From NCBI GenBank assembly GCA_016184125.1, contig JACPDG010000050.1:1-58623 (forward strand): a stretch of DNA of 58,623 bases. Direction: 5' to 3'. This document shows, piece by piece, positions 1 to 58,623 of this stretch. Each line of letters begins with the position of its first letter. The first letter of the stretch is position 1. The position numbers and the translations under genes are program-made. This stretch comes from Candidatus Rokuibacteriota bacterium. GTDB lineage: Bacteria; Methylomirabilota; Methylomirabilia; Rokubacteriales; CSP1-6. Under the pieces are notes generated by a model. That model saw nothing but the letters and a program-made list of their open reading frames with translations, did no database searches and was not told the origin of the DNA.

Positions 1-50
1 GACAGCTCGGCGATCTCGTCGCCCAACTGGTCCAGCGAGCGCGTTTCCAT
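1..50 (-). CDS. 5' end of a DUF222/HNH-type protein gene (partial)
   Basis: Only the first 16 codons lie in the window, reading METRSLDQLGDEIAEL from an ATG at 50. A purine-rich ribosome binding site (AAGGGGGA) ends about six bases before the ATG. The phrase LDQLGDEIAEL at the extreme N-terminus is what I associate with DUF222 proteins that carry a C-terminal HNH endonuclease, but sixteen residues cannot prove this. The gene runs out of the window to the left. Without the body of the protein the HNH assignment is inference; the start codon and ribosome binding site are seen directly. Confidence 0.5.
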   Translation of the reverse strand, partial: METRSLDQLGDEIAEL

Positions 51-485
51 GGCGAGTCCCCCTTCTGCTGGAGCGACTCTACACCGCACTTTTCGAGGCC
101 CCTGGGAGGCACGAGGAGCGGCGATCGCGGCGCGATCCACGTTTCCTCCGGCCAACGCACCCGAAGCTGCATCGCCGGGCCGCCGTGGACCGCTGGGACG
201 GTATCTGTCCGGCACGGCCGACACGCGGCGAGGCCGGCGGCGAAATCGTGTCAAGCGAAAAATGCATCGTGGCCTCCGCGCGGCCGCCGCGCCACGACCG
301 GTCCAGCACGAGTGTTTGACCGCCGATCGACGCCGGGCTAGGGTCTTGCCGCCGACCACGCATCGATCGTCTGGTTGCAGCAGAGCCAGAACAGCCGATG
401 ATCGGCGGCGCTCAGGCGCCCGGCGTCCGCTTGAAGACGAACTTGAGCCCCCCAGCCGCGCCGACCTCGCCGCCGGTTCCGAGCA
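51..485. other. Gene-free stretch upstream of the restriction island
   Basis: About 430 bases with no ORF that looks like a protein; the longer frames here are arginine-rich shadows. It should hold the promoter of the leftward gene at 1-50: on the minus strand a TAGAGT hexamer (plus-strand 76-81) lies 25 bases before that ATG, without a convincing -35. The right end grades into the hsdM remnant, so part of this stretch may be decayed hsdM sequence that is no longer recognisable. Confidence 0.4.
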
Positions 486-767
486 GCGAGACCATACCCT
501 GAGCTCCGCGACACCGAGAACGTCCCGCTCGCGGAGCGCGTCGAGGCGTTCTTCGACCGCGAGGTGAAACCTCACGTGGCAGACGCCTGGATTGACACGA
601 GCCGACGGGATGCGAAAGACGGCGAGGTCGGGATAGTGGGCTACGAGATCAACTTCAACCGCTACTTCTACCGGTACACGCCACCCCGCCCGCTGGAAGA
701 GATCGAGGCCGACATCCGGGCGATCGAGACACAGATCATGGCGTTGCTCCGAGAGGTTGCGGGGTGA
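486..767 (+). pseudogene. hsdM: C-terminal remnant of type I restriction methylase HsdM
   Basis: Read in one frame up to the TGA at 765-767, this stretch gives the typical end of an HsdM N6-adenine methyltransferase: PELRDTENVPL, then EVKPHVADAWID, then GYEINFNRYFYRYTPPRPLEEI and a short helix. These are hallmark C-terminal motifs of the HsdM family. The catalytic N-terminal and central parts, including the NPPY motif, are absent upstream, so only about 90 of the usual 500 or more residues survive. A GTG at 564 opens a 67-codon ORF inside the remnant but is probably not a real start. The stop overlaps the next gene as GTGA, preserving the old operon junction. Confidence 0.8.
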
Positions 768-1372
768 GTCGATTCATTCCGGTCCCGCTCCGCCCTTTGC
801 GCCGGTTCCGTCTGCCTGGGCTCAAGGTCCGTTGCGTGAATGCGGATGGAGTCCTCAGCGTCGAGCTCAGCAGCACTCGGTCCGGAAAGACCCGAACGCG
901 CGAGGTGGGACCCCGCGGGCGGCTCACTCCGGACGAGGCCGCCGCGCTCCTCCAGCGACCACGCCGGGAGGTGGAATCGAACATCCGCGCGGGCTTTCTT
1001 CGTGCGCACCGTAGCGGGCGCCGGCGGTACGTGACGCTGCAAGCGTGTATCGAGTCCCTGTTAGAAGAGCAGTACGACCTGGCGATGGTCGAACGCGCGC
1101 CGAGGGGCCGGGGAATCCCCTGGGAGGAGGTGGAAAGGGAGCTCGATGCCCTCCCCGACGACCTCCCCGAGCGTCGGGAATCGCCTCGTATGCCGTCGCT
1201 CGCGGAGAGACACGCGGTCATCCGCGATCTGCTTCGTCCGCTGGCGCGCAGCATGCCCGGCGCGGCGTTCGGCGCGCTGCTCACGCGCGTCGCCCGCCTG
1301 CAAGCCCGCAAGCATCTACGAGCAGAACGGCTCTCCCGCCGTCTGGAGAGGACGCGCGACACCCGCAGGTAA
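764..1372 (+). CDS. Hypothetical protein with excisionase-like DNA-binding segment
   Basis: A 202-residue protein beginning with GTG at 764, overlapping the hsdM stop by four bases (GTGA), which suggests translational coupling in the former restriction operon. Residues about 55-100 (DEAAALLQRPRREVESNIR, then RYVTLQACIESLLEE) look like the helix-turn-helix plus wing of excisionase/MerR-type DNA binders. The rest is arginine-rich and I do not recognise it. It sits between the methylase remnant and the AbiEi antitoxin, so a regulatory or accessory role in the defence island is plausible but unproven. No frameshift is visible. Confidence 0.5.
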   Translation: MSRFIPVPLRPLRRFRLPGLKVRCVNADGVLSVELSSTRSGKTRTREVGPRGRLTPDEAAALLQRPRREVESNIRAGFLRAHRSGRRRYVTLQACIESLLEEQYDLAMVERAPRGRGIPWEEVERELDALPDDLPERRESPRMPSLAERHAVIRDLLRPLARSMPGAAFGALLTRVARLQARKHLRAERLSRRLERTRDTRR

Positions 1373-1399
1373 CGGGTCCTCTCGCGGCGGGAAACATAG

Positions 1400-1427
1400 T
1401 GTCGGGGGTTGTGCATAACCCCCGACA
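1400..1427. promoter_or_regulatory. Perfect 11-bp inverted repeat before the AbiEi gene
   Basis: TGTCGGGGGTT at 1400-1410 is mirrored by AACCCCCGACA at 1417-1427 with a six-base centre (GTGCAT). It lies 23 bases before the AbiEi start at 1451 and is followed by ATTTTG. AbiEi-type antitoxins are known to autoregulate by binding inverted repeats in their own promoter, so an operator is the preferred reading. The stem followed by a short T-run could instead terminate the upstream gene, which stops at 1372. Both roles are compatible. Confidence 0.55.
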
Positions 1428-1450
1428 TTTTGTATCCTCTCGGCGGTCCC

Positions 1451-2056
1451 ATGGTGACCAATGCCGAACGCCAAGCACTCCAGGTCATCCGCCGACAGGG
1501 CGTCGTCAGGGCTGCAGACCTCGAGGCCCACGGCATCCCTCGTGGACGGATGTACGACCTACTCCGCAAGGGCCGGGTGACGCGTCACGCTCGCGGGATC
1601 TACGCCGCGAGCAATCACCCTTACACCGCCGAGCACGCGCTCGCCCAGGTCGCGAAGCGGGTCCCGAGCGGCGTGATCTGCCTGCTCACGGCGCTGCGCT
1701 TCCACGGTCTCACGACGCAGTCGCCTGCCGAGGTGTGGATCGCCCTGCCCGAGAAAGCCCGCAAGCCTCGGCTCGACTATCCACGTCTGCGGGTCACGCG
1801 TTCCTCGGGCCCGGCGCTCACCGACGGGATCGAGATCCACCGGATCGAAGGAGTCCAGGTCCGTGTGTACTCGGCCGCCAAGACGGTCGCTGACTGCTTC
1901 AAGTACCGCAACAAGGTCGGCATCGACGTCGCGCTGGAAGCACTGCGCGACGCGTGGCGCCAGCGCCGCTTCACGATGGACGAGCTCGATCGCTATGCCC
2001 GGATCTGCCGCGTGCAGCGGGTGATGGGGCCGTACCTTGAGGCGCTCGTGGCATGA
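1451..2056 (+). CDS. abiEi: AbiEi-family type IV antitoxin
   Basis: A 201-residue protein starting at ATG 1451; the frame opens at 1409 but that start would lie inside the inverted repeat. The N-terminus (AERQALQVIRRQGVVRAADL, then GRMYDLLRKGRVTRHARGIY) is the winged-helix AbiEi domain, and the central TALRFHGLTTQ and C-terminal KTVADCFKYRNKVGID are family hallmarks. AbiEi antitoxins repress their operon and counter a nucleotidyltransferase toxin (AbiEii). Here the toxin gene that should follow is only a 45-codon stub overlapping the stop as ATGA, so this is an intact antitoxin without its toxin. It may persist as a solitary repressor or an anti-addiction gene. Confidence 0.8.
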   Translation: MVTNAERQALQVIRRQGVVRAADLEAHGIPRGRMYDLLRKGRVTRHARGIYAASNHPYTAEHALAQVAKRVPSGVICLLTALRFHGLTTQSPAEVWIALPEKARKPRLDYPRLRVTRSSGPALTDGIEIHRIEGVQVRVYSAAKTVADCFKYRNKVGIDVALEALRDAWRQRRFTMDELDRYARICRVQRVMGPYLEALVA

Positions 2057-2190
2057 GCGCCGCCACTGGGCTCGCGCGGTCAGTGCAAGTCCGCCTGGCG
2101 CGGCATACGCGGATGATCGGCTCGGATCCGAACCTGGTGCTGTCTGAGGGGTTCGCCGCCCGATGGGCGCCAGGAGGTCCATGGCGATGA
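2053..2190 (+). pseudogene. N-terminal stub of AbiEii-like toxin
   Basis: An ATGA overlap with the AbiEi stop starts a 45-residue ORF containing LARSVQVRLARHTRMIG followed by DPNLVLSEGFAAR. This matches the N-terminal helix of AbiEii nucleotidyltransferases (a pattern like ARSVxxRLxxxA...DPNLVLxxFAxER). The protein then runs into WAPGGPWR and a TGA, so the nucleotidyltransferase core (GG and DxD motifs) is gone. The stop overlaps the start region of hsdS. The position directly after the antitoxin supports the identification; the stub is too short to be toxic. Confidence 0.6.
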
Positions 2191-2836
2191 GCGCCGATCT
2201 CACCGGCGGCCGCGACCCGGCGCGCTTCAAGCCGTATCCGGCGTACAAGGACTCGGGCGTCGAGTGGCTCGGGGAGATTCCGGCGCATTGGGACGTGAAG
2301 CGCACAAAGTTCGTAGCACGATTGAGATCCGGTCACACACCGAGTCGCCAGCACCCTGAGCACTGGCACGACTGCAACATTCCGTGGATTCCGTGGTTTG
2401 GCCTCGCGGATGTCTGGCAGATTCGCGATGGCCAGACCGAGTACGTTGCTGATACCGCCGAGAAGATCAGTGAGCTTTCAGTGAGCTTGGCTTGGCGAAC
2501 TCGGCGGCGCGGCTCCTGCCGAAGGGAACGGTCATACTGTCTCGGACGGCTTCGGTTGGGTTTTCCGCGATCATGGGCGTCGACATGGCAACTACTCAGG
2601 ATTTCGTGAACTGGGTGTGCGGACCGAGTCTCAGGCCGGAATACCTGCTCTATGTCTTTCGCTCGATGCAGCACGAGTTCCGCCGCCTGACGATGGGATC
2701 CACGCACCAGACGATCTACATGCCGGACGTCGGACAATTCTCGACTCCAGTGCCGCCTGTTCGGGAGCAAGACCGGATCGTCGCATTCGTGCGGGAGCAT
2801 GCTCGGCGGATCGATGCGTTGGTCGCAAAGAAGGAG
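2187..2836 (+). pseudogene. hsdS: Type I restriction specificity subunit HsdS, frameshifted and truncated
   Basis: ATG 2187 is the likely start because AGGAGG (2172-2177) sits nine bases upstream; ATG 2181 would be only three bases away. The first part (YKDSGVEWLGEIPAHWDVKR) is the classic HsdS N-terminus followed by one target-recognition domain. At 2467-2488 the 11-mer TCAGTGAGCTT is present twice in tandem. Removing one copy rejoins EKISEL to GLANSAARLLPKGTVILSRT and restores a single frame through VREQDRIVAFVREH and RIDALVAKKE, the central conserved helices. The second recognition domain is missing; the frame passes straight into hsdR sequence at about 2837. Clearly non-functional as it stands. 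Confidence 0.8.
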
Positions 2837-3301
2837 CTCCAGCGCCTGCACGCCGCGAATCTCTTCGCCGTGGTGCGGCAGCTGCGCTACAGCGAGGAGG
2901 ACGCGAAGGGTCTGGACCTCGTGCTGTTCCGATCCGGAGCTGGTGTTCGTCGCCACGCACCTTGCAGGGCCGAAGACCGTTTTCCCGCCCTGCAACCAGG
3001 GGCGCTTCGGTGGGGCCGGGAACCCGCCCGTCCCGCCGACGCAAAAGGGCTATGCCACGCGCTACCTCTGGGAGGACATCTGGGCTCGCGACAGCGTGCT
3101 CGACCTCATCCGCCGGTTCATCTACGAGGTCGAAGAGGAGGATGACACAAAGTCACGCTGGAGCAGATCCGCGACGCCCTCGACCAGGACCCCGGCCTCG
3201 ACGCCAGCGCGCGCGTCAACGCCCGAGAGAACGTGCGTCTCACCTTCGACCCCAAGGTCGAGGACAAGATCCAGGAGATCGTCGAGACGAACTTCGAGCT
3301 G
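2837..3301 (+). pseudogene. hsdR: Collage of HsdR fragments (type I restriction endonuclease)
   Basis: Three collinear pieces of HsdR are joined with their intervening parts lost. Piece 1 (2837-2929, same frame as the hsdS tail): NLFAVVRQLRYSEEDAKGLD then LVLF, from the N-terminal nuclease domain. Piece 2 (2931-3146, other frame): DPELVFVATHLAG, FNQGRFGG-like NQGRFGGAGNPPVPPT and YLWEDIWARDSVLDLIRRF, the segment before the helicase domain. Piece 3 (3152-3301): ARENVRLTFDPKVEDKIQEI, the extreme C-terminal helical region. The whole motor domain is missing. Order is preserved, so this is repeated internal deletion of one gene rather than scrambling. Confidence 0.75.
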
Positions 3302-3305
3302 TCAG

Positions 3306-3494
3306 GGCAAGACCGTGTGCCTCGTGTCCTGCCAGCGGAGTCCCGAACCGGTGTTCCTCAGGTGGCAGGACGCCGAAGCGCGTCCCGATGGCGAGTTCTA
3401 CGTGCGGAGCGGGCCGAGAACCGACCGGCTGAGCCCGGACAGCGCGAACGCGTACATTCGAACCCGGTTTCGATCGCAGCCGCCTGAAGGATAG
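3306..3494 (+). pseudogene. Fragment of an AlbA_2/Schlafen-like DNA-binding domain protein
   Basis: Directly after the HsdR tail, in the frame ending at TAG 3492-3494, comes GKTVCLVSCQRSPEPVFLRW, then FYVRSGPRTDRLSPDSANAY and IRTRF. The pattern 'V..V..S..PV.L......FYVR.G..T..L....A..YI..RF' resembles the end of AlbA_2-type putative DNA-binding domains often carried near restriction genes. It is only about 60 residues long and has no start of its own. I am confident it is a fragment of a separate gene from hsdR, less so of the family name. Confidence 0.5.
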
Positions 3495-3522
3495 TCCCTA
3501 CAGGACACTTCTGCGGGTCGTC

Positions 3523-3783
3523 TCAGCGCCGGTCCCACGGCAGCCGATAGCTGCCAAAGCTTCCGTTGTAGATGAGGCGCCCGTCGCGCTCGAGTCGCCG
3601 GAGCGCGGGCATCAGCTCGGACATCGGGACACTGACCAGCATCTCGAGCGATCGAGGACCCCACGAGACGTTCGGAACCGACCTGCCGGCCTCGCGGATC
3701 CGGGTCTCGATCTCGTCGGCGACGCTCGCCACGTCGCGCTTCCGTCCCGCCAGCCACCACGGGCTCACGACGCGCTCCGGCAC
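3523..3783 (-). CDS. Small hypothetical protein, possible winged helix
   Basis: An 86-residue protein starting with GTG at 3783, overlapping the end of the upstream gene by 19 bases, so the two are likely an operon. The middle (LEMLVSVPMSELMPALRRLE) followed by RDGRLIYNGSFGSYRLP looks like a helix-turn-helix plus beta wing, the shape seen in small winged-helix proteins, but I do not recognise a named family. It ends just right of the restriction graveyard, facing it, and is not obviously damaged. Confidence 0.5.
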   Translation of the reverse strand: MPERVVSPWWLAGRKRDVASVADEIETRIREAGRSVPNVSWGPRSLEMLVSVPMSELMPALRRLERDGRLIYNGSFGSYRLPWDRR

Positions 3784-4499
3784 GCCTCACGATCCATGAG
3801 GACGTCGACCGATTCATCGAGCGGCGAATCGTCGCCACGCGTGGCGAAGCAGCCGGACCGCAGGCAGTCGCTGTCACAGGCGACGGCGGTGGGTGGCTGA
3901 AACGCGGTGCACCACGTGACGCGGACCGGGCTCGCGCTGACGTGGGTCTCGAGCAGCTGGACCGTGACGTCGGTCCCGCGAACCGGACACCGGATCGATC
4001 GTTCGATCACGTCGCTCCCGGCCGACGTGACGAGCGAGATCCGCAGCTTGCCCTCCTGCGCGAGCATCGTGATGACCGATGTCGCCGCGTCTTCCGACAT
4101 GCCCAGACGCCGGCCGATGTCGGCAGGCGTCATCGAGGCCCCGCCCGCCAGGCAGTCGAGAACGGCCTCGTCGACGTCGTCCCACCAAGCGACCGACCGG
4201 TTCATCAGCTCGCATGCCGGCTCGTCGTCGACATCGACGAACACCACGGCGGGACGTGCATCGCCGCGGTTCACCCAGATCACCGACACGGCGGATCCCG
4301 TCGACCGTCGAAGGCCCTGCCACACGCCGCCGAGGGCGCGGCGGTCGCGCCGGCATCGGACGACCTCGCGGCGGTATTCCTCGAAGCCCTCGGTCATCAG
4401 CACGCCAGCGACGTCGTCGGGACGGGCGAGCCACGCATCGTGCGAGCCGATCCGCATCGGAAATCGGGCGAGCGTGTGAAGAAGTTCGCCGTCGCTCAT
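3765..4499 (-). CDS. Hypothetical protein with winged helix and cysteine-rich C-terminus
   Basis: A 244-residue protein. ATG 4499 is chosen because AAGGAG lies about six bases upstream; an in-frame ATG at 4526 lacks such a site. Residues about 115-150 (MTPADIGRRLGMSEDAATSV, ITMLAQEGKLRISL) form a convincing winged helix-turn-helix. After it comes a segment with CPVRG, WCTAF and then a cluster ACDSDCLRSGCF, which could bind a metal or an Fe-S cluster. A redox- or metal-responsive regulator would fit this plan, but the function is inference. The small gene at 3523-3783 follows in an overlapping arrangement. Confidence 0.55.
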   Translation of the reverse strand: MSDGELLHTLARFPMRIGSHDAWLARPDDVAGVLMTEGFEEYRREVVRCRRDRRALGGVWQGLRRSTGSAVSVIWVNRGDARPAVVFVDVDDEPACELMNRSVAWWDDVDEAVLDCLAGGASMTPADIGRRLGMSEDAATSVITMLAQEGKLRISLVTSAGSDVIERSIRCPVRGTDVTVQLLETHVSASPVRVTWCTAFQPPTAVACDSDCLRSGCFATRGDDSPLDESVDVLMDREACRSAS

Positions 4500-4678
4500 G
4501 GCTGACTCCTTGTGAGCGCTGAGCATGCCGCGTGCTCCAGCGGCTCGGTGAATCGGACGCGCGGTCTGTGTCCGAGCACCAGGTCATTCAGCCCGGCATC
4601 TGGCTCAGGATCAATGTGGCGAACGCCTCATTTCGGCTGGGTGGATGGCGCTGGAAAAGTCTTGCCCTCCACGAGCGA

Positions 4679-5170
4679 TCACCGCGCGGGTTCGCGAGTC
4701 GCCAGCGCCGTGAACCGACACGCCGGCGCGCCCATCGCCACGCACTCCGTCTCCACCACCGGCCGCGGCTCCGCAAACACCACGGCGGCCAGCGACTCCA
4801 GCACGCCCCGCGTGAGGTGACACACCGGCGTCCGGCTCCGCCCGCCCCACGTCTCCGCGAAGGGCGAGTGGCGCACGGTCACGACGAGCTCGCGCGGCCC
4901 GAGCCGCTCGAGCGCGAACTCGCCCCAGCCGATCTCCGCCCCCATCGCGAGCAGCGCACGGACCCGCGCCTCGGGATCCCCGGGGAGCGTCGAGGTCGCC
5001 CGCGCGCCGCCCGCGTGGCCGCCCGCAGCGAGAACGCTTGCGGCGTCCGTGCCCACGGCGCGCTCCACCGCCCGCTGGAGCGCCACGAGCGTCTCGGGGC
5101 GGATCAGGAGGTAGCGCGAGCCGCGGAAGAAGAGCCGGCCGTGGCCGTCGCTCTCGACCGCCGGATCCAC
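4679..5170 (-). CDS. Stand-alone V4R (4-vinyl reductase) domain protein
   Basis: A 163-residue protein starting with GTG 5170, immediately after the TGA (5171-5173) of the gene upstream. Residues about 80-155 fit the V4R domain: GWGEFALERL, HSPFAETWG, then the signature VVETECVAMGAPACRF with its ET-x-C...G...C-F pattern. V4R domains bind small hydrophobic ligands and are found in aromatic-sensing regulators such as XylR/DmpR and in bacteriochlorophyll enzymes. Here there is no AAA or DNA-binding part, so it is a free ligand-binding domain. It is the last gene of the long catabolic run, suggesting it senses or carries a pathway intermediate. Confidence 0.65.
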   Translation of the reverse strand: MDPAVESDGHGRLFFRGSRYLLIRPETLVALQRAVERAVGTDAASVLAAGGHAGGARATSTLPGDPEARVRALLAMGAEIGWGEFALERLGPRELVVTVRHSPFAETWGGRSRTPVCHLTRGVLESLAAVVFAEPRPVVETECVAMGAPACRFTALATREPAR

Positions 5171-5374
5171 TCAGGCGTCCCGGAGACGCGGCAGCACCTC
5201 GTCGGCGAGTGCCTGGACCATCGCATGGCGGTCCGCGCCCAGCAGGAAGACGTTGAGGTGGCGCACGCCTCGCGCGAGGAGCGCCGAGAGACGTTCCACC
5301 CACACCAGCTCGCGAAAGCGCGCGGGCGCGTCGACAGCCATCGCGGTGACGCCGACGCGCAGGCGCGCGGTCAC
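5171..5374 (-). pseudogene. Short LLM-class flavin monooxygenase fragment
   Basis: A 67-residue ORF starting with GTG 5374, overlapping the preceding stop as GTGA, and abutting the next gene. Its second half (RGVRHLNVFLLGADRHAMVQ, then ADEVLPRLR) matches the extreme C-terminal strand-helix of luciferase-like (LLM) flavin oxidoreductases, and the first residues (LRVGVTAMA) could be the N-terminal strand of the same barrel. The normal length is about 300 residues, so the middle is missing. It keeps start, stop and operon spacing, so it may still be translated, but it cannot form a TIM barrel. The family call rests mainly on the C-terminal motif. Confidence 0.45.
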
Positions 5375-6480
5375 CTGAGCACTTTCGGCCAGACGCTCGA
5401 CTCCCAGCCCTCGTGCAGCAGCGCGCGGATCTCCCGCACCGAGAAATCGCCGAGCCCGAGGTTCTCGAGCGCGCGTCCGCCGCCGCTGAGCTGCCGCGCG
5501 AGGAGCACGCCGAAGACCTGCAGCAGTCCGGACGCCGCCGGGGTCACGACCCCGACCGTCCGCGCGGCGGACTCGATGAGCGCGAGGCCGACGGCGACGT
5601 CTTCCGTGACGTACCGGTGCTCGAACGTCACGATCTCGTTCCAGAGCCCGCTCGCGATGAGCCTGGCCTTCGCGCCCGCCCCGTAGAGCCCCTCGGACGC
5701 GCGCGCCTCGTCGTAGTAGGTGGCCATCTCGTAGTGCGGTGCGGCGTATCCCCACCCGCGCCGCGCTTGAACGCGCTCGGTGTCGAGCGCGTCGATGACC
5801 CGCCGCGCGCTCGGCGTCGTCCCGGTCGCGTGGATGTCGAAGCGTCCGGCATCGATCGCGCCCGCGTTCAGGAGCACCAGCGGGGGATGGATGACGGAGC
5901 CGACGTTCGTGAGCGCGACGTCGAGGGCGTCGGCGCACGGGCGCGCCGCCGGATAGAGCTCGGCGATCTTCGGCAGGACGACGCCGCTGCGCGATGCCGG
6001 GAAGACGCCGACGGGGAGGTTGGCGGCGCGCACCGGCGCCGAGACCGCCGCCGGACCCGTCTTGCGTGCGAGGTACGGCAACGTCCCCGTCTCCGCGAAC
6101 GCGAGCGGCAGGTTCCCACCCGCGCGCGAGATGTCGCGGGCCATCGCGAACGCGCCCAACGTCCCTGGTGTCAGGAGCACGATCTGCTCGGGCGTGAGGC
6201 GCGAAGCGAGGTCGCGCGCGAGGTCGGCGTGCGCGGTGGCGGGCACCGCGATCACGACGAGCTCGGCGCCGGCGAGCGCCTCGTCGAGCTTCGTGGTCAC
6301 GCGATCGAGTCGCGCGAGCCCCTGCCGCTCCTCGGCGACGAGCGTGATGCCGCCCGCTTCGCGCACCGCGCCGAGCTCGTTCTCGGCGCGCCGCGCAAGA
6401 CGCACCCGGTGCCCGCCGAGCGCGAGATCGGCCGCCGTCGCGTACGCGCCATTGCCGCCACCCAGGACCGTCACGATCAT
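5371..6480 (-). CDS. NAD(P)-dependent octopine/nopaline dehydrogenase-family enzyme
   Basis: A 369-residue protein. The N-terminus MIVTVLGGGNGAYATAADLA is a Rossmann dinucleotide-binding motif typical of octopine/nopaline dehydrogenases and opine-like 2-keto acid reductases. Later segments VIHPPLVLLNAG, GWGYAAPHYEMATYYDEAR and RYVTEDVAVGLALIES are hallmarks of the C-terminal NAD/NADP octopine dehydrogenase domain, including the His of VIHP. Such enzymes reductively couple or oxidise amino- or hydroxy-acid substrates. The start overlaps the CoA-transferase stop as ATGA and the stop overlaps the LLM fragment as GTGA, so it is a mid-operon gene of the catabolic block. Confidence 0.8.
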   Translation of the reverse strand: MIVTVLGGGNGAYATAADLALGGHRVRLARRAENELGAVREAGGITLVAEERQGLARLDRVTTKLDEALAGAELVVIAVPATAHADLARDLASRLTPEQIVLLTPGTLGAFAMARDISRAGGNLPLAFAETGTLPYLARKTGPAAVSAPVRAANLPVGVFPASRSGVVLPKIAELYPAARPCADALDVALTNVGSVIHPPLVLLNAGAIDAGRFDIHATGTTPSARRVIDALDTERVQARRGWGYAAPHYEMATYYDEARASEGLYGAGAKARLIASGLWNEIVTFEHRYVTEDVAVGLALIESAARTVGVVTPAASGLLQVFGVLLARQLSGGGRALENLGLGDFSVREIRALLHEGWESSVWPKVLR

Positions 6481-7670
6481 CGGATCACCGTCATCTCGCG
6501 AAGATGCGCGATGCGCTCGCGGTCGTAGCCGAGCAGCCGCACCAGCACCTCCTCGGTGTGCTGGCCGAGCCGGGCGGGCGCGCAGACCTCGACCGTCATG
6601 CCGCCGTCCACCTTGACCGGCGTGCCCAGCGTCGGCACGGTGCCGTGCACCGGATGTGCCATCGGAACGACCATCGCACGATGCGAGACCTGTGGATCGG
6701 CGAGCACCTGGTCCACGCGCTGGATCGGCGCGGCGGGGACGCCGTGGCGATGCAGTCGCTCCAGCCACTCGGCGGTCGTGCGCGTCGCGAACACCGACCG
6801 GACGGCCTCCTCCAGCGCGGCGCGGTTCGCGACGCGATCGCGGTTGAGCGTGAAGCGCGGATCCTCGCGCCACGCCGGCTGCCCGAGCGCGACACAGAAA
6901 TGCTCCCAGAACTTCTCGGCGAAGACGGCCACGATGAGGTGACCGTCCTTCGTCGCGAACGCGCCGTACGGCACGACGGACGCGTGCCCCGAGCCCATGG
7001 GACCCGGCACGCGACCATCGGTCCAGAAGTACTGGGCCATGTACGTGAGCAGCGAGACCTGGCAGTCGAGCAGCGAGAGGTCGACGTGCGCGCCCTGGCC
7101 GGTCCGCTCGCGCCTCAGGAGCGCGCCCGCGACGGCGAAGGCGCCGAACATCCCGCCGGCGAGATCGCCCATCGGCAAGCCCATGCGCACCGGGTTCCCG
7201 CCCGGCTCGCCCGTGATGCTCATCGCGCCGCCCATCGCCTGGAGCGCGAGATCGAACGCGGGCCAGTCGCGGTACGGCCCGTCCTGCCCGTACGCCGAGA
7301 TCGAGCACATCACGAGTCGGGGGTTGAGCGCGTGGAGCCGGGGCCAGTCACATCCCAGGCGCTCGAGGATCCCGGGCCGGAAGTTCTCCCAGACGACGTC
7401 CGCGTGACGGGCGAGGTCGTGAAACACGTCGCGGCCGGCGTCCCGGGTGAGATCGAGGACGACCGACTGCTTGTTGCGGTTGACGGCGAGGAAGTACGCG
7501 CTCTCGCCGTCCGGGAGGAACGGCGGTCCCATCACCCGCATCGGGTCGCCGCCGTCCGGGTCCTCGATCTTGACGACCTCGGCGCCCATGTCCGCGAGCA
7601 GCATCGAGCCGTACGGACCGGCGAGCATGCGGGAGAGGTCGAGCACGCGGATCCCCTGGAACAGGTTCAT
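6477..7670 (-). CDS. CaiB/BaiF-family CoA transferase
   Basis: A 397-residue class III CoA transferase. It opens with IRVLDLSRMLAGPYGSMLLA, then DMGAEVVKIEDPDGGDPMR, FLAVNRNKQSVVLDL and VVWENFRPGILERLG, all family hallmarks; the Asp of the PxxDLALQAMGG segment (WPAFDLALQAMGG) is where the catalytic aspartate normally lies. These enzymes move CoA from one acyl group to another, activating carboxylic acids for beta-oxidation-like breakdown. The length is normal. Start and stop both sit in ATGA overlaps with the neighbouring molybdoenzyme and dehydrogenase, so expression is tightly coupled. Confidence 0.9.
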   Translation of the reverse strand: MNLFQGIRVLDLSRMLAGPYGSMLLADMGAEVVKIEDPDGGDPMRVMGPPFLPDGESAYFLAVNRNKQSVVLDLTRDAGRDVFHDLARHADVVWENFRPGILERLGCDWPRLHALNPRLVMCSISAYGQDGPYRDWPAFDLALQAMGGAMSITGEPGGNPVRMGLPMGDLAGGMFGAFAVAGALLRRERTGQGAHVDLSLLDCQVSLLTYMAQYFWTDGRVPGPMGSGHASVVPYGAFATKDGHLIVAVFAEKFWEHFCVALGQPAWREDPRFTLNRDRVANRAALEEAVRSVFATRTTAEWLERLHRHGVPAAPIQRVDQVLADPQVSHRAMVVPMAHPVHGTVPTLGTPVKVDGGMTVEVCAPARLGQHTEEVLVRLLGYDRERIAHLREMTVIR

Positions 7671-9940
7671 GGGCGTCGTTCCCGCAGGGCGGCGTGGATG
7701 CGCGCCGGCGTGATCGGCAGCTCCGTGAAGCGGACGCCGATCGCGTCCTTGACCGCGTTCGCGACGGCGGCGGACACCGGGATCACGCCGGACTCTCCCA
7801 GTCCCTTCGCGCCGAACGGACCTTCCTGGTCGACGGTCTCGATGAGCTTCACGATCGTCTCCGGCATGTCCTCCGCCTTGAACACCGCGTAGTCCATGAA
7901 GCTCGACGTCAGCACGTGGCCATCCTCGACGACGAGCCGCTCCGAGAGCGCGTAGCCGAGCCCCATGTGGATGCCGCCGTGGATCTGGCCCTCGGCGGCG
8001 AGCGGGTTCAGCGCGCGTCCGACGTCGTGCGCCGACACGATCCTCTGCACCTTCACGGCGCCGGTCGCGGGATCGACGTCGAGCATCACCGCCTGCGCGG
8101 CGAAGCCGTAGGTCGCGGAGACGTTGCCGTGGAGATCCTTGTCGAGCATGGCCGTCGGCGGATCGTAGAACGCTTCGGCCACGAGCGGGCGCCCGCCGGG
8201 GCGCAGGTGCCCGGAGCGGACGACGCGATCGTACGGGAGCCGCCGCCGCGGATCCGACGTCACGAACACGTCGCCGCGCTTGACGTCGAGGTGCTCGACC
8301 GGCTCGTCGAGCTGCTCGGCGGCGAGGCGCAGGACGTCGGCGCGGACCTTTTCCGCCGCCAGGCGCGCCGCGTTGCCCGCGATGAACGTCGTGCGGCTCG
8401 CGTGCGCTCCCACGTCCCACGGCTTCACCGCCGTGTCGGAGTTGACGACCGTGACCCGCTCGAGCGGGACGCCCAGCGTCTCGGCCACGATCATCGCGAG
8501 CACCGTCTCGGAGCCCTGCCCGATCTCCGTCGCTCCGGTGATGAGCGACACCGTGCCGAAGTCGTCCACCTTCACGATGGCGCCACACCCGTCCGACCGG
8601 TAGATGCGTGCGCCGCCGCCGACGTGGAACATCCCCGCGTACCCGACGCCGCGCTGCCACCCGGGGACCAGGGACGGCGCGTCGTGCCGGATCTCAGCGG
8701 TCACGGCGTCGAGGCACTCGGTCATCGCGCACGAGGTGATCGTGAAGCCCTGCGGGGTGACGTCGCCCGGCTGCGAGGCGTTGCGCCGGCGGATCTCGAG
8801 GCGGTCCATCCCGAGGCGATCGGCCAGGTCGTCCATCTGGGACTCGACCGCGAACGTCGACTCCAGGTTGCCGTACCCGCGCATCGAGCCCGAGTAGGGG
8901 TTGTTCGTGTACGCGATCGTCGTGTCGAAGCGGATGGCCGGGACGCGGTAGAGACCGGCGACCGTCGACAGCATCACGTACGGCGTGGTCGATCCCCACG
9001 AGACGTACGCCCCGTTGTCGATCACCACGTGCGCGTCGCGCGCGAGCAGGCGGCCGTCCCGATCGGCGGCCGTGCGCAGCCGGATCGTGCACGCCTCGCG
9101 CCCGGGGCTGCCGACGAACTCCTCCATCCGGTCGAACTCGATCTTGACCGGCCGGCCGACGCGGCGCGCGAGCAGCGCAGCGATGACGTCGATCGGGTAC
9201 AGGTCGAGCCCCCGGCCGAAGTTCCCGCCGACGGGCGGCTGCAGGACGCGCACGCGGTCGCCGGAGAGGCCGAGCGCGGCGGCGAGGTCCTTCTGATAGA
9301 GGAACGGGACCTGCGTGGTGGAGTACATCGTGAGCCGGTCCTCGGGATCCCAGTCGGCGATCGCGGCCATCGTCCCGAGGCACGCCGTCGTGACGAAGCT
9401 CAGCGCGTACGTGTCCTCGACGGCGGCGGCCGCGCGTGCGAACGCGCCGTCGACGTCCCCGTGGGAGAACTGGTAGCGGAGCGGCGTGAGGTTCGACCCG
9501 AGACCGTCGTGCACGAGCGGCGCACCGGCCTCGACCGCTCGCTCGGGGTCGAACACCCCGGGCAGCTCCTCGTACTCCACCTCGATCAGCTCGAGCGCCT
9601 CGCGGGCGGTCACCGGGTCGAGCGCCGCCACGGCGGCGACCTCGTCGCGGATGCACCGGACCGTGTCGCGCTTGAGCGCAAGCTGGTCCTTCACGAAGCC
9701 GAACGGGTGCTGCTCCACGTCCTGACCCGTGATGACGGCCAGCACGCCGGGCAGGCACGCCGCGCGCGCGACGTCGATCCGCCTGATACGCGCGTGCGGG
9801 AAGCGCGCGCGGAGGATCGCGCCGTGGACCATGCGCGGCACGTCCAGGTCGTGCAGATACCGGGTGCGCCCGGTCACCTTCTCGGCGCCGTCGCGCTTCG
9901 GGACCGCCTTGCCGATGACCTCGAACCGAGCCGGTGTCAT
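7667..9940 (-). CDS. Xanthine dehydrogenase-family molybdopterin-binding subunit
   Basis: A 757-residue large subunit of the molybdenum hydroxylase family. It begins FEVIGKAVPKRDGAEKVTGR and YLHDLDVPRMVHGAILRA, the usual domain I, continues with GGNFGRGLDLYPIDVIAALL, GSMRGYGNLESTFAVE and AEIGQGSETVLA-type (ATEIGQGSETVLAMIVAE) Moco-binding motifs, and ends with the catalytic glutamate in GAKGLGESGVIP. The family hydroxylates carbon next to nitrogen or carbonyl groups, or reduces hydroxybenzoyl-CoA. No FAD or 2Fe-2S subunit gene is adjacent, so electron transfer partners must lie elsewhere. It overlaps both neighbours as ATGA, tying it to the B12 mutase and CoA transferase. Confidence 0.88.
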   Translation of the reverse strand: MTPARFEVIGKAVPKRDGAEKVTGRTRYLHDLDVPRMVHGAILRARFPHARIRRIDVARAACLPGVLAVITGQDVEQHPFGFVKDQLALKRDTVRCIRDEVAAVAALDPVTAREALELIEVEYEELPGVFDPERAVEAGAPLVHDGLGSNLTPLRYQFSHGDVDGAFARAAAAVEDTYALSFVTTACLGTMAAIADWDPEDRLTMYSTTQVPFLYQKDLAAALGLSGDRVRVLQPPVGGNFGRGLDLYPIDVIAALLARRVGRPVKIEFDRMEEFVGSPGREACTIRLRTAADRDGRLLARDAHVVIDNGAYVSWGSTTPYVMLSTVAGLYRVPAIRFDTTIAYTNNPYSGSMRGYGNLESTFAVESQMDDLADRLGMDRLEIRRRNASQPGDVTPQGFTITSCAMTECLDAVTAEIRHDAPSLVPGWQRGVGYAGMFHVGGGARIYRSDGCGAIVKVDDFGTVSLITGATEIGQGSETVLAMIVAETLGVPLERVTVVNSDTAVKPWDVGAHASRTTFIAGNAARLAAEKVRADVLRLAAEQLDEPVEHLDVKRGDVFVTSDPRRRLPYDRVVRSGHLRPGGRPLVAEAFYDPPTAMLDKDLHGNVSATYGFAAQAVMLDVDPATGAVKVQRIVSAHDVGRALNPLAAEGQIHGGIHMGLGYALSERLVVEDGHVLTSSFMDYAVFKAEDMPETIVKLIETVDQEGPFGAKGLGESGVIPVSAAVANAVKDAIGVRFTELPITPARIHAALRERRP

Positions 9941-11538
9941 CGCACGAACTTCACCGGCTCCTTGTGCTCGCCGAACACGTCCTTCATGGCCTGGGCGATC
10001 TCGCCGAGCGTCGCGTACGCCTTCACCGCCTCCAGGATCGGCGGCATCAGGTTCGCCGTCCCGCGCGCCGCGTCGGTGAGCCGGCGGAGCGCGGCGGCCA
10101 CCGCGCCGTTGTCGCGCTGCGCCCGCACCTTCGCGAGCTTGGCGACCTGGGCGTCGGCGACCGTCTGGTCGAAGCGGTACAGCTCGACGGCGGGGTCCGC
10201 CGCGGCGGGCCGGTCGCCGACGTACCAGTTGACGCCGACCTTCTTGATCTCGCCCGACGCGAGCTTCTGCTCGAAGAGGTACGCCTGCCGCGCGACCTCG
10301 GCCTGGATCGCGCCCGTCTTCACCGCCTCGACGATGCCGCCCATGCGGTCGACCTGCGCGATCTCCTCGAGGATCACGCGCTCCATCTCCGTGGTGATCG
10401 CCTCGACGTAGTACGACCCGCCGAGCGGGTCGGCGGTGTCCGTCACGCCCGACTCCTCCGCGCAGATCTGCATCGTGCGGAGCGCGATGAGCTGCGCCTT
10501 CGCCGACGGGATCGTGTAGGCCTCGTCGTACGTCGGCAAGGCCATCGTCTGCGCGCCGGAGAGCGCGGCGGCGAGCGCGATGTACGCGCCGCGCACGATG
10601 TTGTTCTCCGGCTCCTGGGGCACGAACGACGACCCGCCGCCGCCGATCAGGCTACGGAACATCCACGACCGCGGGTTCCTGGCGCCGAAGCGCTCGCGGA
10701 CCATCCGGGCGTAGAGCCGGCGGCCCGCGCGGAACTTCGCGACCTCCTCGAAGATCTTGCCCCAGCAGGTGAAGTTGAACGACACGCGCGGCGCGAAGTC
10801 GTCCACGTCCATGCCGCGCGTGATCATCATGTCGATGTACGCGGCCGCGATCGCGAGCCCGTACGCCATCTCCTGCGCCGTCGTGCAGCCCGCCTCGCGG
10901 ATGTGGTACCCGCAGACCGAGACGGGGTTCGACCGTGGATAGTGCTTCGCGGAGTACTCGATGAGGTCGCCGACGAGCCGGAGCGACGGGTCCACCGGAT
11001 AGACCCACGTGCCGCGGGCGACGAACTCCTTGAGGATGTCGTTCTGCGGCGTGGTCACGACTTTCTCGGCCGCCGCGCCCTGCTGCTCGGCGACCGCGTA
11101 GTACATCGCGGTGATCGGCGCGGCCATGGAGTTGATCGTCAGCGACACGCTCACGCGGTCGAGCGGGATGCCCCCGAACGCCTCCTCCATGTCGGCGAGC
11201 GTGTCGATGGCCATCCCGACGCGCCCGACCTCGCCCTCCGCGCGGCGGTCGTCGGAATCCAGCCCGAGCTGCGTGGGCAGGTCGAACGCGACGTTGAGCG
11301 CGTCCTGGCCGTGCGCCATGAGGTACTTGAAGCGCGCGTTCGTCTCCGCCGGCGTGCCGAATCCGATGTACTGGCGCATCGTCCAGAGCCGGTCCCGGTA
11401 CATGTGCTTGTGGATCCCGCGCGTGTACGGGTACTCGCCCGGCCGGCCGATGTCGCGCTCGATGTCGACGCCGGCGAGGTGTCCGGGGCCGTAGACGGGC
11501 TCGATCGGAATGCCGGCGTGGAGCTTCGCGTCCCTCAT
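9937..11538 (-). CDS. Methylmalonyl-CoA mutase-type large (catalytic) subunit
   Basis: A 533-residue substrate-binding TIM-barrel subunit lacking a B12 domain, which is supplied by the next gene upstream. Motifs: YPYTRGIHKHMYRDRLWTMR, VAFDLPTQLGLDSDD, VCGYHIREAGCTTAQEMAYG, and ADPLGGSYYVEAIT. Residues that separate mutase types can be read: Tyr57 in WTMRQYIGFG, Ala84 in NVAFDLP and Arg175 in DILKEFVARGT. These match methylmalonyl-CoA mutase rather than 2-hydroxyisobutyryl-CoA mutase (Ile, Asp, Gln) at the same places, so a dicarboxylic substrate is favoured. A GGGAGGAG ribosome site precedes ATG 11538. The 'GIHKHMYRD' loop is unusual and suggests a separate clade. Confidence 0.88.
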   Translation of the reverse strand: MRDAKLHAGIPIEPVYGPGHLAGVDIERDIGRPGEYPYTRGIHKHMYRDRLWTMRQYIGFGTPAETNARFKYLMAHGQDALNVAFDLPTQLGLDSDDRRAEGEVGRVGMAIDTLADMEEAFGGIPLDRVSVSLTINSMAAPITAMYYAVAEQQGAAAEKVVTTPQNDILKEFVARGTWVYPVDPSLRLVGDLIEYSAKHYPRSNPVSVCGYHIREAGCTTAQEMAYGLAIAAAYIDMMITRGMDVDDFAPRVSFNFTCWGKIFEEVAKFRAGRRLYARMVRERFGARNPRSWMFRSLIGGGGSSFVPQEPENNIVRGAYIALAAALSGAQTMALPTYDEAYTIPSAKAQLIALRTMQICAEESGVTDTADPLGGSYYVEAITTEMERVILEEIAQVDRMGGIVEAVKTGAIQAEVARQAYLFEQKLASGEIKKVGVNWYVGDRPAAADPAVELYRFDQTVADAQVAKLAKVRAQRDNGAVAAALRRLTDAARGTANLMPPILEAVKAYATLGEIAQAMKDVFGEHKEPVKFVR

Positions 11539-11590
11539 GCGCTCCTCCCCTTCGCAGTCACCGTCTCGGCCGCGTCCACCCGGTCCGGGA

Positions 11591-11974
11591 TCATCCGATC
11601 GTGCCGTCCTTGAACGCCGCGACGATCTCCTGGAGCGGCGTGGCCATCGGGAACACGCGGCGCACGCCGAGCTTCGTGAGCTCCTCGACGTCGGCGGGTG
11701 GGATGATGCCGCCCACGACCACCCGGATGTCGTCCGCCCCCTGACCGCGCAGCCCCTCCAGCACTCGCCGCGCCAGGAGCAGGTGCGCGCCCGACAGGAT
11801 CGAGAGGCCGATGACGTCGACGTCCTCCTGGACCGCCTCGTTCACGATCTCCTCGGGTGTGCGCTTGAGCCCGGTGTACACCACCTCGATGCCGGCGTCG
11901 CGCAGCGCCTGCGCCACGACCTTCGCGCCGCGGTCGTGGCCGTCGAGCCCCGGCTTGGCGATGAGCACCTTCAT
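11591..11974 (-). CDS. B12-binding small subunit of methylmalonyl-CoA-type mutase
   Basis: A 127-residue cobalamin-binding Rossmann domain. [20 protein letters not shown] contains the DGHDRG (DxHxxG) motif whose histidine replaces dimethylbenzimidazole as lower cobalt ligand; [11 protein letters not shown] and [15 protein letters not shown] are the SxL and GG motifs of the same fold. It works as a heterodimer with the large subunit encoded 52 bases downstream. The start codon is preceded directly by a two-hairpin repeat (11981-12057) rather than a clear ribosome binding site, so translation may be affected by that structure. Confidence 0.9.
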
Positions 11975-11980
11975 ATTCTT

Positions 11981-12057
11981 TCGGAGGGGGCCTCGACGGC
12001 CCCCTCCGAGACCTCCCCCTTCGATTGCGCGGGCAAAGCCCGCGCTCGAACGCGGAC
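11981..12057 (-). repeat. Two-hairpin leader repeat, copy A1
   Basis: Lies 7 bases before the start of the B12 subunit gene. It contains GGAGGGGGCC/GGCCCCCTCC around a TCGAC loop (11983-11992 with 11998-12007) and GCGCGGGC/GCCCGCGC around AAA (12027-12034 with 12038-12045). The same element recurs at 14956-15033 before another start codon. In the second hairpin the two copies differ by a G-C to C-G swap that keeps pairing, so the structure rather than the sequence is conserved. Confidence 0.85.
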
Positions 12058-12089
12058 CGTCACCCGGTCGGCTGCAAGTGCAGGTGGCG

Positions 12090-12521
12090 TCATGCGGGTC
12101 GGAACGCTGGGAGCCATCGGGCGTTGCCCTTCGGATCGTCGTCGACTCGGATGGGAGCCAGTGTTACTCGCTGGCCGATCGAGACGGTCGACGGGTCCGC
12201 GTCGATGATCACCGAGAAGATTCGATGGGTGTCGACCTTCACGATCGCGAAGACGCGCGCGCCCGTGAAGCCGGCCGGGAGCCCCGCGTGCTGCACGGTG
12301 AAGCCATGGATGCGGCCTTCGGCCGGCAGGTCGACCCACGTGTACCGATCCGAGGCGCACTCCGGACAGAACCCGCGCGGCGGCCACGCGACATGACCGC
12401 AGCCGTCACAGCGCGTCGAGACGAGCCGGCCGGCCGCGAGCGCGTCGTAGAACCCGTGCAGCTTGTTCCAGTCGCTCGCTTCGAGAGGATACGGGTCCGT
12501 CGCCCGGAAGTAGGTCTTCAT
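12090..12521 (-). CDS. Zinc-ribbon OB-fold protein (DUF35 family), thiolase partner
   Basis: A 143-residue protein with an N-terminal rubredoxin-like zinc ribbon ([20 protein letters not shown], four cysteines as two CxxC pairs) followed by an OB-fold ([37 protein letters not shown]). DUF35 proteins pair with SCP2-type thiolases and are thought to position the acyl-CoA substrate. The start overlaps the stop of the thiolase gene as ATGA, which fits a stoichiometric complex with that enzyme. Confidence 0.85.
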
Positions 12522-13681
12522 TCCCGCCCGTAGATCATGACCACGTGCTCGCCCATCCCGCTATTGTTGTGGGTCACACCGACCGCGGCGTCCGGCACCT
12601 GGCGCGCTCCCGCCTCACCGCGGAGCTGGGCCCAGACCTCCGCCGCCTGCGCCACGCCCGTGGCCCCGAGCGGATGGCCGCAGCCCATGAGCCCGCCGCG
12701 CGGGTTGACCACCACGTCGCCGCCGTAGTCGCTGCGACCCGCTTCCACGAACGCGCCCCCCTCGCCCTTCTTGCAGAAGCCGAGCTCCTCGTACGCGATG
12801 ATCTCCGCGATCGCGAAGCAGTCGTGCACCTCGGCGACGTCCACGTCCTTCGGCTCGAGGCCCGCCATCCGGTATGCCGCTTCACCGGCGCGTTTCAGCG
12901 CCGGCCAGTGAGCATAGTCCTCGTGCAGCGACGTGAGCTGGAAGCCGTCGAGCGCCTGCCCGGTGCCACGGATCCAGACGGGCCGGTCCGTGAGCGCCCG
13001 GGCGCGCTCCTCCGATGCCACGATGACCGCGGCCGCCCCGTCCGTGATCGGCGAGCACATGAAGAGGCGGAGCGGCGAGGCGATCATCCGCGAGCCGAGC
13101 ACCTGGTCGAGCGTCGCGCCCTTCTGGAAGTGCGCGTTCGGGTTCTTCGAGGCATGCGTGTGATTCTTGACGCCCACGAGCCCGAAGTGCTGCTCGGTCG
13201 TTCCGTACTCCGCCATGTGCCGCTGCGCGGCGAGCGCGAAGCACGGCGGCGCCGTCAGCCCGAACGCCGCCTCCCACTCGCGGTCGACGCCCGTGCCCAT
13301 GTTGAGGATCGCCTCCTCGCCCTGGGGCTGGTTCAGCTTCTCGACGCCGAGGACCATGACCAGATCCGCGAGACCCGCCGCGATGAAGGCGTAGGCGTAC
13401 CGGATGCCGACGGTGCCGGACGCGCACATGTGCTCCGTGCGCGCCGACAGCGTGCTCGGGCGGATCCCGAGCGCCTCCGCGGCGAGCGACGAGATGTGGC
13501 TCTGGAACGCGGTGCGCTCCGGCATGACGGACCCGACGACCAGGCCGTCGAGGTCCTTCGGTCTCACACCGGGCACGGAATCGAAGCACGCCTTGCCCGC
13601 TTCCCAGATCAGATCACGGTACGTCGCCTTGCGGACGCCGAACTTCGAGACACCGGCACCGACCAGCGCCACCTTCCTCAT
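12518..13681 (-). CDS. SCP2/sterol-carrier-type thiolase (acetyl-CoA acetyltransferase family)
   Basis: A 387-residue thiolase. ATG 13681 is chosen over the longer frame because AGGAGA lies eight bases upstream. MRKVALVGAGVSKFGVRK is the usual start; the nucleophile cysteine is in EHMCASGTVGIRYAYAFI; HDCFAIAEIIAYEELGFC and GLMGCGHPLGATGVAQAAEV carry the catalytic His and the second Cys-containing loop. These enzymes cleave 3-ketoacyl-CoA with free CoA. The DUF35 partner gene follows in an ATGA overlap, and an acyl-CoA dehydrogenase lies upstream, a logical beta-oxidation order. Confidence 0.9.
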   Translation of the reverse strand: MRKVALVGAGVSKFGVRKATYRDLIWEAGKACFDSVPGVRPKDLDGLVVGSVMPERTAFQSHISSLAAEALGIRPSTLSARTEHMCASGTVGIRYAYAFIAAGLADLVMVLGVEKLNQPQGEEAILNMGTGVDREWEAAFGLTAPPCFALAAQRHMAEYGTTEQHFGLVGVKNHTHASKNPNAHFQKGATLDQVLGSRMIASPLRLFMCSPITDGAAAVIVASEERARALTDRPVWIRGTGQALDGFQLTSLHEDYAHWPALKRAGEAAYRMAGLEPKDVDVAEVHDCFAIAEIIAYEELGFCKKGEGGAFVEAGRSDYGGDVVVNPRGGLMGCGHPLGATGVAQAAEVWAQLRGEAGARQVPDAAVGVTHNNSGMGEHVVMIYGRE

Positions 13682-13786
13682 GAGCGTCTCTCCTGCAGGC
13701 GTGTCACGCGATCCGGCCGACGGGAATCGACGACACGATCTTCTCACGGATGGTGTGACCGAGCGCGTCGACGCGGCCGGGGTGCG

Positions 13787-14947
13787 TCACGACAGCACCC
13801 GGCCGCGGGCGAGGTCGAGGTCGCGGCCGATCACGACACGCAGGATCTCCGACGTCCCGCCGCCCGGCAGCAGGAACCGCGCGTCCCGGAAGTACCGCTG
13901 CGCCGCGTACTCGTCGGCGAGGCCATAGGACGCGAAGATCCGGCACGCCTCGTCGGTCACCTTCACCGCCGTCTCCGACGCGATGAGCTTCGCGATCGCC
14001 GCTTCGCGCGTCACGGTCCGCCCGGCGTCGATCTGCGCGGCGGTCTGGTAGGTGAGCAGCAGCGCCGCGTGGATCGAGGCGAGCATGTCGGCGAGCTTGA
14101 AGCCGATCGCCTGGTGCTCGACGATCGGCTTGCCGAACGCGACTCGCGCTCGCGCGTACTCGAGCGCCGCCTGGTAGGCCGCGCGCGCGAGCCCGACGGA
14201 CAGCGCCGCCGTCATCACGCGGATCTCCGACAGGATCGTCCCGATCTTCTCGACGCCGCCCGTCTCGCCGCCGAGCAGGTGCTCGGCCGGCACGAACGCG
14301 CCGTCCAGCACGATCTCACCGGTCTCCGACGCGCGCACGGCCATCTTCGGGATCTTCTTGCCGAGCGTGACGCCGGCCGTGGACCGCCGGTCGACCAGGA
14401 ACAGCGCGATGTTCTTCAGGCCGCGCTCGGCGGACGTCTTCGCCCCCACCGTCAGCACGTCGGCGACCGGCGCGTTCGTCACCCACGTCTTCGTCCCCGA
14501 CAGCACCCAGCCGTCACCCCGCCGCTCGGCCCGCGCGGAGATGCTCGCGAGGTCCGAGCCGGCGTTCGGCTCGGTGAGCGCGAACGTGGCGACGAGCTCG
14601 CCGCGGAGCGCCGGCACCAGGTACCGGCGGCGCAGATCCTCGGAGCCGTGCTTGTAGATGAAGTAGGTCCCCATCAGGGACTGCATGGCCGCGGCGGCGG
14701 CGAGCGACAGCGACCCGCGCGCCAGCTCCTCGGCGAACAGGCAGTACGTCACCGTGTCCGCATCGGCGCCGCCGTACGCCTCCGGGTACCGCAGGCCGAA
14801 GTACCCGAGCTCGCCGACGCGCCGGAACAGGTCGAGCGGGAACTCGGCGCGCTCGTCGATCGCCTGCGCCTCGGGCACCACCTCGGCGTCGACGAACCGC
14901 GCGACGGACCGCCGGAACTCCTCCTGCTCCGAGGTGAACTGGATCAT
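13787..14947 (-). CDS. Acyl-CoA dehydrogenase
   Basis: A 386-residue FAD enzyme starting at ATG 14947; the longer frame runs through the upstream repeat and is not credible. FTSEQEEFRRSVARFVDAEV is the usual N-terminal helix, FALTEPNAGSDLASISARAE and GTKTWVTNAPVADVLTV are flavin-binding motifs, and GGGTSEILRVVIGRDL holds the catalytic glutamate. It abstracts hydrogens from the alpha-beta carbons of an acyl-CoA, passing electrons to ETF. The ribosome site is poor (GAAAAAG) and the start is directly preceded by the two-hairpin repeat A2. Substrate is unknown. Confidence 0.9.
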   Translation of the reverse strand: MIQFTSEQEEFRRSVARFVDAEVVPEAQAIDERAEFPLDLFRRVGELGYFGLRYPEAYGGADADTVTYCLFAEELARGSLSLAAAAAMQSLMGTYFIYKHGSEDLRRRYLVPALRGELVATFALTEPNAGSDLASISARAERRGDGWVLSGTKTWVTNAPVADVLTVGAKTSAERGLKNIALFLVDRRSTAGVTLGKKIPKMAVRASETGEIVLDGAFVPAEHLLGGETGGVEKIGTILSEIRVMTAALSVGLARAAYQAALEYARARVAFGKPIVEHQAIGFKLADMLASIHAALLLTYQTAAQIDAGRTVTREAAIAKLIASETAVKVTDEACRIFASYGLADEYAAQRYFRDARFLLPGGGTSEILRVVIGRDLDLARGRVLS

Positions 14948-14955
14948 CTTTTTCG

Positions 14956-15033
14956 TCGAAGGGGGCCTCGACGGCCCCCTCCGAGCCTCCCCCCTTCGAT
15001 TGCGCCGGCAAAGCCGGCGCTCGAACGCGGACC
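14956..15033 (-). repeat. Two-hairpin leader repeat, copy A2
   Basis: Second copy of the element at 11981-12057, again directly before a minus-strand start codon (8 bases from ATG 14947). Hairpins: GGGGGCC/GGCCCCC around TCGAC (14961-14967 with 14973-14979) and GCGCCGGC/GCCGGCGC around AAA (15003-15010 with 15014-15021). The short linkers between the hairpins are also nearly identical to copy A1. Confidence 0.85.
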
Positions 15034-15062
15034 CATCCAGCGGCTGTTGCACGTCATGTGCT

Positions 15063-16952
15063 TCAGCTCCTCCTCCGCTTGGCGGGCGGTCGAGCCTGAC
15101 TTGCAACGCGTTGCGATCTCGTTCCGAGCGTCGGCGCGGCTCGCGCGCGCGTGCTGCGCGGCCGGACGCCAGCGGGCGCGGACGCCGTCGACACACGCGC
15201 TGCGTCCAGGCGCGCGCGCAGGCGTTCGGTCGCCCGCGCGTCCACGCGCAGATCGAAGCCCTTGCCCGCGATCACCACGCCGTACTGGTCGCGCGCGGCC
15301 CGGACGGACACGTAATCGTCGAGCACGTCCTCGAGCACGAGCCCGGGGTCGCGAGCAAGCGGATCACCGTAGCCGCCGGCGCCCGCCTGCTGGAACGAGA
15401 TCACGTCGCCGTACGCGAAGCTCCGCGACGCCTTCGAGTGGACGACCTCTTCACCGGTCCGGCCGCGGACCGCTCCGGGTCCGGGATCGATGACGGTGCA
15501 GCCGCGCCGTCCAGGCTGGCCGCCGAAGAGGCCCCATGGGGCGACCCGTTGCCGGTCGGAAAGGTTCGTGAGCATCCCGTCGTCGGCCAGGAAACGCATG
15601 TCGCGACGCACGCCGCACCCGCCCCGGAACGTTCCCGCGCCGCCGGAGTCGCGGATGAGCTCGAACCGCTCGATGACGAGCGGATGCCGCGACTCCTGCG
15701 CCTCCACGGGGATGTTCGCCGCGTTGAAGGCCCACGCCATCGCCTCGCAGCCGTCCTTCGTCGCGCGCGCGCCCGTGCCGGACAGCACGAGCTCGTAGGC
15801 GACAAACCGCCGCCGGTTCTGCCGGTCCCATCCGCCGAACGTGGGGTTCGCCATGTGCGAGGCGGCTGCCGAGACCCGATCCGGGAGCGCGGGCGCCAGC
15901 GCGCCCACGACCGCCTCGAACACGCGGTAGCAGATCACGGCGCGCGGGCCGCCACCGGCCGGCGGGCGCGGGTTGAGGAACGAGCCCTCGGGCGCCTTGA
16001 CCTCGACGGGCCGCAGCGCGCCCTCGTTCATCGGCCCCGAGGGATCGGTCAGGCACTTGACCGCCGCGTACGAGTACGAGCGCGTGTAGTTGATGTACGA
16101 GTTGAGCCCGGAGGGCGTCTGCGGGCTCGAGCCGTCGTAGTCGACGGTGACCGTGTCGCCCGCGACGGTGACGGTGACGGCCACGCGGAGCGGGTCGGTG
16201 CCCGGCCCCCAGTCGTCGAGGACGTCCTCGAACGGATAGACGCCGTCCGGGATCTCGCGGATCGCCGCGCGGACGGATGCCTCGGTGCGCGCGAGGATCT
16301 CGTCCGTCGCGGCGAACACGGTCTCGCGCCCGTAGCGGGCGACGAGCTCCTGCAACCGCAGCTCACCGACGCGCAGCGCGCTCCGCTGCGCCCTCAGATC
16401 ACCGAGGACCTTCTCGGGCGTCCGCGTGTTCGCCGCGATGATGCCGATGACACCGTCGTCCGTCCGGTACTCGTGCCAGACCTTCGTCGGCGGGATCCTG
16501 AGCCCTTCCTGGAAGTAATCGAAGATGCCCTCGACGCCCTGACTGCCGGGCCGCTGACCTCCGACGTCGGTGTGGTGCACGATGTTGACGACGAAGCCGA
16601 TGAGCGCGCCGTCGTGGAAGACGGGTTGCGTGATGAAGAAGTCCGGCAGGTGGCCGGAGCCGAGGAGCGGGTCGTTGAGCAGGATGCCGTCGCCGGGGCG
16701 GAGCGTGTCGACCGGGTGCGCGGCGAGGGCGTGCCGCACCGCGAACGACATCGCGCCCATGTGACCCGGGCTGTACGGCCCTTGCGCGACCATGCGGCCC
16801 TCGCGGTCGAACACCGCGACCGAGAAGTCCTGTCCCTCGCGCGCCTGCTCGGAGTACGCGGTCTTGTGCACGGCGGTGCCGATCTCCACGGCGATGGACT
16901 GGAGCGCGCCCCAGATCACTCCGAGCGTGATGGGGTCGACGGGCCGGCTCAC
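15063..16952 (-). CDS. hyuB: Hydantoinase B / oxoprolinase-family subunit
   Basis: A 629-residue protein starting with GTG 16952, overlapping the hyuA stop as GTGA. It opens DPITLGVIWGALQSIAVEIG and continues with GHMGAMSFAVRHALAAHP, LLNDPLLGSGHLPDFFITQP and HHTDVGGQRPGS, which carry the metal-binding aspartates and histidines of the HyuB family, then AGAGGYGDPLARDP near the end. HyuA and HyuB form ATP-dependent amidohydrolases (N-methylhydantoin, 5-oxoproline) or carboxylases of ketones. About 50 arginine/alanine-rich residues after the normal end (from ATERLRARLDA) look like a read-through extension of low information content. Confidence 0.88.
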   Translation of the reverse strand: MSRPVDPITLGVIWGALQSIAVEIGTAVHKTAYSEQAREGQDFSVAVFDREGRMVAQGPYSPGHMGAMSFAVRHALAAHPVDTLRPGDGILLNDPLLGSGHLPDFFITQPVFHDGALIGFVVNIVHHTDVGGQRPGSQGVEGIFDYFQEGLRIPPTKVWHEYRTDDGVIGIIAANTRTPEKVLGDLRAQRSALRVGELRLQELVARYGRETVFAATDEILARTEASVRAAIREIPDGVYPFEDVLDDWGPGTDPLRVAVTVTVAGDTVTVDYDGSSPQTPSGLNSYINYTRSYSYAAVKCLTDPSGPMNEGALRPVEVKAPEGSFLNPRPPAGGGPRAVICYRVFEAVVGALAPALPDRVSAAASHMANPTFGGWDRQNRRRFVAYELVLSGTGARATKDGCEAMAWAFNAANIPVEAQESRHPLVIERFELIRDSGGAGTFRGGCGVRRDMRFLADDGMLTNLSDRQRVAPWGLFGGQPGRRGCTVIDPGPGAVRGRTGEEVVHSKASRSFAYGDVISFQQAGAGGYGDPLARDPGLVLEDVLDDYVSVRAARDQYGVVIAGKGFDLRVDARATERLRARLDAARVSTASAPAGVRPRSTRARAAPTLGTRSQRVASQARPPAKRRRS

Positions 16953-19027
16953 GTGCCGAGCCTCGCGATGAGGTTGCCGTACTCGTCGACCGTCGCCGTG
17001 ATCCCGGGCGGTACCACCGTCGTCGACTCGCGCTCCTCGACGATGGCCGGCCCGGTCAGCGTGAGCCCCGCGGAGAGCGCGTAGCGGTCGTACACGGGGC
17101 AGTCGATGTACCCGCGAGCCTCCGGGAAGTACGCCTTGCGGCCGCCCTTGAGCGGCTCGCCGGCGGCGCTCGGCGGCGCCTTGGACAGCGCGACGCCGGG
17201 CGTGCTCGCGATGGCCGAGAGCTTCCACGTCACGGCCTCGACCGGCTCGCCCGGGCTCGAGTAGCCGTACCGCGCGGCGTAGATGTCGTCGAACGCCGCG
17301 CGCACGCGCGCAAGCGACACCGCATCGAGCGCTCCGGACGGCACGGGGACGGTGAGCTCGTACCCCTGCCCGACGTACCGGGCGTCGAGGCTCCGGACGA
17401 GCCGTACGCCGCCGGCCGTGTCGCTCGGAGACCCCGCGCGCGTCACCACGTCGAGCGCCTGCGCCGCCATCTCCTCGTACATCGACGTGACGTGCGCGGG
17501 GTCGAGCGCGTCGATGCGGCGCACGAACGTCCTCGCGACGTCGAACCGCACCTCGGCCGCCAGCAGACCGATCGCCGCCGTCACGCCCGCGGCGGCAGGC
17601 AGGATGACGCGCGGGACGTCGAGCGCCTGCGCCAGGCGGCAGCCGTGCACCGGCCCCGAGCCTCCGAACGCCACGAGCGTGAGATCGCGCGGATCGCGGC
17701 CGCGCTCGATCGACACCACGCGCGTGGCGAGCTCCATGTTCGTGGTCACGATCTGGTGGATGCCCCACGCGGCCGCCTCGAGCGAGAGCCCGAGCGGCCG
17801 GGCCAGCTTCTCCTCGATCGCGCGGGCAGCGGCGCCGGGCTGGAGCCGCATCGAGCCACCGGCGAAGTACTCGGGGTTCAGGTAGCCGAGCACGAGGTTC
17901 GCGTCGGTGACCGTCGGCTCCGTCCCGCCGCGCCCGTAGCAGACCGGCCCCGGCATCGACGACGCGCTCTCGGGACCAACCGCGATGACGCCGAGCTTCG
18001 CCGTCGCGATCGACCCGCCCCCCGCGCCGATCTCGACGAGGTCGATCGCCTGGATGTTCATCGGCAGTCCGCTGCCCGGCGCGTTGTTCACGCGGTGGAG
18101 CTCGAACGACGTCGTGGTCGACGGCCGTCCGTCCTCGATGAGCGCCAGCTTCGCGGTGGTGCCGCCCATGTCGAACGCGATCAGGTCGCGGTGTCCGGTG
18201 AGCTCCCCGTAGAGCGCGGCCATGAGCGCGCCGGCGGCGGGGCCGGACTCGATCATCCGCACCGGGTACCGTTCCATCGCGTCGGCGGTCGCGATCCCTC
18301 CCGAGGACTGCATGACGAACAGCCGGCCGCGGTACCCGCGCCGCCCGAGCTCGCTCTGGAGCGCGCGCAGGTACTCGCGGACGGCCGTCATGACGTAGGC
18401 GTTCACGACGGTCGTCGAGGTGCGCTCGTACTCGCGGAACGTCGGCGAGACCTCGTGCGAGACCGTGACCGCGACGTGGGGCGCTTCCTCCGTGACGAGC
18501 TCCGCGAGCCGTCGCTCGTGCGCGGGGTTCACGTACGCGTGGAGCAGACAGATCGCGACCGTGTCGACCCCGCGCGCGGCGAGCGCGCGGACGGCCCGCC
18601 GGGCGTCCGCCTCGTCGAGCGGCGTGCGCACGGACCCGTCGGCCAGGATGCGCTCGGTGACCTCGGCGACGAAGCGGCGGCGGATCAGCGGCCGGGGCTT
18701 CTCGATCTGAAGGTCGTAGACCTGGTAGCGCTTCTCGCGCCCGATCACGAGCACGTCGCGGAAGCCGCGCGTCGTGATGAGCCCGACGCCGCGGGCCTTC
18801 CGCTCGATGACGACGTTCGAGCCGAGCGTGGTCCCGTGGACCGCCTGCGCGACGTCCGCCAACGAGACGCCGGCACGCGCGACGAGCTCGTCGAGCCCGG
18901 CGAGGCACGCCTCCGACGGATCCGGGTACGTCGTGAGGCGCTTGCCGGTCAGCAGCTCGCCGGCGGGAGACCTGAGCACGAAGTCGGTGAACGTGCCGCC
19001 GACGTCGAACCCGAGGCGGTACGCCAT
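16949..19027 (-). CDS. hyuA: Hydantoinase A / oxoprolinase-family ATPase subunit
   Basis: A 692-residue ASKHA-fold subunit. ATG 19027 is preferred to 19087 because the protein family begins right at AYRLGFDVGGTFTDFVLRS, the first phosphate-binding loop; the second is LIAFDMGGTTAKLALIEDG. VSHEVSPTFREYERTSTTVV and NMELATRVVSIERGRDPRDL are further hallmarks. It supplies ATP-driven activation of the substrate for HyuB, encoded next with a 4-base overlap. The GntR regulator gene lies just upstream, separated only by the hairpin repeat at 19075-19146, so regulator and enzyme may be one transcript. Confidence 0.9.
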   Translation of the reverse strand: MAYRLGFDVGGTFTDFVLRSPAGELLTGKRLTTYPDPSEACLAGLDELVARAGVSLADVAQAVHGTTLGSNVVIERKARGVGLITTRGFRDVLVIGREKRYQVYDLQIEKPRPLIRRRFVAEVTERILADGSVRTPLDEADARRAVRALAARGVDTVAICLLHAYVNPAHERRLAELVTEEAPHVAVTVSHEVSPTFREYERTSTTVVNAYVMTAVREYLRALQSELGRRGYRGRLFVMQSSGGIATADAMERYPVRMIESGPAAGALMAALYGELTGHRDLIAFDMGGTTAKLALIEDGRPSTTTSFELHRVNNAPGSGLPMNIQAIDLVEIGAGGGSIATAKLGVIAVGPESASSMPGPVCYGRGGTEPTVTDANLVLGYLNPEYFAGGSMRLQPGAAARAIEEKLARPLGLSLEAAAWGIHQIVTTNMELATRVVSIERGRDPRDLTLVAFGGSGPVHGCRLAQALDVPRVILPAAAGVTAAIGLLAAEVRFDVARTFVRRIDALDPAHVTSMYEEMAAQALDVVTRAGSPSDTAGGVRLVRSLDARYVGQGYELTVPVPSGALDAVSLARVRAAFDDIYAARYGYSSPGEPVEAVTWKLSAIASTPGVALSKAPPSAAGEPLKGGRKAYFPEARGYIDCPVYDRYALSAGLTLTGPAIVEERESTTVVPPGITATVDEYGNLIARLGT

Positions 19028-19074
19028 GGCCTCGTCGCCGGCTAGGCTAGGAGCCCGTCGGAGAAACGGCGAAT

Positions 19075-19146
19075 CGAGGAGCGCCACGGGTCCCCCGGGG
19101 CGCTCCGAGCGCCGGGGGGTTTGGGGGGCTTCGATAGTCCCCCCAT
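19075..19146 (-). repeat. Modular hairpin repeat, copy R1
   Basis: Canonical copy of the dispersed element. Read on the minus strand it begins ATGGGGGGACTATCGAAGC, three bases after the TAG of the GntR gene, runs into a pyrimidine-rich stretch (AAACCCCCC) and ends in a second GC-rich hairpin (GGAGCGCC...GGGGCGCTCC). It separates the regulator from hyuA. There is no T-run, so it is not a typical intrinsic terminator. Confidence 0.85.
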
Positions 19147-19149
19147 TCC

Positions 19150-19875
19150 CTAGGTCCGGCGCTCGGGTCGTGAGAGGACGACGCGATACGGGTAGCGCCG
19201 CGTCGCCTGGTACGTCACCGCGTGCTCGACCGGCTCACCGCTGGCGGAGAAGTACGTCCGCTCGAACAGCAGGAGCGGCGTCCGCGGCCGGAGCTGCAGC
19301 AGCTCGGCGACGTGACGCGGCGCGAGCACGGCGTCGACGACCTGTTCCAGGAACTTCACCGTCACGTCCGTCTGCCGCTCGAGGGCGCCGACCAGGGACG
19401 TCTTCGACAGGTCCTCCTCTGACAGGGCCTCGGCGAGCTCCCGCTTCACGTAGGCCGTGACGTGCATGAACGGGCCGGTTTCCGCGTGGCGCACGCCGCT
19501 GACGCGGAAGGCCGACGAGCCGGGCGGCAGTCGCAGCGCCTGCGCGATGTTCGCCGGCACCGGCACGACCTCCCGGGACACGAGCTTGAACCAGGTCTCC
19601 TCGCCGAGCGCGATCATGTCGGCGACCGAGCCGATCACGCGCAGCCGCCGGTCGCCCCCCGGCGACGGCGTGCTGAACGTCCCGCGCCCGGCGTGCCGGT
19701 AGAGCCGTCCCTCCTGGACGAGGATGTCGAGCGCCTGGCGGACCGTCGGGCGGCTGACGCCGAACTGGGCGCATAGCTCGTGCTCCGACGGGATTCGCTC
19801 ACCCTCGCCCTTGAGTCCGTGGCGGATCGCGTCGGCGATCTGGATGTAGCGCGGGATACCTGGCTGAAAGTCCAC
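19150..19875 (-). CDS. GntR-family regulator, HutC/UTRA subfamily
   Basis: A 241-residue regulator starting with GTG 19875 with GCGAGG upstream. Residues 1-75 are the winged helix of the GntR family (PRYIQIADAIRHGLKGEGER, IPSEHELCAQFGVSRPTVRQ, ALDILVQEGRLYRHAGRGTF). The remainder is a UTRA ligand-binding domain (PFMHVTAYVKRELAEAL; LLLFERTYFSASGEPVEHAV), which places it in the HutC subfamily that senses small pathway metabolites. A perfect GTCTAGAC-core palindrome sits on its own promoter (see 19903-19939). It precedes hyuA-hyuB and the rest of the catabolic genes in the same direction, so it probably represses that block until substrate is present. Confidence 0.9.
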   Translation of the reverse strand: MDFQPGIPRYIQIADAIRHGLKGEGERIPSEHELCAQFGVSRPTVRQALDILVQEGRLYRHAGRGTFSTPSPGGDRRLRVIGSVADMIALGEETWFKLVSREVVPVPANIAQALRLPPGSSAFRVSGVRHAETGPFMHVTAYVKRELAEALSEEDLSKTSLVGALERQTDVTVKFLEQVVDAVLAPRHVAELLQLRPRTPLLLFERTYFSASGEPVEHAVTYQATRRYPYRVVLSRPERRT

Positions 19876-19902
19876 GGCGATTCGGCCTCGCAGGATCAGA
19901 GT

Positions 19903-19939
19903 TGTCTAGACACCTACCATCTGGCTGCCCGGCCGTCAA
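19903..19939 (-). promoter_or_regulatory. Promoter of the GntR gene with overlapping HutC-type operator
   Basis: On the minus strand: -35 TTGACG (plus 19934-19939), 17-base spacer, -10-like TAGGTG (19911-19916). The 10-bp palindrome TGTCTAGACA (19903-19912) overlaps the downstream edge of the -10 and the expected transcription start, 27 bases before GTG 19875. GTCTAGAC is the core of operators known for HutC-subfamily regulators such as DasR/NagR, so autorepression is the natural reading. Confidence 0.7.
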
Positions 19940-20003
19940 TCGTCTTGACCGCCGGGCGCAGAACCAGGTTCAGACCCCGTGGCCGCATCCGGTCGTCGAG
20001 CCG

Positions 20004-20148
20004 CGCCCCGGGTTCCACGGGTGCGTCCGCGCACCCCACGGGTGCGTCCGCGCACCCCCCGGGGCGCGTGCGAGCGCGGGGCCGGGGGAGCACGAGGGGG
20101 CGTGAGCCCCCTTCGTACGAGTGTCGGGGGCTTCGATAGTCCCCCCAT
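20004..20148 (-). repeat. Modular hairpin repeat, copy R2, with a 21-bp tandem duplicate inside
   Basis: On the minus strand it starts ATGGGGGGACTATCGAAGC eight bases after the acyl-CoA dehydrogenase stop. The distal part differs from R1: it has GGGGGCTCACGCCCCC and, at 20015-20035 and 20036-20056, two identical 21-base units that each contain the palindrome GGTGCGTCCGCGCACC. The same unit appears twice in copy R8 at 27597-27756. The rest of the 19913-20156 gap holds the GntR promoter and nothing else I recognise. Confidence 0.8.
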
Positions 20149-20156
20149 GATGACTG

Positions 20157-21314
20157 TCAGCCCCGCGCGCCGGCGCCGAGCTCACGCGCGATGACGAGGC
20201 GCTGCACCTGGTTGGTCCCCTCGTAGATCTGGGTGATCTTGGCGTCGCGCATCAAGCGCTCCACCGGGTACTCGCGCGTGTAGCCGTACCCGCCGAAGAT
20301 CTGCACCGCGTCCGTCGCCACCCGCATGGCGGAGTCGCTCGCGAAGCACTTGGCCATCGACGACTCGAGCGCGGTCGTCGGCGCGCCGCGGTCGATGGAC
20401 GCCGCGGCGTGGTGCACCATGAGCCGGGACGCGTGGACGTGCATGGCCATGTCGGCGAGCATGAACTGGACGCCCTGGAAGCTCGCGATCGGCTGGCCGA
20501 ACTGGTGCCGCTCGCGCGCGTAGGCCACCGCCGCGTCCAGCGCCGCCTGGGCGATGCCGGCCGCCTGCGCCGCGACGGCGGGACGCGACCGCTCCAGCGC
20601 CCCGAGCGCGAGCCGGAAGCCGTCGCCTTCCTCGCCGAGGCGGTTCTCGATCGGCACCTCGCAGTCCGTCAGGTGGATGGCGGCCGTCGGCGACCCGCGG
20701 ATGCCCATCTTCCGCTCGAGCTTGCCGATCGCGAATCCAGGGAAGGTCGGCTCCACGAGGAACGCGGTGATCCCGCGTCTGCCGCGGCCGCGATCGACCG
20801 TGGCGAAGACCGTCAGCACGCCCGCGTGGCTGCCGTTCGTCACCCACATCTTCGTGCCGCTCAGGAGGTAACGATCGCCGGCGCGAAGGGCCGTCGTCGC
20901 GATGCTCGCCGCGTCGGATCCCGCGCCCGACTCCGAAAGCGAGAACGCGGTCGTGATCTCGCCGGACGCGAGTCGTGGCAGGTACCGCCGCTTCTGGTCC
21001 TCGGTCCCGGCGACGACGAGCGGGTATCCCGCGGCGAACTGCACGAGGAAGACGACTGCGGTCGACGCGCACGCGCGCGCGATCTCCTCGACCGCGAGGC
21101 AGAAGCCGGTCACTCCGAGGTCCGTGCCGCCGTACGCTTCCGGGATCCAGAGGCCCATGACGCCCTGCTCGGCGAGGACCTTGAGCTGGTCGCCGGGATA
21201 GGCTTCCGTCTCGTCGACATGCGCGGCGAGCGGTTCGATGCGCTCTCGCGCGACCTGGCGGACGAGGTCGCGCAATGCCCGCTGGTCGTCGGTCAGCCAG
21301 AACTCGGGGTGCAC
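20157..21314 (-). CDS. Acyl-CoA dehydrogenase (second copy)
   Basis: A 385-residue acyl-CoA dehydrogenase, starting at GTG 21314 (HPEFWLTDDQRALRDLVRQV). It has a complete set of motifs: FSLSESGAGSDAASIATTAL, GTKMWVTNGSHAGVLTVFA, ARERHQFGQPIASFQGVQFM, FGGYGYTREYPVERLMRDAK and the catalytic glutamate in QIYEGTNQVQRLVIAREL. It resembles short/branched-chain enzymes more than the copy at 13787-14947. No ribosome binding site is visible, but a CATAAT box lies six bases before the GTG, so the mRNA may be leaderless. Confidence 0.9.
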   Translation of the reverse strand: MHPEFWLTDDQRALRDLVRQVARERIEPLAAHVDETEAYPGDQLKVLAEQGVMGLWIPEAYGGTDLGVTGFCLAVEEIARACASTAVVFLVQFAAGYPLVVAGTEDQKRRYLPRLASGEITTAFSLSESGAGSDAASIATTALRAGDRYLLSGTKMWVTNGSHAGVLTVFATVDRGRGRRGITAFLVEPTFPGFAIGKLERKMGIRGSPTAAIHLTDCEVPIENRLGEEGDGFRLALGALERSRPAVAAQAAGIAQAALDAAVAYARERHQFGQPIASFQGVQFMLADMAMHVHASRLMVHHAAASIDRGAPTTALESSMAKCFASDSAMRVATDAVQIFGGYGYTREYPVERLMRDAKITQIYEGTNQVQRLVIARELGAGARG

Positions 21315-21320
21315 GGACTC

Positions 21321-21384
21321 ATTATGCCGTGCACGTGGCCGCGGCGCGCGCGGATCGGCGTCCAACCGGTGACAAATTCTGTCA
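21321..21384 (-). promoter_or_regulatory. -10 box and TGACA-N5-TGTCA palindrome before the acyl-CoA dehydrogenase
   Basis: On the minus strand CATAAT (plus 21321-21326) is followed six bases later by GTG 21314. Further upstream, 21370-21384 reads TGACAAATTCTGTCA, a perfect 5-bp inverted repeat around five bases; a further TGTCA half-site lies near 21401. This could be the operator of a TetR- or FadR-like regulator. No good -35 is seen at the correct distance. Confidence 0.45.
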
Positions 21385-21682
21385 GCGTCGCTCGCCCGTC
21401 TGTCACCCGACGGACGGCATGCATCGCAAATCCGCGCCATGTTCGCGCCCGCGACCTGGCACCCACCCTGCAAAGTTTTTCCCACGAACCGGACGGCTCT
21501 GGCAGACGCGCCGCCCGCTCGGCTCGGTGCCTCGCGTGCGCGGTTCCCGTCGTGCGGACCGGCCTTCTCAGTTCTGAGGTCGGCCAGCTCTTCACCTCCC
21601 CGCTCTGCACCGCGGGGACGCCGGGGACCGCGCACCGCTCTGGGCCACCGGTCGGCGCGGGCGGCCGAAGTCTGTCTCTCAT
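21385..21682. other. Gene-free stretch between acyl-CoA dehydrogenase promoter and repeats R3/R4
   Basis: About 300 bases with no credible coding frame. I see CAAAGTTTTTCCCACG near 21470, the only T-rich spot, and otherwise GC-rich sequence without clear palindromes. It may contain a promoter for the plus strand, but no plus-strand gene follows. Its emptiness is unusual for this densely coded window and it could hold a small RNA or decayed gene that I cannot identify. Confidence 0.3.
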
Positions 21683-21782
21683 CATGGGGGGACTATCGAT
21701 GCCCCCCAAACCCCCCGCCGCGGCTCGGAAACGGCCCGGGAAACCCGGGCCGCTCCTCGGGCCACGGGATTCGCTCACGGCC
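21683..21782 (+). repeat. Modular hairpin repeat, copy R3
   Basis: Plus-strand orientation, beginning ATGGGGGGACTATCGATGCC and AAACCCCCC, followed by the apical hairpin CGGCCCGGGAAACCCGGGCCG and a tail GGGATTCGCTCACGG. The next copy R4 follows head-to-tail 108 bases later. The tail motif GATTCG(T/C)TCACGG also ends copies R4 and R9. Confidence 0.85.
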
Positions 21783-21790
21783 TCCGTCAT

Positions 21791-21890
21791 CATGGGGGGA
21801 CTATCGATGCCCCCCAAACCCCCCGCCCTCAGCGCCGTCCCGGGAAACCCGGGACGGCCCTCGATGACCCGATTCGTTCACGGGCTCGCG
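21791..21890 (+). repeat. Modular hairpin repeat, copy R4
   Basis: Tandem partner of R3: identical first 30 or so bases, then a different apical hairpin, GCCGTCCCGGGAAACCCGGG. Its tail GATTCGTTCACGGGCTCG ends two bases before the stop codon of the HpaB-like gene (21893). The hairpin stems differ between R3 and R4 while each remains self-complementary. Confidence 0.85.
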
Positions 21891-21892
21891 GT

Positions 21893-23338
21893 TCAGCTCC
21901 GCGGATCGAGATTCGCGCAGTCGGCGGCGAAGGCCTTCACCGCGCCCCCGTCGAAGCCCCTCAGGATCGTGATCTTCTGCGCTTCGAGCGATCCCTCGGC
22001 GTGAATCGCGAGCAGCTCGTGGTACCCGCCGAAGTCCGACGCGAAGTAGTCGCGGATCAGGTTGAAGAGCTTCAGCCGGTTGATCGAGCCGAACCCCTTC
22101 TTGCCGCCGAGGTACTGCTCGACGTAGTGCTTCGTCTCGGGGTTCTTCCAGTCGGCCTCGCTCGGCGCGGTCACGAGGAGCCCCCCCGCGATGTCCTGGA
22201 CCTTCTGGACCATCGCGTGATAGTTCTCCGCGAAGTACTGCTTCGCGATGTTCGTCACGGTCGTGTTGGGAACCGCGAGCCCGGCCTTCGTGGTGCACTC
22301 GTGCGCGGCGGCCACCGTGAGCGCGCGCACCGTCTCCCGGTACGCGATCAGCCGCGAGAGCTTCTCCCTCACGTGCGCCGCTTTCTCGATCCCGTTCGCC
22401 TCCGCCGCCAGCATCGCGCAGCCGATCATCAGGTCGAGCAGCGGCAGCTTGTACGAGATGGCGGTGAACCGGTGGTACTCCACGAAGCCGAGCGCGAGCG
22501 CGCCCGCGTACCGCGTTTCGCCGCAGAGGAACACGCGGTCCCAGGGCACGAAGACGTCGTCGAAGACGGTGAGCGTGTCGGCGATCTTGTGCCGCGACGA
22601 GACCGGGTGATCGAAGGGCGACGTCCCGCCGCCCGAGAACGGGCTCGCGATGAACTTGAGCCCGGGCGCGTTGCACGGGACGGCGAAGGAGACGGCGTAG
22701 GCGGCGTCGCGCTCGTCGAGCGCGCGGCACGGCAGCACGATGAGCTCGTCCGCGAAGATCGGGTTCGTGGTGTGCGCCTTGGCGCCCCGCACGACGATCC
22801 CGTCCTTCTGCCGGTCGACGACGCGCACGTAGTAGTCGGGATGCTCCTGGTCGGTCGGGCCGAGCGAGCGGTCGCCCTTGACGTCCGTCTGCGCGAGCCC
22901 CATGGCGAGATCGTTGTGGGCGACGTGCGTCCAGAACGCGTTGAGGCGCTCGTGGTACGGCGCCTCGAGCTGCTCCTGCATCGCTTTCGTGACGATGTGG
23001 GCGGCGGGCAGGAAGTCGGTGCCGATCTCGCGGATCAGCACGATCAACGCGCGGCCGGCACGCGTCGTCTCCGCGATCATCTCCCGGCGCTTGAGCAGAT
23101 CGCCGGCCGTGCGCGGGACGCGGTAGAAGCGGTTGACCGTGACGCCGTGCTCGTCCTCGGTGACCGCGAGCGTCCGGTGGTGGGGGTCGTCCGCGAACGA
23201 GTAGTCGATGGCGCAGTGCCGCGCCGCGCGCCCGAGGTCCGGGTGCGCCGTCACGTCGGCGACGCGCTCGCCCTTGTAGTAGACGGTGCGGCCGTCGCGG
23301 AGCGCGGCGAGGAACTGGTCAGCGGTTCTGAGCGCCAT
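21893..23338 (-). CDS. HpaB/4-hydroxybutyryl-CoA-dehydratase-superfamily flavoprotein
   Basis: A 481-residue protein of the 4-hydroxyphenylacetate 3-hydroxylase family. MALRTADQFLAALRDGRTVY, AHTTNPIFADELIVLP, HPVSSRHKIADTLTVFDDVF and VPWDRVFLCGE are family hallmarks. The related 4-hydroxybutyryl-CoA dehydratase binds a 4Fe-4S cluster by two N-terminal Cys, a His and a Cys; here the N-terminal region (IREIGTDFLPAAHIVTKAM) has no cysteines and the YHRFTAISYK segment has Tyr where Cys is expected, so a cluster-free, acyl-CoA-dehydrogenase-like or monooxygenase chemistry is more likely. No flavin reductase (HpaC) is adjacent. It overlaps the upstream dehydrogenase gene by 20 bases. Confidence 0.8.
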   Translation of the reverse strand: MALRTADQFLAALRDGRTVYYKGERVADVTAHPDLGRAARHCAIDYSFADDPHHRTLAVTEDEHGVTVNRFYRVPRTAGDLLKRREMIAETTRAGRALIVLIREIGTDFLPAAHIVTKAMQEQLEAPYHERLNAFWTHVAHNDLAMGLAQTDVKGDRSLGPTDQEHPDYYVRVVDRQKDGIVVRGAKAHTTNPIFADELIVLPCRALDERDAAYAVSFAVPCNAPGLKFIASPFSGGGTSPFDHPVSSRHKIADTLTVFDDVFVPWDRVFLCGETRYAGALALGFVEYHRFTAISYKLPLLDLMIGCAMLAAEANGIEKAAHVREKLSRLIAYRETVRALTVAAAHECTTKAGLAVPNTTVTNIAKQYFAENYHAMVQKVQDIAGGLLVTAPSEADWKNPETKHYVEQYLGGKKGFGSINRLKLFNLIRDYFASDFGGYHELLAIHAEGSLEAQKITILRGFDGGAVKAFAADCANLDPRS

Positions 23339-24182
23339 GGTCGTAGAACCCCTTGCCCGTCTTGCGGCCGAGGTGGCCGGCCATGACCATGCGCTTGAGC
23401 AGCGGCGGGGGCGCGTAGCGCGGCTCGCGGAACTCGTCGAACATCACCTCCGCGACGTACATCGTCGTGTCGAGGCCGACGAGGTCGAGCAGCGTGAACG
23501 GGCCCATCGGGTACCCGCAGCCGAGCTTCATCGCCTGGTCGATGTCCTCGATCGTCGCGAGACCGCCCTCGTAGACGCGGATGGCGTCGAGCAGGTACGG
23601 AACCAGCAGCCGGTTCACGATGAACGCCGTCGAGTCCTTCGCCTGCACGGGCACCTTGCCGGCCGCCTTGACCCACTCGGTCGCGGCGCGGGCCGCCTCG
23701 TCCTCCGTGAGGATCGTCCGCACGACCTCGACCAGCTTCATCAGCGGGACGGGGTTGAAGAAGTGCAGGCCGAGCACCTTGCCCGGACGCTTGGTCGCCG
23801 CGGCCATGGCCGTGACGTTGCACGACGAGGTGTTCGAGGCGAGCAGCGCGTGCGGCGGGCAGATGCGGTCGAGCTTCGCGAACGTCTCGTTCTTGAGCGC
23901 CTGGTTCTCGGTCATCGCCTCGACGACGAGGTCGCATCCCTTGAGATCCTCGAGCTTCACGGTCCCTGAGATGCGTCCCCACGTTGCGTCCCGCTGCTTC
24001 GCATCGATCTTCGCGCGCTCGACGAGGCCGTCGAGCGTCTGCTTCAGCTTTCCGAGGCCCCGCTGGAGGAGCTCGTCGTTCGCCTCGACCACGACCACCT
24101 GGAACCCGCCCTGGGCCGCGACCTGCGTGATGCCGGAGCCCATGAGACCGCAGCCGATGACTCCCACCGTCCTGATCGCCAT
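23319..24182 (-). CDS. 3-hydroxyacyl-CoA (3-hydroxybutyryl-CoA) dehydrogenase
   Basis: A 287-residue enzyme. ATG 24182 has GAGGGA five bases upstream and the protein begins at the Rossmann motif VGVIGCGLMGSGITQVAAQG. The catalytic pair and substrate loop are seen in LLASNTSSCNVTAMA, GLHFFNPVPLMKLVEVV and DSTAFIVNRLLVPYLLDA; the C-terminus has GCGYPMGPFTLLDLVGLDTT and GRKTGKGFYDHG. It oxidises 3-hydroxyacyl-CoA with NAD. The length is the usual 280-290 residues. Its 3' end overlaps the HpaB-like gene. Confidence 0.92.
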   Translation of the reverse strand: MAIRTVGVIGCGLMGSGITQVAAQGGFQVVVVEANDELLQRGLGKLKQTLDGLVERAKIDAKQRDATWGRISGTVKLEDLKGCDLVVEAMTENQALKNETFAKLDRICPPHALLASNTSSCNVTAMAAATKRPGKVLGLHFFNPVPLMKLVEVVRTILTEDEAARAATEWVKAAGKVPVQAKDSTAFIVNRLLVPYLLDAIRVYEGGLATIEDIDQAMKLGCGYPMGPFTLLDLVGLDTTMYVAEVMFDEFREPRYAPPPLLKRMVMAGHLGRKTGKGFYDHGAQNR

Positions 24183-24320
24183 GGTGTCCCTCGTGGAACG
24201 GCGCGGGCCGCGTGGACCGCGACCCGGACCGAAAGGCTCGTTGCGTGCCGCCGGCCCGGCAGCGGCGGCGGCTCGTAGTGCGCCGTCCCCGGCGGGCACG
24301 GGTTCTTCACGGAGATGCTC

Positions 24321-24845
24321 CTACTCGTAGACGATCAGCGAGTGCACGGGATGGCTCTTGATCTTGTCGCGCCCGTGCAGGAACCCGAGCTCGATCATGA
24401 AGGCGACCCCGACGACGTGCCCGCCAAGCTGCTCGATGAGTCTCAGGGTCGCAGCCATCGTCCCACCGGTGGCAAGCAGGTCGTCGACAGCGAGCACGCG
24501 CTGCCCCGGCTGGATCGCGTCCTCGTGCACGGCGAGCGCGTCCCGGCCGTACTCCAGCTCGTACTCCACCTCGATGGTCTTGCCCGGCAGCTTGCCCAGC
24601 TTGCGGACCGGGACGAACCCGGCACCGAGCTGATGCGCCAGCGCGCCCCCGAAGATGAAGCCGCGGGACTCGACGCCGACGACCACGTCGACCCGATCCT
24701 TCTGGTACCGGCGGGCGAGCAGGTCGATCACCGACCGGAACGCGGGCGCGTCCTTGAGCAGCGTCGTGATGTCCTTGAACAGCACCCCTTCGGTCGGGAA
24801 ATCCTTGATGTCGCGGATCTTGCCACGGAGCTCGGCGATGTCCAT
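24321..24845 (-). CDS. apt: Adenine phosphoribosyltransferase
   Basis: A 174-residue purine salvage enzyme making AMP from adenine and PRPP. IRDIKDFPTEGVLFKDITTL and VVGVESRGFIFGGALAHQLG are Apt hallmarks, and VLAVDDLLATGGTMAATLRL is the PRPP-binding motif. The start at ATG 24845 lies nine bases after a TAATAT -10 box, so the transcript may be nearly leaderless. It is a monocistronic housekeeping gene next to a divergent small secreted-protein gene. Confidence 0.95.
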   Translation of the reverse strand: MDIAELRGKIRDIKDFPTEGVLFKDITTLLKDAPAFRSVIDLLARRYQKDRVDVVVGVESRGFIFGGALAHQLGAGFVPVRKLGKLPGKTIEVEYELEYGRDALAVHEDAIQPGQRVLAVDDLLATGGTMAATLRLIEQLGGHVVGVAFMIELGFLHGRDKIKSHPVHSLIVYE

Positions 24846-24854
24846 AGGCGCCCT

Positions 24855-24884
24855 ATATTACCGGCACGCCGCGCGACGGCACAA
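24855..24884 (-). promoter_or_regulatory. Promoter of apt
   Basis: Minus strand: TTGTGC (plus 24879-24884), 18-base spacer, TAATAT (24855-24860), then nine bases to ATG 24845. The close spacing to the start leaves room for at most a few untranslated bases. Confidence 0.6.
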
Positions 24885-25042
24885 GAACGGTCCCCATTGT
24901 TCTCTGCAGCTCGGTGCAGCATTTCGAGCCCACGCCTGCGCACCGCCCTTCGCGAACGCCGCAGAAAGCGGGGCATTGTCGGAACTTCAGGCGCGGCACG
25001 CACTTTGACTCTCTTGCCCGGCAGGAAAGGAGGTCTCGGCAG

Positions 25043-25411
25043 ATGCGCCTTAAGACCATCGCAGCTCTCGCACTCGGAACGGTCGTGTTCGTGGCCCCCC
25101 AAGCGTTCGCCATGGGTGGTGGTGGCGGCGGCGGCGGCGGGAACGGCACGTCCTCGAACGGCAGCGGCGGGACCACGGTCGTCTCGTCGAGCACCGGTGG
25201 GAACGGCACGTTCACGTACAGCGGAACGGTCTCGAACGGCGTGCTCTCGGGGACATTCACTGGAGGAAGCGGCTCGGGCGGTTATACCGGTGACCTGACC
25301 GGTGGCACGTTCAACGGGACGTACCGGCTCAACGCGGCCGAGCCATTCACGACGTTGGCCCTCGGTCTCGGGCTCCTCGGCGCGGGCTACCTGCGCCGGC
25401 GGCGCCGGTAA
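25043..25411 (+). CDS. Small glycine-rich secreted protein with PEP-CTERM-like tail
   Basis: A 122-residue protein. ATG 25043 is chosen because a full AAAGGAGGT ribosome site ends eight bases upstream. Residues 1-23 (MRLKTIAALALGTVVFVAPQ then AFA) are a Sec signal peptide. The body is Gly/Ser/Thr repeats with polyglycine. The C-terminus has the three-part sorting plan of PEP-CTERM proteins: AEP, a hydrophobic helix (FTTLALGLGLLGAGYL) and an arginine cluster RRRRR; the Pro-Glu-Pro core is reduced to Ala-Glu-Pro. Such tails are processed by an exosortase and the proteins go to the cell surface or biofilm matrix. No exosortase gene is in the window. Confidence 0.75.
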   Translation: MRLKTIAALALGTVVFVAPQAFAMGGGGGGGGGNGTSSNGSGGTTVVSSSTGGNGTFTYSGTVSNGVLSGTFTGGSGSGGYTGDLTGGTFNGTYRLNAAEPFTTLALGLGLLGAGYLRRRRR

Positions 25412-25421
25412 CTCATGGAGT

Positions 25422-25450
25422 GGCAGGCGCCGGACACCATGGCGCCTGCC
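25422..25450 (+). terminator. Hairpin after the PEP-CTERM-like gene
   Basis: GGCAGGCGCC (25422-25431) pairs perfectly with GGCGCCTGCC (25441-25450) across a nine-base loop, 11 bases after the TAA. There is no T-run, so this is a strong stem that may act as a terminator or a 3' stabiliser. Confidence 0.55.
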
Positions 25451-25501
25451 CTCCTGGTCGTCCCGACTCCCGCGCTCAGCGCTCGTGAACGCATCGGGTG
25501 G

Positions 25502-25668
25502 TCGAGGAGCGCCACGGCTGTGCCGGCCCGCTTCCGAGCGCCGGGGGCGCCGCGTGACGTTCGCCCTCCCGTTCGCTGAGTGAACTCGAGGAGCGCCACG
25601 GCTGTGCCGGGGCGCTCCGAGCGCGGGAGGCGCCGCGTGACGTTCGCCCTCCCGTTCGCTGAGTGAAC
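25502..25668. repeat. Two tandem units (84 and 83 bp) related to the hairpin repeat
   Basis: Each unit starts TCGAGGAGCGCCACGGCTGT, forms the same second hairpin as copies R1 and R14, and then ends with GCGCCGCGTGACGTTCGCCC and TCCCGTTCGCTGAGTGAAC instead of the usual ATAGTCCCCCCAT end. Unit 1 is 25502-25585 and unit 2 is 25586-25668; a third, standard-ended unit (R7) follows directly. This shows that the element is built of exchangeable halves. The remaining gap bases, 25451-25501, show nothing else. Confidence 0.8.
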
Positions 25669-25743
25669 TCGAGGAGCGGCCCGGGTCCCCCGGGCCGCTT
25701 CCGAGCGCGGGGGGGTTTGGGGGGCCATTTCGGGGCCCCCCAT
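25669..25743 (-). repeat. Modular hairpin repeat, copy R7
   Basis: Minus-strand orientation: ATGGGGGGCCCCGAAATGGC then AAACCCCCC, four bases after the stop of the HAD gene (25748), followed by hairpin GCGGCCCGGG...CCCGGGCCGC. This is the CCCCGAAATGG variant of the first hairpin, also seen in R8, R9, R10 and R13. Confidence 0.85.
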
Positions 25744-25747
25744 GATC

Positions 25748-26488
25748 TCAGAGCGACGCGATCGCGTCCGGCAGACCGGCGAGCGTCGGGATCACCGCGT
25801 CCGGTGCCTGGACGCCGAGCGCCTTCAGTGACGCGCTCGTCACCTGCACGACCCGCATCCCCGCGGACCGGGCTCCCTGCACGTCGAGGATGCCGTCGTC
25901 TCCGACGTGCACGGCCTCCTGCGGCTCAGCGCCCACCGCCCGGAGCGTGAGATGGAAGATCTCCGGGTCCGGCTTGCGGACACCGACCTCGTCCGAGAAC
26001 GTCGTGTGCTTGAAGCAGCCGAGCAGGCGGAATCGATCGAGGATCTGCCTGAGTGTCGCCCCCGGCGTGCGCATCGTGTTCGACACGACGGCGAGCGTGT
26101 ACCCGCGCCCGCAGAGCGTCTCGAGCGCGACGAGCGCGCCGTCGTCCACCGCCGGCGGCACGATCAGCGCCGGTCGCGCGTAGGCGTCGACGAGCGCGCG
26201 CCGCGCGCTCGCGGACAGCCGGGCGTCGAGGTCCGGCTCGACGGCGTCGAGGATCGCCTTGACGTGCGCGTCGACCGGGACGTCGCGGGAGGCGGACCAG
26301 AGCCGTGCCAGGTACGAGCCGCTCGCCTCGTACGCCCGGTCGAGGTCGGCGGGCGTCACGTGCGCGCCCTCGGCGGCGAGGATCTTCTGGAAGTCGGTCA
26401 TGCGACGCCGCCGGTAGCGCTCGTCGCTGCCGGGACCATCGAAGAGCAGCGTCCCCCAGAAGTCGATCGTGATCGTCGTGATCTTCAC
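25748..26488 (-). CDS. HAD-superfamily hydrolase with DxW motif
   Basis: A 246-residue protein starting with GTG 26488, overlapping the enoyl-CoA hydratase stop as GTGA. HAD motifs are present: motif I TIDFWGTLLFDGP, motif II VVSNTMRTPGATL, motif III RKPDPEIFHL and motif IV VHVGDDGILDVQGARSAG. In motif I the second catalytic position, an Asp in phosphatases (DxD), is Trp (DFW). That places it nearer to 2-haloacid dehalogenase or beta-phosphoglucomutase-like relatives with a changed acid/base, so a plain phosphatase role is doubtful. Helical cap domain lies at residues about 25-100. Confidence 0.75.
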   Translation of the reverse strand: MKITTITIDFWGTLLFDGPGSDERYRRRRMTDFQKILAAEGAHVTPADLDRAYEASGSYLARLWSASRDVPVDAHVKAILDAVEPDLDARLSASARRALVDAYARPALIVPPAVDDGALVALETLCGRGYTLAVVSNTMRTPGATLRQILDRFRLLGCFKHTTFSDEVGVRKPDPEIFHLTLRAVGAEPQEAVHVGDDGILDVQGARSAGMRVVQVTSASLKALGVQAPDAVIPTLAGLPDAIASL

Positions 26489-27258
26489 AGCCTTCTCCAG
26501 CGCGCTGGTCGCTTCTCCACGAACGCCGCCGCACCCTCCTGCGGCTCGCCGGTCGCGTATGCCGTCGCGAACGCATTGATCCCGAGCTGCACCGCGGTGG
26601 CGAGGTCGGTCTGCCGCCACCGGACAATGAGCTCCTTCTGCAGCCGGACCGCGGACGGGCCGCCCGCCAGCACGGTGTCCACGACGCGCTCCACCGCATC
26701 TTCGAGCTCGGCGGCCGGAACGACCCGGTTCACGAGCCCCCACGCGAGGGCCTCGTCGGCGGTCACCGGCTCGCCGGACAGCAGCAGCTCGGCGGCGCGG
26801 CCGGAGCCGACCATGGAGGGCAGCAGGGCGGCCTCGATCACCGACGGCACGCCGACACGCACCTCGGGGAGCCCGAGCAGGGCGCCCGAGACGGCGACGC
26901 GCAGGTCACACGCGAGCGCCAGCTCGAAGCCGGCGCCGAGCGCCGCGCCGTTGACCGCACCGACGACGGGGAACGGCGCGGCGTGGACGAGCCCGATCGC
27001 GCGCTGCAGGCGCGTGATGAGCGCCTTGGCGCCCGAGACGTCGAGCGCGCGCAGGACGTGCACGTTCATGCCCGCGCAGAACGCGCGGCCGCTTCCCGTC
27101 AGCACCGCGAGGCGCACGCTCGGCTCGCCGGCGAGATGCGCAAACGTATCGGCGAGCGCGTCGATCAGGCCCGGATCGACGAGGTTCAACGGTGGCTGGT
27201 TCAGCGTGACGCGCGCGACGCCGGTCGCCCGCTCGACGCGAACCAGGGAGCTCGCCAC
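26485..27258 (-). CDS. Enoyl-CoA hydratase/isomerase (crotonase) family protein
   Basis: A 257-residue crotonase. GTG 27258 follows the rhodanese stop by five bases; a TTG overlapping that stop is an alternative. The oxyanion-hole segments are GSGRAFCAGMNVHVLRAL and GAVNGAALGAGFELALACDL, followed by GLPEVRVGVPSVIEAALL in place of the usual Pro-Gly-Gly-Thr segment. The C-terminal helix (AAAFVEKRPARWR) is typical. The family hydrates or isomerises 2-enoyl-CoA. It forms a tight operon with the rhodanese and HAD genes. Confidence 0.85.
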   Translation of the reverse strand: MASSLVRVERATGVARVTLNQPPLNLVDPGLIDALADTFAHLAGEPSVRLAVLTGSGRAFCAGMNVHVLRALDVSGAKALITRLQRAIGLVHAAPFPVVGAVNGAALGAGFELALACDLRVAVSGALLGLPEVRVGVPSVIEAALLPSMVGSGRAAELLLSGEPVTADEALAWGLVNRVVPAAELEDAVERVVDTVLAGGPSAVRLQKELIVRWRQTDLATAVQLGINAFATAYATGEPQEGAAAFVEKRPARWRRL

Positions 27259-27263
27259 CGCGC

Positions 27264-27581
27264 TCAATACCGGCGCATGGTCGGATCGACGGTGCGCGCC
27301 CACGAGTCGAGACCGCCCGCGAGGTTCTTCACGTCCGTGAAGCCGAGGCTGTGCAGGTACTCGGCGACCGCCGCGCTCCGCACGCCCTGGTGGCAGTACA
27401 CGACGATCTCGTCGGACGGGTCGAGCTCGTCGACGCGGAGCTCGAGCTCCTCGATCGGGATGTGCACGGAGCTCTCGAGCCGGCACAGCTTCGTCTCCCA
27501 GTCCTGCCGGACGTCGAGCAGGAGCGGGCGATCGTGGTGGTCCAGTCGAGCCTTCAGATCGCGGGGCGTGATCTCCGCCAT
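27264..27581 (-). CDS. Rhodanese-domain sulfurtransferase
   Basis: A 105-residue single-domain rhodanese. ITPRDLKARLDHHDRPLLLD, VRQDWETKLCRLESSVHIPI and the active-site loop VVYCHQGVRSAAVAEYL with Cys followed by HQGVRS are clear. Such proteins move sulfane sulfur. AGGAG lies just before ATG 27581. The start region (27572-27596) is duplicated at 27757-27781 on the far side of repeat R8, which has been placed between this gene and the alpha/beta hydrolase gene. Confidence 0.9.
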   Translation of the reverse strand: MAEITPRDLKARLDHHDRPLLLDVRQDWETKLCRLESSVHIPIEELELRVDELDPSDEIVVYCHQGVRSAAVAEYLHSLGFTDVKNLAGGLDSWARTVDPTMRRY

Positions 27582-27781
27582 ACTCCTGGCCTTCACGGTG
27601 TGGGGGGCCCCGAAATGGCCCCTGACCATCGCACGAAGGGGGCTAACGCCCCCCTCGGGCTCCCCCGGCGCCGACGCTCGGAGCGCCCCCGGGGGGGTGC
27701 GCGGACGCACCCGTGGTGCGCGGACGCACCCGCGAGACCCGTGGCGCTCCTCGATTTCTCCGATATACTCCTGGCCTTCAC
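27572..27781 (-). repeat. Hairpin repeat R8 bracketed by a 25-bp direct duplication
   Basis: The 160-base element 27597-27756 carries the CCCCGAAATGG-type hairpin, GGGGGCTAACGCCCCC, two GGTGCGTCCGCGCACC-type palindromes shared with R2, and GAGGAGCGCCACGG at its far end. It is flanked by a 25-base direct repeat, 27572-27596 and 27757-27781, identical at 23 positions. The repeat spans the start region of the rhodanese gene and, in the other copy, the stop codon of the hydrolase gene. The simplest reading is insertion with duplication of an original 11-base operon junction. Confidence 0.8.
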
Positions 27782-28632
27782 CGCGGCGCCGGCCGCCCGA
27801 CGAGGAACTCGCCGAGCCAGGCATTCACGGTGCCGGCGTGCTCGATCTGCGGGAAGTGTCCGCAACGGTCGACCCAGCGGGCCACACTGCGCGGCAGGAG
27901 TCGCGACGCCTCCGCGCAGTGCGCCGCCGGCACGACCGGGTCCTGGCGGCCGTGGATGAGCAGGACCGGAAGGAGGAGCCCGGCGAGTGCGCGCCGGAAG
28001 TCGTGCTGGTGGCCGGCGAGATCCGCGGCCGCCGCGCGGACCGTCGCGAGGAACGCGGCCTTGGCGTCCGCACCGGTGCGCGCCGCGTAGTGCGAGTCGA
28101 CGAGGAAGCTGACCTCCTCGGCGACGGGCGTCACGAAGCAGCGGGCGATCGAGGCTCGGTAGAGCGGCGCGCAGCCGCAGAGCGCGAGCAGCTCGCCGAC
28201 GCCCTGCACGCACGCCAGGCGCACGGGCCAGGAGAAGCGATAGCTGCACCCGGGCACGAGCCCCCCCACGACGGCGATGCGCTCGACGCGGGCGGGATGG
28301 GTCAGCGCGTACGTCATCGCGACCGCGGCGCCGAACGAGTGACCGACCAGCGACACCTGCGGGAGCCCGAGGGTCTCGACGAACCCGTGAAGCGCCTTCG
28401 CGAAGTCGGACAGGCGGTACCGCGCGGGCGGTTTCGCCGAGCGCCCGAACCCGGGGAGGTCGATCGCGTACACCGTCGCGCGCGAGGCGAGCGGCTCGAC
28501 GTTGTGGCGCCAGGACTCGGCGAAGCCCCCGAGACCGTGCACCATGACGATCGCCTGACCGCCGTGCCCGATCGCGAGGTAGTGAAGCTTCAGACCGTCC
28601 AGCTCACCTCCGCGCAGCTCCAGGTCCGGCAT
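27778..28632 (-). CDS. Alpha/beta hydrolase
   Basis: A 284-residue alpha/beta-hydrolase fold protein. The oxyanion segment is VMVHGLGGFAESWRHNV, the nucleophile elbow is VSLVGHSFGAAVAMTYA (Ser in GHSFG), the acid is in LLIHGRQDPVVP and the histidine in RCGHFPQIEHA. This is the layout of esterases, epoxide hydrolases and meta-cleavage product hydrolases. A TAGAAT box lies ten bases before ATG 28632. It probably formed one operon with the rhodanese, hydratase and HAD genes before repeat R8 intervened. Confidence 0.88.
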   Translation of the reverse strand: MPDLELRGGELDGLKLHYLAIGHGGQAIVMVHGLGGFAESWRHNVEPLASRATVYAIDLPGFGRSAKPPARYRLSDFAKALHGFVETLGLPQVSLVGHSFGAAVAMTYALTHPARVERIAVVGGLVPGCSYRFSWPVRLACVQGVGELLALCGCAPLYRASIARCFVTPVAEEVSFLVDSHYAARTGADAKAAFLATVRAAAADLAGHQHDFRRALAGLLLPVLLIHGRQDPVVPAAHCAEASRLLPRSVARWVDRCGHFPQIEHAGTVNAWLGEFLVGRPAPR

Positions 28633-28637
28633 GAGAC

Positions 28638-29657
28638 TTACAATTCTACCAGACGGTTCCCGGCGCTCCCGTCGAGGAGGGCGGCGAGCTCCGAGCGGAA
28701 CGGGAAGACGCTGAAGATTCCGCCGGTGTGGATGAAGCAGACGCGCCGGCCGAGCCGTCCGGGGTCGCGCCGGAGGACGTCGAGGAGCGCGCCGAACGCC
28801 TTCGCGGTGTAGACCGGGTCGAGGATGATGCCTTCACGCCGCGCCACGTCGACGACGGTCGCCAGCTCCTCGGGTCGGACGTCGGCGCGCCCGACCCCCT
28901 GGTACCCGTCGAGGAGATCGATGCGCTCGGGTGGCGCGACGGGCAACCCGTAGCGTGACGCTGCGCGCTCGATCACGCCGGTGATGTACTCGCGCACGCG
29001 CGCGGCCTCCCAGGCGATCGGCACCGACACCACGTTGGCGCGGAGCCCGAAGAGCTGCCCGGCCATCAGCAGTCCCGCGTGACTGCCACCGCTGAACGCC
29101 GTGATGGCGATCGTGTCGAAGTCGGGCGCCCCGTGGCGGATCTGCTGGGCGATCTCCTCGCCGCACGCCACGTAGCCGAGGGCGCCTTCGACCGTCGCGC
29201 CGCTCTCGGGGATCACGAACGGCCGGCCGCCGCGCGCCCGCACGCGCGCCGCGAGGGCTTCGAGGGTATCGCCCATCTTGGCCCACGCGTCGTCGTCGCA
29301 GTAGTGGATCTCGGCGCCGAGCAGCCGGCCGAGCAGCAGGTTGCCGTCGCACGACGGCGGCGGCCCGCCCTTGAGCGCGAGCACGGCGCGCAGCCCGAGC
29401 CGCGCCGCGACGGCCGCCACCGTGCGGCAGCAGTTCGACTGGAGCGTGCCGCACGTGATGAGCGTGTCCGCGCCCTCGCGCGACGCCTCGCCCAGCAGGA
29501 ACTCGAGCTTCCGGATCTTGTTGCCGCTCTCGAGCAGGCCCGTGAGGTCGTCGCGCTTCACCCAGAGCTCGACGCCGAGCTCGCGTGACAGGCGAGCGAG
29601 TTTCAGGATGGGCGTGGGGGTCAGCGCGAGCTCGAGGCGCGGAACGCTCAGGGTCAT
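28638..29657 (-). CDS. PLP-dependent D-cysteine desulfhydrase / ACC deaminase-family enzyme
   Basis: A 339-residue fold-type II PLP enzyme. The PLP lysine is in ESGNKIRKLEFLLGEA, the phosphate-binding loop in CGTLQSNCCRTVAAVAARLG, and FIHTGGIFSVFPF lies near the end. VKRDDLTGLLESGNK is the family signature of D-cysteine desulfhydrase and 1-aminocyclopropane-1-carboxylate deaminase. The substrate cannot be fixed from sequence alone. The start overlaps the DUF72 stop as ATGA. Confidence 0.87.
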   Translation of the reverse strand: MTLSVPRLELALTPTPILKLARLSRELGVELWVKRDDLTGLLESGNKIRKLEFLLGEASREGADTLITCGTLQSNCCRTVAAVAARLGLRAVLALKGGPPPSCDGNLLLGRLLGAEIHYCDDDAWAKMGDTLEALAARVRARGGRPFVIPESGATVEGALGYVACGEEIAQQIRHGAPDFDTIAITAFSGGSHAGLLMAGQLFGLRANVVSVPIAWEAARVREYITGVIERAASRYGLPVAPPERIDLLDGYQGVGRADVRPEELATVVDVARREGIILDPVYTAKAFGALLDVLRRDPGRLGRRVCFIHTGGIFSVFPFRSELAALLDGSAGNRLVEL

Positions 29658-30646
29658 CGACGGCTCTCCATCGTGCCGCGTGGGAACAGCTCTCCGGTCG
29701 AGCCGGTCTCGACGGCGTGCGGCTCGCCTGCGCGCTGCCCGAGCAGGCGCTTCATCATGAGCGCGTTCTGCACCGGGTAGGCCCGGTTGTTGTTGTTGAA
29801 GGACACGAACACGCGCTCGGCGTCGTCGCTCATCCGCTCGACCTCGGGCACGAGCTCGCCGAGCTCCGCCTCGGTGTAGAGGTAGTCGTACTTCTCGCGC
29901 ACGGCCGGCTCTTCGCCGCGGAGCTGCCGGAGCCAGCCCTCCACGTGGCGACCGTGCAACCGGAACACCGCGGCGCCGGCCGTCGCGGTCGTCACCCGCG
30001 GCACGGCACCCGCCGCGACCGGCCCATCGACGATGACGTGCGCGAGCCCGGCGGCGCGGAGCGCCGGGAGCACGTCCGCCGCGTGATCGGGGAACCACGA
30101 CCGGTGGCGGAGCTCCACGGCGACGGTCGTCCCGGAAAGCCGCGCCGGGAGCGCTCCGAGATAGTCCAGCCACCGATCGTCGAAGTGCACCCAGGGCGCC
30201 ATCTGGAAGAGCACGTACCCGAGCTTGCCCGCGTCCGCGAGCGGCTGGAGCGCGGCGTGAAACAGGCGGAACGCGACGTCGAGCGCGTCGGGCGGAAAGC
30301 TCGCGTGCTCGATCTCGCCGCGGCGCGTGCGCCCCGCGCCACGGGGCAGCATCGCCTGGAGCTCCGGCGGCAGCGTCTCGGCGCGCGGATGGTGGCCCGT
30401 CAGGAGCGAGTACGCCTTCACGTTGAACAGGAATCCCGGCGGTGTGCGCTCGGCCCACAGGCGGCCGTGCCGCGGGTCCGGCATCGCGTAATACGCGCTG
30501 TTGACCTCCACGGTGTCGAAGAAGCGCGCGTAGTACCGCAGGCGCGCCTCGGCGCTCATCGAGCGGCGCGGGTAGAATGAGCCCTCCTCGATGAGCGCGG
30601 CGTCCGTCCACGAGCAGATGCCCACGCGCACACGGTCGCGACTCAT
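29654..30646 (-). CDS. DUF72 family protein
   Basis: A 330-residue DUF72 (YecE-like) TIM-barrel protein: VRVGICSWTDAALIEEGSFY, FFDTVEVNSAYYAMPDPRHG, FLFNVKAYSLLTGHHP and VFVSFNNNNRAYPVQNALMM are family marks. The biochemical role of DUF72 is not established. It is coupled by an ATGA overlap to the PLP enzyme. The upstream gap (30647-30739) shows no clear promoter. Confidence 0.9.
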   Translation of the reverse strand: MSRDRVRVGICSWTDAALIEEGSFYPRRSMSAEARLRYYARFFDTVEVNSAYYAMPDPRHGRLWAERTPPGFLFNVKAYSLLTGHHPRAETLPPELQAMLPRGAGRTRRGEIEHASFPPDALDVAFRLFHAALQPLADAGKLGYVLFQMAPWVHFDDRWLDYLGALPARLSGTTVAVELRHRSWFPDHAADVLPALRAAGLAHVIVDGPVAAGAVPRVTTATAGAAVFRLHGRHVEGWLRQLRGEEPAVREKYDYLYTEAELGELVPEVERMSDDAERVFVSFNNNNRAYPVQNALMMKRLLGQRAGEPHAVETGSTGELFPRGTMESRR

Positions 30647-30739
30647 ATCACGGCGCTCCGGCGACGCGCGCGACGAGGCAGCGCGAACTGCAGGACATCA
30701 GGAGCAGGGTAACCCCGCCGGCGCTTTGACCGCCAATTA

Positions 30740-30822
30740 CATGGGCGGCCCCGACATGGCCTCCCGCCCCCCCGCGCTCGCCGGGCCCGGGGTGAACCCG
30801 GTTACGCTTCGATTCACCCCTG
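30740..30822 (+). repeat. Modular hairpin repeat, degenerate copy R10
   Basis: CATGGGCGGCCCCGACATGG followed by a C-run, then a second stem CGGGCCCGGGGTGAACCCGG. The first hairpin has mismatches relative to R9, so this copy looks older. It overlaps the end of the AI-2E-type permease pseudogene. Confidence 0.65.
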
Positions 30823-31280
30823 CCGTCGCAGGGGGCGCAGGGGGGCGGCGTCCCGCTCGTCGAGCGGACGCTCGGCCGGCCGGCCGTGGACCGTGCGGCG
30901 GCGCCAGATGTCGAGCAGCGCGATCGTGACCGCGAGCGTGACGGGACCGAGCACGAGCCCCGCGGCGCCGAAGACGTAGAGGCCCCCGACGATCGAGAAG
31001 AACACCGGCAGCGTGTGTAGCCGCAACCGGTGTCCGACGAGCGTCGGGTAGAGGAGGTTGTCGACGAGCCCGACGGCCAGCATCCCCCAGGCGACGAGGA
31101 TCGCGGCCTTGCCCCAGGCTCCGGTGACCGCGAGATAGCCCGCAGCGGGGAGCCAGACGACGAAGGCGCCAGAGCACGGGCCCGGGCAGCCCGAGGATCC
31201 AGAACATGAGGCCGCCGAGCGAACCCTGCACCGCCGCGACGGTCAGCAGCGACCTGGGTGGAGGGGTCGTGCTCATTGCC
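30814..31280 (-). pseudogene. Broken AI-2E/PerM-family membrane permease
   Basis: Two frames together give the C-terminal third of an AI-2E family transporter. The first piece, VAAVQGSLGGLMFWILGLPG then PVLW, breaks off at about 31175; the second resumes in another frame with GAFVVWLPAAGYLAVTGAWG, then LVDNLLYPTLVGHRLRLHTL and FGAAGLVLGPVTLAVTIALL. The family sequence normally has about a dozen more residues between PVLW and GAFVVW, so a small out-of-frame deletion occurred. The N-terminal 200 residues are also missing. It cannot make a full transporter. Confidence 0.75.
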
Positions 31281-31395
31281 CCGAGCCTCCCGGACACCTG
31301 CAAGCGAACGACGTGCCAGCGGCCGTGTGAAAAAATGACCTCCGGCGTGATTCGGGCGGCCCGAGAACCCGTCAGGCGACGCGCACCGCCGCCCG

Positions 31396-32991
31396 CTACA
31401 GGATCTTCTCGTAGACGCCGGGGGGGATCAGGCGGAAGACGGGCATCGGCTGCGAGACGTTCTTGAAGCGCTGCTCGCCGAGGGCCTCGAGCACGAACTG
31501 ATGGCGGATCCGCTCGGCGGTCGTCGGGCCGACCATGACGTCACCGCCCGTCGCGAACGCGGCGATGCGCGCCGCCATATTGGTCGTCGTGCCGGACGCC
31601 GTGAACGTCCAGCGCTGGCCGGCGCCGCCGCCGAGCTTCGTCGCCCCCACGAACGCCTCGCCGGTGTTGATGCCCATGTGGAGCTGGACGGCCGGGAACA
31701 CGCCCCCGTACTCCTCGTTGAGCGTGACCGTCCGCTGGCGGATCGCGAACGCCGCGCGCGCCGCGTTGAGCGCGTGATCGGCGGCGCCGGGCGCGGGCTG
31801 GAAGATCACCATGAGCCCGTCCCCCGCCGTCTCGCTCACGTCCCCGTGGTGCTGCTGGATGATCTCGAGGAAGCTCGAGAAGTAGGTCTGCACGAGCTGG
31901 TTCAGGCGGCGGGGCTCGAGCTGCTCGGAGAGCCGCGTGTAGCCGGCGATGTCGAGGAAGAGGACGGACACCTCGACGCTCCGCTTCTCCAGCTCCGTCG
32001 CGTCCGGGTTCTGCTCGAGCAGCCGCTTCACCGACTCGGGGACGAACTTCGACAGCTCGCCCTTGAGCTGCTCGAGGAGCGCCAGCCGCTGACGCGACTC
32101 CTGGAGATCGTGGAGCGCGGACGCGAGCTCGCGGTTCTTCGCCTCGAGGTCGCCGTGGGCGCTCGTGAGGCGCGCCGTCATGTCGTTGAACGCGCGTGAG
32201 AGCTCGCCGACCTCGTCGTGCGAGGCGACGGCGGCGCGCGCCTCGAAGTCGCCGCCGCCGACCCGCCGCGCCGCCGCGGCCAGCGACTGGATCGGACGCA
32301 CGACGATGCGGCCCATCGCGACCGAGAGGACCGCGGCCGCCGCGACGATGGTCACGGCGCCGATGAGGATCTGCTGCCACCGCTGCCGGCGCATCTCCGC
32401 CAGCACCGGCTCCATCGAGGTGGCGACGCGGACGACGGCCCGCACCTTGTGGTCGCCGCCGTGGCACCCCTGGCACTTCTCCTGGTTCGGGATCGGATGA
32501 TACAGGGCGAGGAAGGTCCGGCCATCGACGCGCTCGAACGACTCCTGGGTCTGGATCGTCGCGAGGGCGCGCTCGAACAGGGGGCCGGTCATCGGCTGGC
32601 CGGCCGGACGCACCATGCGACGGATGTTGTCGAGCACCTCCTTGGCCAGGCCGGCGTTGCGGTCGACCTCCAGCGCCGTCGCGAGGTCCGTGAACGCCTC
32701 GGTGCCGTTGGCTCGGTAGACGGCGAGGCTCTCGACGGGCGAGGCGGCGCGCAGCTCCTGGAGCACCGTGCGGGTGACGTCCGGACGCTCCTGCAGCATG
32801 GCGCCCTCGATGGACGCCACGAGCGTGGCGGTGAGGCGGCGGGCGGCGAGCTTTTCCTGCTCGAGCAGGAGCGCGTGCTCGCGCTCGATCGTGACGATCG
32901 TCGATGTCCCGAACCCGACGACGAGGACGGCCACGATCATGAGCACGACCTTCGCCGCCAGGCGCGAGCGGAGGAAGGCCGCCCACGTCAT
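31396..32991 (-). CDS. Membrane class III nucleotide cyclase with heme-c-type sensor and HAMP
   Basis: A 531-residue signalling protein. Residues 1-35 are a membrane helix, followed by a periplasmic domain with a CQGCH motif (about residue 174), the signature for covalent heme c; a second helix (ILIGAVTIVAAAAVLSVAMG) leads to a HAMP domain and a coiled coil. The catalytic domain has both metal Asp motifs (LFLDIAGYTRLSEQ and GDGLMVIF) and the transition-state Asn/Arg pair in TNMAARI. The base-selecting lysine of adenylate cyclases is Glu here (SETAGDGLM), as in guanylate cyclases. Probably a redox- or gas-sensing cyclase; the product (cAMP or cGMP) is open. A mini-ORF overlaps its start as ATGA. 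Confidence 0.85.
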   Translation of the reverse strand: MTWAAFLRSRLAAKVVLMIVAVLVVGFGTSTIVTIEREHALLLEQEKLAARRLTATLVASIEGAMLQERPDVTRTVLQELRAASPVESLAVYRANGTEAFTDLATALEVDRNAGLAKEVLDNIRRMVRPAGQPMTGPLFERALATIQTQESFERVDGRTFLALYHPIPNQEKCQGCHGGDHKVRAVVRVATSMEPVLAEMRRQRWQQILIGAVTIVAAAAVLSVAMGRIVVRPIQSLAAAARRVGGGDFEARAAVASHDEVGELSRAFNDMTARLTSAHGDLEAKNRELASALHDLQESRQRLALLEQLKGELSKFVPESVKRLLEQNPDATELEKRSVEVSVLFLDIAGYTRLSEQLEPRRLNQLVQTYFSSFLEIIQQHHGDVSETAGDGLMVIFQPAPGAADHALNAARAAFAIRQRTVTLNEEYGGVFPAVQLHMGINTGEAFVGATKLGGGAGQRWTFTASGTTTNMAARIAAFATGGDVMVGPTTAERIRHQFVLEALGEQRFKNVSQPMPVFRLIPPGVYEKIL

Positions 32992-33032
32992 CGCGCGTGC
33001 TTGCGGACGATCTCGGCGAGCCGCCAGCCCAT
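32988..33032 (-). CDS. 14-residue mini-ORF coupled to the cyclase
   Basis: ATG 33032 is preceded by a strong ribosome site (GGGAGGGTG) and encodes MGWRLAEIVRKHAR; its TGA overlaps the cyclase ATG as ATGA. The cyclase start itself has no separate ribosome site, so ribosomes probably load here and re-initiate. It may be a leader peptide or a relic of another gene. No homology can be judged at this length. Confidence 0.4.
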   Translation of the reverse strand: MGWRLAEIVRKHAR

Positions 33033-33074
33033 GTCACCCTCCCGGTTCAGGCGCGTGGCGCGGGGCCCCCCATC

Positions 33075-34283
33075 CTATCGGCGCGCGTCGTAGATCTCGC
33101 CGAAGAGCACCCAGCGCTCGCCGTCGAACTTCGCGAGCTGCTCCTGCTCGATGGGATAGAAGTCCGTCGGGCTCGTGTTGACCTTGATGCCCGGCAGCAG
33201 GAGGGGCAGCGACAGGTCCTTGATGCTCGCCGCCTGCTTCATCACGTTCGCGCGGGACAGATCGTTGCCGCACTGCTTGAGGACGTGTACGAGCCCCTGG
33301 CCGACCGTGTACGCGTACACGTTGAACGCGTCCTTGGTGTTGCCCTCCGGGTAGTATTTCTGCATGAAGGCGAGCCAGTCCTTCATGCCCTGGTCGTTCT
33401 TCCACTGCGGGTCCGTCGGATCCTTCAGGTAGAGGGCGGTGATCAGATCCTTCGAGGCCTCGATGCCGGCCGGTTTGAGGACGACGTCGACGGAGGCCGA
33501 CACGTTGTTCAGGAGGTGGAGCGGCTTCCAGCCGATGTCGTGGGCCTTCTTGATGGCCTGCACGGCGAACTTGGGGATCGTGACGTTGAAGAAGACGTTG
33601 GCGCCGCTGTTCTTGAGGTTGACGATCTGCGAGTCGACGGTGGGGTCCGTGACCTCGTAGCTCTGCCTGGACACGACGAGCTTCCGGCCCGCCGCGCCGA
33701 GCCCGTCCTCGAAGCCCTTGACGTAATCCTTCCCGTAATCGTCGTTCTGGTAGAGGATGCCGATCTTCGCGTTCTTGACGTTCTTCAGCACGTAGGCCGC
33801 GTAGATCTTGCCCTCTGTCTGGTAGGTCGGCTGCCAGCCCATCGTCCACGGGAAGCTCTTCGGGTTGCCCCACTTGGTGGCGCCCGTGGCGACGAACAGG
33901 TGCGGCACCTTCTTGCCGTTCAGGTACTTGTGGATGGCGCTGTTGGTCGGCGTCCCGAGGGTCTGGAAGACGAACGCGACCTCGTCCTGCTCGACGAGCC
34001 GCCGCACCATCTCGACGGTCTTCGGCGGGCTGTAGCCGTCGTCGTAGCTGATGAAGTCGACCTTCCGTCCGTTGATCCCGCCCTCGTCGTTGACCTTCTT
34101 GAGGTACGCGGCGATCGCCTTGCCGATGGTGCCGTAGGCCGACGCCGGGCCGCTGTACGGGTTGGTGTTGCCGATCTTGATCTCGGTCTTCGTGACGCCG
34201 GGCGTCTCTTGAGCGGAGACGGGAGCGACGAGCGCGAGGCCGAGCCCCAGGATGAGCGCCAGGGTGACGAGCCTTCGGGTCAT
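33075..34283 (-). CDS. livK: Branched-chain amino acid-type ABC transporter substrate-binding protein
   Basis: A 402-residue periplasmic binding protein with a Sec signal (MTRRLVTLALILGLGLALVA, PVSAQ). AGGAGG precedes ATG 34283. The mature part starts KTEIKIGNTNPYSGPASAYG, the Leu/Ile/Val-binding (ANF receptor-like) fold, with ILYQNDDYGKDYVKGFEDGL in the second lobe. In this group of bacteria such proteins often bind aromatic or carboxylic acids rather than amino acids, so the ligand is open. It is the last gene of the G-F-H-M-K transporter set. Confidence 0.9.
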   Translation of the reverse strand: MTRRLVTLALILGLGLALVAPVSAQETPGVTKTEIKIGNTNPYSGPASAYGTIGKAIAAYLKKVNDEGGINGRKVDFISYDDGYSPPKTVEMVRRLVEQDEVAFVFQTLGTPTNSAIHKYLNGKKVPHLFVATGATKWGNPKSFPWTMGWQPTYQTEGKIYAAYVLKNVKNAKIGILYQNDDYGKDYVKGFEDGLGAAGRKLVVSRQSYEVTDPTVDSQIVNLKNSGANVFFNVTIPKFAVQAIKKAHDIGWKPLHLLNNVSASVDVVLKPAGIEASKDLITALYLKDPTDPQWKNDQGMKDWLAFMQKYYPEGNTKDAFNVYAYTVGQGLVHVLKQCGNDLSRANVMKQAASIKDLSLPLLLPGIKVNTSPTDFYPIEQEQLAKFDGERWVLFGEIYDARR

Positions 34284-34344
34284 GGTGTCCTCCTCTGTCG
34301 TGATGAGACTCTCGAGCGGAACGACGCGGTCATTGGGCGCAAGG

Positions 34345-35436
34345 TCACCGTTCGGAGCGGGTTCCCCGGCGCGCGCGCGCCAGGCGCGCCCACCCGAGCC
34401 GCAGCGAGCCCGCGATCCCGCGCGGCATGACGTACATGAACAGGATCAGGAACACGCCGTAGATCGCCCACGGCGCGGCCTTCGAGATGTCCTGCGCCCA
34501 GTTCGGCACGAACTGGATGAAGAGCGCGCCCCAGAGTGCGCCGGACACGGACGCGAGGCCGCCGATCACGATGCCGACCAGGAACGTGATCGAGAGGAAC
34601 ACGTTGAAGGCGTCGGGCGCGACGAACGCGATCACGAGGGCGCTCAGCGCCCCGGCGACGCCGACGTACGCGGCGCTCACGCCGAACGTGAGCGACTTGT
34701 AGAGCGCCTTGTTGATCCCCATCGCCTCGGCCGCGATCGGGTGGTCGCGGATCGCGACGATCGCCCGGCCCGTGCGGCCCCGCAGCAGGTTCCATCCGAG
34801 GCCGAACAGCAGCAGCAGGACGGCCAGCGTCAGGAAGTAGAGCCACTGGTCGGCGGACAGCGGCAGGCTCCACGGCGCGTCGGGCTTGGAGAGCACGATG
34901 CCCTGCGAGCCACCCGTCCAGTGCTCGAAGTACTTCAGGATCTGCGGTACGGCGAGCGCGAGCGCGAACGTCGCGAGCGCCAGGTAGAGCCCCTCGAGCC
35001 TCAGCGCCGGGATGCCGAACAGGAACCCGGCGACGAAGCACACGAGGCCGGCGACCGGGATCGTCCAGCCGTAGTCGACGTTCCACTGGTCGATCATGAT
35101 CGCCGTCGTGTAGGCGCCGACCGCGTAGAAGGCGCCGTGCCCCAGCGAGATCTGGCCGTTGTAGCCGGTCAGGATGTTGAGTCCGAGCAGGGCGATGGCG
35201 TAGATGAACACCTGCGTGAACTGGAACAGCCGGAAGTTCGACAGCACGAGCGGCAGCGCGCAGGCGACCGCGACGAGCACGAGCAGAGCAGCGAGCCGGC
35301 TCGCATCGCCGCGAGCGCGAGTGGTCGCGATGCCGGCGGCGGCGCGAGCCGAGCCTGTCGGGTCCAGCGGCGCGCCGTCGCGGGTGGCCGCGTCGGCGCC
35401 CGGGACCGGGCCCTGGCGCGTGATCTGGCGGTCCAT
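34345..35436 (-). CDS. livM: Liv-type ABC transporter permease, LivM
   Basis: A 363-residue inner-membrane permease; ATG 35436 is preferred to GTG 35439 because GGAG lies six bases upstream. Hallmarks: ALLGLNILTGYNGQISLGHG, FYAVGAYTTAIM and the ABC-contacting GRTGRAIVAIRDHPIAAEAM. About nine hydrophobic segments are visible. The 50-residue hydrophilic N-terminal extension (through TTRARGDASR) is longer than usual. Twelve bases follow the livH stop. Confidence 0.92.
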   Translation of the reverse strand: MDRQITRQGPVPGADAATRDGAPLDPTGSARAAAGIATTRARGDASRLAALLVLVAVACALPLVLSNFRLFQFTQVFIYAIALLGLNILTGYNGQISLGHGAFYAVGAYTTAIMIDQWNVDYGWTIPVAGLVCFVAGFLFGIPALRLEGLYLALATFALALAVPQILKYFEHWTGGSQGIVLSKPDAPWSLPLSADQWLYFLTLAVLLLLFGLGWNLLRGRTGRAIVAIRDHPIAAEAMGINKALYKSLTFGVSAAYVGVAGALSALVIAFVAPDAFNVFLSITFLVGIVIGGLASVSGALWGALFIQFVPNWAQDISKAAPWAIYGVFLILFMYVMPRGIAGSLRLGWARLARARRGTRSER

Positions 35437-35451
35437 CACCGGCTCCGCGCC

Positions 35452-36333
35452 CTACACCCGGCGGACGACCACGCGTCCGAAGAGCCCGCTCGGCTTCACG
35501 ACGAGGACGACGAGGATCATCGCGAGCGCCACGGTGAGCTTGAGCTCCGTGCCGATGAACGGCACGTACGTCCCGACGAGGTTCTCCGTCACGCCCACGA
35601 GCAGGCCGCCGAGCACCGCGCCGCCCGGGCTCGTGAAGCCGCCGAGCGTCGCCGACGCGAACGCGTAGATCAGGATTCCGGACATCATGGTCGGATCGAG
35701 GAACACGATCGGCGCGACCATCATCCCGGCCACGGCGCCGATCGCCGCGGCGAGCGCCCAGCCGAGCGCGAGCATCCAGCCGACCCGGATGCCGACGAGC
35801 CGGCTCGAGATCGGGTTCTGCGCGGCCGCCCGCATCGCGAGGCCCAGCGTCGTGTATCGGAAGAAGACGTAGAGGAAGGCCAGCACCACGAGCGTCACCG
35901 CGATCACGCCGATGTCGTGCGCGCCGAAGACGATGGCGCCGGCGTGGATGGGCGTCTGGGGGAACGGGCTCGGGAACGGCTTCTGGATGTACGAGTAGAT
36001 CCAGCCGGCGACGCTGTTGAGGATCACGAGCAGCCCGATGCACACGATCACGATCGTGAGCACCGGCGCCTGCTCCACGGGCCGGACGATCACCCGCTCG
36101 ATCAGGAGGCCGCCGGCGAAGGAGATCGCGACCGTGAGGAAGAACGCCGCCCAGTACGGCAGGCCGGCCTGGAGGAGGGTCCACGCCAGGTACGTGCTGA
36201 ACATCGCCATCTCGCCCTGGGCGAAGTTCACGACGTCCGTCGCCTGGTAGATCATGACGAGCGCCAGCGCCACGCTGCCGTAGATGCCACCGGTGGCGAG
36301 CCCCGAGACGACCTGCTGGATGAAGGTTTCCAC
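35452..36333 (-). CDS. livH: Liv-type ABC transporter permease, LivH
   Basis: A 293-residue permease: QQVVSGLATGGIYGSVALAL, QATDVVNFAQGEMAMFSTYL and the coupling loop TTLGLAMRAAAQNPISSRLV are hallmarks. It forms the translocation channel with LivM. A GC-rich hairpin at 36344-36376 lies ten bases before its ATG and separates it from livF. Confidence 0.92.
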   Translation of the reverse strand: METFIQQVVSGLATGGIYGSVALALVMIYQATDVVNFAQGEMAMFSTYLAWTLLQAGLPYWAAFFLTVAISFAGGLLIERVIVRPVEQAPVLTIVIVCIGLLVILNSVAGWIYSYIQKPFPSPFPQTPIHAGAIVFGAHDIGVIAVTLVVLAFLYVFFRYTTLGLAMRAAAQNPISSRLVGIRVGWMLALGWALAAAIGAVAGMMVAPIVFLDPTMMSGILIYAFASATLGGFTSPGGAVLGGLLVGVTENLVGTYVPFIGTELKLTVALAMILVVLVVKPSGLFGRVVVRRV

Positions 36334-36343
36334 CTACTGTGTC

Positions 36344-36376
36344 GTGGGGGGGAGCGTGCCGCCGCTCCTCCCCCAC
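36344..36376 (-). promoter_or_regulatory. Hairpin between livF and livH
   Basis: GTGGGGGGGAGCG (36344-36356) pairs with CGCTCCTCCCCCAC (36363-36376) with one bulge around a six-base loop. It lies just before the livH start and differs in sequence from the dispersed hairpin repeats. It may adjust expression of the permeases and binding protein relative to the two ATPases upstream. Confidence 0.5.
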
Positions 36377-36473
36377 ACCCCCCCACCGGGACGCCGCCCA
36401 CGGTTGGCGAATCCGTGTTCGTACGATTGCCGCAGTCGCCCGCGCCTGCTCGCTGGCGGTCGTGTTTGCATCG

Positions 36474-37184
36474 CTAGTACCCGAGGTACGAGCGGCGGAC
36501 CGCGTCGTCCCTCCGCAAGTCGGCGGCGGCGCCCGACATGACGACGCGGCCGGTCTCGACCAGGTAGGCGTGGTCGGCGAGCGACAGTGCCATGGCCGCG
36601 TTCTGCTCGACCAGCAGCACGCTCACGCGCTCCTCGCGGTTGATCGTGCGGACGACGCGGAAGATCTCGCGCACCACGAGCGGCGCCAGGCCGAGCGATG
36701 GCTCGTCGAGGAGCAGCAGCCGCGGCCTGAGCATGAGGGCGCGCGCGACGGCGAGCATCTGCTGCTCGCCGCCGGACAGCGTGCCCGCCGTCTGGTGGCG
36801 CCGCTGCGCGAGCACGGGAAAGAGCTGGTACACGCGGTCGTAATCGCGCGCGAGGTCGCGGAGATCGCGCCGCCCGTAGGCCCCGAGGCGGAGGTTCTCC
36901 TCCACGGTGAGCTGCACGAAGGTTCCCCGCCCCTCCGGCGCGTGCGCGATGCCGAGACGCACGATGTCCTCGGTCGCCTTGCCGTCGATCCGCCGGCCAT
37001 CGAAGCGGACGGTCCCCGCGGTCCTCAGCATCCCGCACACCGCACGGAGCGTCGTGGTCTTGCCGGCGCCGTTCGCGCCGAGGATCGTCGTGATGCCGCC
37101 GTCCTCGACGGCGAAGGAGACACCGTGGAGGACCTTCGTCCACCCGTACTGCGCCTCGAGGTGCTCGACCTCCAGGAGCGCCAT
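36474..37184 (-). CDS. livF: Liv-type ABC transporter ATPase, LivF
   Basis: A 236-residue ATPase. Walker A TILGANGAGKTTTLRAVCG, the LivF-specific LGIAHAPEGRGTFVQLTVEE, signature TLSGGEQQMLAVARALM and Walker B LLLLDEPSLGLAP are all present. ATG 37184 shares its A with the livG stop (TGATG). The longer open frame to 37604 is antisense shadow. Confidence 0.93.
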   Translation of the reverse strand: MALLEVEHLEAQYGWTKVLHGVSFAVEDGGITTILGANGAGKTTTLRAVCGMLRTAGTVRFDGRRIDGKATEDIVRLGIAHAPEGRGTFVQLTVEENLRLGAYGRRDLRDLARDYDRVYQLFPVLAQRRHQTAGTLSGGEQQMLAVARALMLRPRLLLLDEPSLGLAPLVVREIFRVVRTINREERVSVLLVEQNAAMALSLADHAYLVETGRVVMSGAAADLRRDDAVRRSYLGY

Positions 37185-37972
37185 CAGGCTTCCACCGGCT
37201 CGGCCGCGCCGAGATACGCGCGGATGACGTCCGGGTCCTGCCGGACGTCGGCGGGGACGCCCTCGGCGATCTTGCGCCCGAAGTCGAGCACGACCACGCG
37301 GTCGGAGACCTGCATCACGAGGTTCATGTGATGCTCCACGAGGAGCACCGTCACCTGCATGCGGTCGCGGATCGCGCGGAGCAGCGCGCCGAGCGCCGCG
37401 ACCTCCTCGTGGTTCAGGCCGCCGGCCGGCTCGTCGAGCATGAGGAGCGTGGGACGGCTCGCGAGCGCGCGCGCGAGCTCCACGCGTTTGAGCGTGCCGA
37501 ACGGCAGCCCCATCGCCGGGTGATCGGCGACGCGCTCCAGGCCGAGGAACCGGACGAGTTCCATCGCGGTGTCGCGGATCACGCGCTCCTCGCGGCCGAC
37601 CCACGGCAGGCGCAGGGCGTTCGACAGCACGTCGCTCCGCGTACAGGCGTGGACGCCCACCATGACGTTCTGGAGCACGGTCATGGTGGAGAAGAGCGCG
37701 AGGTTCTGGAACGTGCGCCCGATCCCGAGCTCCGCCATCCGGTGCGGCGGGAGGTCGAGGAGCGAGCGCCCCTCGAAGCGGATGTCCCCGCGGTCGGGGG
37801 CGTAGAGCCGGGACAGACAGTTGAACAGCGTCGTCTTTCCGGCGCCGTTCGGGCCGATCAACCCGACGATGTGACCGCGGTCCATGTCGAACGACACGCC
37901 GTCCAGCGCGACGATGCCGCCGAACCGAATCGTCACGTCATGGACCGAGAGCAGCGCGGGCCGGGTGCTCAC
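37184..37972 (-). CDS. livG: Liv-type ABC transporter ATPase, LivG
   Basis: A 262-residue ATPase starting with GTG 37972. Walker A GLIGPNGAGKTTLFNCLSRL, the LivG-type GIGRTFQNLALFSTMTVLQN, signature LPFGTLKRVELARALA (LSGG replaced by FGTL, as is common in LivG) and Walker B LLMLDEPAGGLNHEE. It is the first intact gene of the liv operon, preceded by a 13-residue mini-ORF. Confidence 0.93.
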   Translation of the reverse strand: MSTRPALLSVHDVTIRFGGIVALDGVSFDMDRGHIVGLIGPNGAGKTTLFNCLSRLYAPDRGDIRFEGRSLLDLPPHRMAELGIGRTFQNLALFSTMTVLQNVMVGVHACTRSDVLSNALRLPWVGREERVIRDTAMELVRFLGLERVADHPAMGLPFGTLKRVELARALASRPTLLMLDEPAGGLNHEEVAALGALLRAIRDRMQVTVLLVEHHMNLVMQVSDRVVVLDFGRKIAEGVPADVRQDPDVIRAYLGAAEPVEA

Positions 37973-37980
37973 GAGGTCGG

Positions 37981-38022
37981 TCAGGCCATCAGCTTCGGGA
38001 ACGTGCCAACTCCGTAGTGCAT
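37981..38022 (-). CDS. 13-residue mini-ORF before livG
   Basis: ATG 38022 with a strong GGGAGGAG ribosome site encodes MHYGVGTFPKLMA, ending eight bases before the livG GTG. The phrase TFPKLMA resembles the N-terminus of AMP-dependent acyl-CoA synthetases (TLPKLL...), which often accompany liv genes in this kind of genome, so it may be a stub left by deletion of such a gene. That origin is a guess from a dozen residues. Confidence 0.35.
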   Translation of the reverse strand: MHYGVGTFPKLMA

Positions 38023-38049
38023 CGCTCCTCCCGGGTTTAAGGCGGACGA

Positions 38050-38078
38050 ATCATACCGGTGCCGTCGATGCTTTGCCA
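38050..38078 (-). promoter_or_regulatory. Promoter of the liv operon
   Basis: Minus strand: TGGCAA (plus 38073-38078), 17-base spacer, TATGAT (38050-38055), then about 20 bases of leader with GGGAGGAG before the mini-ORF. The spacing and -10 are good, the -35 is moderate. Confidence 0.5.
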
Positions 38079-38128
38079 CCTTCTCCGCCTGTCAGGCACG
38101 ATAGACAGGCTTGGTAGAATCGAGCGGG

Positions 38129-38350
38129 ATGGCGCGAGGAGAGGATTCGTTCCGCGAGTTCGAGGCGACGAGCCTCTTCTGCCCGCGGTGCCGCCGCGCG
38201 ACCGCAGCGCGCAAGAAGCTCCTGCTCGTCCTGCCGAGCGGAAACAAGTACGACTACCTCTGCTCGGAGTGCGGCACGGCCGTCGGCGGCAAGACGGACA
38301 ACGATCCGACCGACTTCTACCGCACGCAAGCTCCACCGCGCCCGCGCTGA
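38129..38350 (+). CDS. Small zinc-ribbon protein
   Basis: A 73-residue protein from ATG 38129. FCPRCRRAT and YLCSECGTAVGG form two CxxC knuckles, a zinc ribbon, followed by a short charged tail. A TAGAAT box ends eight bases before the ATG, so the transcript may be leaderless; the inverted repeat GCCTGTC/GACAGGC (38087-38093 and 38104-38110) lies directly upstream and could be an operator. Function unknown; such small ribbons often bind nucleic acid or help assemble complexes. Confidence 0.6.
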   Translation: MARGEDSFREFEATSLFCPRCRRATAARKKLLLVLPSGNKYDYLCSECGTAVGGKTDNDPTDFYRTQAPPRPR

Positions 38351-38394
38351 CCGACATCACGGCAGCCCCCTTCGAGGCTCCCGGGCCAGAACGG

Positions 38395-38472
38395 GAACCC
38401 GAGGCGCGGCCCGGGTCCCCCGGGCCGCGTCCGAGCGTTGGGGGGCTTGGGGGGCTTCGATAGTCCCCCCAT
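38395..38472 (-). repeat. Modular hairpin repeat, copy R12
   Basis: Minus-strand orientation, ATGGGGGGACTATCGAAGCC ending at 38472, with apical hairpin GCGGCCCGGG...CCCGGGCCGC on its left side. It lies between the zinc-ribbon gene and the lytic transglycosylase gene, about 45 bases after the former's stop. Confidence 0.85.
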
Positions 38473-38489
38473 GAAGTGAATGCCGAAAT

Positions 38490-38541
38490 GGCGCAATTGG
38501 ACTTTCGTCCAATTGCGCCGAGCGTGCGATGCGGGCATACT
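38490..38541 (+). promoter_or_regulatory. Promoter of the lytic transglycosylase with 13-bp inverted repeat over the -35
   Basis: GGCGCAATTGGAC (38490-38502) is mirrored exactly by GTCCAATTGCGCC (38507-38519) around TTTC. A promoter TTGCGC (38513-38518), 17-base spacer, CATACT (38536-38541) places the -35 inside the right arm. The AT-containing stem is unlike the GC-only hairpin repeats of the window. An operator for a dimeric repressor, or a cruciform, fits better than a terminator because no gene ends directly before it and no T-run follows. Confidence 0.55.
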
Positions 38542-38628
38542 CACTTCACTTCATTCATTCCTTCCGTTCGTCGCGCACCAGCAGTCGTCGGGCGAGATCA
38601 CGAACGAGATCACAGAGGAGGAAGCGGT

Positions 38629-39282
38629 ATGAGCACGCACGCAAAGGCACTCGCGATCCTGGCCTTGGGATTCGCGGCGGCCGTGGGCAGCCTCGTCGCC
38701 GTCCGTCAGGTCATCGCCGTTGCTGGGGAAGCCGATTCCCAGCGGTTGAACCGCGCGATCCTCTCCTACGTCGCGGAGAAGAACCCGCAGGCGCCGATCC
38801 GCGCGTTCCAGCAGTTCCCGCAGGTGCTCGTCGCGGAAGCGGAGAAGACGGGCATCGACCACTGCCTCGCGCTCGCGCAGGCCGATGTCGAATCGGAGTT
38901 CAAGCACGACGCCGTCGGCACCTCGGGCGAGATCGGGGTCTTCCAGATCCTGCCCAGCACCGCGGCGATCTTCGAGCCGAAGCTCGGCCGCTTCCGTCGA
39001 CCTGCGATCTCGAAGACGCAGCGTGATCTCGGGGATCTCGCCGATCCCATCACCTCGACACGGTTCGCGATGGCGTACATCCGGGACATCATGAGCCGCA
39101 AGCCCGCGATCAAGGACGCGCTGACCGAGTACAACGGCGGCCCCGCGGGGCGGCACCCGCACTACTACCGCATGGTCATGGGCGCGTACGTCGAGATCCT
39201 GGAGCGCCCCGCGCTGCGCTGCCGCTTCCGGGCGGTGCCGAAGGACGTGCCGGCGGTCACGGCGCTGCTCGTGCGCGCGTAG
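38629..39282 (+). CDS. Membrane-anchored lytic transglycosylase (SLT domain)
   Basis: A 217-residue protein. ATG 38629 follows an AGAGGAGGAAG ribosome site. Residues 5-32 form a signal anchor (KALAILALGFAAAVGSLVAV). The SLT fold is shown by LAQADVESEFKHDAVGTSGE with the catalytic Glu in VES, IGVFQILPSTAAIFEPKLG, and ALTEYNGGPAGRHPHYY. It cleaves peptidoglycan glycan strands. The short length suggests a specialised enzyme, for example for inserting a secretion or surface structure, rather than bulk turnover. Confidence 0.85.
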   Translation: MSTHAKALAILALGFAAAVGSLVAVRQVIAVAGEADSQRLNRAILSYVAEKNPQAPIRAFQQFPQVLVAEAEKTGIDHCLALAQADVESEFKHDAVGTSGEIGVFQILPSTAAIFEPKLGRFRRPAISKTQRDLGDLADPITSTRFAMAYIRDIMSRKPAIKDALTEYNGGPAGRHPHYYRMVMGAYVEILERPALRCRFRAVPKDVPAVTALLVRA

Positions 39283-39291
39283 GGGCCCTCG

Positions 39292-39774
39292 CTACGGCGC
39301 ACCGTCGCGAACGGGAAAGAAGCGGCCGCGCGCGGTCGCGAGGACGACGGCCGTGCCGAGCTCTTCGAGCCGGGCGTCCACATCGACGTAGCGGCCGTGG
39401 TCGGTGACGAGCCACCCGCGCCCGAGGACCGGCCGCTCGACCGGCACCGGCCGTTTGAACCGCACCGTGATCTCGCCGGTCACCGAGAGGCGGCCGGTCG
39501 CGCGCCACACAGCGCCCGCCAGCACCTCGTCGAGGTATGCGGTGACGATGCCGCCGTGCGCCGCGCGTGGCGGGCCTGCGTACCGGGGTGCGATCACGAT
39601 CGGGGAGATGACGCCGTCCGGCGTCGCGAAGCACCGCACGCGCAGCCCGGTCGGGTGGCCGGGGCCGCAGCCGAAACAGTGATGGTACATGTCGCCGTTC
39701 GGCCGCGGCGGCCTGAGCTCCTCGCACCCGGCGAGGTACTCGCGAAAGACGTCGGGAAGATCGGTCGGCGTCAT
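39292..39774 (-). CDS. PaaI-like hotdog thioesterase
   Basis: A 160-residue hotdog-fold protein. YHHCFGCGPGHPTGLRVRCF is the N-terminal motif of acyl-CoA thioesterase family proteins with a Cys-x-x-Cys core, followed by AAHGGIVTAYLDEVLAGAVW, the HGG motif around the active-site helix, and VTGEITVRFKRPVPVERPV. It should hydrolyse an acyl- or aryl-CoA. It is convergent with the lytic transglycosylase, nine bases apart. Confidence 0.85.
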   Translation of the reverse strand: MTPTDLPDVFREYLAGCEELRPPRPNGDMYHHCFGCGPGHPTGLRVRCFATPDGVISPIVIAPRYAGPPRAAHGGIVTAYLDEVLAGAVWRATGRLSVTGEITVRFKRPVPVERPVLGRGWLVTDHGRYVDVDARLEELGTAVVLATARGRFFPVRDGAP

Positions 39775-39925
39775 CCGGGAACCGGCATCTGATCCTCCCC
39801 GCGAATTCTACTCTCGTCGCCGTGCGCGCCACCGTCCCCGGTCGAACCGAGCGCCGCGCCCCGCCTCGGGTATAGTCGTCGGAGACGCGCGACCAGCGCC
39901 CAGCCCAGCTTGCGGAGGAGCGGCC

Positions 39926-41215
39926 ATGAAAGGCGTCACGCTGCCGACCGAGACGGTGTTCGTGATGGAGATGTCGCCGATCAAGTTCGGACTCGGCGCG
40001 ATGGACGAGATCGCGTACGACGTCCGCCGCTTCGGTCTCGGCAAGGTGCTCATCGTCACCGACCGCAACGTCGCCGAGCTGGGTCTGCCCGCCCGCGTCG
40101 CGGCATTGCTCGGGGAGGAAGGCATCAAGTCCGAGATCTACGACGGCTCCGAGGTCGAGCCGACCGACCGCTCGATGGAGGAGGCGGCCGAGCACGCGCG
40201 GCAGAAGGACTTCGACGGCCTGATCGCGGTCGGCGGCGGCAGCTCGATCGACACGTGCAAGGCCGTCAACCTCCTGACGTGCTACCCGGCGCCGATCCGT
40301 GACTACATCAACAAGCCGGTCGGCAAGGGGATCCCCGTCCCCGGACCGCTCAAGCCGATGATCGCCGTGCCGACGACCGCGGGCACGGGCAGCGAGACGA
40401 CGGCGGCGGCGATCACGCACCTGCTCGACGACAACGTGAAGGCGGGCGTGTCGCATCGCCTCCTTCGGCCGGCGCTCGGCGTCGTCGATCCGCTCAACAC
40501 GCTGACCGCGCCGCCGGAAGTCACGGCGGCGGCGGGCTGCGACATCCTCACGCACGCGATCGAGTCGTACACGACGCGCCCGTACGACGCCCGCCCGAAG
40601 TACTTCCCGCCGGACCGGCCCGTCTACGTCGGCGCCAACCCGGCGAGCGACATCTGGTGCGAGAAGGCGATCGAGTACGTGTCGAAGTACCTGCGACGGG
40701 CCGTCCTGAACGGGCTGGACCTCGAGGCGCGCGTGCACCTGGCTCTGGCGGCCACGTACGCGGGCCTGGGCTTCGGCAACGCCGGCGTGCACGTCCCCCA
40801 CGCGATCGCGTACCCGATCGCCGGACAGGTGCGCGACTTCGTCCCGAGCGGCTACCGCACCCAGCACCCGCTCGTGCCCCACGGGATGTCGGTCGTCCTG
40901 ACCGCGCCCTCCACGTTCCGCTTCACGTACGCGTCCGCTCCCGAGCGCCACCTCCGCGCGGCGCAGCTGATGGACGTGGACGTGAATGGCCTGCCGGAGG
41001 CGCAGCGCCGTGAGGCGTTGCCCCGGGCGCTGATCGCGCTCATGCGCGACATCGGCATCCCGAACGGTATCAGCGCCGTCGGGTACGGCGAGCACGACCT
41101 GCCGGCGCTGATCGACGGGACGCTGAAGCAGCCGCGTCTGCTCGCCGGCGCGCCGCGGGCGATCGGGGCGCAGGAGCTCGACTCGATCCTGCGCGACTCG
41201 ATGCGGTACTGGTAG
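39926..41215 (+). CDS. Iron-type alcohol dehydrogenase, hydroxyacid-oxoacid transhydrogenase-like
   Basis: A 429-residue protein from ATG 39926 with GGAGGAG eight bases upstream; a TATAGT box lies at 39871-39876. It follows the ADHFE1/HOT branch of iron-containing dehydrogenases: VFVMEMSPIKFGLGAMDEIA, VPTTAGTGSETTAAAITHLL, GCDILTHAIESYTTRPYD, GANPASDIWCEKAIEYVSKY and GLGFGNAGVHVPHAIAYPIA. HOT enzymes oxidise 4-hydroxybutyrate (or lactate-like hydroxyacids) while reducing 2-oxoglutarate, without free NAD. The insert with NPASDIW is specific to this branch. Expected products are succinic semialdehyde and 2-hydroxyglutarate. Confidence 0.85.
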   Translation: MKGVTLPTETVFVMEMSPIKFGLGAMDEIAYDVRRFGLGKVLIVTDRNVAELGLPARVAALLGEEGIKSEIYDGSEVEPTDRSMEEAAEHARQKDFDGLIAVGGGSSIDTCKAVNLLTCYPAPIRDYINKPVGKGIPVPGPLKPMIAVPTTAGTGSETTAAAITHLLDDNVKAGVSHRLLRPALGVVDPLNTLTAPPEVTAAAGCDILTHAIESYTTRPYDARPKYFPPDRPVYVGANPASDIWCEKAIEYVSKYLRRAVLNGLDLEARVHLALAATYAGLGFGNAGVHVPHAIAYPIAGQVRDFVPSGYRTQHPLVPHGMSVVLTAPSTFRFTYASAPERHLRAAQLMDVDVNGLPEAQRREALPRALIALMRDIGIPNGISAVGYGEHDLPALIDGTLKQPRLLAGAPRAIGAQELDSILRDSMRYW

Positions 41216-42142
41216 CTACCGCTCGATCAGCTCGAACTTCTGGAGCGACCGGATCTCCCGCGGCGGGTCCAGCATCTTCCCCATCGCCGTCCACGACACC
41301 TCGGCGACGTAGAGGTCGCCGCGCGAGTCGACGGCGCAGCCGTGCGGCGCGATGAACTCGCCCGGCTTCTCGCCGGCGAAGCGGCCGCCGATCCGGCCGA
41401 GGAGCGCGCCCTTCTCCGACAGGATGCTCACGCGCGCGCCGAGGTTCGGCACGTCCTTGTTCACCGCCAGGTGCGTCGGCAGCTCGCCGACGTAGAACGC
41501 GCCGCTCTTGCGGCCGGCGTGGAGACCGCACGGCCGGTGGAGATTGTTCCACTGCCCGAGGTACTGCCCCTTGCCGTCGAAGATCTGCACGCGGTGGTTC
41601 TCGCGGTCCGCGACGTACACGAGCCCCTCGGCATCGGTGGCGATGTTGTGCGGCAGGTTGAAGCAGCCGGGGTCGGTTCCGGGCTCGCCCCACGAGAAGA
41701 GATGGCGGCCCTTCGGGTCGTACTTGTGCACGCGCGAGTTGCCGTACCCGTCGGAGATGTAGATGTCGCCCGTCTTCGGGCACAGCGCGACGTGCGTGGG
41801 CCGATTGAACGGCTTGCCGCTCTGCAAGGTGGCCGGCTGGTCGGGGTCGCCGATGGTGAGCAGCAGCGTCCCCTCGGGCGTGAACTGGCGGATGGTGTGG
41901 TGCAGGTCGTCGGTGAGCCAGTACGCGCCGTCGGGTCCGACCATGATGCCGTGCGCGCGACGGACCGCACCTTCACCCCACGAGCGGAGGAACCTCCCGC
42001 CGCGGTCGAACACGATGATGGGATGCTCGCCGCGGTTGAACACGACGACGTTGTCCTGCTGATCGACCGCGACGCTCGTCGCTTCCACGAACGACCAGCC
42101 CTCGGGAAGCCGCCCCCAGCCCTCGACCGCACGGTATCTCAT
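41216..42142 (-). CDS. NHL-repeat six-bladed beta-propeller protein
   Basis: A 308-residue protein without a signal peptide, starting at ATG 42142 with AGGAGG upstream. Repeating blades of the form 'VYVADRENHRVQIFD.KG.' and 'IYISDGYGNSRVHKYDPKGR' identify NHL repeats, as in peptidylglycine alpha-hydroxyglycine lyases and SMP-30-like proteins; LPHNIATDAEGLVYVADREN and APHGCAVDSRGDLYVAEVSW are two more blades with conserved His. In these genomes NHL proteins commonly sit next to molybdoenzymes. Here it is divergent from one. Catalytic function unknown. Confidence 0.8.
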   Translation of the reverse strand: MRYRAVEGWGRLPEGWSFVEATSVAVDQQDNVVVFNRGEHPIIVFDRGGRFLRSWGEGAVRRAHGIMVGPDGAYWLTDDLHHTIRQFTPEGTLLLTIGDPDQPATLQSGKPFNRPTHVALCPKTGDIYISDGYGNSRVHKYDPKGRHLFSWGEPGTDPGCFNLPHNIATDAEGLVYVADRENHRVQIFDGKGQYLGQWNNLHRPCGLHAGRKSGAFYVGELPTHLAVNKDVPNLGARVSILSEKGALLGRIGGRFAGEKPGEFIAPHGCAVDSRGDLYVAEVSWTAMGKMLDPPREIRSLQKFELIER

Positions 42143-42154
42143 CCGGGACCTCCT

Positions 42155-42183
42155 GTTTCGCGCGACGAAACGTCGCTTATACT
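42155..42183. promoter_or_regulatory. Divergent control region with palindrome and -10 box
   Basis: GTTTCG (42155-42160) is mirrored by CGAAAC (42166-42171) around CGCGA, and TATACT (42178-42183) lies 11 bases before ATG 42195 of the molybdoenzyme. The whole gap between the NHL and molybdoenzyme starts is 52 bases, so one regulator could control both. Confidence 0.45.
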
Positions 42184-42194
42184 GCCACAACCCC

Positions 42195-44540
42195 ATGAGC
42201 CCGTCGCGCATCCCACCATCCGCCACGCCCATCGGCTCGTCCCCCAGGCGCCACGAGGATCGGCGCTTCCTCACCGGCCGCGGCCGGTATCTCGACGACG
42301 TCCGCGTCCCCGGTGTGCTGCACGCCGCCATCGTGCGCAGCCCGCACGCGCACGCGCGCATCGACGGCATCGACGCGCGCGATGCGCAGGGACTCGCCGG
42401 CGTCGTCGCCGTGCTGAGCGCCGGCGACCTCCCCGAGTGTGAAGCGGCCGTTCCGCCGCTCGTGCCGTCACCCGGGCTGCGGTCCTATCGACACTCCGCG
42501 ATCGCGCGTGACGTCGTTCGCCACGTGGGCGAGGCCGTCGCGGTCGTGGTCGCCGAGGACGCGTACCGCGCGGCTGACGGCGCGGATGTCGTCCGCGTCG
42601 ACTACACACCGCTCCCCGCCGTCGCGAGCGCGGAGGCCGCCCTCGCCGACGGCAGCCCGCGCGTCCATCCGGAGTGGCCGGACAACGACGCCGGGACGAC
42701 CGTCAGCGGCGTCGGTGATGCCGCGCGCGCCTTCGCCGGCTGCGATGTCGTCGTCGAGGCGCACCTCACGTTCCCGCGCGTCGCCGGCATGCCGATCGAG
42801 CCGCGCGGCGTGCTCGTCGTGCCGGACGCCGCGGACGGCACCTTCACGGTCTGGACGTCCACGCAGGTGCCGTTCGCCGTGCGCTCCATGGTCGCGCGCG
42901 CGCTCGAGCTCAGCGACGAGCGTGTACGCGTGATCGCTCCCGACGTCGGCGGCGGGTTCGGGATCAAGGGACATCCGTACGCGGAGGAGGTCCTCCTCGC
43001 CGCCGCGGCTCGGCGGCTCGGCCGGCCGCTCAAGTGGGTCGAGAGCCGCGGTGAGCACTTCGTCACGGCGGCGCCCGACCGTGACCAGCAGCACGTCGCA
43101 CGACTCGGCGTGACGCGCGACGGCACGATCCGCGCGCTCGAGACCACGTTCACGCGCGACCACGGCGCGTACCCGACGCTGGGCGACGTCATCACCCTCA
43201 ACACGATCAACCACCTGCCCGGCCCGTACCGCATCGGGGCTTACCGGGCACGCGGGCGCAACGTCGTGACCCACAAGACGTTCTCGGCGGCGTATCGCGG
43301 CGCCGGCCGGCCGGAGGCGGCGTTCGTCCTCGATCGGCTCCTCGACCGCGCGGCGCGGTCGCTCGGGATGGACCCGGCCGAGCTCAGGCGCAGGAACCTG
43401 ATCCGCCCCGGCGACATGCCGTACGCGACGGGACTGACGTACCGCGACGGCGTGCCGATCACCTACGATCCGGCGGACTACCCTGCTGCCCTCGAGCGCG
43501 TGCTGTCCCTCGTCGATTACGACGGGTGGCGCGCCGAGCAGAAGCGTCGGCGCGGGACGAGCCGGCCGGTCGGTCTCGGCGTCTCGGCGTACGTCGAGGG
43601 CACGGGCATCGGCCCGTTCGAGGGCGCCGACGTTCGCGTCGACCCGGATGGCACGGTCTACGTCCTCGTCGGCGTCGGCTCGCAGGGACAGGCGCACGAG
43701 ACCACGCTGGCGCAGCTCGCGGCCGCGGAGCTCGGCGTCGACCTCGAGCGTGTCGTCGTGCGCGGCGGTGACACCCGGCTGGTCGGCTTCGGCATGGGAA
43801 CGATCGCCAGTCGCGTGGCCGCGGTCGCCGGACCGGCGATCGTGCGGTCGTCGCGGGAGGTCGCGCGCCGGGCGCGGCTCGTCGCCGCCGAGCGGCTCGA
43901 GTGCGCCGCCGACGACGTCGTGCTCGCCGGCGGCCGCGCGCACGTCGCCGGTCTCGACCAGCGGTCGATCCCGCTCGCGGATCTCGCGCGCGCCTCCGTC
44001 CGCAGCACCGCTCTGCGCCGCGAGGGCTCCCCCGGACTCCACGCGTGCACGTTCTTCTATCCGGACACCGTCACGTGGGCGTTCGGCGCCCACGCGTGCG
44101 CCGTGGAGGTCGACGTCGAGACGGGCGCGATCCGGGTGGTCCGCTACGCGGCGGTGCACGACAGCGGCCGCGCCATCAACCCGATGGTTGTCGAAGGACA
44201 GCTTCACGGAGGCATCGCCCAGGGCATCGGCACCGCGCTCTCGGAGGAGCTGGTCCACGACGCCGGCGGCCAGCTGCTGACCGCCACGCTGATGGACTAT
44301 GGACTGCCGCGTGCCGACGTGCTTCCACCGCTCGACGTGGCGGCGGTCGATTGCCCGTCGATGATCAACGAGCTCGGGATCAAGGGCGTCGGCGAGAGCG
44401 GCGTCATCTCGCCGTCCGCGGCGATCGCGAACGCCGTCGAGGACGCGCTCGCGGACCAGGGGGTCGAGGTGACGCGCATCCCGCTGATCCCGGCGCGCGT
44501 GTGGGACCTGGTCCGGCGCGCCGCCGCGCGCGCGCGTTGA
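42195..44540 (+). CDS. Xanthine dehydrogenase-family molybdopterin-binding subunit (form II CoxL-like)
   Basis: A 781-residue large subunit. EDRRFLTGRGRYLDDVRVPG is the domain start, GGGFGIKGHPYAEEVLLAAA the Moco loop, and AAYRGAGRPEAAFVLDRLLD carries the AYRGAGR motif of form II CoxL proteins, not the AYRCSFR of true CO dehydrogenase. The catalytic Glu is in IKGVGESGVISPSAAIANAV. It should hydroxylate an unknown substrate. As with the copy at 7667-9940 no iron-sulfur or FAD subunit is adjacent. No ribosome site precedes the ATG, but a TATACT box lies 11 bases upstream. Confidence 0.88.
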   Translation: MSPSRIPPSATPIGSSPRRHEDRRFLTGRGRYLDDVRVPGVLHAAIVRSPHAHARIDGIDARDAQGLAGVVAVLSAGDLPECEAAVPPLVPSPGLRSYRHSAIARDVVRHVGEAVAVVVAEDAYRAADGADVVRVDYTPLPAVASAEAALADGSPRVHPEWPDNDAGTTVSGVGDAARAFAGCDVVVEAHLTFPRVAGMPIEPRGVLVVPDAADGTFTVWTSTQVPFAVRSMVARALELSDERVRVIAPDVGGGFGIKGHPYAEEVLLAAAARRLGRPLKWVESRGEHFVTAAPDRDQQHVARLGVTRDGTIRALETTFTRDHGAYPTLGDVITLNTINHLPGPYRIGAYRARGRNVVTHKTFSAAYRGAGRPEAAFVLDRLLDRAARSLGMDPAELRRRNLIRPGDMPYATGLTYRDGVPITYDPADYPAALERVLSLVDYDGWRAEQKRRRGTSRPVGLGVSAYVEGTGIGPFEGADVRVDPDGTVYVLVGVGSQGQAHETTLAQLAAAELGVDLERVVVRGGDTRLVGFGMGTIASRVAAVAGPAIVRSSREVARRARLVAAERLECAADDVVLAGGRAHVAGLDQRSIPLADLARASVRSTALRREGSPGLHACTFFYPDTVTWAFGAHACAVEVDVETGAIRVVRYAAVHDSGRAINPMVVEGQLHGGIAQGIGTALSEELVHDAGGQLLTATLMDYGLPRADVLPPLDVAAVDCPSMINELGIKGVGESGVISPSAAIANAVEDALADQGVEVTRIPLIPARVWDLVRRAAARAR

Positions 44541-44589
44541 CCCGCCGCGGCGCCCGTGCGCGCTTCGCGCGGTTCGTAGAATGACGGTC

Positions 44590-45399
44590 ATGGTCTGCCC
44601 CGCGCCGGACCTGGGCCTCAAGGTGACGGACCTGCTCGACACCGCGCACGCGCTCCGCGCCGAGGGGCGCTTCCGCGAAGCGCTCGAACACGCGCGCGAG
44701 GTGATCGCGCTCCTCGAGGGGCCCGTTGCCATCGAGCGGTTCGGGCGCGCGGCCCTGCCCTACTGCGTCGCTTCCGCGACGGCGGCCGCCTGTCTCGGGG
44801 AGCTCGGTGATCACCCGGGGGCGCTCGCGCTGATCGCGCGCGGACGCGCGGTCGCCGGCGCCGCCGGGCATCCGTACAGCCAGGCCGTTCTCGCAATCGC
44901 CGACGGCCAGGCGCTGGCCTGCGCGGGCCGGGCCGCGGAGGCGATCAGTCTCCTCGAATCCGCCGTTGCGACGTGCCGCGAGCAGGACCTCGACGACCAG
45001 CTGATCAGCGCCCTGAGCTCGCTCGGGCACGCCTACGCCCTGGCGGGGCGAGGGGCCGACGCGGTCTCGGCCGTCCAGGAGTCGATCGACATGCAGGGAC
45101 GCGGGGCGGCCTCGGTCTCTCGCACGCACCAGTCCACGGTCCTCGCCGCCGGCCATCTCGTGATGGGCGACCTGAACCATGCCTCGCGTGCTCTCGAGCA
45201 GGCGCTCGCGTTCGCGGAGGAGCACGGCGAACGCGGGCTCGAGGGCTGGGCGCGGCTGACCGCCGCGGAGCTGGCGCTCGCGCGCGACAACCGCGTCGAG
45301 GCGGAGCAGCAGCTCGACGCCGCGCAGGAGATCGCGGAGGAGCTCGAGATGGCGCCGCTCGTCGCGCGGTGCCGCGCGCTCGCCCGGCGGCTCGCGTGA
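44590..45399 (+). CDS. TPR-repeat protein
   Basis: A 269-residue all-helical protein built of TPR-like pairs (LRAEGRFREALEHAREVIAL; LGHAYALAGRGADAVSAVQE; RASRALEQALAFAEEHGERG). No signal peptide or enzyme domain. ATG 44590 is chosen over ATG 44581 because the latter lies inside a TAGAAT -10 box (44577-44582), leaving seven bases to 44590 as in leaderless genes. TPR proteins scaffold other proteins; the partner is unknown. Confidence 0.7.
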   Translation: MVCPAPDLGLKVTDLLDTAHALRAEGRFREALEHAREVIALLEGPVAIERFGRAALPYCVASATAAACLGELGDHPGALALIARGRAVAGAAGHPYSQAVLAIADGQALACAGRAAEAISLLESAVATCREQDLDDQLISALSSLGHAYALAGRGADAVSAVQESIDMQGRGAASVSRTHQSTVLAAGHLVMGDLNHASRALEQALAFAEEHGERGLEGWARLTAAELALARDNRVEAEQQLDAAQEIAEELEMAPLVARCRALARRLA

Positions 45400-45404
45400 G
45401 GGAG

Positions 45405-45488
45405 ATCATGGGGGGCCCCGACATGGCCCCCCAAACCCCCCAGCGTTCGCCGGGCCCGGCTCGACACGCCGATTCGTTCACGGGCTCG
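45405..45488 (+). repeat. Modular hairpin repeat, copy R9
   Basis: Seven bases after the TPR stop: ATGGGGGGCCCCGACATGGC, then AAACCCCCC, a short second stem GCCGGGCCCGGC and the tail GATTCGTTCACGGGCTCG shared with R4. An open frame continues from inside the repeat into the next gene, but the repeat is unlikely to be coding. Confidence 0.85.
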
Positions 45489-45494
45489 GAGTCC

Positions 45495-46133
45495 GTGTTG
45501 GCCGAACGGTTCAGCTTCGAGGCGACCGCACGGGGCGTGCGGCGCGTCCGATTCGACGCCGGCGCCGACGTCGTGGCGCGCGGCGGCCGCCGCCACGTCG
45601 AGCGCGCGCGCCGCGAGCTGGCCGAATACCTCCGCGGGGAACGCAGCTACTTCTCGGTGCCGCTCGACCTCGGGGAGCTGCCACCGTTTCAGGCCACGGT
45701 GCTCGCCCAGGCGAGGCGCATCCGGTTCGGCGACGTCGACTCGTACGCGGCGATCGCGCGCCGCATCGGGCACCCGCATGCCGCCCGGGCGGTCGGCAAC
45801 GCGCTCGGTGCGAATCCGGCGCCGATCCTCGTTCCGTGCCACCGCGTCGTCCGCAGCGACGGCACGTGGGGCCACTTCGCCTTCGGCGGCGCGATGAAGA
45901 CGGCGCTGCTCGCGCTCGAGCGTGCGACGCCGGCGCTGGTCGGTTCCACGACGACGCGCATCGCCTGCTGGCGCGGGTGCCCGCACGAGCGGCGGATCCG
46001 CGGCGATCGGCGCGTGACCTTCAGGTCCTCCGCAGACGCGCGGCGCGCCGGCTACCGTCCTTGCCGCGTGTGCTGCCCGGACCCGCTCAGCGGGCCGCAG
46101 CAGCGACGAGCCGACGATCGGAGTCGTACCTGA
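45495..46133 (+). CDS. Methylated-DNA cysteine methyltransferase fused to a C-terminal Ada zinc domain
   Basis: A 212-residue protein; GTG 45495 is the first start after repeat R9, though no ribosome site supports it. Residues about 55-150 are the Ogt domain: FQATVLAQARRIRFGDVDSY, AARAVGNALGANPAPIL and the alkyl-acceptor Cys in VPCHRVVRSDG. Residues about 155-200 match the Ada metal-binding domain: TTTRIACWRGCPHERRIRGD and ARRAGYRPCRVCCPDP, keeping the C-x3-C and C-x2-C zinc cysteines of Ada (Cys38, 42, 69, 72). In Ada the order is the reverse, zinc domain first. No AraC domain is present, so it is a repair enzyme that might also take up methyl groups from phosphotriesters. Confidence 0.8.
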   Translation: MLAERFSFEATARGVRRVRFDAGADVVARGGRRHVERARRELAEYLRGERSYFSVPLDLGELPPFQATVLAQARRIRFGDVDSYAAIARRIGHPHAARAVGNALGANPAPILVPCHRVVRSDGTWGHFAFGGAMKTALLALERATPALVGSTTTRIACWRGCPHERRIRGDRRVTFRSSADARRAGYRPCRVCCPDPLSGPQQRRADDRSRT

Positions 46134-46506
46134 GGAGCGCGTCGGCCTCCTCGAGGCTGACCCAGCGCACCTCGTCGACCTCGTGGTCGTGCTCGCCCTC
46201 CTTCTCGAGGGGGCGCATGAGGAACCAGCTGACCGTCTTGCGGATGCGCTCGCCCTCCCGCTGGAACCAGTACGTCACCGGCTCCAGTTCCTGCACGACC
46301 TCGCACCTGTAGCCGGTCTCCTCCCGCACCTCGCGCAGCGCCGCGGCCTCGCTCGACTCGCCGCGCGCCAGCGCCCCCTTCGGGAGGGTCCAGACCGGGC
46401 GGTTCCGCAGGTCGCGGGCACGGATCAGGAGCACGTTGCCCTGCCCGTCCAGGACGAGACCGCCGGCGGAGAACTGGTACTGGGCGCGCAGGCGTCGCTC
46501 GGGCAC
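46087..46506 (-). CDS. NUDIX hydrolase
   Basis: A 139-residue NUDIX protein from GTG 46506. The box is GALARGESSEAAALREVREE followed by TGY, a full GX5EX7REUXEEXGU. YQFSAGGLVLDGQGNVLLIR at the start and SWFLMRPLEKEGEHDHEVDE later resemble MutT/AP4A-type members that cleave nucleoside diphosphate linkages. A TATCAT box lies seven bases before the start. Its 3' end overlaps the methyltransferase gene tail-to-tail by 47 bases. Confidence 0.9.
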   Translation of the reverse strand: MPERRLRAQYQFSAGGLVLDGQGNVLLIRARDLRNRPVWTLPKGALARGESSEAAALREVREETGYRCEVVQELEPVTYWFQREGERIRKTVSWFLMRPLEKEGEHDHEVDEVRWVSLEEADALLRYDSDRRLVAAAAR

Positions 46507-46538
46507 GCCTTCGATGATACGCGACGCGCATCGAGGTC

Positions 46539-46567
46539 CTGACAGTTCGGCAGCTCCGGCATAGAAT
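46539..46567 (+). promoter_or_regulatory. Promoter of the DinG-like helicase gene
   Basis: CTGACA (46539-46544), exact 17-base spacer, TAGAAT (46562-46567), then 11 bases to ATG 46579 with no ribosome binding site between. This is the best sigma70-type promoter in the window. It lies back-to-back with the NUDIX promoter. Confidence 0.7.
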
Positions 46568-46578
46568 CACTCCACCGC

Positions 46579-48219
46579 ATGGGCGTCGACCTGCTCCGGC
46601 ACTTCCCCGAGGGATTCGCGCCGCGTCCGGCACAGGCGCGACTGCTGGAGGAGCTCGGGGCCGCGCTCGAACGCGCCGAGCAGGACCCGAAAGCGCCGCG
46701 CGTGTTCTTCGTCGAGGCGCCACCCGGTGTCGGGAAGAGCCACGTCGCGATGACGCTCGCCCGGTGGAGCGGCCGCGCGTACCTGCTCACCTCGCAAAAG
46801 CTCCTGCAGGACCAGTACGAGCGGGAGTTCGGCGGCCACGTGCAGCTCGTGAAGGGGCGCGACAGCTATGCCTGCGAGCGCTATCCCGACCGTCGCGTCC
46901 CGACGACGTTCGGCATGTGTCGCCGGCCCGGCGGTCCCCCGTGCCAGTGCCCGTACACGCGCGCCAAAGCCGCGGCCCTCGCCGGTCGCATCTTCTGCAC
47001 GAACACGTGGTATTTCCTCACGCTCCGCCAGTGGCGCCGGGAGCAGCTCGAGCGCCGCCGGCTGCTGATCGTCGACGAGGCCCACAACCTCGAGGCGCAG
47101 CTCGCGAGCGTGTTCACGCTCGCGGTGCCGCGGGAGCAGATGGTCCGCTGGTTCGGCACGCCCGTTCCCCGGTACGACACGGCCGAGGAGTACCGCGCGC
47201 TGTTCGCGGAGCAGATCGCCGGGCTCGAAGCCGAGATCGCCCTCGTCGAGAGCGATCTCGAGGCGGTCCGCGTGCCGACGCTGCCCCTCGAGGAGTTCCT
47301 GCGGCTGCCGCCGTCCCCGCACGAGGCCGCGCTCCTGTCCGCGCGCGAGACGCTCGAGACGGCGCTCGCGCGGCTCAGGTTCTTCGTGGAGGCGGAGGAG
47401 CAGGAGTGGGTGGTGCGCTCGACCGCGACCCCGGACGGCCCCGTCGAGCTCGTTCCCCTGTCCGTCGCACCGATGGCGGCCGAGCTGCTCTTCGACGCCG
47501 CGGATCTCGCCGTGCTGACGTCGGCCTTCCTCGGGCACCGCGCCGCGCTCGCCGAGTCTCTCGGCCTCGACGTCGCCACGACACAAACGGTGCGAGCGGG
47601 CTCTCCGTTCCCCCTCGAGCAGCGCCCGATCGTCTACCGTCCGCGCGGTGCCCTGTCGCGCGCCACGCTGGCGGAACTCGAGCCCGCGGTGTTCGCCGAG
47701 GTCGCCGGCATCCTGCGTGCGCACCCGCGCGACAAGGGTGTGATCCACGTGCCGTCGTACGCGGCCGCGCACCGGCTGGTGGCCGACGTCGCGCGCCGGG
47801 CCCCGATCGAGCATCGACGGCTCCTGCCGATCGCCACGCCGGAAGCCAAGCCCGCGGCACTCGGACACCACCGCGCGTCGCGCCTCGCGACGGTGCTCGT
47901 GTCACCGTCGCTCAGAGAGGGCGTCGATCTCCCCGACGACCTGCTGCGATTCCAGATCGTCACGAAAATGCCGTTCCCGGACCTCGGCGATCCATGGACC
48001 GCGGCACGCGCCCGACGCGACCCTCGCTGGTACGCGCTGGAGACGGCGAAGTCCCTCGTGCAGACGTACGGGCGGTCGTGCCGTCACGCGGGCGATCGGG
48101 GCGTCACGTACGTGCTGGACGGTCAGTTCGCACGCTTCCTGCTCCGCTACCGTCCGCTGCTGCCGGCGTGGTTTCTCGACGCGGCAGCGCCTGCGCTGCG
48201 GGCGGCGAAGCGCGTCTAG
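46579..48219 (+). CDS. dinG: DinG/XPD-like superfamily 2 DNA helicase
   Basis: A 546-residue helicase. Walker A FFVEAPPGVGKSHVAMTLAR, motif Ia LLTSQKLLQDQYERE, DEAH box LLIVDEAHNLEAQLAS and C-terminal motif VQTYGRSCRHAGDRGVTYVL are clear. Between motif Ia and DEAH four cysteines (YACERYP, GMCRRPGGPPCQCPY) match the 4Fe-4S domain of XPD/DinG. Motif IV-V is LATVLVSPSLREGVDLPDDL. It unwinds DNA 5' to 3', typically resolving R-loops or damaged structures. It lacks the exonuclease domain of some Gram-positive DinG. Shorter than E. coli DinG (716). Confidence 0.88.
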   Translation: MGVDLLRHFPEGFAPRPAQARLLEELGAALERAEQDPKAPRVFFVEAPPGVGKSHVAMTLARWSGRAYLLTSQKLLQDQYEREFGGHVQLVKGRDSYACERYPDRRVPTTFGMCRRPGGPPCQCPYTRAKAAALAGRIFCTNTWYFLTLRQWRREQLERRRLLIVDEAHNLEAQLASVFTLAVPREQMVRWFGTPVPRYDTAEEYRALFAEQIAGLEAEIALVESDLEAVRVPTLPLEEFLRLPPSPHEAALLSARETLETALARLRFFVEAEEQEWVVRSTATPDGPVELVPLSVAPMAAELLFDAADLAVLTSAFLGHRAALAESLGLDVATTQTVRAGSPFPLEQRPIVYRPRGALSRATLAELEPAVFAEVAGILRAHPRDKGVIHVPSYAAAHRLVADVARRAPIEHRRLLPIATPEAKPAALGHHRASRLATVLVSPSLREGVDLPDDLLRFQIVTKMPFPDLGDPWTAARARRDPRWYALETAKSLVQTYGRSCRHAGDRGVTYVLDGQFARFLLRYRPLLPAWFLDAAAPALRAAKRV

Positions 48220-48220
48220 A

Positions 48221-48293
48221 GCCGGGCCCGGGTTCATCCCGGGCCCGGCGAACGTTGGGGGGTGTGGGGGGCCATTTCGGGGCCCCCCACACG
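48221..48293. repeat. Modular hairpin repeat, copy R13, between convergent genes
   Basis: GCCGGGCCCGGG/CCCGGGCCCGGC around TTCAT, then GGGGGGCCATTTCGGGGCCC and CCCCACAC. It fills the entire gap between the DinG stop (48219) and the FAD-dehydrogenase stop (48295), so it may serve as a two-way transcript end. The ATG at the end of the first hairpin is replaced by GTGTG, as in copy R8. Confidence 0.8.
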
Positions 48294-48294
48294 G

Positions 48295-49773
48295 TCAACG
48301 CGACGGCTCCGCCGCAGACCGCCCGGCGATGCGGCCCAGGACCGACCCGGCCATCAGGCCGGTGCCGCCCGGGTAGTTGTTGTAGAACAGCCCCCCCACG
48401 AGCTCGCCGCACGCGTAGAGACCGGCGATCGGGTGCTGCTCGCAGTCGATCACCTGGGCCTGCTGGTCGATCCTGAGCCCGCCGAACGTGAACGTGATGC
48501 CGGTCGTGACCGCGAAGCCGAGGTACGGCGGCGTGTCGATCGGCTGCGCCCAGTTCGACTTCGGCGGCGTGATGCCCTTCGTGCCCTTGCCGTCCTTCAC
48601 CGCCGGGTTGAACGGCGCTGGCTGGACCGCCGCGTTGAACTCCCGCACCGTCCTCACGAAGCCGCCGACGTCGATCTCGAGCTTCTCCGCCAGCTCCTCG
48701 GGCGTGCTCGCCTCGGCCTTCGTCACCTCGCGGATGCGGTACTCCTCGCGCAGCAGGTGCACGACCTTCTGGTCGAAGATCTGGAACGCGGCCCGGCGCG
48801 GCTGGTGGATGACTTCCTTGCCGTACTTCACGTATGTGTAGTTGCGGAAGTCGGCGCCCTCGTCGACGAACCGCTGTCCGTGGATGTTCACGATGATCCC
48901 GACCGGATACGAATGCTTCTGGAAGTTGTCGCCGACCTTCCGGTCACCGTGCCACGGCGCGTTCAGGTCCCACTGCACGGAGTGACAGCCGCTCCAGTGG
49001 CCCCACGGCTGCGCGCCCACGTCGAGCGCCATGCGGATGCCGTCGCCCGTGTTGTACGGCGTGCCGCGCACGCGCGCCATGTCCCAGTTCGGCCCGAGGT
49101 ACCGCGTGCGCATCTCGACGTTCGCCTCGAACCCGCCCGCCGCGAGCACGACGGCCCCGGCCGGAATCGTTTCCAGGCCGTTCGCGGTGCGCAGAACGAC
49201 GCCGGTGACGGCCCCCCGATCGTCCGTGACCAGGCGCATGACCTTGGTCTCGAATCGCACGTCGATGCCCGCCTTCGCGGCCGACGCGTACGCCATCTCG
49301 ATGAGACCTGGCCCGCCACCGACGGCCTCGAGCACGAGGCCGCCCCAGAAGTGGAACTTCCCCTCGACCTTGTACGCCTGGCGCCCGAACATCGGGATCC
49401 AGCGGATGCCGCGCGCCTTCATCCAGCGTATGGTCGCCTGCGACTCGCGGACGACGAGCATCGCGAGATCGGGATCCGCGAGGTCCTCCGTGACGCGCAT
49501 GATGTCGTCGTAGAAGTCGTCCTCGGTGTACGGGTTGACGACCATGGACGCGGCTTCCTCGTCCGACATGTCGGCGACGATCTCGCGCAGCTCCTCGAAG
49601 CTCTTGAACGCGAAACGGAAGCCGCCGGCCGTGAAGAAGCCGTTGCCGCCGCGCCACGCCTCCGGCGCCTTCTCGCACACGAGGACGGTGGCGCCCTGCT
49701 CGCGCGCCGACAGCGCGGCGCACATGCCGGCGTTGCCGCCGCCGATCACGACCACGTCGTAGCGTGTCGTCAT
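48295..49773 (-). CDS. FAD-dependent fumarate reductase/tricarballylate dehydrogenase-like flavoprotein
   Basis: A 492-residue flavoprotein. VVVIGGGNAGMCAALSAREQ binds FAD, GFFTAGGFRFAFKSFEELRE and VVLAAGGFEANVEMRTRYLG are typical of the TcuA/fumarate-reductase group, as are IVNIHGQRFVDEGADFRNYT, VTTGITFTFGGLRIDQQAQV and YNNYPGGTGLMAGSVLG near the end. Such enzymes oxidise tricarballylate or reduce ene-acids, or act as 3-ketosteroid dehydrogenase relatives. No TcuB electron-transfer gene is adjacent. The ATG overlaps the stop of a 27-residue mini-ORF (ATGA). Confidence 0.85.
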   Translation of the reverse strand: MTTRYDVVVIGGGNAGMCAALSAREQGATVLVCEKAPEAWRGGNGFFTAGGFRFAFKSFEELREIVADMSDEEAASMVVNPYTEDDFYDDIMRVTEDLADPDLAMLVVRESQATIRWMKARGIRWIPMFGRQAYKVEGKFHFWGGLVLEAVGGGPGLIEMAYASAAKAGIDVRFETKVMRLVTDDRGAVTGVVLRTANGLETIPAGAVVLAAGGFEANVEMRTRYLGPNWDMARVRGTPYNTGDGIRMALDVGAQPWGHWSGCHSVQWDLNAPWHGDRKVGDNFQKHSYPVGIIVNIHGQRFVDEGADFRNYTYVKYGKEVIHQPRRAAFQIFDQKVVHLLREEYRIREVTKAEASTPEELAEKLEIDVGGFVRTVREFNAAVQPAPFNPAVKDGKGTKGITPPKSNWAQPIDTPPYLGFAVTTGITFTFGGLRIDQQAQVIDCEQHPIAGLYACGELVGGLFYNNYPGGTGLMAGSVLGRIAGRSAAEPSR

Positions 49774-49853
49774 GACTGGTGGATGACCTCGCTGATCTGG
49801 AGCTCGGGGGTGATGTTCGTGAAGCTCGGGTACATGACGGACACACGAATCAT
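49770..49853 (-). pseudogene. 27-residue EthD-family stub fused from both protein ends
   Basis: ATG 49853 with GGGGAGGTC upstream encodes 27 residues: the first nine, MIRVSVMYP, are the usual EthD N-terminus, and the rest, FTNITPELQISEV and HQS, looks like the EthD C-terminus (typically ..P.FTDI.PVIQISEV). The 70-75 residues in between, carrying the ferredoxin-like core, are missing, in frame. The TGA overlaps the flavoprotein ATG. It has an intact promoter and ribosome site, so it is probably still translated and may now serve to couple translation. Confidence 0.5.
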
Positions 49854-49887
49854 GGCGGACCTCCCCGGCTGCGCTGCCGGTGCGCTC

Positions 49888-49917
49888 ACGCTAAGCGGTG
49901 GGCGGATACGGTGTCAA
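49888..49917 (-). promoter_or_regulatory. Promoter of the EthD stub / FAD dehydrogenase operon
   Basis: Minus strand: perfect TTGACA (plus 49912-49917), 18-base spacer, TAGCGT (49888-49893), then about 28 bases of leader with a ribosome site before ATG 49853. The opposite strand of this 203-base gap must also hold the promoter of the E1 gene at 50057; I could not pick it out. Confidence 0.55.
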
Positions 49918-50056
49918 GCGAGCGCGCTCACCGTGCGGCGGCGTGGGGTGTCCGGCCCAGGTCGTGGTTGATCGGCACCCCCGTCCTGCCGTACCTTCGC
50001 GGGACACGGCGTTGTCATCGAACCCGACACCCTCGCGACAGGAGCACACCCGCGCC

Positions 50057-52024
50057 ATGACGCTGACCGGCGACGTCCTCGAGAGCTTCTACACGACCAT
50101 GGTGAAGATCCGGCGCTTCGACGAGCGGACGACCGAGATGTTCAACCAGGGACTGGTCAAGGGCACGGCGCACAGCTACGTCGGCGAGGAGGCGGTGGCG
50201 GCCGGCGCATGCGCGGCTCTCCGGCAGGAGGACTTCATCGTCGGCAACCACCGCGGCCACGGTCACTGCATCGCGAAGGGCGCCCGCACCGACCTGATGA
50301 TGGCGGAGCTGCTGGGACGGCAGGACGGCTACTGCCGCGGCCTCGGCGGCTCGATGCACATCGCGGCCCTCGAACTCAACATCCTCGGCTGCAACGGCAT
50401 CGTGGGCGCCGGGCTCCCGATCGGCACCGGCGCGGCGCTCGCCGCGAGCATCCGCCGGACCGACCAGGTCGTGATCATCTTCTTCGGCGACGGGGCCTCG
50501 AACCAGGGCGTCGTGCACGAGTCGCTCAACCTCGCTGCGGTGTGGACGCTGCCGGTCATCTTCCTGTGCGAGAACAACCAGTACGCGCTCTCGACCGCGA
50601 CGCGGCGCACGACCGCCGGCGAATCGATCGCGTTGCGCGCCACCCCGTATGGCATCCCCGGTGTTCGCGTCGACGGCAACGACGTGCTCGCCGTCCACGA
50701 GGCGGTGCGCACAGCCGCCGCGCGGGCGCGCGCGGGTCAGGGCCCGACGCTCATCGAGGCCCTGACGTACCGCTGGGGCGATCACTCGATGCGCGCGAAC
50801 TTGCCCGCGTATCGCACGAAGGACGAGGAGCGCGAGTGGATCGAGCGCGATCCCGTGGCGCGCTTGCGGAGCTCGCTCCTCGACGGCGGACACGCCCCGC
50901 CGCTCCGGCTCAAGGAGCTCGAGGAGTCCGTCGAGCTCGAGCTGGACCAGGCGCTGGCCTTCGCGCAGGCGAGCCCGGAGCCGAGCGTCGAGCTGATGGA
51001 CGCGGCGGTCTCTATCCCGACGCCCTCGATCCCGGAGCCGCCGCTGGCGACGACGCGCGAGGTGACGATGGTGCAGGCGCTCAACGAGGCGCTCGCCCAC
51101 GAGATGGCGCGGGACGAGCGCGTGTTCCTGATGGGCGAGGACGTGGGGCTCATCGGGGGGATCTTCGGCGTGTCGCGGGGGCTGCGCGAGCGGTTCGGCG
51201 AGGACCGCGTGCGCGACACGCCGATCTCGGAAGCGACGTTCGTCGGCGCCGGTGTCGGCGCGGCGATCGCCGGCCTCCGCCCCGTCGTCGAGGTCCAGAT
51301 CTTCGACTTCGTCGCGCTCGCGATGGACCAGATCGTGAACCAGGCGGCGAAGTTCCGCTTCATGCTCGGCGGCAAGCCGACCGTGCCGCTCGTGATTCGC
51401 GGACCGCAGGGTGGCGGCATCCGCCTCGCCGCGCAGCACTCCCAGAGTCTCGAGGCGTGGTTCGTCCACGTGCCCGGGCTCGTCGTCGTGGCGCCCTCGT
51501 CGCCTGCGGATGCCAAGGGCCTCCTGATCTCCGCGATCCGCGACGACAACCCGGTCATCTTCCTCGAGCACAAGGCCCTCTACGCCGTGAAGGGGCCGGT
51601 GCCCGAGCAGGCGTACGCGATCCCGATCGGCCGCGCGGCGGTGAAGCGGGAAGGCAGGGACGTGACCGTCGTCGCGACGCAGGCGATGGTGGCGCGCGCG
51701 CTCGCCGCGGCCGCGGAGCTCGACAAGGACGGCATCAGCGTCGAGGTCATCGATCCGCGGACGCTCGTCCCGCTCGACGAGGCGACGATCCTCGCCTCGG
51801 TCCGCAAGACGCACCGGCTCGTCGTCGCGCACGAGGCGGTGAAGCGCGGCGGCTTCGGCGCGGAGATCGCGGCGCTCGTGGCCGAGCAGGCGCTCGAGGA
51901 CCTCGATGCGCCGATCGTCCGCGTGGCCGGCCGTGCGAATCCCATGCCGTACAACGACGGGCTCGAGCGCGCGACCGTCCCCACGCAGCAGGACATCGCC
52001 GCGGCCATCCGCGGCCTCATGTGA
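50057..52024 (+). CDS. Fused E1 alpha-beta subunits of a 2-oxoacid/acetoin dehydrogenase
   Basis: A 655-residue thiamine-diphosphate enzyme. Residues 1-320 are E1 alpha: [40 protein letters not shown] and the ThDP motif [20 protein letters not shown] with CENNQYA. Residues 335-655 are E1 beta: [60 protein letters not shown] and [20 protein letters not shown]. In most bacteria the two chains are separate. No lipoyl E2 or E3 gene is adjacent, so partner proteins are encoded elsewhere or the enzyme acts alone. The ribosome site (AGGAG) is rather far, about 14 bases before the ATG. Confidence 0.9.
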
Positions 52025-52031
52025 GCAGGCG

Positions 52032-52106
52032 GCTCGAGGAGCGCCACGGCTGTGCCGGGGCGCTGCCGAGCGCGGGGGGCTTGGGGGGCTTCGATAGTCC
52101 CCCCAT
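52032..52106 (-). repeat. Modular hairpin repeat, copy R14
   Basis: GCTCGAGGAGCGCCACGGCT, GTGCCGGGGCGC, then GGGGGGCTTCGATAGTCCCC and CCAT. Nearly the same as R1. It begins eight bases after the E1 stop and ends 20 bases before the next ATG, leaving just a ribosome site in between. Confidence 0.85.
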
Positions 52107-52126
52107 CAAAATCGGAGGCCATCGCG

Positions 52127-53368
52127 ATGAAGATCACGCGGGTCGAGACGCTTCACTGTGACGGCGGCTGGCGGCCGTGGACGTTCGTCCGGATCCAGAC
52201 CGACGACGGCCTCGTCGGCTGGGGCGAGTGCAGCGACAATCGCAGCCCGTTCGGGATCGCCGGCTGTGTCCGTGACCTGCAAGACCTCCTGATCGGCCAG
52301 GACCCTCGTCCGGTCGAGCGCCTGTACTGGGACATGCTCCGGCGCACCCGCCAGAATCTCGGCGGCGTGAGCCACAAGGCGATCGCCGGCATCGAGCTGG
52401 CCCTCTGGGACATCAAGGCCAAGGCGCTCGGCGTGCCCGTGTACGAGCTCTTCGGCGGACCGCTGCGCGACCGCGTGCGGCTCTACTGGTCGCACTGCGG
52501 CACCACCCGCGCCCGTCTCGGCCACCTGCTCGGCACGCCGCCGCTCCGGACCTACGACGACGTCGCCGCGCTCGGCCGGGAGGTCGTCGCGCGCGGGTTC
52601 ACCGCGCTCAAGACGAACATCGTGATCCCCGGTGACCCGGCGACCGTCTACTTCCCGGGGTTCGGGAGCGGGATCAACACCACCGACGGCGCGCCGACCG
52701 TCGAGATCCTCCGCGCGATCGAGCGGCTCGTCGGCACCTTCCGCGACGCCGTGGGCCCCGACGTCGGCCTCTGCCTGGACCTGAACTACAACTTCCGCAC
52801 CGAAGGCGTGCTCCGCATCGCGAAGCTGCTCGAGCGCTTCGACATGCAGTGGCTCGAGTACGACAACTGGGACGCGCGCGCGCTCCTCCAGATTAAGCAG
52901 TCGACGTCCACGCGGATCGCCTCCTGCGAGAGCCTGGTCACCGTGCGCCAGTACCGCCCGTTCCTCGAGCTCCAGGCGACCGACGTCGCGATCGTCGACG
53001 TGCCGTGGAACGGGTTCTCGCAGTCCGTCCTGATCGGCCGCATGGCGGAGACGTACGAGATCAACATCGCGCCCCACAACTACTACAGCCACCTGGCCGA
53101 CCTCCACTCCCTGCACCTCTGCGCCGTGCTGCCCAACGTGCGGATCATGGAGATCGACATCGACGACGTGCCGTGGAAGGGCGAGCTCGTCACGCGCCCG
53201 CCGGTCATCGAGAACGGCCACATCCTGGTGACGGGGGCGCCAGGGTGGGGCGCGGACATCGACGAGGAGGTGCTGCGCGCGCACCCGTGGCCGCGCACGT
53301 CCGGCGCTGCGCCGCAGATGTTCTACGGGATGAGCACGGAGAGCCTCGGGTCGCGCCCGAGCGGGTAA
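52127..53368 (+). CDS. Mandelate racemase/muconate lactonizing (enolase superfamily) enzyme
   Basis: A 413-residue enolase-superfamily protein; ATG 52127 has TCGGAGG eight bases upstream. MKITRVETLHCDGGWRPWTF begins the capping domain; AGIELALWDIKAKALGVPVY is the family signature. Metal ligands are read as Asp in LCLDLNYNF, Glu in QWLEYDNW and Glu in IASCESL; the acid/base region has ALKTNIVIPGDP and INIAPHNYYSHL with a His. This plan resembles galactonate/sugar-acid dehydratases or racemases, but the substrate cannot be assigned. An extra loop (VYFPGFGSGINTTDGAP) is uncommon. Confidence 0.85.
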   Translation: MKITRVETLHCDGGWRPWTFVRIQTDDGLVGWGECSDNRSPFGIAGCVRDLQDLLIGQDPRPVERLYWDMLRRTRQNLGGVSHKAIAGIELALWDIKAKALGVPVYELFGGPLRDRVRLYWSHCGTTRARLGHLLGTPPLRTYDDVAALGREVVARGFTALKTNIVIPGDPATVYFPGFGSGINTTDGAPTVEILRAIERLVGTFRDAVGPDVGLCLDLNYNFRTEGVLRIAKLLERFDMQWLEYDNWDARALLQIKQSTSTRIASCESLVTVRQYRPFLELQATDVAIVDVPWNGFSQSVLIGRMAETYEINIAPHNYYSHLADLHSLHLCAVLPNVRIMEIDIDDVPWKGELVTRPPVIENGHILVTGAPGWGADIDEEVLRAHPWPRTSGAAPQMFYGMSTESLGSRPSG

Positions 53369-53394
53369 CCGCTCAAGCAGTTCTCGGCGAGGCG

Positions 53395-53772
53395 TGTTCC
53401 TCGACGGGGCGAGGCGGACGCCGCTCGCGCGCCCGGACGTCTGTCGAGGACCCGAAGCTCCTCACCGGCCGCGCGACCTACGTCGACGACGTCAAGCTCC
53501 CCGGCATGCTGCACGCCGCCGTCCTCAGGAGCCCGCACGCTCACGCCCGCATCGCGCGGATCGAGACGAGTCGCGCGCGGAGCCGGCCCGGCGTCTTCGC
53601 GGTGCTGACCGGCGAGGACGCGCGCCAGCTCTCGAACCCGCTCCCCGCCTTCTGCGCCGAGCCCGTGGTCGAGTACGGCGTCAAGGGCGGTGGGGAAGGT
53701 GGACGGATGATCGCGCCGGCCGCGGTCGCGAGCGCCGTCGAGGACGCGCTGGCCCCGTTCGCCGTGCGCGCG
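53395..53772 (+). pseudogene. Xanthine-dehydrogenase-family stub: N-terminus joined in frame to C-terminus
   Basis: In one frame, 53443-53676 gives the start of a molybdoenzyme large subunit (EDPKLLTGRATYVDDVKLPG, MLHAAVLRSPHAHARIARIE, GVFAVLTGEDARQL, PAFCAEPVVEY), and from 53677 it continues directly with the far end (GVKGGGEGGRMIAPAAVASA, VEDALAPFAVR) including the catalytic glutamate loop. About 600 residues between are missing, with the frame kept. There is no clear start codon and the tail runs antisense into the toxin stub. Confidence 0.8.
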
Positions 53773-53777
53773 GCGCT

Positions 53778-53984
53778 CAAGCGCCGCGGCTCGCAGCCCC
53801 CAGCGCACGCAACAGCGCCATCCGTGGTGAACGGCGCCACGGCGATGTCGCCCTCACCGGTGAGGAGGTAAATCGCCTGAGCGCCGATCACGACCACGGC
53901 CGCGCGCTGATCGCCCAGAGCATCGAGAGCGTCAAGGAGCCCGCGGCGCGCGAGGACGTACTGCGGCTCAGGTGCGCCAGGCAC
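53778..53984 (-). pseudogene. N-terminal stub of AbiEii-like nucleotidyltransferase toxin
   Basis: GTG 53984 opens a frame reading QYVLARRGLLDALDALGDQR, AAVVVIGAQAIYLLTGEGDI and AVAPFTTDG, the N-terminal part of a nucleotidyltransferase-type toxin (GAQAIY is the usual G-motif region; the DxD-like part is beginning at TTDG). After about 60 residues it loses meaning and becomes antisense to the molybdoenzyme stub. It overlaps the end of the antitoxin pseudogene by 17 bases, as in an original toxin-antitoxin pair. Confidence 0.6.
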
Positions 53985-54144
53985 GCTCGTTCTCCGCCAT
54001 CTAGGCCATCAGTGCGTCCGCCTCGGCCGGCCCGCGACCGGGGCTCGACAGGAGATCGACCGCCACCTGGCTCGGCGCCGCGAACACGATACCGTCGCGC
54101 TCCCAGGTGCGCTCACACCCCGGCCCGGGAGACCGATCAGATAC

Positions 54145-54174
54145 TTGACCTTACAATCGTCGGGCGAATATAAA
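54145..54174 (+). promoter_or_regulatory. Promoter carried by the insert
   Basis: TTGACC (54145-54150), 18-base spacer, TATAAA (54169-54174), then six bases to GTG 54181. This is AT-richer than its surroundings and among the strongest promoters in the window; the transcript would be leaderless. Confidence 0.6.
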
Positions 54175-54180
54175 GGCGAC

Positions 54181-54590
54181 GTGACGTTTGGTCGCTGGGC
54201 CGAGCCGACGTGGCGCAAGCGTTTCCGCGCCCCGTACGTCCACCTCGTCTTCGGGGCCCGGCAGACGGGAAAGTCGACGCTGCTGCGGCAGCTCCTCCCC
54301 GAGGCGGCGGTCTGGCTCGACTCCTCCCGTCCCGGGGAGCGTGCAGAGTATCTGCGGGATCCGGACCGTCTCGTCCAGCGGTGCCGGGCGCTGCCCCGCA
54401 CAAAGGCGCCGGCCGTCGTCGTTGTCGACGAGGCGCAGAACGTACCCGCCATCTTCGACGCGGTCCAGCACCTCTACGATTCCGACAAGACGCGGTGGCG
54501 CTTCGTGCTGTGCGGAAGCTCCGCGCGCAAGCTCCGCGTCACCGGCGCCAATCTCCTGCCGGGTCGATCCATGCTCTACCGTCCCGGGTG
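54181..54590 (+). pseudogene. N-terminal half of a DUF4143-type AAA ATPase
   Basis: From GTG 54181: VHLVFGARQTGKSTLLRQLL is a Walker A motif, APAVVVVDEAQNVPAIFDAV Walker B, and FVLCGSSARKLRVTGANLLP then GRS the sensor region, all typical of AAA_14/DUF4143 ATPases. These normally continue another 200-250 residues with the DUF4143 domain; here the frame ends at the insert border and then reads meaningless sequence to 54789. Such proteins are frequent genomic-island passengers. Confidence 0.75.
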
Positions 54591-54688
54591 CAGGTGCGCT
54601 CGTACACCACCGAGTCGAACGGCGAGACAAGCAGCATGTTCGCTCCAGCATCGGCGGCACGCAGGTCGACCGCGGCTCAGCGAGCGGC

Positions 54689-55195
54689 TCAGCGACCATC
54701 CCGATCGCGCTCCTCCTCGTCGATCAGGCTCTGAAGGAACTGCCTGTCGGCCAAATCGGAAGGGCGAACAGTCTCCTTGGTACGGATGAGAGCGCGCTTG
54801 CTGGCCACCGGAATGAGGACGCCGCCGACCTCCATCGCTCCAGCGTCCTGCATCACGTCCGAGTACGTCAGTCCGCACGCCCGACCCATGAGATCCACGA
54901 TCACCTCGTCGGCGACTCGGACGACGGCATACCGGCGGACGTCGTCATCGGCAACCTCGTCTGCGGCGCGGTCGGTCAAGACCCGGAGAGCCGACTTGAC
55001 CCGCGCTATGTTCCCGGGCGAATCGTCCACCAAGAGGTCGATGTCCCGGGTAGTGCGCGCACCGCCGTGAGCGATCACGGCGAAGCCGCCGATGAGGACG
55101 TAGCGAGCGCCGGACTCGTTCAGCGACCGGCAGATGCGGACGAGGTCTTCGACCTGCGGCGCACGAGCGTACGGGCGATCGTTCGCAGCGTCCAC
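54689..55195 (-). CDS. MNT-type nucleotidyltransferase (probable toxin or antitoxin of a pair)
   Basis: A 168-residue protein from GTG 55195. SGARYVLIGGFAVIAHGGAR followed by TTRDIDLLVDDSPGNIARVK has the GG...DxD layout of the polymerase-beta nucleotidyltransferase superfamily, and VIVDLMGRACGLTYSDVMQD is typical of small solitary members. Related proteins act in type IV and MNT-HEPN-like toxin-antitoxin systems by transferring AMP or other nucleotides. The upstream gene overlaps it by 76 bases. Unlike its neighbours it appears intact. Confidence 0.75.
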   Translation of the reverse strand: MDAANDRPYARAPQVEDLVRICRSLNESGARYVLIGGFAVIAHGGARTTRDIDLLVDDSPGNIARVKSALRVLTDRAADEVADDDVRRYAVVRVADEVIVDLMGRACGLTYSDVMQDAGAMEVGGVLIPVASKRALIRTKETVRPSDLADRQFLQSLIDEEERDRDGR

Positions 55196-55362
55196 GCGTC
55201 GGCCTCCTCGAAGCTCCGGAAGCGGTAGACGCCGCGAGGGACCAGGTCGGGTACGGGACGGAGTGCCGCGGCGGTGCGGAGCAGACGGCGAGCGTCTTCC
55301 CAGTCCCCCTTGACCGGTCGGTGACCAACGACCTTGCCCTGTTCGTGGCGGCCGGCGTCCAT
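55120..55362 (-). CDS. Small partner protein of the nucleotidyltransferase
   Basis: An 80-residue protein from ATG 55362 with GAGAGG upstream. Its centre (WEDARRLLRTAAALRPVPDL) and the motif GVYRFRSFEEADAWTLR are what I associate with small proteins encoded directly before nucleotidyltransferase genes, likely antitoxins. It overlaps the downstream gene by 76 bases. The pair resembles a toxin-antitoxin operon; which partner is toxic cannot be told from sequence. Confidence 0.6.
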   Translation of the reverse strand: MDAGRHEQGKVVGHRPVKGDWEDARRLLRTAAALRPVPDLVPRGVYRFRSFEEADAWTLRTIARTLVRRRSKTSSASAGR

Positions 55363-55505
55363 GAGACCTCTCCGTGCGGACCTCGGCGGCCCGCATTGGG
55401 CAGCATAGCAGCAAACGTTCCTGGCGCTCGGCGGGTCAACCTGAACATCACGGACCTGATCACGGACACTGTCGCCGACGACCGATGCCGAGCGATGCCG
55501 GCCGT

Positions 55506-56288
55506 TCAGGCGCGGGCGCGGGCGTCGCGCAGCATCGCGATCAGCGAGGCTCTGGCGTCGGCCGCCGTCGCGACTTCGACCGGGAACGTGATGCGCACGC
55601 TGTGACGGCGGTCGCCGGTCCGGAGCCGGAGCTTGAAGCCGAGGCGGTCGACCGCGACCATCGTGGCCTCGTCGGCCGGCTCGCCGGCGAGCGCGCGCGC
55701 GTAGAGCACGAGCGCGTCGGGATGGTCGCGGTTCATGTGCTCCATGATCCCGGGCGCGACGTCGGCGAGCGGGTCGGGCCGAGCGGCGCCGTAGTCTTCG
55801 GCGGTCACCCAGTCCATCGCGCCGAACCCACCGACGTAGTACACGTCGATGACGTCAAGCCGCCAGAAGCGGAAGTCGTCGAACTCCACCCAGTACGACG
55901 CGTTGTCGTGCCGCGCGAGATACGTCGCGCGGACGTCGTCGAGGTCCGCCGTGGCGACCGGGCGAACCTCCCCCATCAGCGTCACGCGCGCGTGCGCGAG
56001 CGGATCGCCGGCGACCTCGGGCTGCGTGACGAACAGGCTGGCCCGCGGGTCGGCCGCGATGTTCCGCGTGTGCATCGCCATCGAGCTGACGAGGAACAGC
56101 GGCCGGCCACTCGCGTCGACGGCGTACGGCATCAGCGACGCGAAGGGATGCCCCGGATGCTTGCGAGACACGCTCGCGAGCGTGCCGAAGCGGGCGACGT
56201 CCAAGAGCGTGCGGGCGCGCTCGGCGTAGGTCGGCTCGGGCACGGGCGGACGTCCATCGCTCTGCGGAGACGAGGCGTGTCGGCTCAT
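55506..56288 (-). CDS. HugZ/HutZ-like heme-utilization protein (PNPOx-like plus DUF2470)
   Basis: A 260-residue protein. Residues 20-165 are a pyridoxamine-phosphate-oxidase-like split barrel (FGTLASVSRKHPGHPFASLM, LFLVSSMAMHTRNIAADPRA, YWVEFDDFRFWRLDVIDVYY), and residues 180-255 a DUF2470 domain with GIMEHMNRDHPDALVLYARA. The combination is that of HugZ/HutZ heme-degrading or heme-storage proteins; the NRDH motif can supply a heme ligand. A TACCAT box lies six bases before ATG 56288, so the mRNA may be leaderless. Confidence 0.85.
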   Translation of the reverse strand: MSRHASSPQSDGRPPVPEPTYAERARTLLDVARFGTLASVSRKHPGHPFASLMPYAVDASGRPLFLVSSMAMHTRNIAADPRASLFVTQPEVAGDPLAHARVTLMGEVRPVATADLDDVRATYLARHDNASYWVEFDDFRFWRLDVIDVYYVGGFGAMDWVTAEDYGAARPDPLADVAPGIMEHMNRDHPDALVLYARALAGEPADEATMVAVDRLGFKLRLRTGDRRHSVRITFPVEVATAADARASLIAMLRDARARA

Positions 56289-56379
56289 AGCCCCATGGTA
56301 CGGGGCGACGGAAGCGCCGCAGCCCCGGCGTCCGCCTCGTCTCGCGCTGACGCGGCTGACTCGGACGCGGGTTTTCCGC

Positions 56380-58623
56380 TCACTCGCGCGTCGCGGTGTT
56401 CGGGCAGATCTGGCTGTAGGCGCAGTACCGGCAGGCGCGGAACGACGGCGTCGCGTCGAAGCGCCGCGCTCGGATCCCCACCGCCGCGGCGCGAACCGCC
56501 TCCGTCGCCTCGTCGAGGTCTTCCCGGACGGGCGTGTGACGCCCCACGAGGTTCGCGTCGACGAAGCGCAGCTCCACGCGGATCGGTAACGCGCCCGTCA
56601 TCCGGGACCACGCGAGCGAGTAGATCTTGAGCTGCAGGCTGTCCATCGCCCGCCGGTCCGCGTCCTTCTGGCGCGCGAGGTCGCCCGTCTTGTAGTCGAT
56701 GATCACGGCGCCGAGCGGCTCCTCGTCGACGCGGTCGAGCCGCCCGCGGACGCGATCGCGCCCGACGGAGAAGCCGAACTCCTTCTCCACGAAGGACGGC
56801 CGGACGCCGTGGGCTTCCTCCTCGTGCCAGAAGCGTTCGAGCGCCTGGCGTCCCGCGATTTTGCGTGCTTCCTCGTGCTCGCGCGTCAGGAAGCCCTCGG
56901 CCCGCTCGCCGTCCGGCCGGTCGTGCAGGATGTCCTCGCCCCTCCACGCGCGCTCGTAGGCCGCGAGGAGATCCTCCAGCGGCGTGTAGTTCCCCGCCGC
57001 GCGGCGTCGCAGGTAGTGCTCGACGGTCTTGTGCACGATGGAGCCGTACGCGACCGTGTGGTGACGGCGGATCGGCACACGCAGCACGTGGACGTACCGG
57101 TACTTGAGCGGACACGTCTCGTAGTCGTCGATCTGCTTGTGGCTGATCGTGAGCTCGTCGTCCGGGCCGAGCGGCGGCTCGGGCTCGGTCCCCGGCGCGG
57201 GCGGCGGCGCGAAGCGCTCGATCTCCTGCGCTGCGGTGGACCGGCGCGGGCGCGCCGCCTCCTTCGGCAGGTCGAGCGCCTCGAGCACGAACTGGCTCAC
57301 CTTCCGCGGCCGGCTGCCGCCATAGTCGCGCGCGCTCGTCAGGAAGAGCTCGCGCTTCGCGCGTGTCATGCCGACGTAGAAGAGGCGGCGCTCTTCCTGG
57401 ACGTGGAAGTCGCCGGACGGCAGCGTGTCCTTCACCAGCTCCGCGGGGACCTCGAGCATCTCGGATCGGCGGCGCAGCGGGAAGCGGTCCTGCACGACGC
57501 CCACGAGGAAGACGACGGGGAACTCGAGCCCCTTGGCCTTGTGCACCGTCATGACCCGCACCGCCGGCGTCTCGATGTCCGCCTCGGCCACCGCCGGGTC
57601 CTCGCCGGCATCGATGAGCGCGTCGAGGTGCTTCACGAACTCCCGCACGTTGTCGTAGCGCAGCGCCTTGGACGCCTCCTGCACGCGCCGGAAGAATCGC
57701 GCGACGTTCTGGACCTCCGCCTCGTCGCGCGCGGTCTTCGCGGCCGACATCCGCGCGAGCCACCCGGTGTCGGCGAGGAACTGGTAGAGGAGCTCCCCGG
57801 TCGGCACCTCGCGCCCGAGCTCCATGTAGCGCTCGACGTCGGCGACGAGCCGGCGCATGGCGCTCGTCCCGTCCTCGCTCAGCGCGTCACGCAGCTCCGG
57901 CGTCTCGGGCACCATCCGGAGCACGTCGAAGAGCCACCGATGCCGGCGGTCGGCGTACGTCGAGCAGCGCGTGAGGTCCACGATCGGCACCTGGTAGAGG
58001 TCGGACGAGGCCAGGTAGTGCAGGCTGACCGACTCGTCGGGATGCGCGACGGATCGAAGGAACGCGATCAGCAGGCGCACCTCCGGACGGCCGTAGAGCC
58101 CGGCGTTGCCCGAGAACGTCCACGGCACGCCGCGCAGGTTCAGGGAGCGGAGGAACTGATCGGCGTCCTTGTTCGAGCGCACGAGGACGGCGACGTCGCT
58201 CGGCCGCCAGTCGCCCGCGTCGGCGCGCTCGCGGATCAGCTCTGCGACGGCGTCCGCTTCCTGCGTGGCGGTCTCGTAGTGCAGGTGCGCCGGCTCGGGT
58301 CCGTCCGGCTCGCGCACCGCGGCGAGGCGCTTGGTGATGCCGTGCTTCACCTCGAGGCGGTCGGGGTTGTTGTGGACGATGAGCCGGTACGCCGCCTCGA
58401 GGATCGCCTGGTGCGAGCGGTAGTTGTCGGTGAGCACGATCTGGCGCGCGTCCGGGTAGCGCTCGAGGAAACCCAGCACGTTGGAGATCGCGGCGCCGCG
58501 CCAACGATAGATCGCCTGGTCGTCGTCGGCGACGACGGCGAGGTTGGCGTGGCGCGCGGCGAGCAGCTTCACCAGGTCGAACTGCGCCAGGTTGGTGTCC
58601 TGGAACTCGTCGACGAGGATGTA
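56380..58623 (-). CDS. UvrD/Rep-type helicase with C-terminal Fe-S PD-(D/E)XK nuclease (partial, 5' end outside)
   Basis: 747 residues are visible; the N-terminal part with Walker A lies beyond the right edge. The frame is open from 58623: VDEFQDTN (Walker B), VVADDDQAIYRWRGA, VLTDNYRSHQAILEAAYRLI, VMTVHKAKGLEFPVVFLVGV and RLFYVGMTRAKRELFL are SF1 helicase motifs II to VI. From about residue 500 on it has a RecB-like nuclease: RGRLDRVDEEPLGAVIIDYK with the Asp and Asp-x-Lys residues, and four cysteines (YETCPLKY; CRYCAYSQICPN) for a 4Fe-4S cluster as in AddB and Cas4. A combined helicase-nuclease for double-strand break processing. Confidence 0.88.
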   Translation of the reverse strand, partial: YILVDEFQDTNLAQFDLVKLLAARHANLAVVADDDQAIYRWRGAAISNVLGFLERYPDARQIVLTDNYRSHQAILEAAYRLIVHNNPDRLEVKHGITKRLAAVREPDGPEPAHLHYETATQEADAVAELIRERADAGDWRPSDVAVLVRSNKDADQFLRSLNLRGVPWTFSGNAGLYGRPEVRLLIAFLRSVAHPDESVSLHYLASSDLYQVPIVDLTRCSTYADRRHRWLFDVLRMVPETPELRDALSEDGTSAMRRLVADVERYMELGREVPTGELLYQFLADTGWLARMSAAKTARDEAEVQNVARFFRRVQEASKALRYDNVREFVKHLDALIDAGEDPAVAEADIETPAVRVMTVHKAKGLEFPVVFLVGVVQDRFPLRRRSEMLEVPAELVKDTLPSGDFHVQEERRLFYVGMTRAKRELFLTSARDYGGSRPRKVSQFVLEALDLPKEAARPRRSTAAQEIERFAPPPAPGTEPEPPLGPDDELTISHKQIDDYETCPLKYRYVHVLRVPIRRHHTVAYGSIVHKTVEHYLRRRAAGNYTPLEDLLAAYERAWRGEDILHDRPDGERAEGFLTREHEEARKIAGRQALERFWHEEEAHGVRPSFVEKEFGFSVGRDRVRGRLDRVDEEPLGAVIIDYKTGDLARQKDADRRAMDSLQLKIYSLAWSRMTGALPIRVELRFVDANLVGRHTPVREDLDEATEAVRAAAVGIRARRFDATPSFRACRYCAYSQICPNTATRE

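Follow-up and report, generated by a model that had tools for sequence, protein, structure and literature searches.

A two-hairpin, REP-like repeat in up to ~700 copies per genome in one uncultured, probably rokubacterial, family

The window, that is, the whole 58,623-nucleotide stretch of DNA analysed here, is one contig of a 4.09-Mb genome (G000) and carries copies of a unit of ~75 bp that consists of a G6/C6 hairpin (the head), a further run of C and another hairpin (hairpin 2) flanked by CTCG repeats. Eleven heads of two types were found, six of type A (ACTATCGAWG; at 19143, 20145, 21687, 21795, 38469 and 52103) and five of type B (CCCCGAMATGG; at 25740, 27603, 30744, 45411 and 48287), along with two units carrying a third, GGGAGG-type head (~25499-25665); each of the dozen or so places at which a first-pass annotation had listed a hairpin element holds a unit. 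The sequence ATGGGGGG alone occurs nine times in the window, compared with 1.09 expected and with at least nine occurrences in 0 of 100 shuffles, and Rfam yielded no matches within the window at gathering score. The units are the following:

19071..19147, minus strand: copy 1, head A and hairpin 2 (GAGCGC stem); covariance-model match
19996..20148, minus strand: copy 2, head A, long hairpin insert, doubled TGCGCGGACGCAC hairpins in the hairpin-2 loop
21684..21760, plus strand: copy 3, head A and hairpin 2, in tandem with copy 4
21792..21864, plus strand: copy 4, head A and hairpin 2, then tail CGATTCGTTCACGG
25499..25665, minus strand: two tandem third-head units (GAACGGGAGGGC...GGCGCC) with hairpin 2
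25666..25743, minus strand: copy 5, head B and hairpin 2; covariance-model match
27600..27754, plus strand: copy 6, head B, long insert and nested hairpins
30740..30812, plus strand: copy 7, degenerate head B (2 mismatches), imperfect hairpin 2
38396..38472, minus strand: copy 8, head A and hairpin 2 (GCGCGG stem); covariance-model match
45408..45464, plus strand: copy 9, head B, short hairpin 2, then tail CGATTCGTTCACGG
48217..48290, minus strand: copy 10, head B
52031..52106, minus strand: copy 11, head A and hairpin 2; included in the structural alignment

The second hairpins of the copies at 30740 and 45405 are degenerate or short, and the elements at 20004 and 27597, while indeed units, contain additional hairpins, namely a long insert that separates hairpin 1 from hairpin 2 and a hairpin of TGCGCGGACGCAC inside the hairpin-2 loop. 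Four copies (R1, R2, R7 and R9) had been placed 3-8 bases past a stop codon. Same-strand stops do lie close to five copies, the G-run starting 6 nt (19143, past the TAG of a GntR-type gene at 19150-19875), 7 nt (25740 and 48287) or 11 nt (20145 and 45411) further on, whereas no same-strand gene was called upstream of R9 (30744). The right end of copy 10, CTCTAG, overlaps the TAG stop of a plus-strand gene ending at 48219.

Copy numbers are given here as counts of head patterns rather than of covariance-model matches, because the latter cannot exceed the number of candidates scored (150, 83 or 50). Across the whole of G000, 304 A heads and 406 B heads were counted, with none for either reversed pattern, and ATGGGGGGACTATCGA, allowing up to two mismatches, gave 297 matches, again with none for its reverse. 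Copy number rises to as many as ~700 per genome within one family, whose uncultured members are probably Rokubacteria: B heads are present in 49 of the 56 family genomes (G000 included) at 0-452 per genome, seven genomes (G000 and six relatives) having at least 100, and reversed-pattern controls gave two matches summed over all 56. A heads are essentially confined to G000, with a single two-mismatch match in each of two genomes among 59 relatives and none in the two genomes that share its genus. Outside the family, a covariance-model match was obtained in one of 38 genomes of the class; the exact B head had no match among viral contigs, and one 86-base copy used as a query had none in plasmids or phages.

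Detailed reading covered 824 kb of G000 and 719 kb of a relative (G001, genome ~5.6 Mb), on contigs picked because they had matched earlier or their numbers were already known, with genes called by a home-made gene caller. Although called coding sequence occupies 85-90% of each contig, 160 of 189 copies lie outside called genes, and 13 of the 29 heads within called genes are no more than 110 nt from the called 3' end. Filled gaps in G000 comprise 102 of 581 co-directional, 17 of 70 convergent and 5 of 71 divergent ones, the corresponding figures for G001 being 37 of 541, 10 of 86 and 1 of 86. Orientation in the gaps is nearly even in G000 (55 sense, 47 antisense), with 14 sense and 23 antisense in G001. 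When the element is taken to start 5 nt ahead of the G-run and its tail beyond hairpin 2 is disregarded, sense copies begin within 10 nt of the stop codon in 41 of 55 gaps in G000 and 13 of 14 in G001, the bias towards 3' ends that had been proposed as a check. A pyrimidine precedes the stop codon adjoining a sense copy in 37 of 43 cases in G000 (280 of 724 for all genes) and 16 of 19 in G001 (312 of 722), the head abutting a pyrimidine-stop (YTGA/YTAG) site. Among antisense heads, such sites were found in 10 of 64, compared with 1-6 in windows further upstream, and the association is clear in the sense orientation only. Leaving out the tail makes antisense copies seem more distant from the stop; in seven antisense rows (five places) the tail ends 4-5 nt from it. 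A bias in replication strand (G-rich strand in 74 of 183 in G000, p 0.012; 32 of 60 in G001) was inconsistent and was dropped.

The occurrence of both orientations, the tail and a second hairpin that changes sequence yet stays self-complementary, all reported previously for the window, were confirmed. In an alignment of 64 of the 81 standard copies (of 189; 32 A and 32 B taken at random), which were selected by regular length and no more than one head mismatch and hence favour well-formed stems, hairpin 2 displays paired substitutions, both partners having changed in 8 of 12 pairs, with 96.8% of cells paired. The suggested covariation test was positive: cells changed on both sides number 117, compared with 33.5 after shuffling, and the covariation score is 0.391, compared with 0.078 for shuffled and at most 0.066 for slid alignments. 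Such covariation can also arise without selection, through arm-to-arm correction. Among the 145 of 189 copies that were classed by stem type (closing arm in 123), stem choice depends on the head, which indicates that the modules are not freely exchanged. Tandem neighbours share the head type in 21 of 23 pairs and have different second stems in 15 of 23. With hundreds of further copies, mostly extragenic and covarying, the repeat is neither restricted to the window nor equally common inside genes.

Comparison with relatives revealed filled and empty orthologous sites. The fmt-rsmB gap contains an element in G000, whereas all 29 relatives compared lack one there, as confirmed with the covariance model. 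In 31 cases two genes are neighbours in G000 and likewise in G001; the gap between them is empty in 23 (no unit was seen by eye; every gap of at least 45 nt was inspected), filled in G000 only in three, in G001 only in two and in both in three. One G000 gap (C11:40559-40830) holds a diverged unit missed by the head pattern and is filled in both genomes. Accordingly, five of the eight filled conserved gaps are occupied in one genome only, and the three occupied in both leave room for old, maintained sites. Together with the expansion of one head type to ~300 copies in a single lineage, these differences support mobility, one of the two functions initially envisaged. The mostly intergenic ~75-bp repeat thus probably spreads as a non-autonomous mobile element, through a putative enzyme that is predicted to read the folded single strand. 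Insertion would be driven by this enzyme, with the hairpin as its substrate, and selection against damage to coding sequences and promoters would leave copies mainly between a stop codon and the next gene; compensatory changes in the stem may have been kept because the fold matters rather than the sequence.

Several other explanations have to be weighed. The repeat could act in cis, as RNA, at the 3' ends of transcripts, where it would affect stability, processing or Rho-dependent termination and be kept for this effect. The 3'-end bias of sense copies, the avoidance of divergent gaps, the covariation of hairpin 2, strong folding of either strand (eight sequences, with z from -1.4 to -3.8) and the three gaps occupied in both genomes are all compatible with this possibility, but the near equality of sense and antisense copies and the variable positions among relatives make it an unlikely account of the family. 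Furthermore, G.T pairs, which RNA would tolerate, are rare among mismatched pairs (in G000, whichever the gene orientation, 2 G.T versus 17 A.C; in G001, 3 versus 6; stems parsed in 148 of 189 and 54 of 66 copies, respectively, unparsed ones being excluded), although these counts are not independent, so the asymmetry is only a hint. TTTT was found within 12 nt in 0 of 182 copies, whether after hairpin 2 on the top strand or after the head on the bottom strand; as the first-pass annotation had stated from the lack of a T-run, the repeat does not belong to the classical terminators. A mobile repeat could at the same time act at the RNA level.

It is also improbable that the repeat is MITE-like and depends on a DDE transposase that duplicates a short target of the YTNAR type. 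The insertions in fmt-rsmB and def-fmt can be read with TGA at either side, and CTGA or CTCA often comes next after the tail; however, the visual impression that each end carries TGA did not hold up against shuffling at 3-4 bases. In 51 isolated tail-bearing copies, shared flanks of three bases (13 versus 12.6 expected) or four bases (6 versus 5.5 or 3.3, depending on the offset) show no clear excess, and that of five bases is weak (4 versus 1.4, p 0.037; 3 versus 0.9, p 0.05). In a separate comparison, matches of 7-8 bases (12 versus 5.7; 7 versus 2.1) stem largely from repeated tails. In addition, a right-hand TGA is not linked to a left-hand one (6 of 21 versus 7 of 30), and no inverted similarity of the element ends was seen by eye.

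A further alternative is an ordinary REP family mobilized by a RAYT (Y1 transposase) that has been lost from the assemblies. According to passages of PMC2817692 and PMC3733652, REPs are high-copy, short extragenic palindromes, often clustered, which sit between co-directional and convergent genes, often end at stop codons and are preserved through complementary changes; the present repeat fits this picture in its copy number, its location outside genes and the preservation of its palindromes. Moreover, many sense copies follow a stop codon that comes after CT, and TnpA_REP cleaves at CT, as described in PMC8266576. Nevertheless, GTAG occurs within 7-9 nt of the hairpin foot, on either strand, in 2 of 182 copies, and the distribution of candidate driver families (Y1_Tnp of the RAYT type, Y2_Tnp of the IS91 type and RVT_1) does not follow the repeat. 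Y1_Tnp is present in 11 of the 56 family genomes and absent from six of the seven with at least 100 B heads; the median number of B heads is 6 with Y1 and 11 without (p 0.2), one Y1-positive genome (G004) having 53. The RAYT-like transposase that was to be looked for near the copies is represented in G000 by a sole Y1 match, a fragment at the end of a 4.2-kb contig that holds no repeats. On present data, RAYT was therefore rejected as the driver, a role that we regard as quite improbable, even though these metagenome-assembled genomes are incomplete and an absent transposase may be unassembled. The other two candidates were likewise rejected: Y2_Tnp (26 of 56 genomes) is absent from five, and RVT_1 (19 of 56, 18 above the cut-off) from four, of the seven richest genomes. 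The 18 genes flanked by elements on both sides (17 in G000 and one in G001, within 1.54 Mb of the two genomes) include no transposase, judging from their first 60 residues, and share no family. Finally, although nearly all genomes concerned are multi-contig drafts, an assembly or binning artefact has negligible probability given the independent recovery in 49 of 56 separate assemblies and the location of G000 and G001 copies inside long contigs beside ordinary genes.

Collectively, the repeat is best read as a new RAYT-independent, non-autonomous mobile palindrome that is REP-like in behaviour; since six of the seven richest genomes yielded no RAYT, another enzyme would have to move it. Tentatively, this could be a system outside any known transposase class, in which a putative enzyme reads the fold of hairpin 2 rather than its letters while stems drift among a range of self-complementary types and the head stays constant, and insertion at pyrimidine-stop sites seeds gene 3' ends throughout the family; we consider this possible rather than likely. 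No REP-like repeat in this bacterial group was described in the literature searched. The present one adds a REP-like population in which the accepted REP driver does not track the repeats, so that the question of what moves orphan REPs becomes testable across dozens of genomes with graded copy number, and the changing stem types of its second hairpin form a ready-made series with which to ask if fold or sequence is what a nuclease recognizes.

Several known systems resemble the repeat in part. Intrinsic terminators also place a GC hairpin directly after stop codons, followed by a T-run, whereas the repeat lacks the T-run, occurs in both orientations and is also found in operon-like pairs such as fmt-rsmB. 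MITEs, as described in part of PMC3733652 and as generally understood, are likewise non-autonomous, gene-proximal and 70-300 bp long; here, however, terminal inverted repeats were not seen by eye and target duplication was not demonstrated at 3-4 bases. The CGTC-tagged REPs (Di Nocera et al. 2013, PMC3733652), in the passages devoted to them, are high-copy palindromes described without a dedicated transposase, a feature shared with the present repeat, which is bipartite and has no fixed tag, CGTC lying near the hairpin foot, on either strand, in 30 of 182 copies. BIMEs share the mosaic hairpin modules and tandem arrays, but consist of alternating inverted REPs rather than head-to-tail repeats of two different hairpins. 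The closest parallels are with the GTAG REPs and REPINs, in that both are short extragenic palindromes with >100 copies per genome (here in G000 and six relatives), lie between co-directional or convergent and rarely divergent genes and, as far as the passages cited above describe REPs, often end at stop codons, undergo complementary changes and form clusters. Unlike these, the repeat lacks the GTAG foot, is not tracked by RAYT and is built from two dissimilar hairpins, a constant head and a switching second stem.

The window contains 11 units with an A or a B head and two with a third type of head, and two hairpins are recognisable in nearly all of them. Each unit is about 75 bases long and runs, in its 5' part, [N]ATGGGGGG - loop - CCCCCC - ANA - CCCCCC - n and, in its 3' part, CGCTCG[G/C]A - stem 2 - loop - stem 2' - [C/G]CTCG[A/G], a tail such as CGATTCGTTCACGGGCTC often coming next. 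The head loop is ACTATCGAWG in A and CCCCGAMATGG in B. A nested TGCGCGGACGCAC hairpin lies within the hairpin 2 loop of 26 of the 74 A copies and 15 of the 71 B copies, and some copies have an extra hairpin, GTACGAAGGGGG...CCCCCCTCGTAC, between the two main ones. Units with the third head, a few of which are also found outside the tandem pair listed here, retain the usual second hairpin, suggesting that heads are exchangeable.

Individual units and related features (G000, genome of the window; G017, another genome of the family)
Window 19996-20148 and 27600-27754: units with a doubly nested TGCGCGGACGCAC hairpin (hairpin in hairpin) in the hairpin 2 loop
Window 25499-25665: two tandem units with the third head, GAACGGGAGGGC...GGCGCC, and a second hairpin as in other units
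Window 48217-48290: copy with a right end, CTCTAG, that shares bases with the TAG stop of the plus-strand gene ending at 48219
G000:C11:40559-40830: a fourth head, GGGGACCCCGGAGGGGTCCCC, combined with the CGCTCGG second hairpin seen in other units
L146 (G017), gap upstream of fmt: head hairpin on its own, immediately following a stop codon, with hairpin 2 missing
L052 (G000:C45, 4,151 bases), 3635-4151: IS200/IS605-like TnpA C-terminal fragment (Y1_Tnp positions 61-121) near the contig edge

The 4.09-Mb draft genome G000, of which the window is one contig, holds 304 matches to the A and 406 to the B pattern (at most two mismatches), about equally on the two strands; the reversed patterns, used as a control, gave none. 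B heads are present in 49 of 56 family genomes, in 1 to 452 copies, and a covariance model built from 64 copies matches 45 of 57 (E <= 0.001). A stricter E <= 1e-6 gives matches in 40 of the 57, in one of three genomes from the order's other families and in none of 35 elsewhere in the class. The A head is an amplification private to G000; among 59 relatives, two have a single two-mismatch match each. Among named records, a B-type string of 46 bases occurs in five stretches, all from four Candidatus Rokuibacteriota MAGs. Searches of viral contigs, plasmids and phages for the repeat, and of Rfam with the window, returned no match, and no paper on such repeats in Rokubacteria or Methylomirabilota was found by title in the open full-text literature.

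The arms of hairpin 2 covary: across 64 aligned copies, its 12 pairs are formed in 96.8% of cells versus 77.8% after shuffling, eight of the 12 have changed on both sides, and the covariation score is 0.391, against 0.078 for shuffled and 0.019-0.066 for slid alignments. Because the changes are confined to few positions, the stems group into types (GAGCGC 52, CCGCGC 16, GGCCGT 14, GAGCGG 8, GCGCGG 8 and rarer ones), which depend on the head (chi-square p 1e-4, five types); CCGCGC, for instance, occurs 16 times with an A head and never with a B head. Among 23 tandem neighbour pairs, 21 have the head type in common but stem types differ in 15 and agree in eight (random-pair expectation of sharing, 0.186), indicating that stem 2 changes after duplication. 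All 11 pairs are intact in 82 of 148 parsed stems in G000 and in 17 of 54 in the same-genus relative G001. Of the mismatched cells, 36 of 78 in G000 and 27 of 50 in G001 are C.T at a single, always identical pair. Folding is strong for either strand (z -1.4 to -3.8, eight sequences).

The first-pass annotation had considered a mobile function, and comparison of occupied and empty sites argues for it. The 106-nt fmt-rsmB gap of G000 holds one complete antisense B copy; no element was detected at this locus in 29 relatives (head pattern with up to four mismatches; covariance model), the fmt end of one, L123, being unreadable, and in about seven of them the two genes overlap by 4 nt. In three genomes of genus g4 (L124, L127, L128), the gap contains a different GC hairpin, perhaps of another repeat family. 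The gap upstream of fmt, following a gene which we take to be def, contains a full copy in G001. Of 31 adjacent gene pairs conserved between G000 and G001, eight have an element: three in G000 only, two in G001 only and three in both. One of the latter (G000:C11:40559-40830) has the diverged fourth head, which escapes the head pattern, in G000 and a B copy in G001, and in another the G000 unit sits at a different place within the gap. Thus, copies come and go by lineage, in contrast to the presence of the B head in 20 of 24 genera. One gene gap (G000:C11:10625-10886; G001:C4:47708-47892) contains an antisense copy in both genomes, one with an A and the other with a B head, as would result from two insertions into the site or from in-place replacement of the head.

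With genes called by a home-made codon-usage caller, 160 of 189 copies (824 kb of G000) lie outside genes. Copies occupy 102 of 581 co-directional, 17 of 70 convergent and 5 of 71 divergent gaps in G000 (p 0.026 and 0.005 versus divergent), and 37 of 541, 10 of 86 and 1 of 86 in G001 (p 0.048 and 0.009). Orientation in co-directional gaps is near even in G000 (55 sense, 47 antisense; 14 and 23 in G001). With the edge set 5 nt upstream of the G-run, sense copies start a median of 3 nt past the stop codon, and 41 of 55 (13 of 14 in G001) start within 10 nt of it. Where the gap has at least 60 nt of other sequence, 25 of 39 are this close to the stop and one to the next start. Antisense copies, measured without the tail, are near the stop less often (10 of 47; 5 of 23 in G001), and their head is often close to the start of the following gene (17 of 47; 10 of 23). 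In G000, C or T precedes the abutted stop in 37 of 43 cases (28 C, 9 T) versus 280 of 724 genes overall, and in G001 in 16 of 19 versus 312 of 722; sense heads therefore sit directly 3' of YTGA or YTAG, a preference that is weak before antisense heads (10 of 64).

An RNA effect on flanking genes is possible and compatible with mobility. An intrinsic terminator is unlikely, since none of 182 copies has TTTT within 12 nt after either hairpin, the two orientations are nearly balanced and copies are found between the members of gene pairs, for example fmt and rsmB.

The mobility of known REPs is attributed to RAYTs, which are described as recognising hairpins with a GTAG foot and cleaving at CT (PMC8266576, PMC2817692). 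Y1_Tnp is encoded in 11 of 56 family genomes; of the seven carrying 100 or more B heads, only G000 has it, as a fragment of 61 residues at one end of a 4.2-kb contig that has no copies. This TnpA fragment (L052) lies next to a CCCCCCAATAAATTGGGGGG hairpin, shares its reading frame with unrelated sequence and is either an IS remnant or a misassembly. Neither Y1_Tnp nor Y2_Tnp nor RVT_1, the families compared, tracks copy number, no target-site duplication was demonstrable at the copies, and the repeat has no fixed CGTC tag. Accordingly, we consider it a non-autonomous mobile palindrome that would be recognised by its fold and inserted by a putative enzyme, differing in the tag from the CGTC-tagged REPs, which are reported to have no dedicated transposase (PMC3733652).
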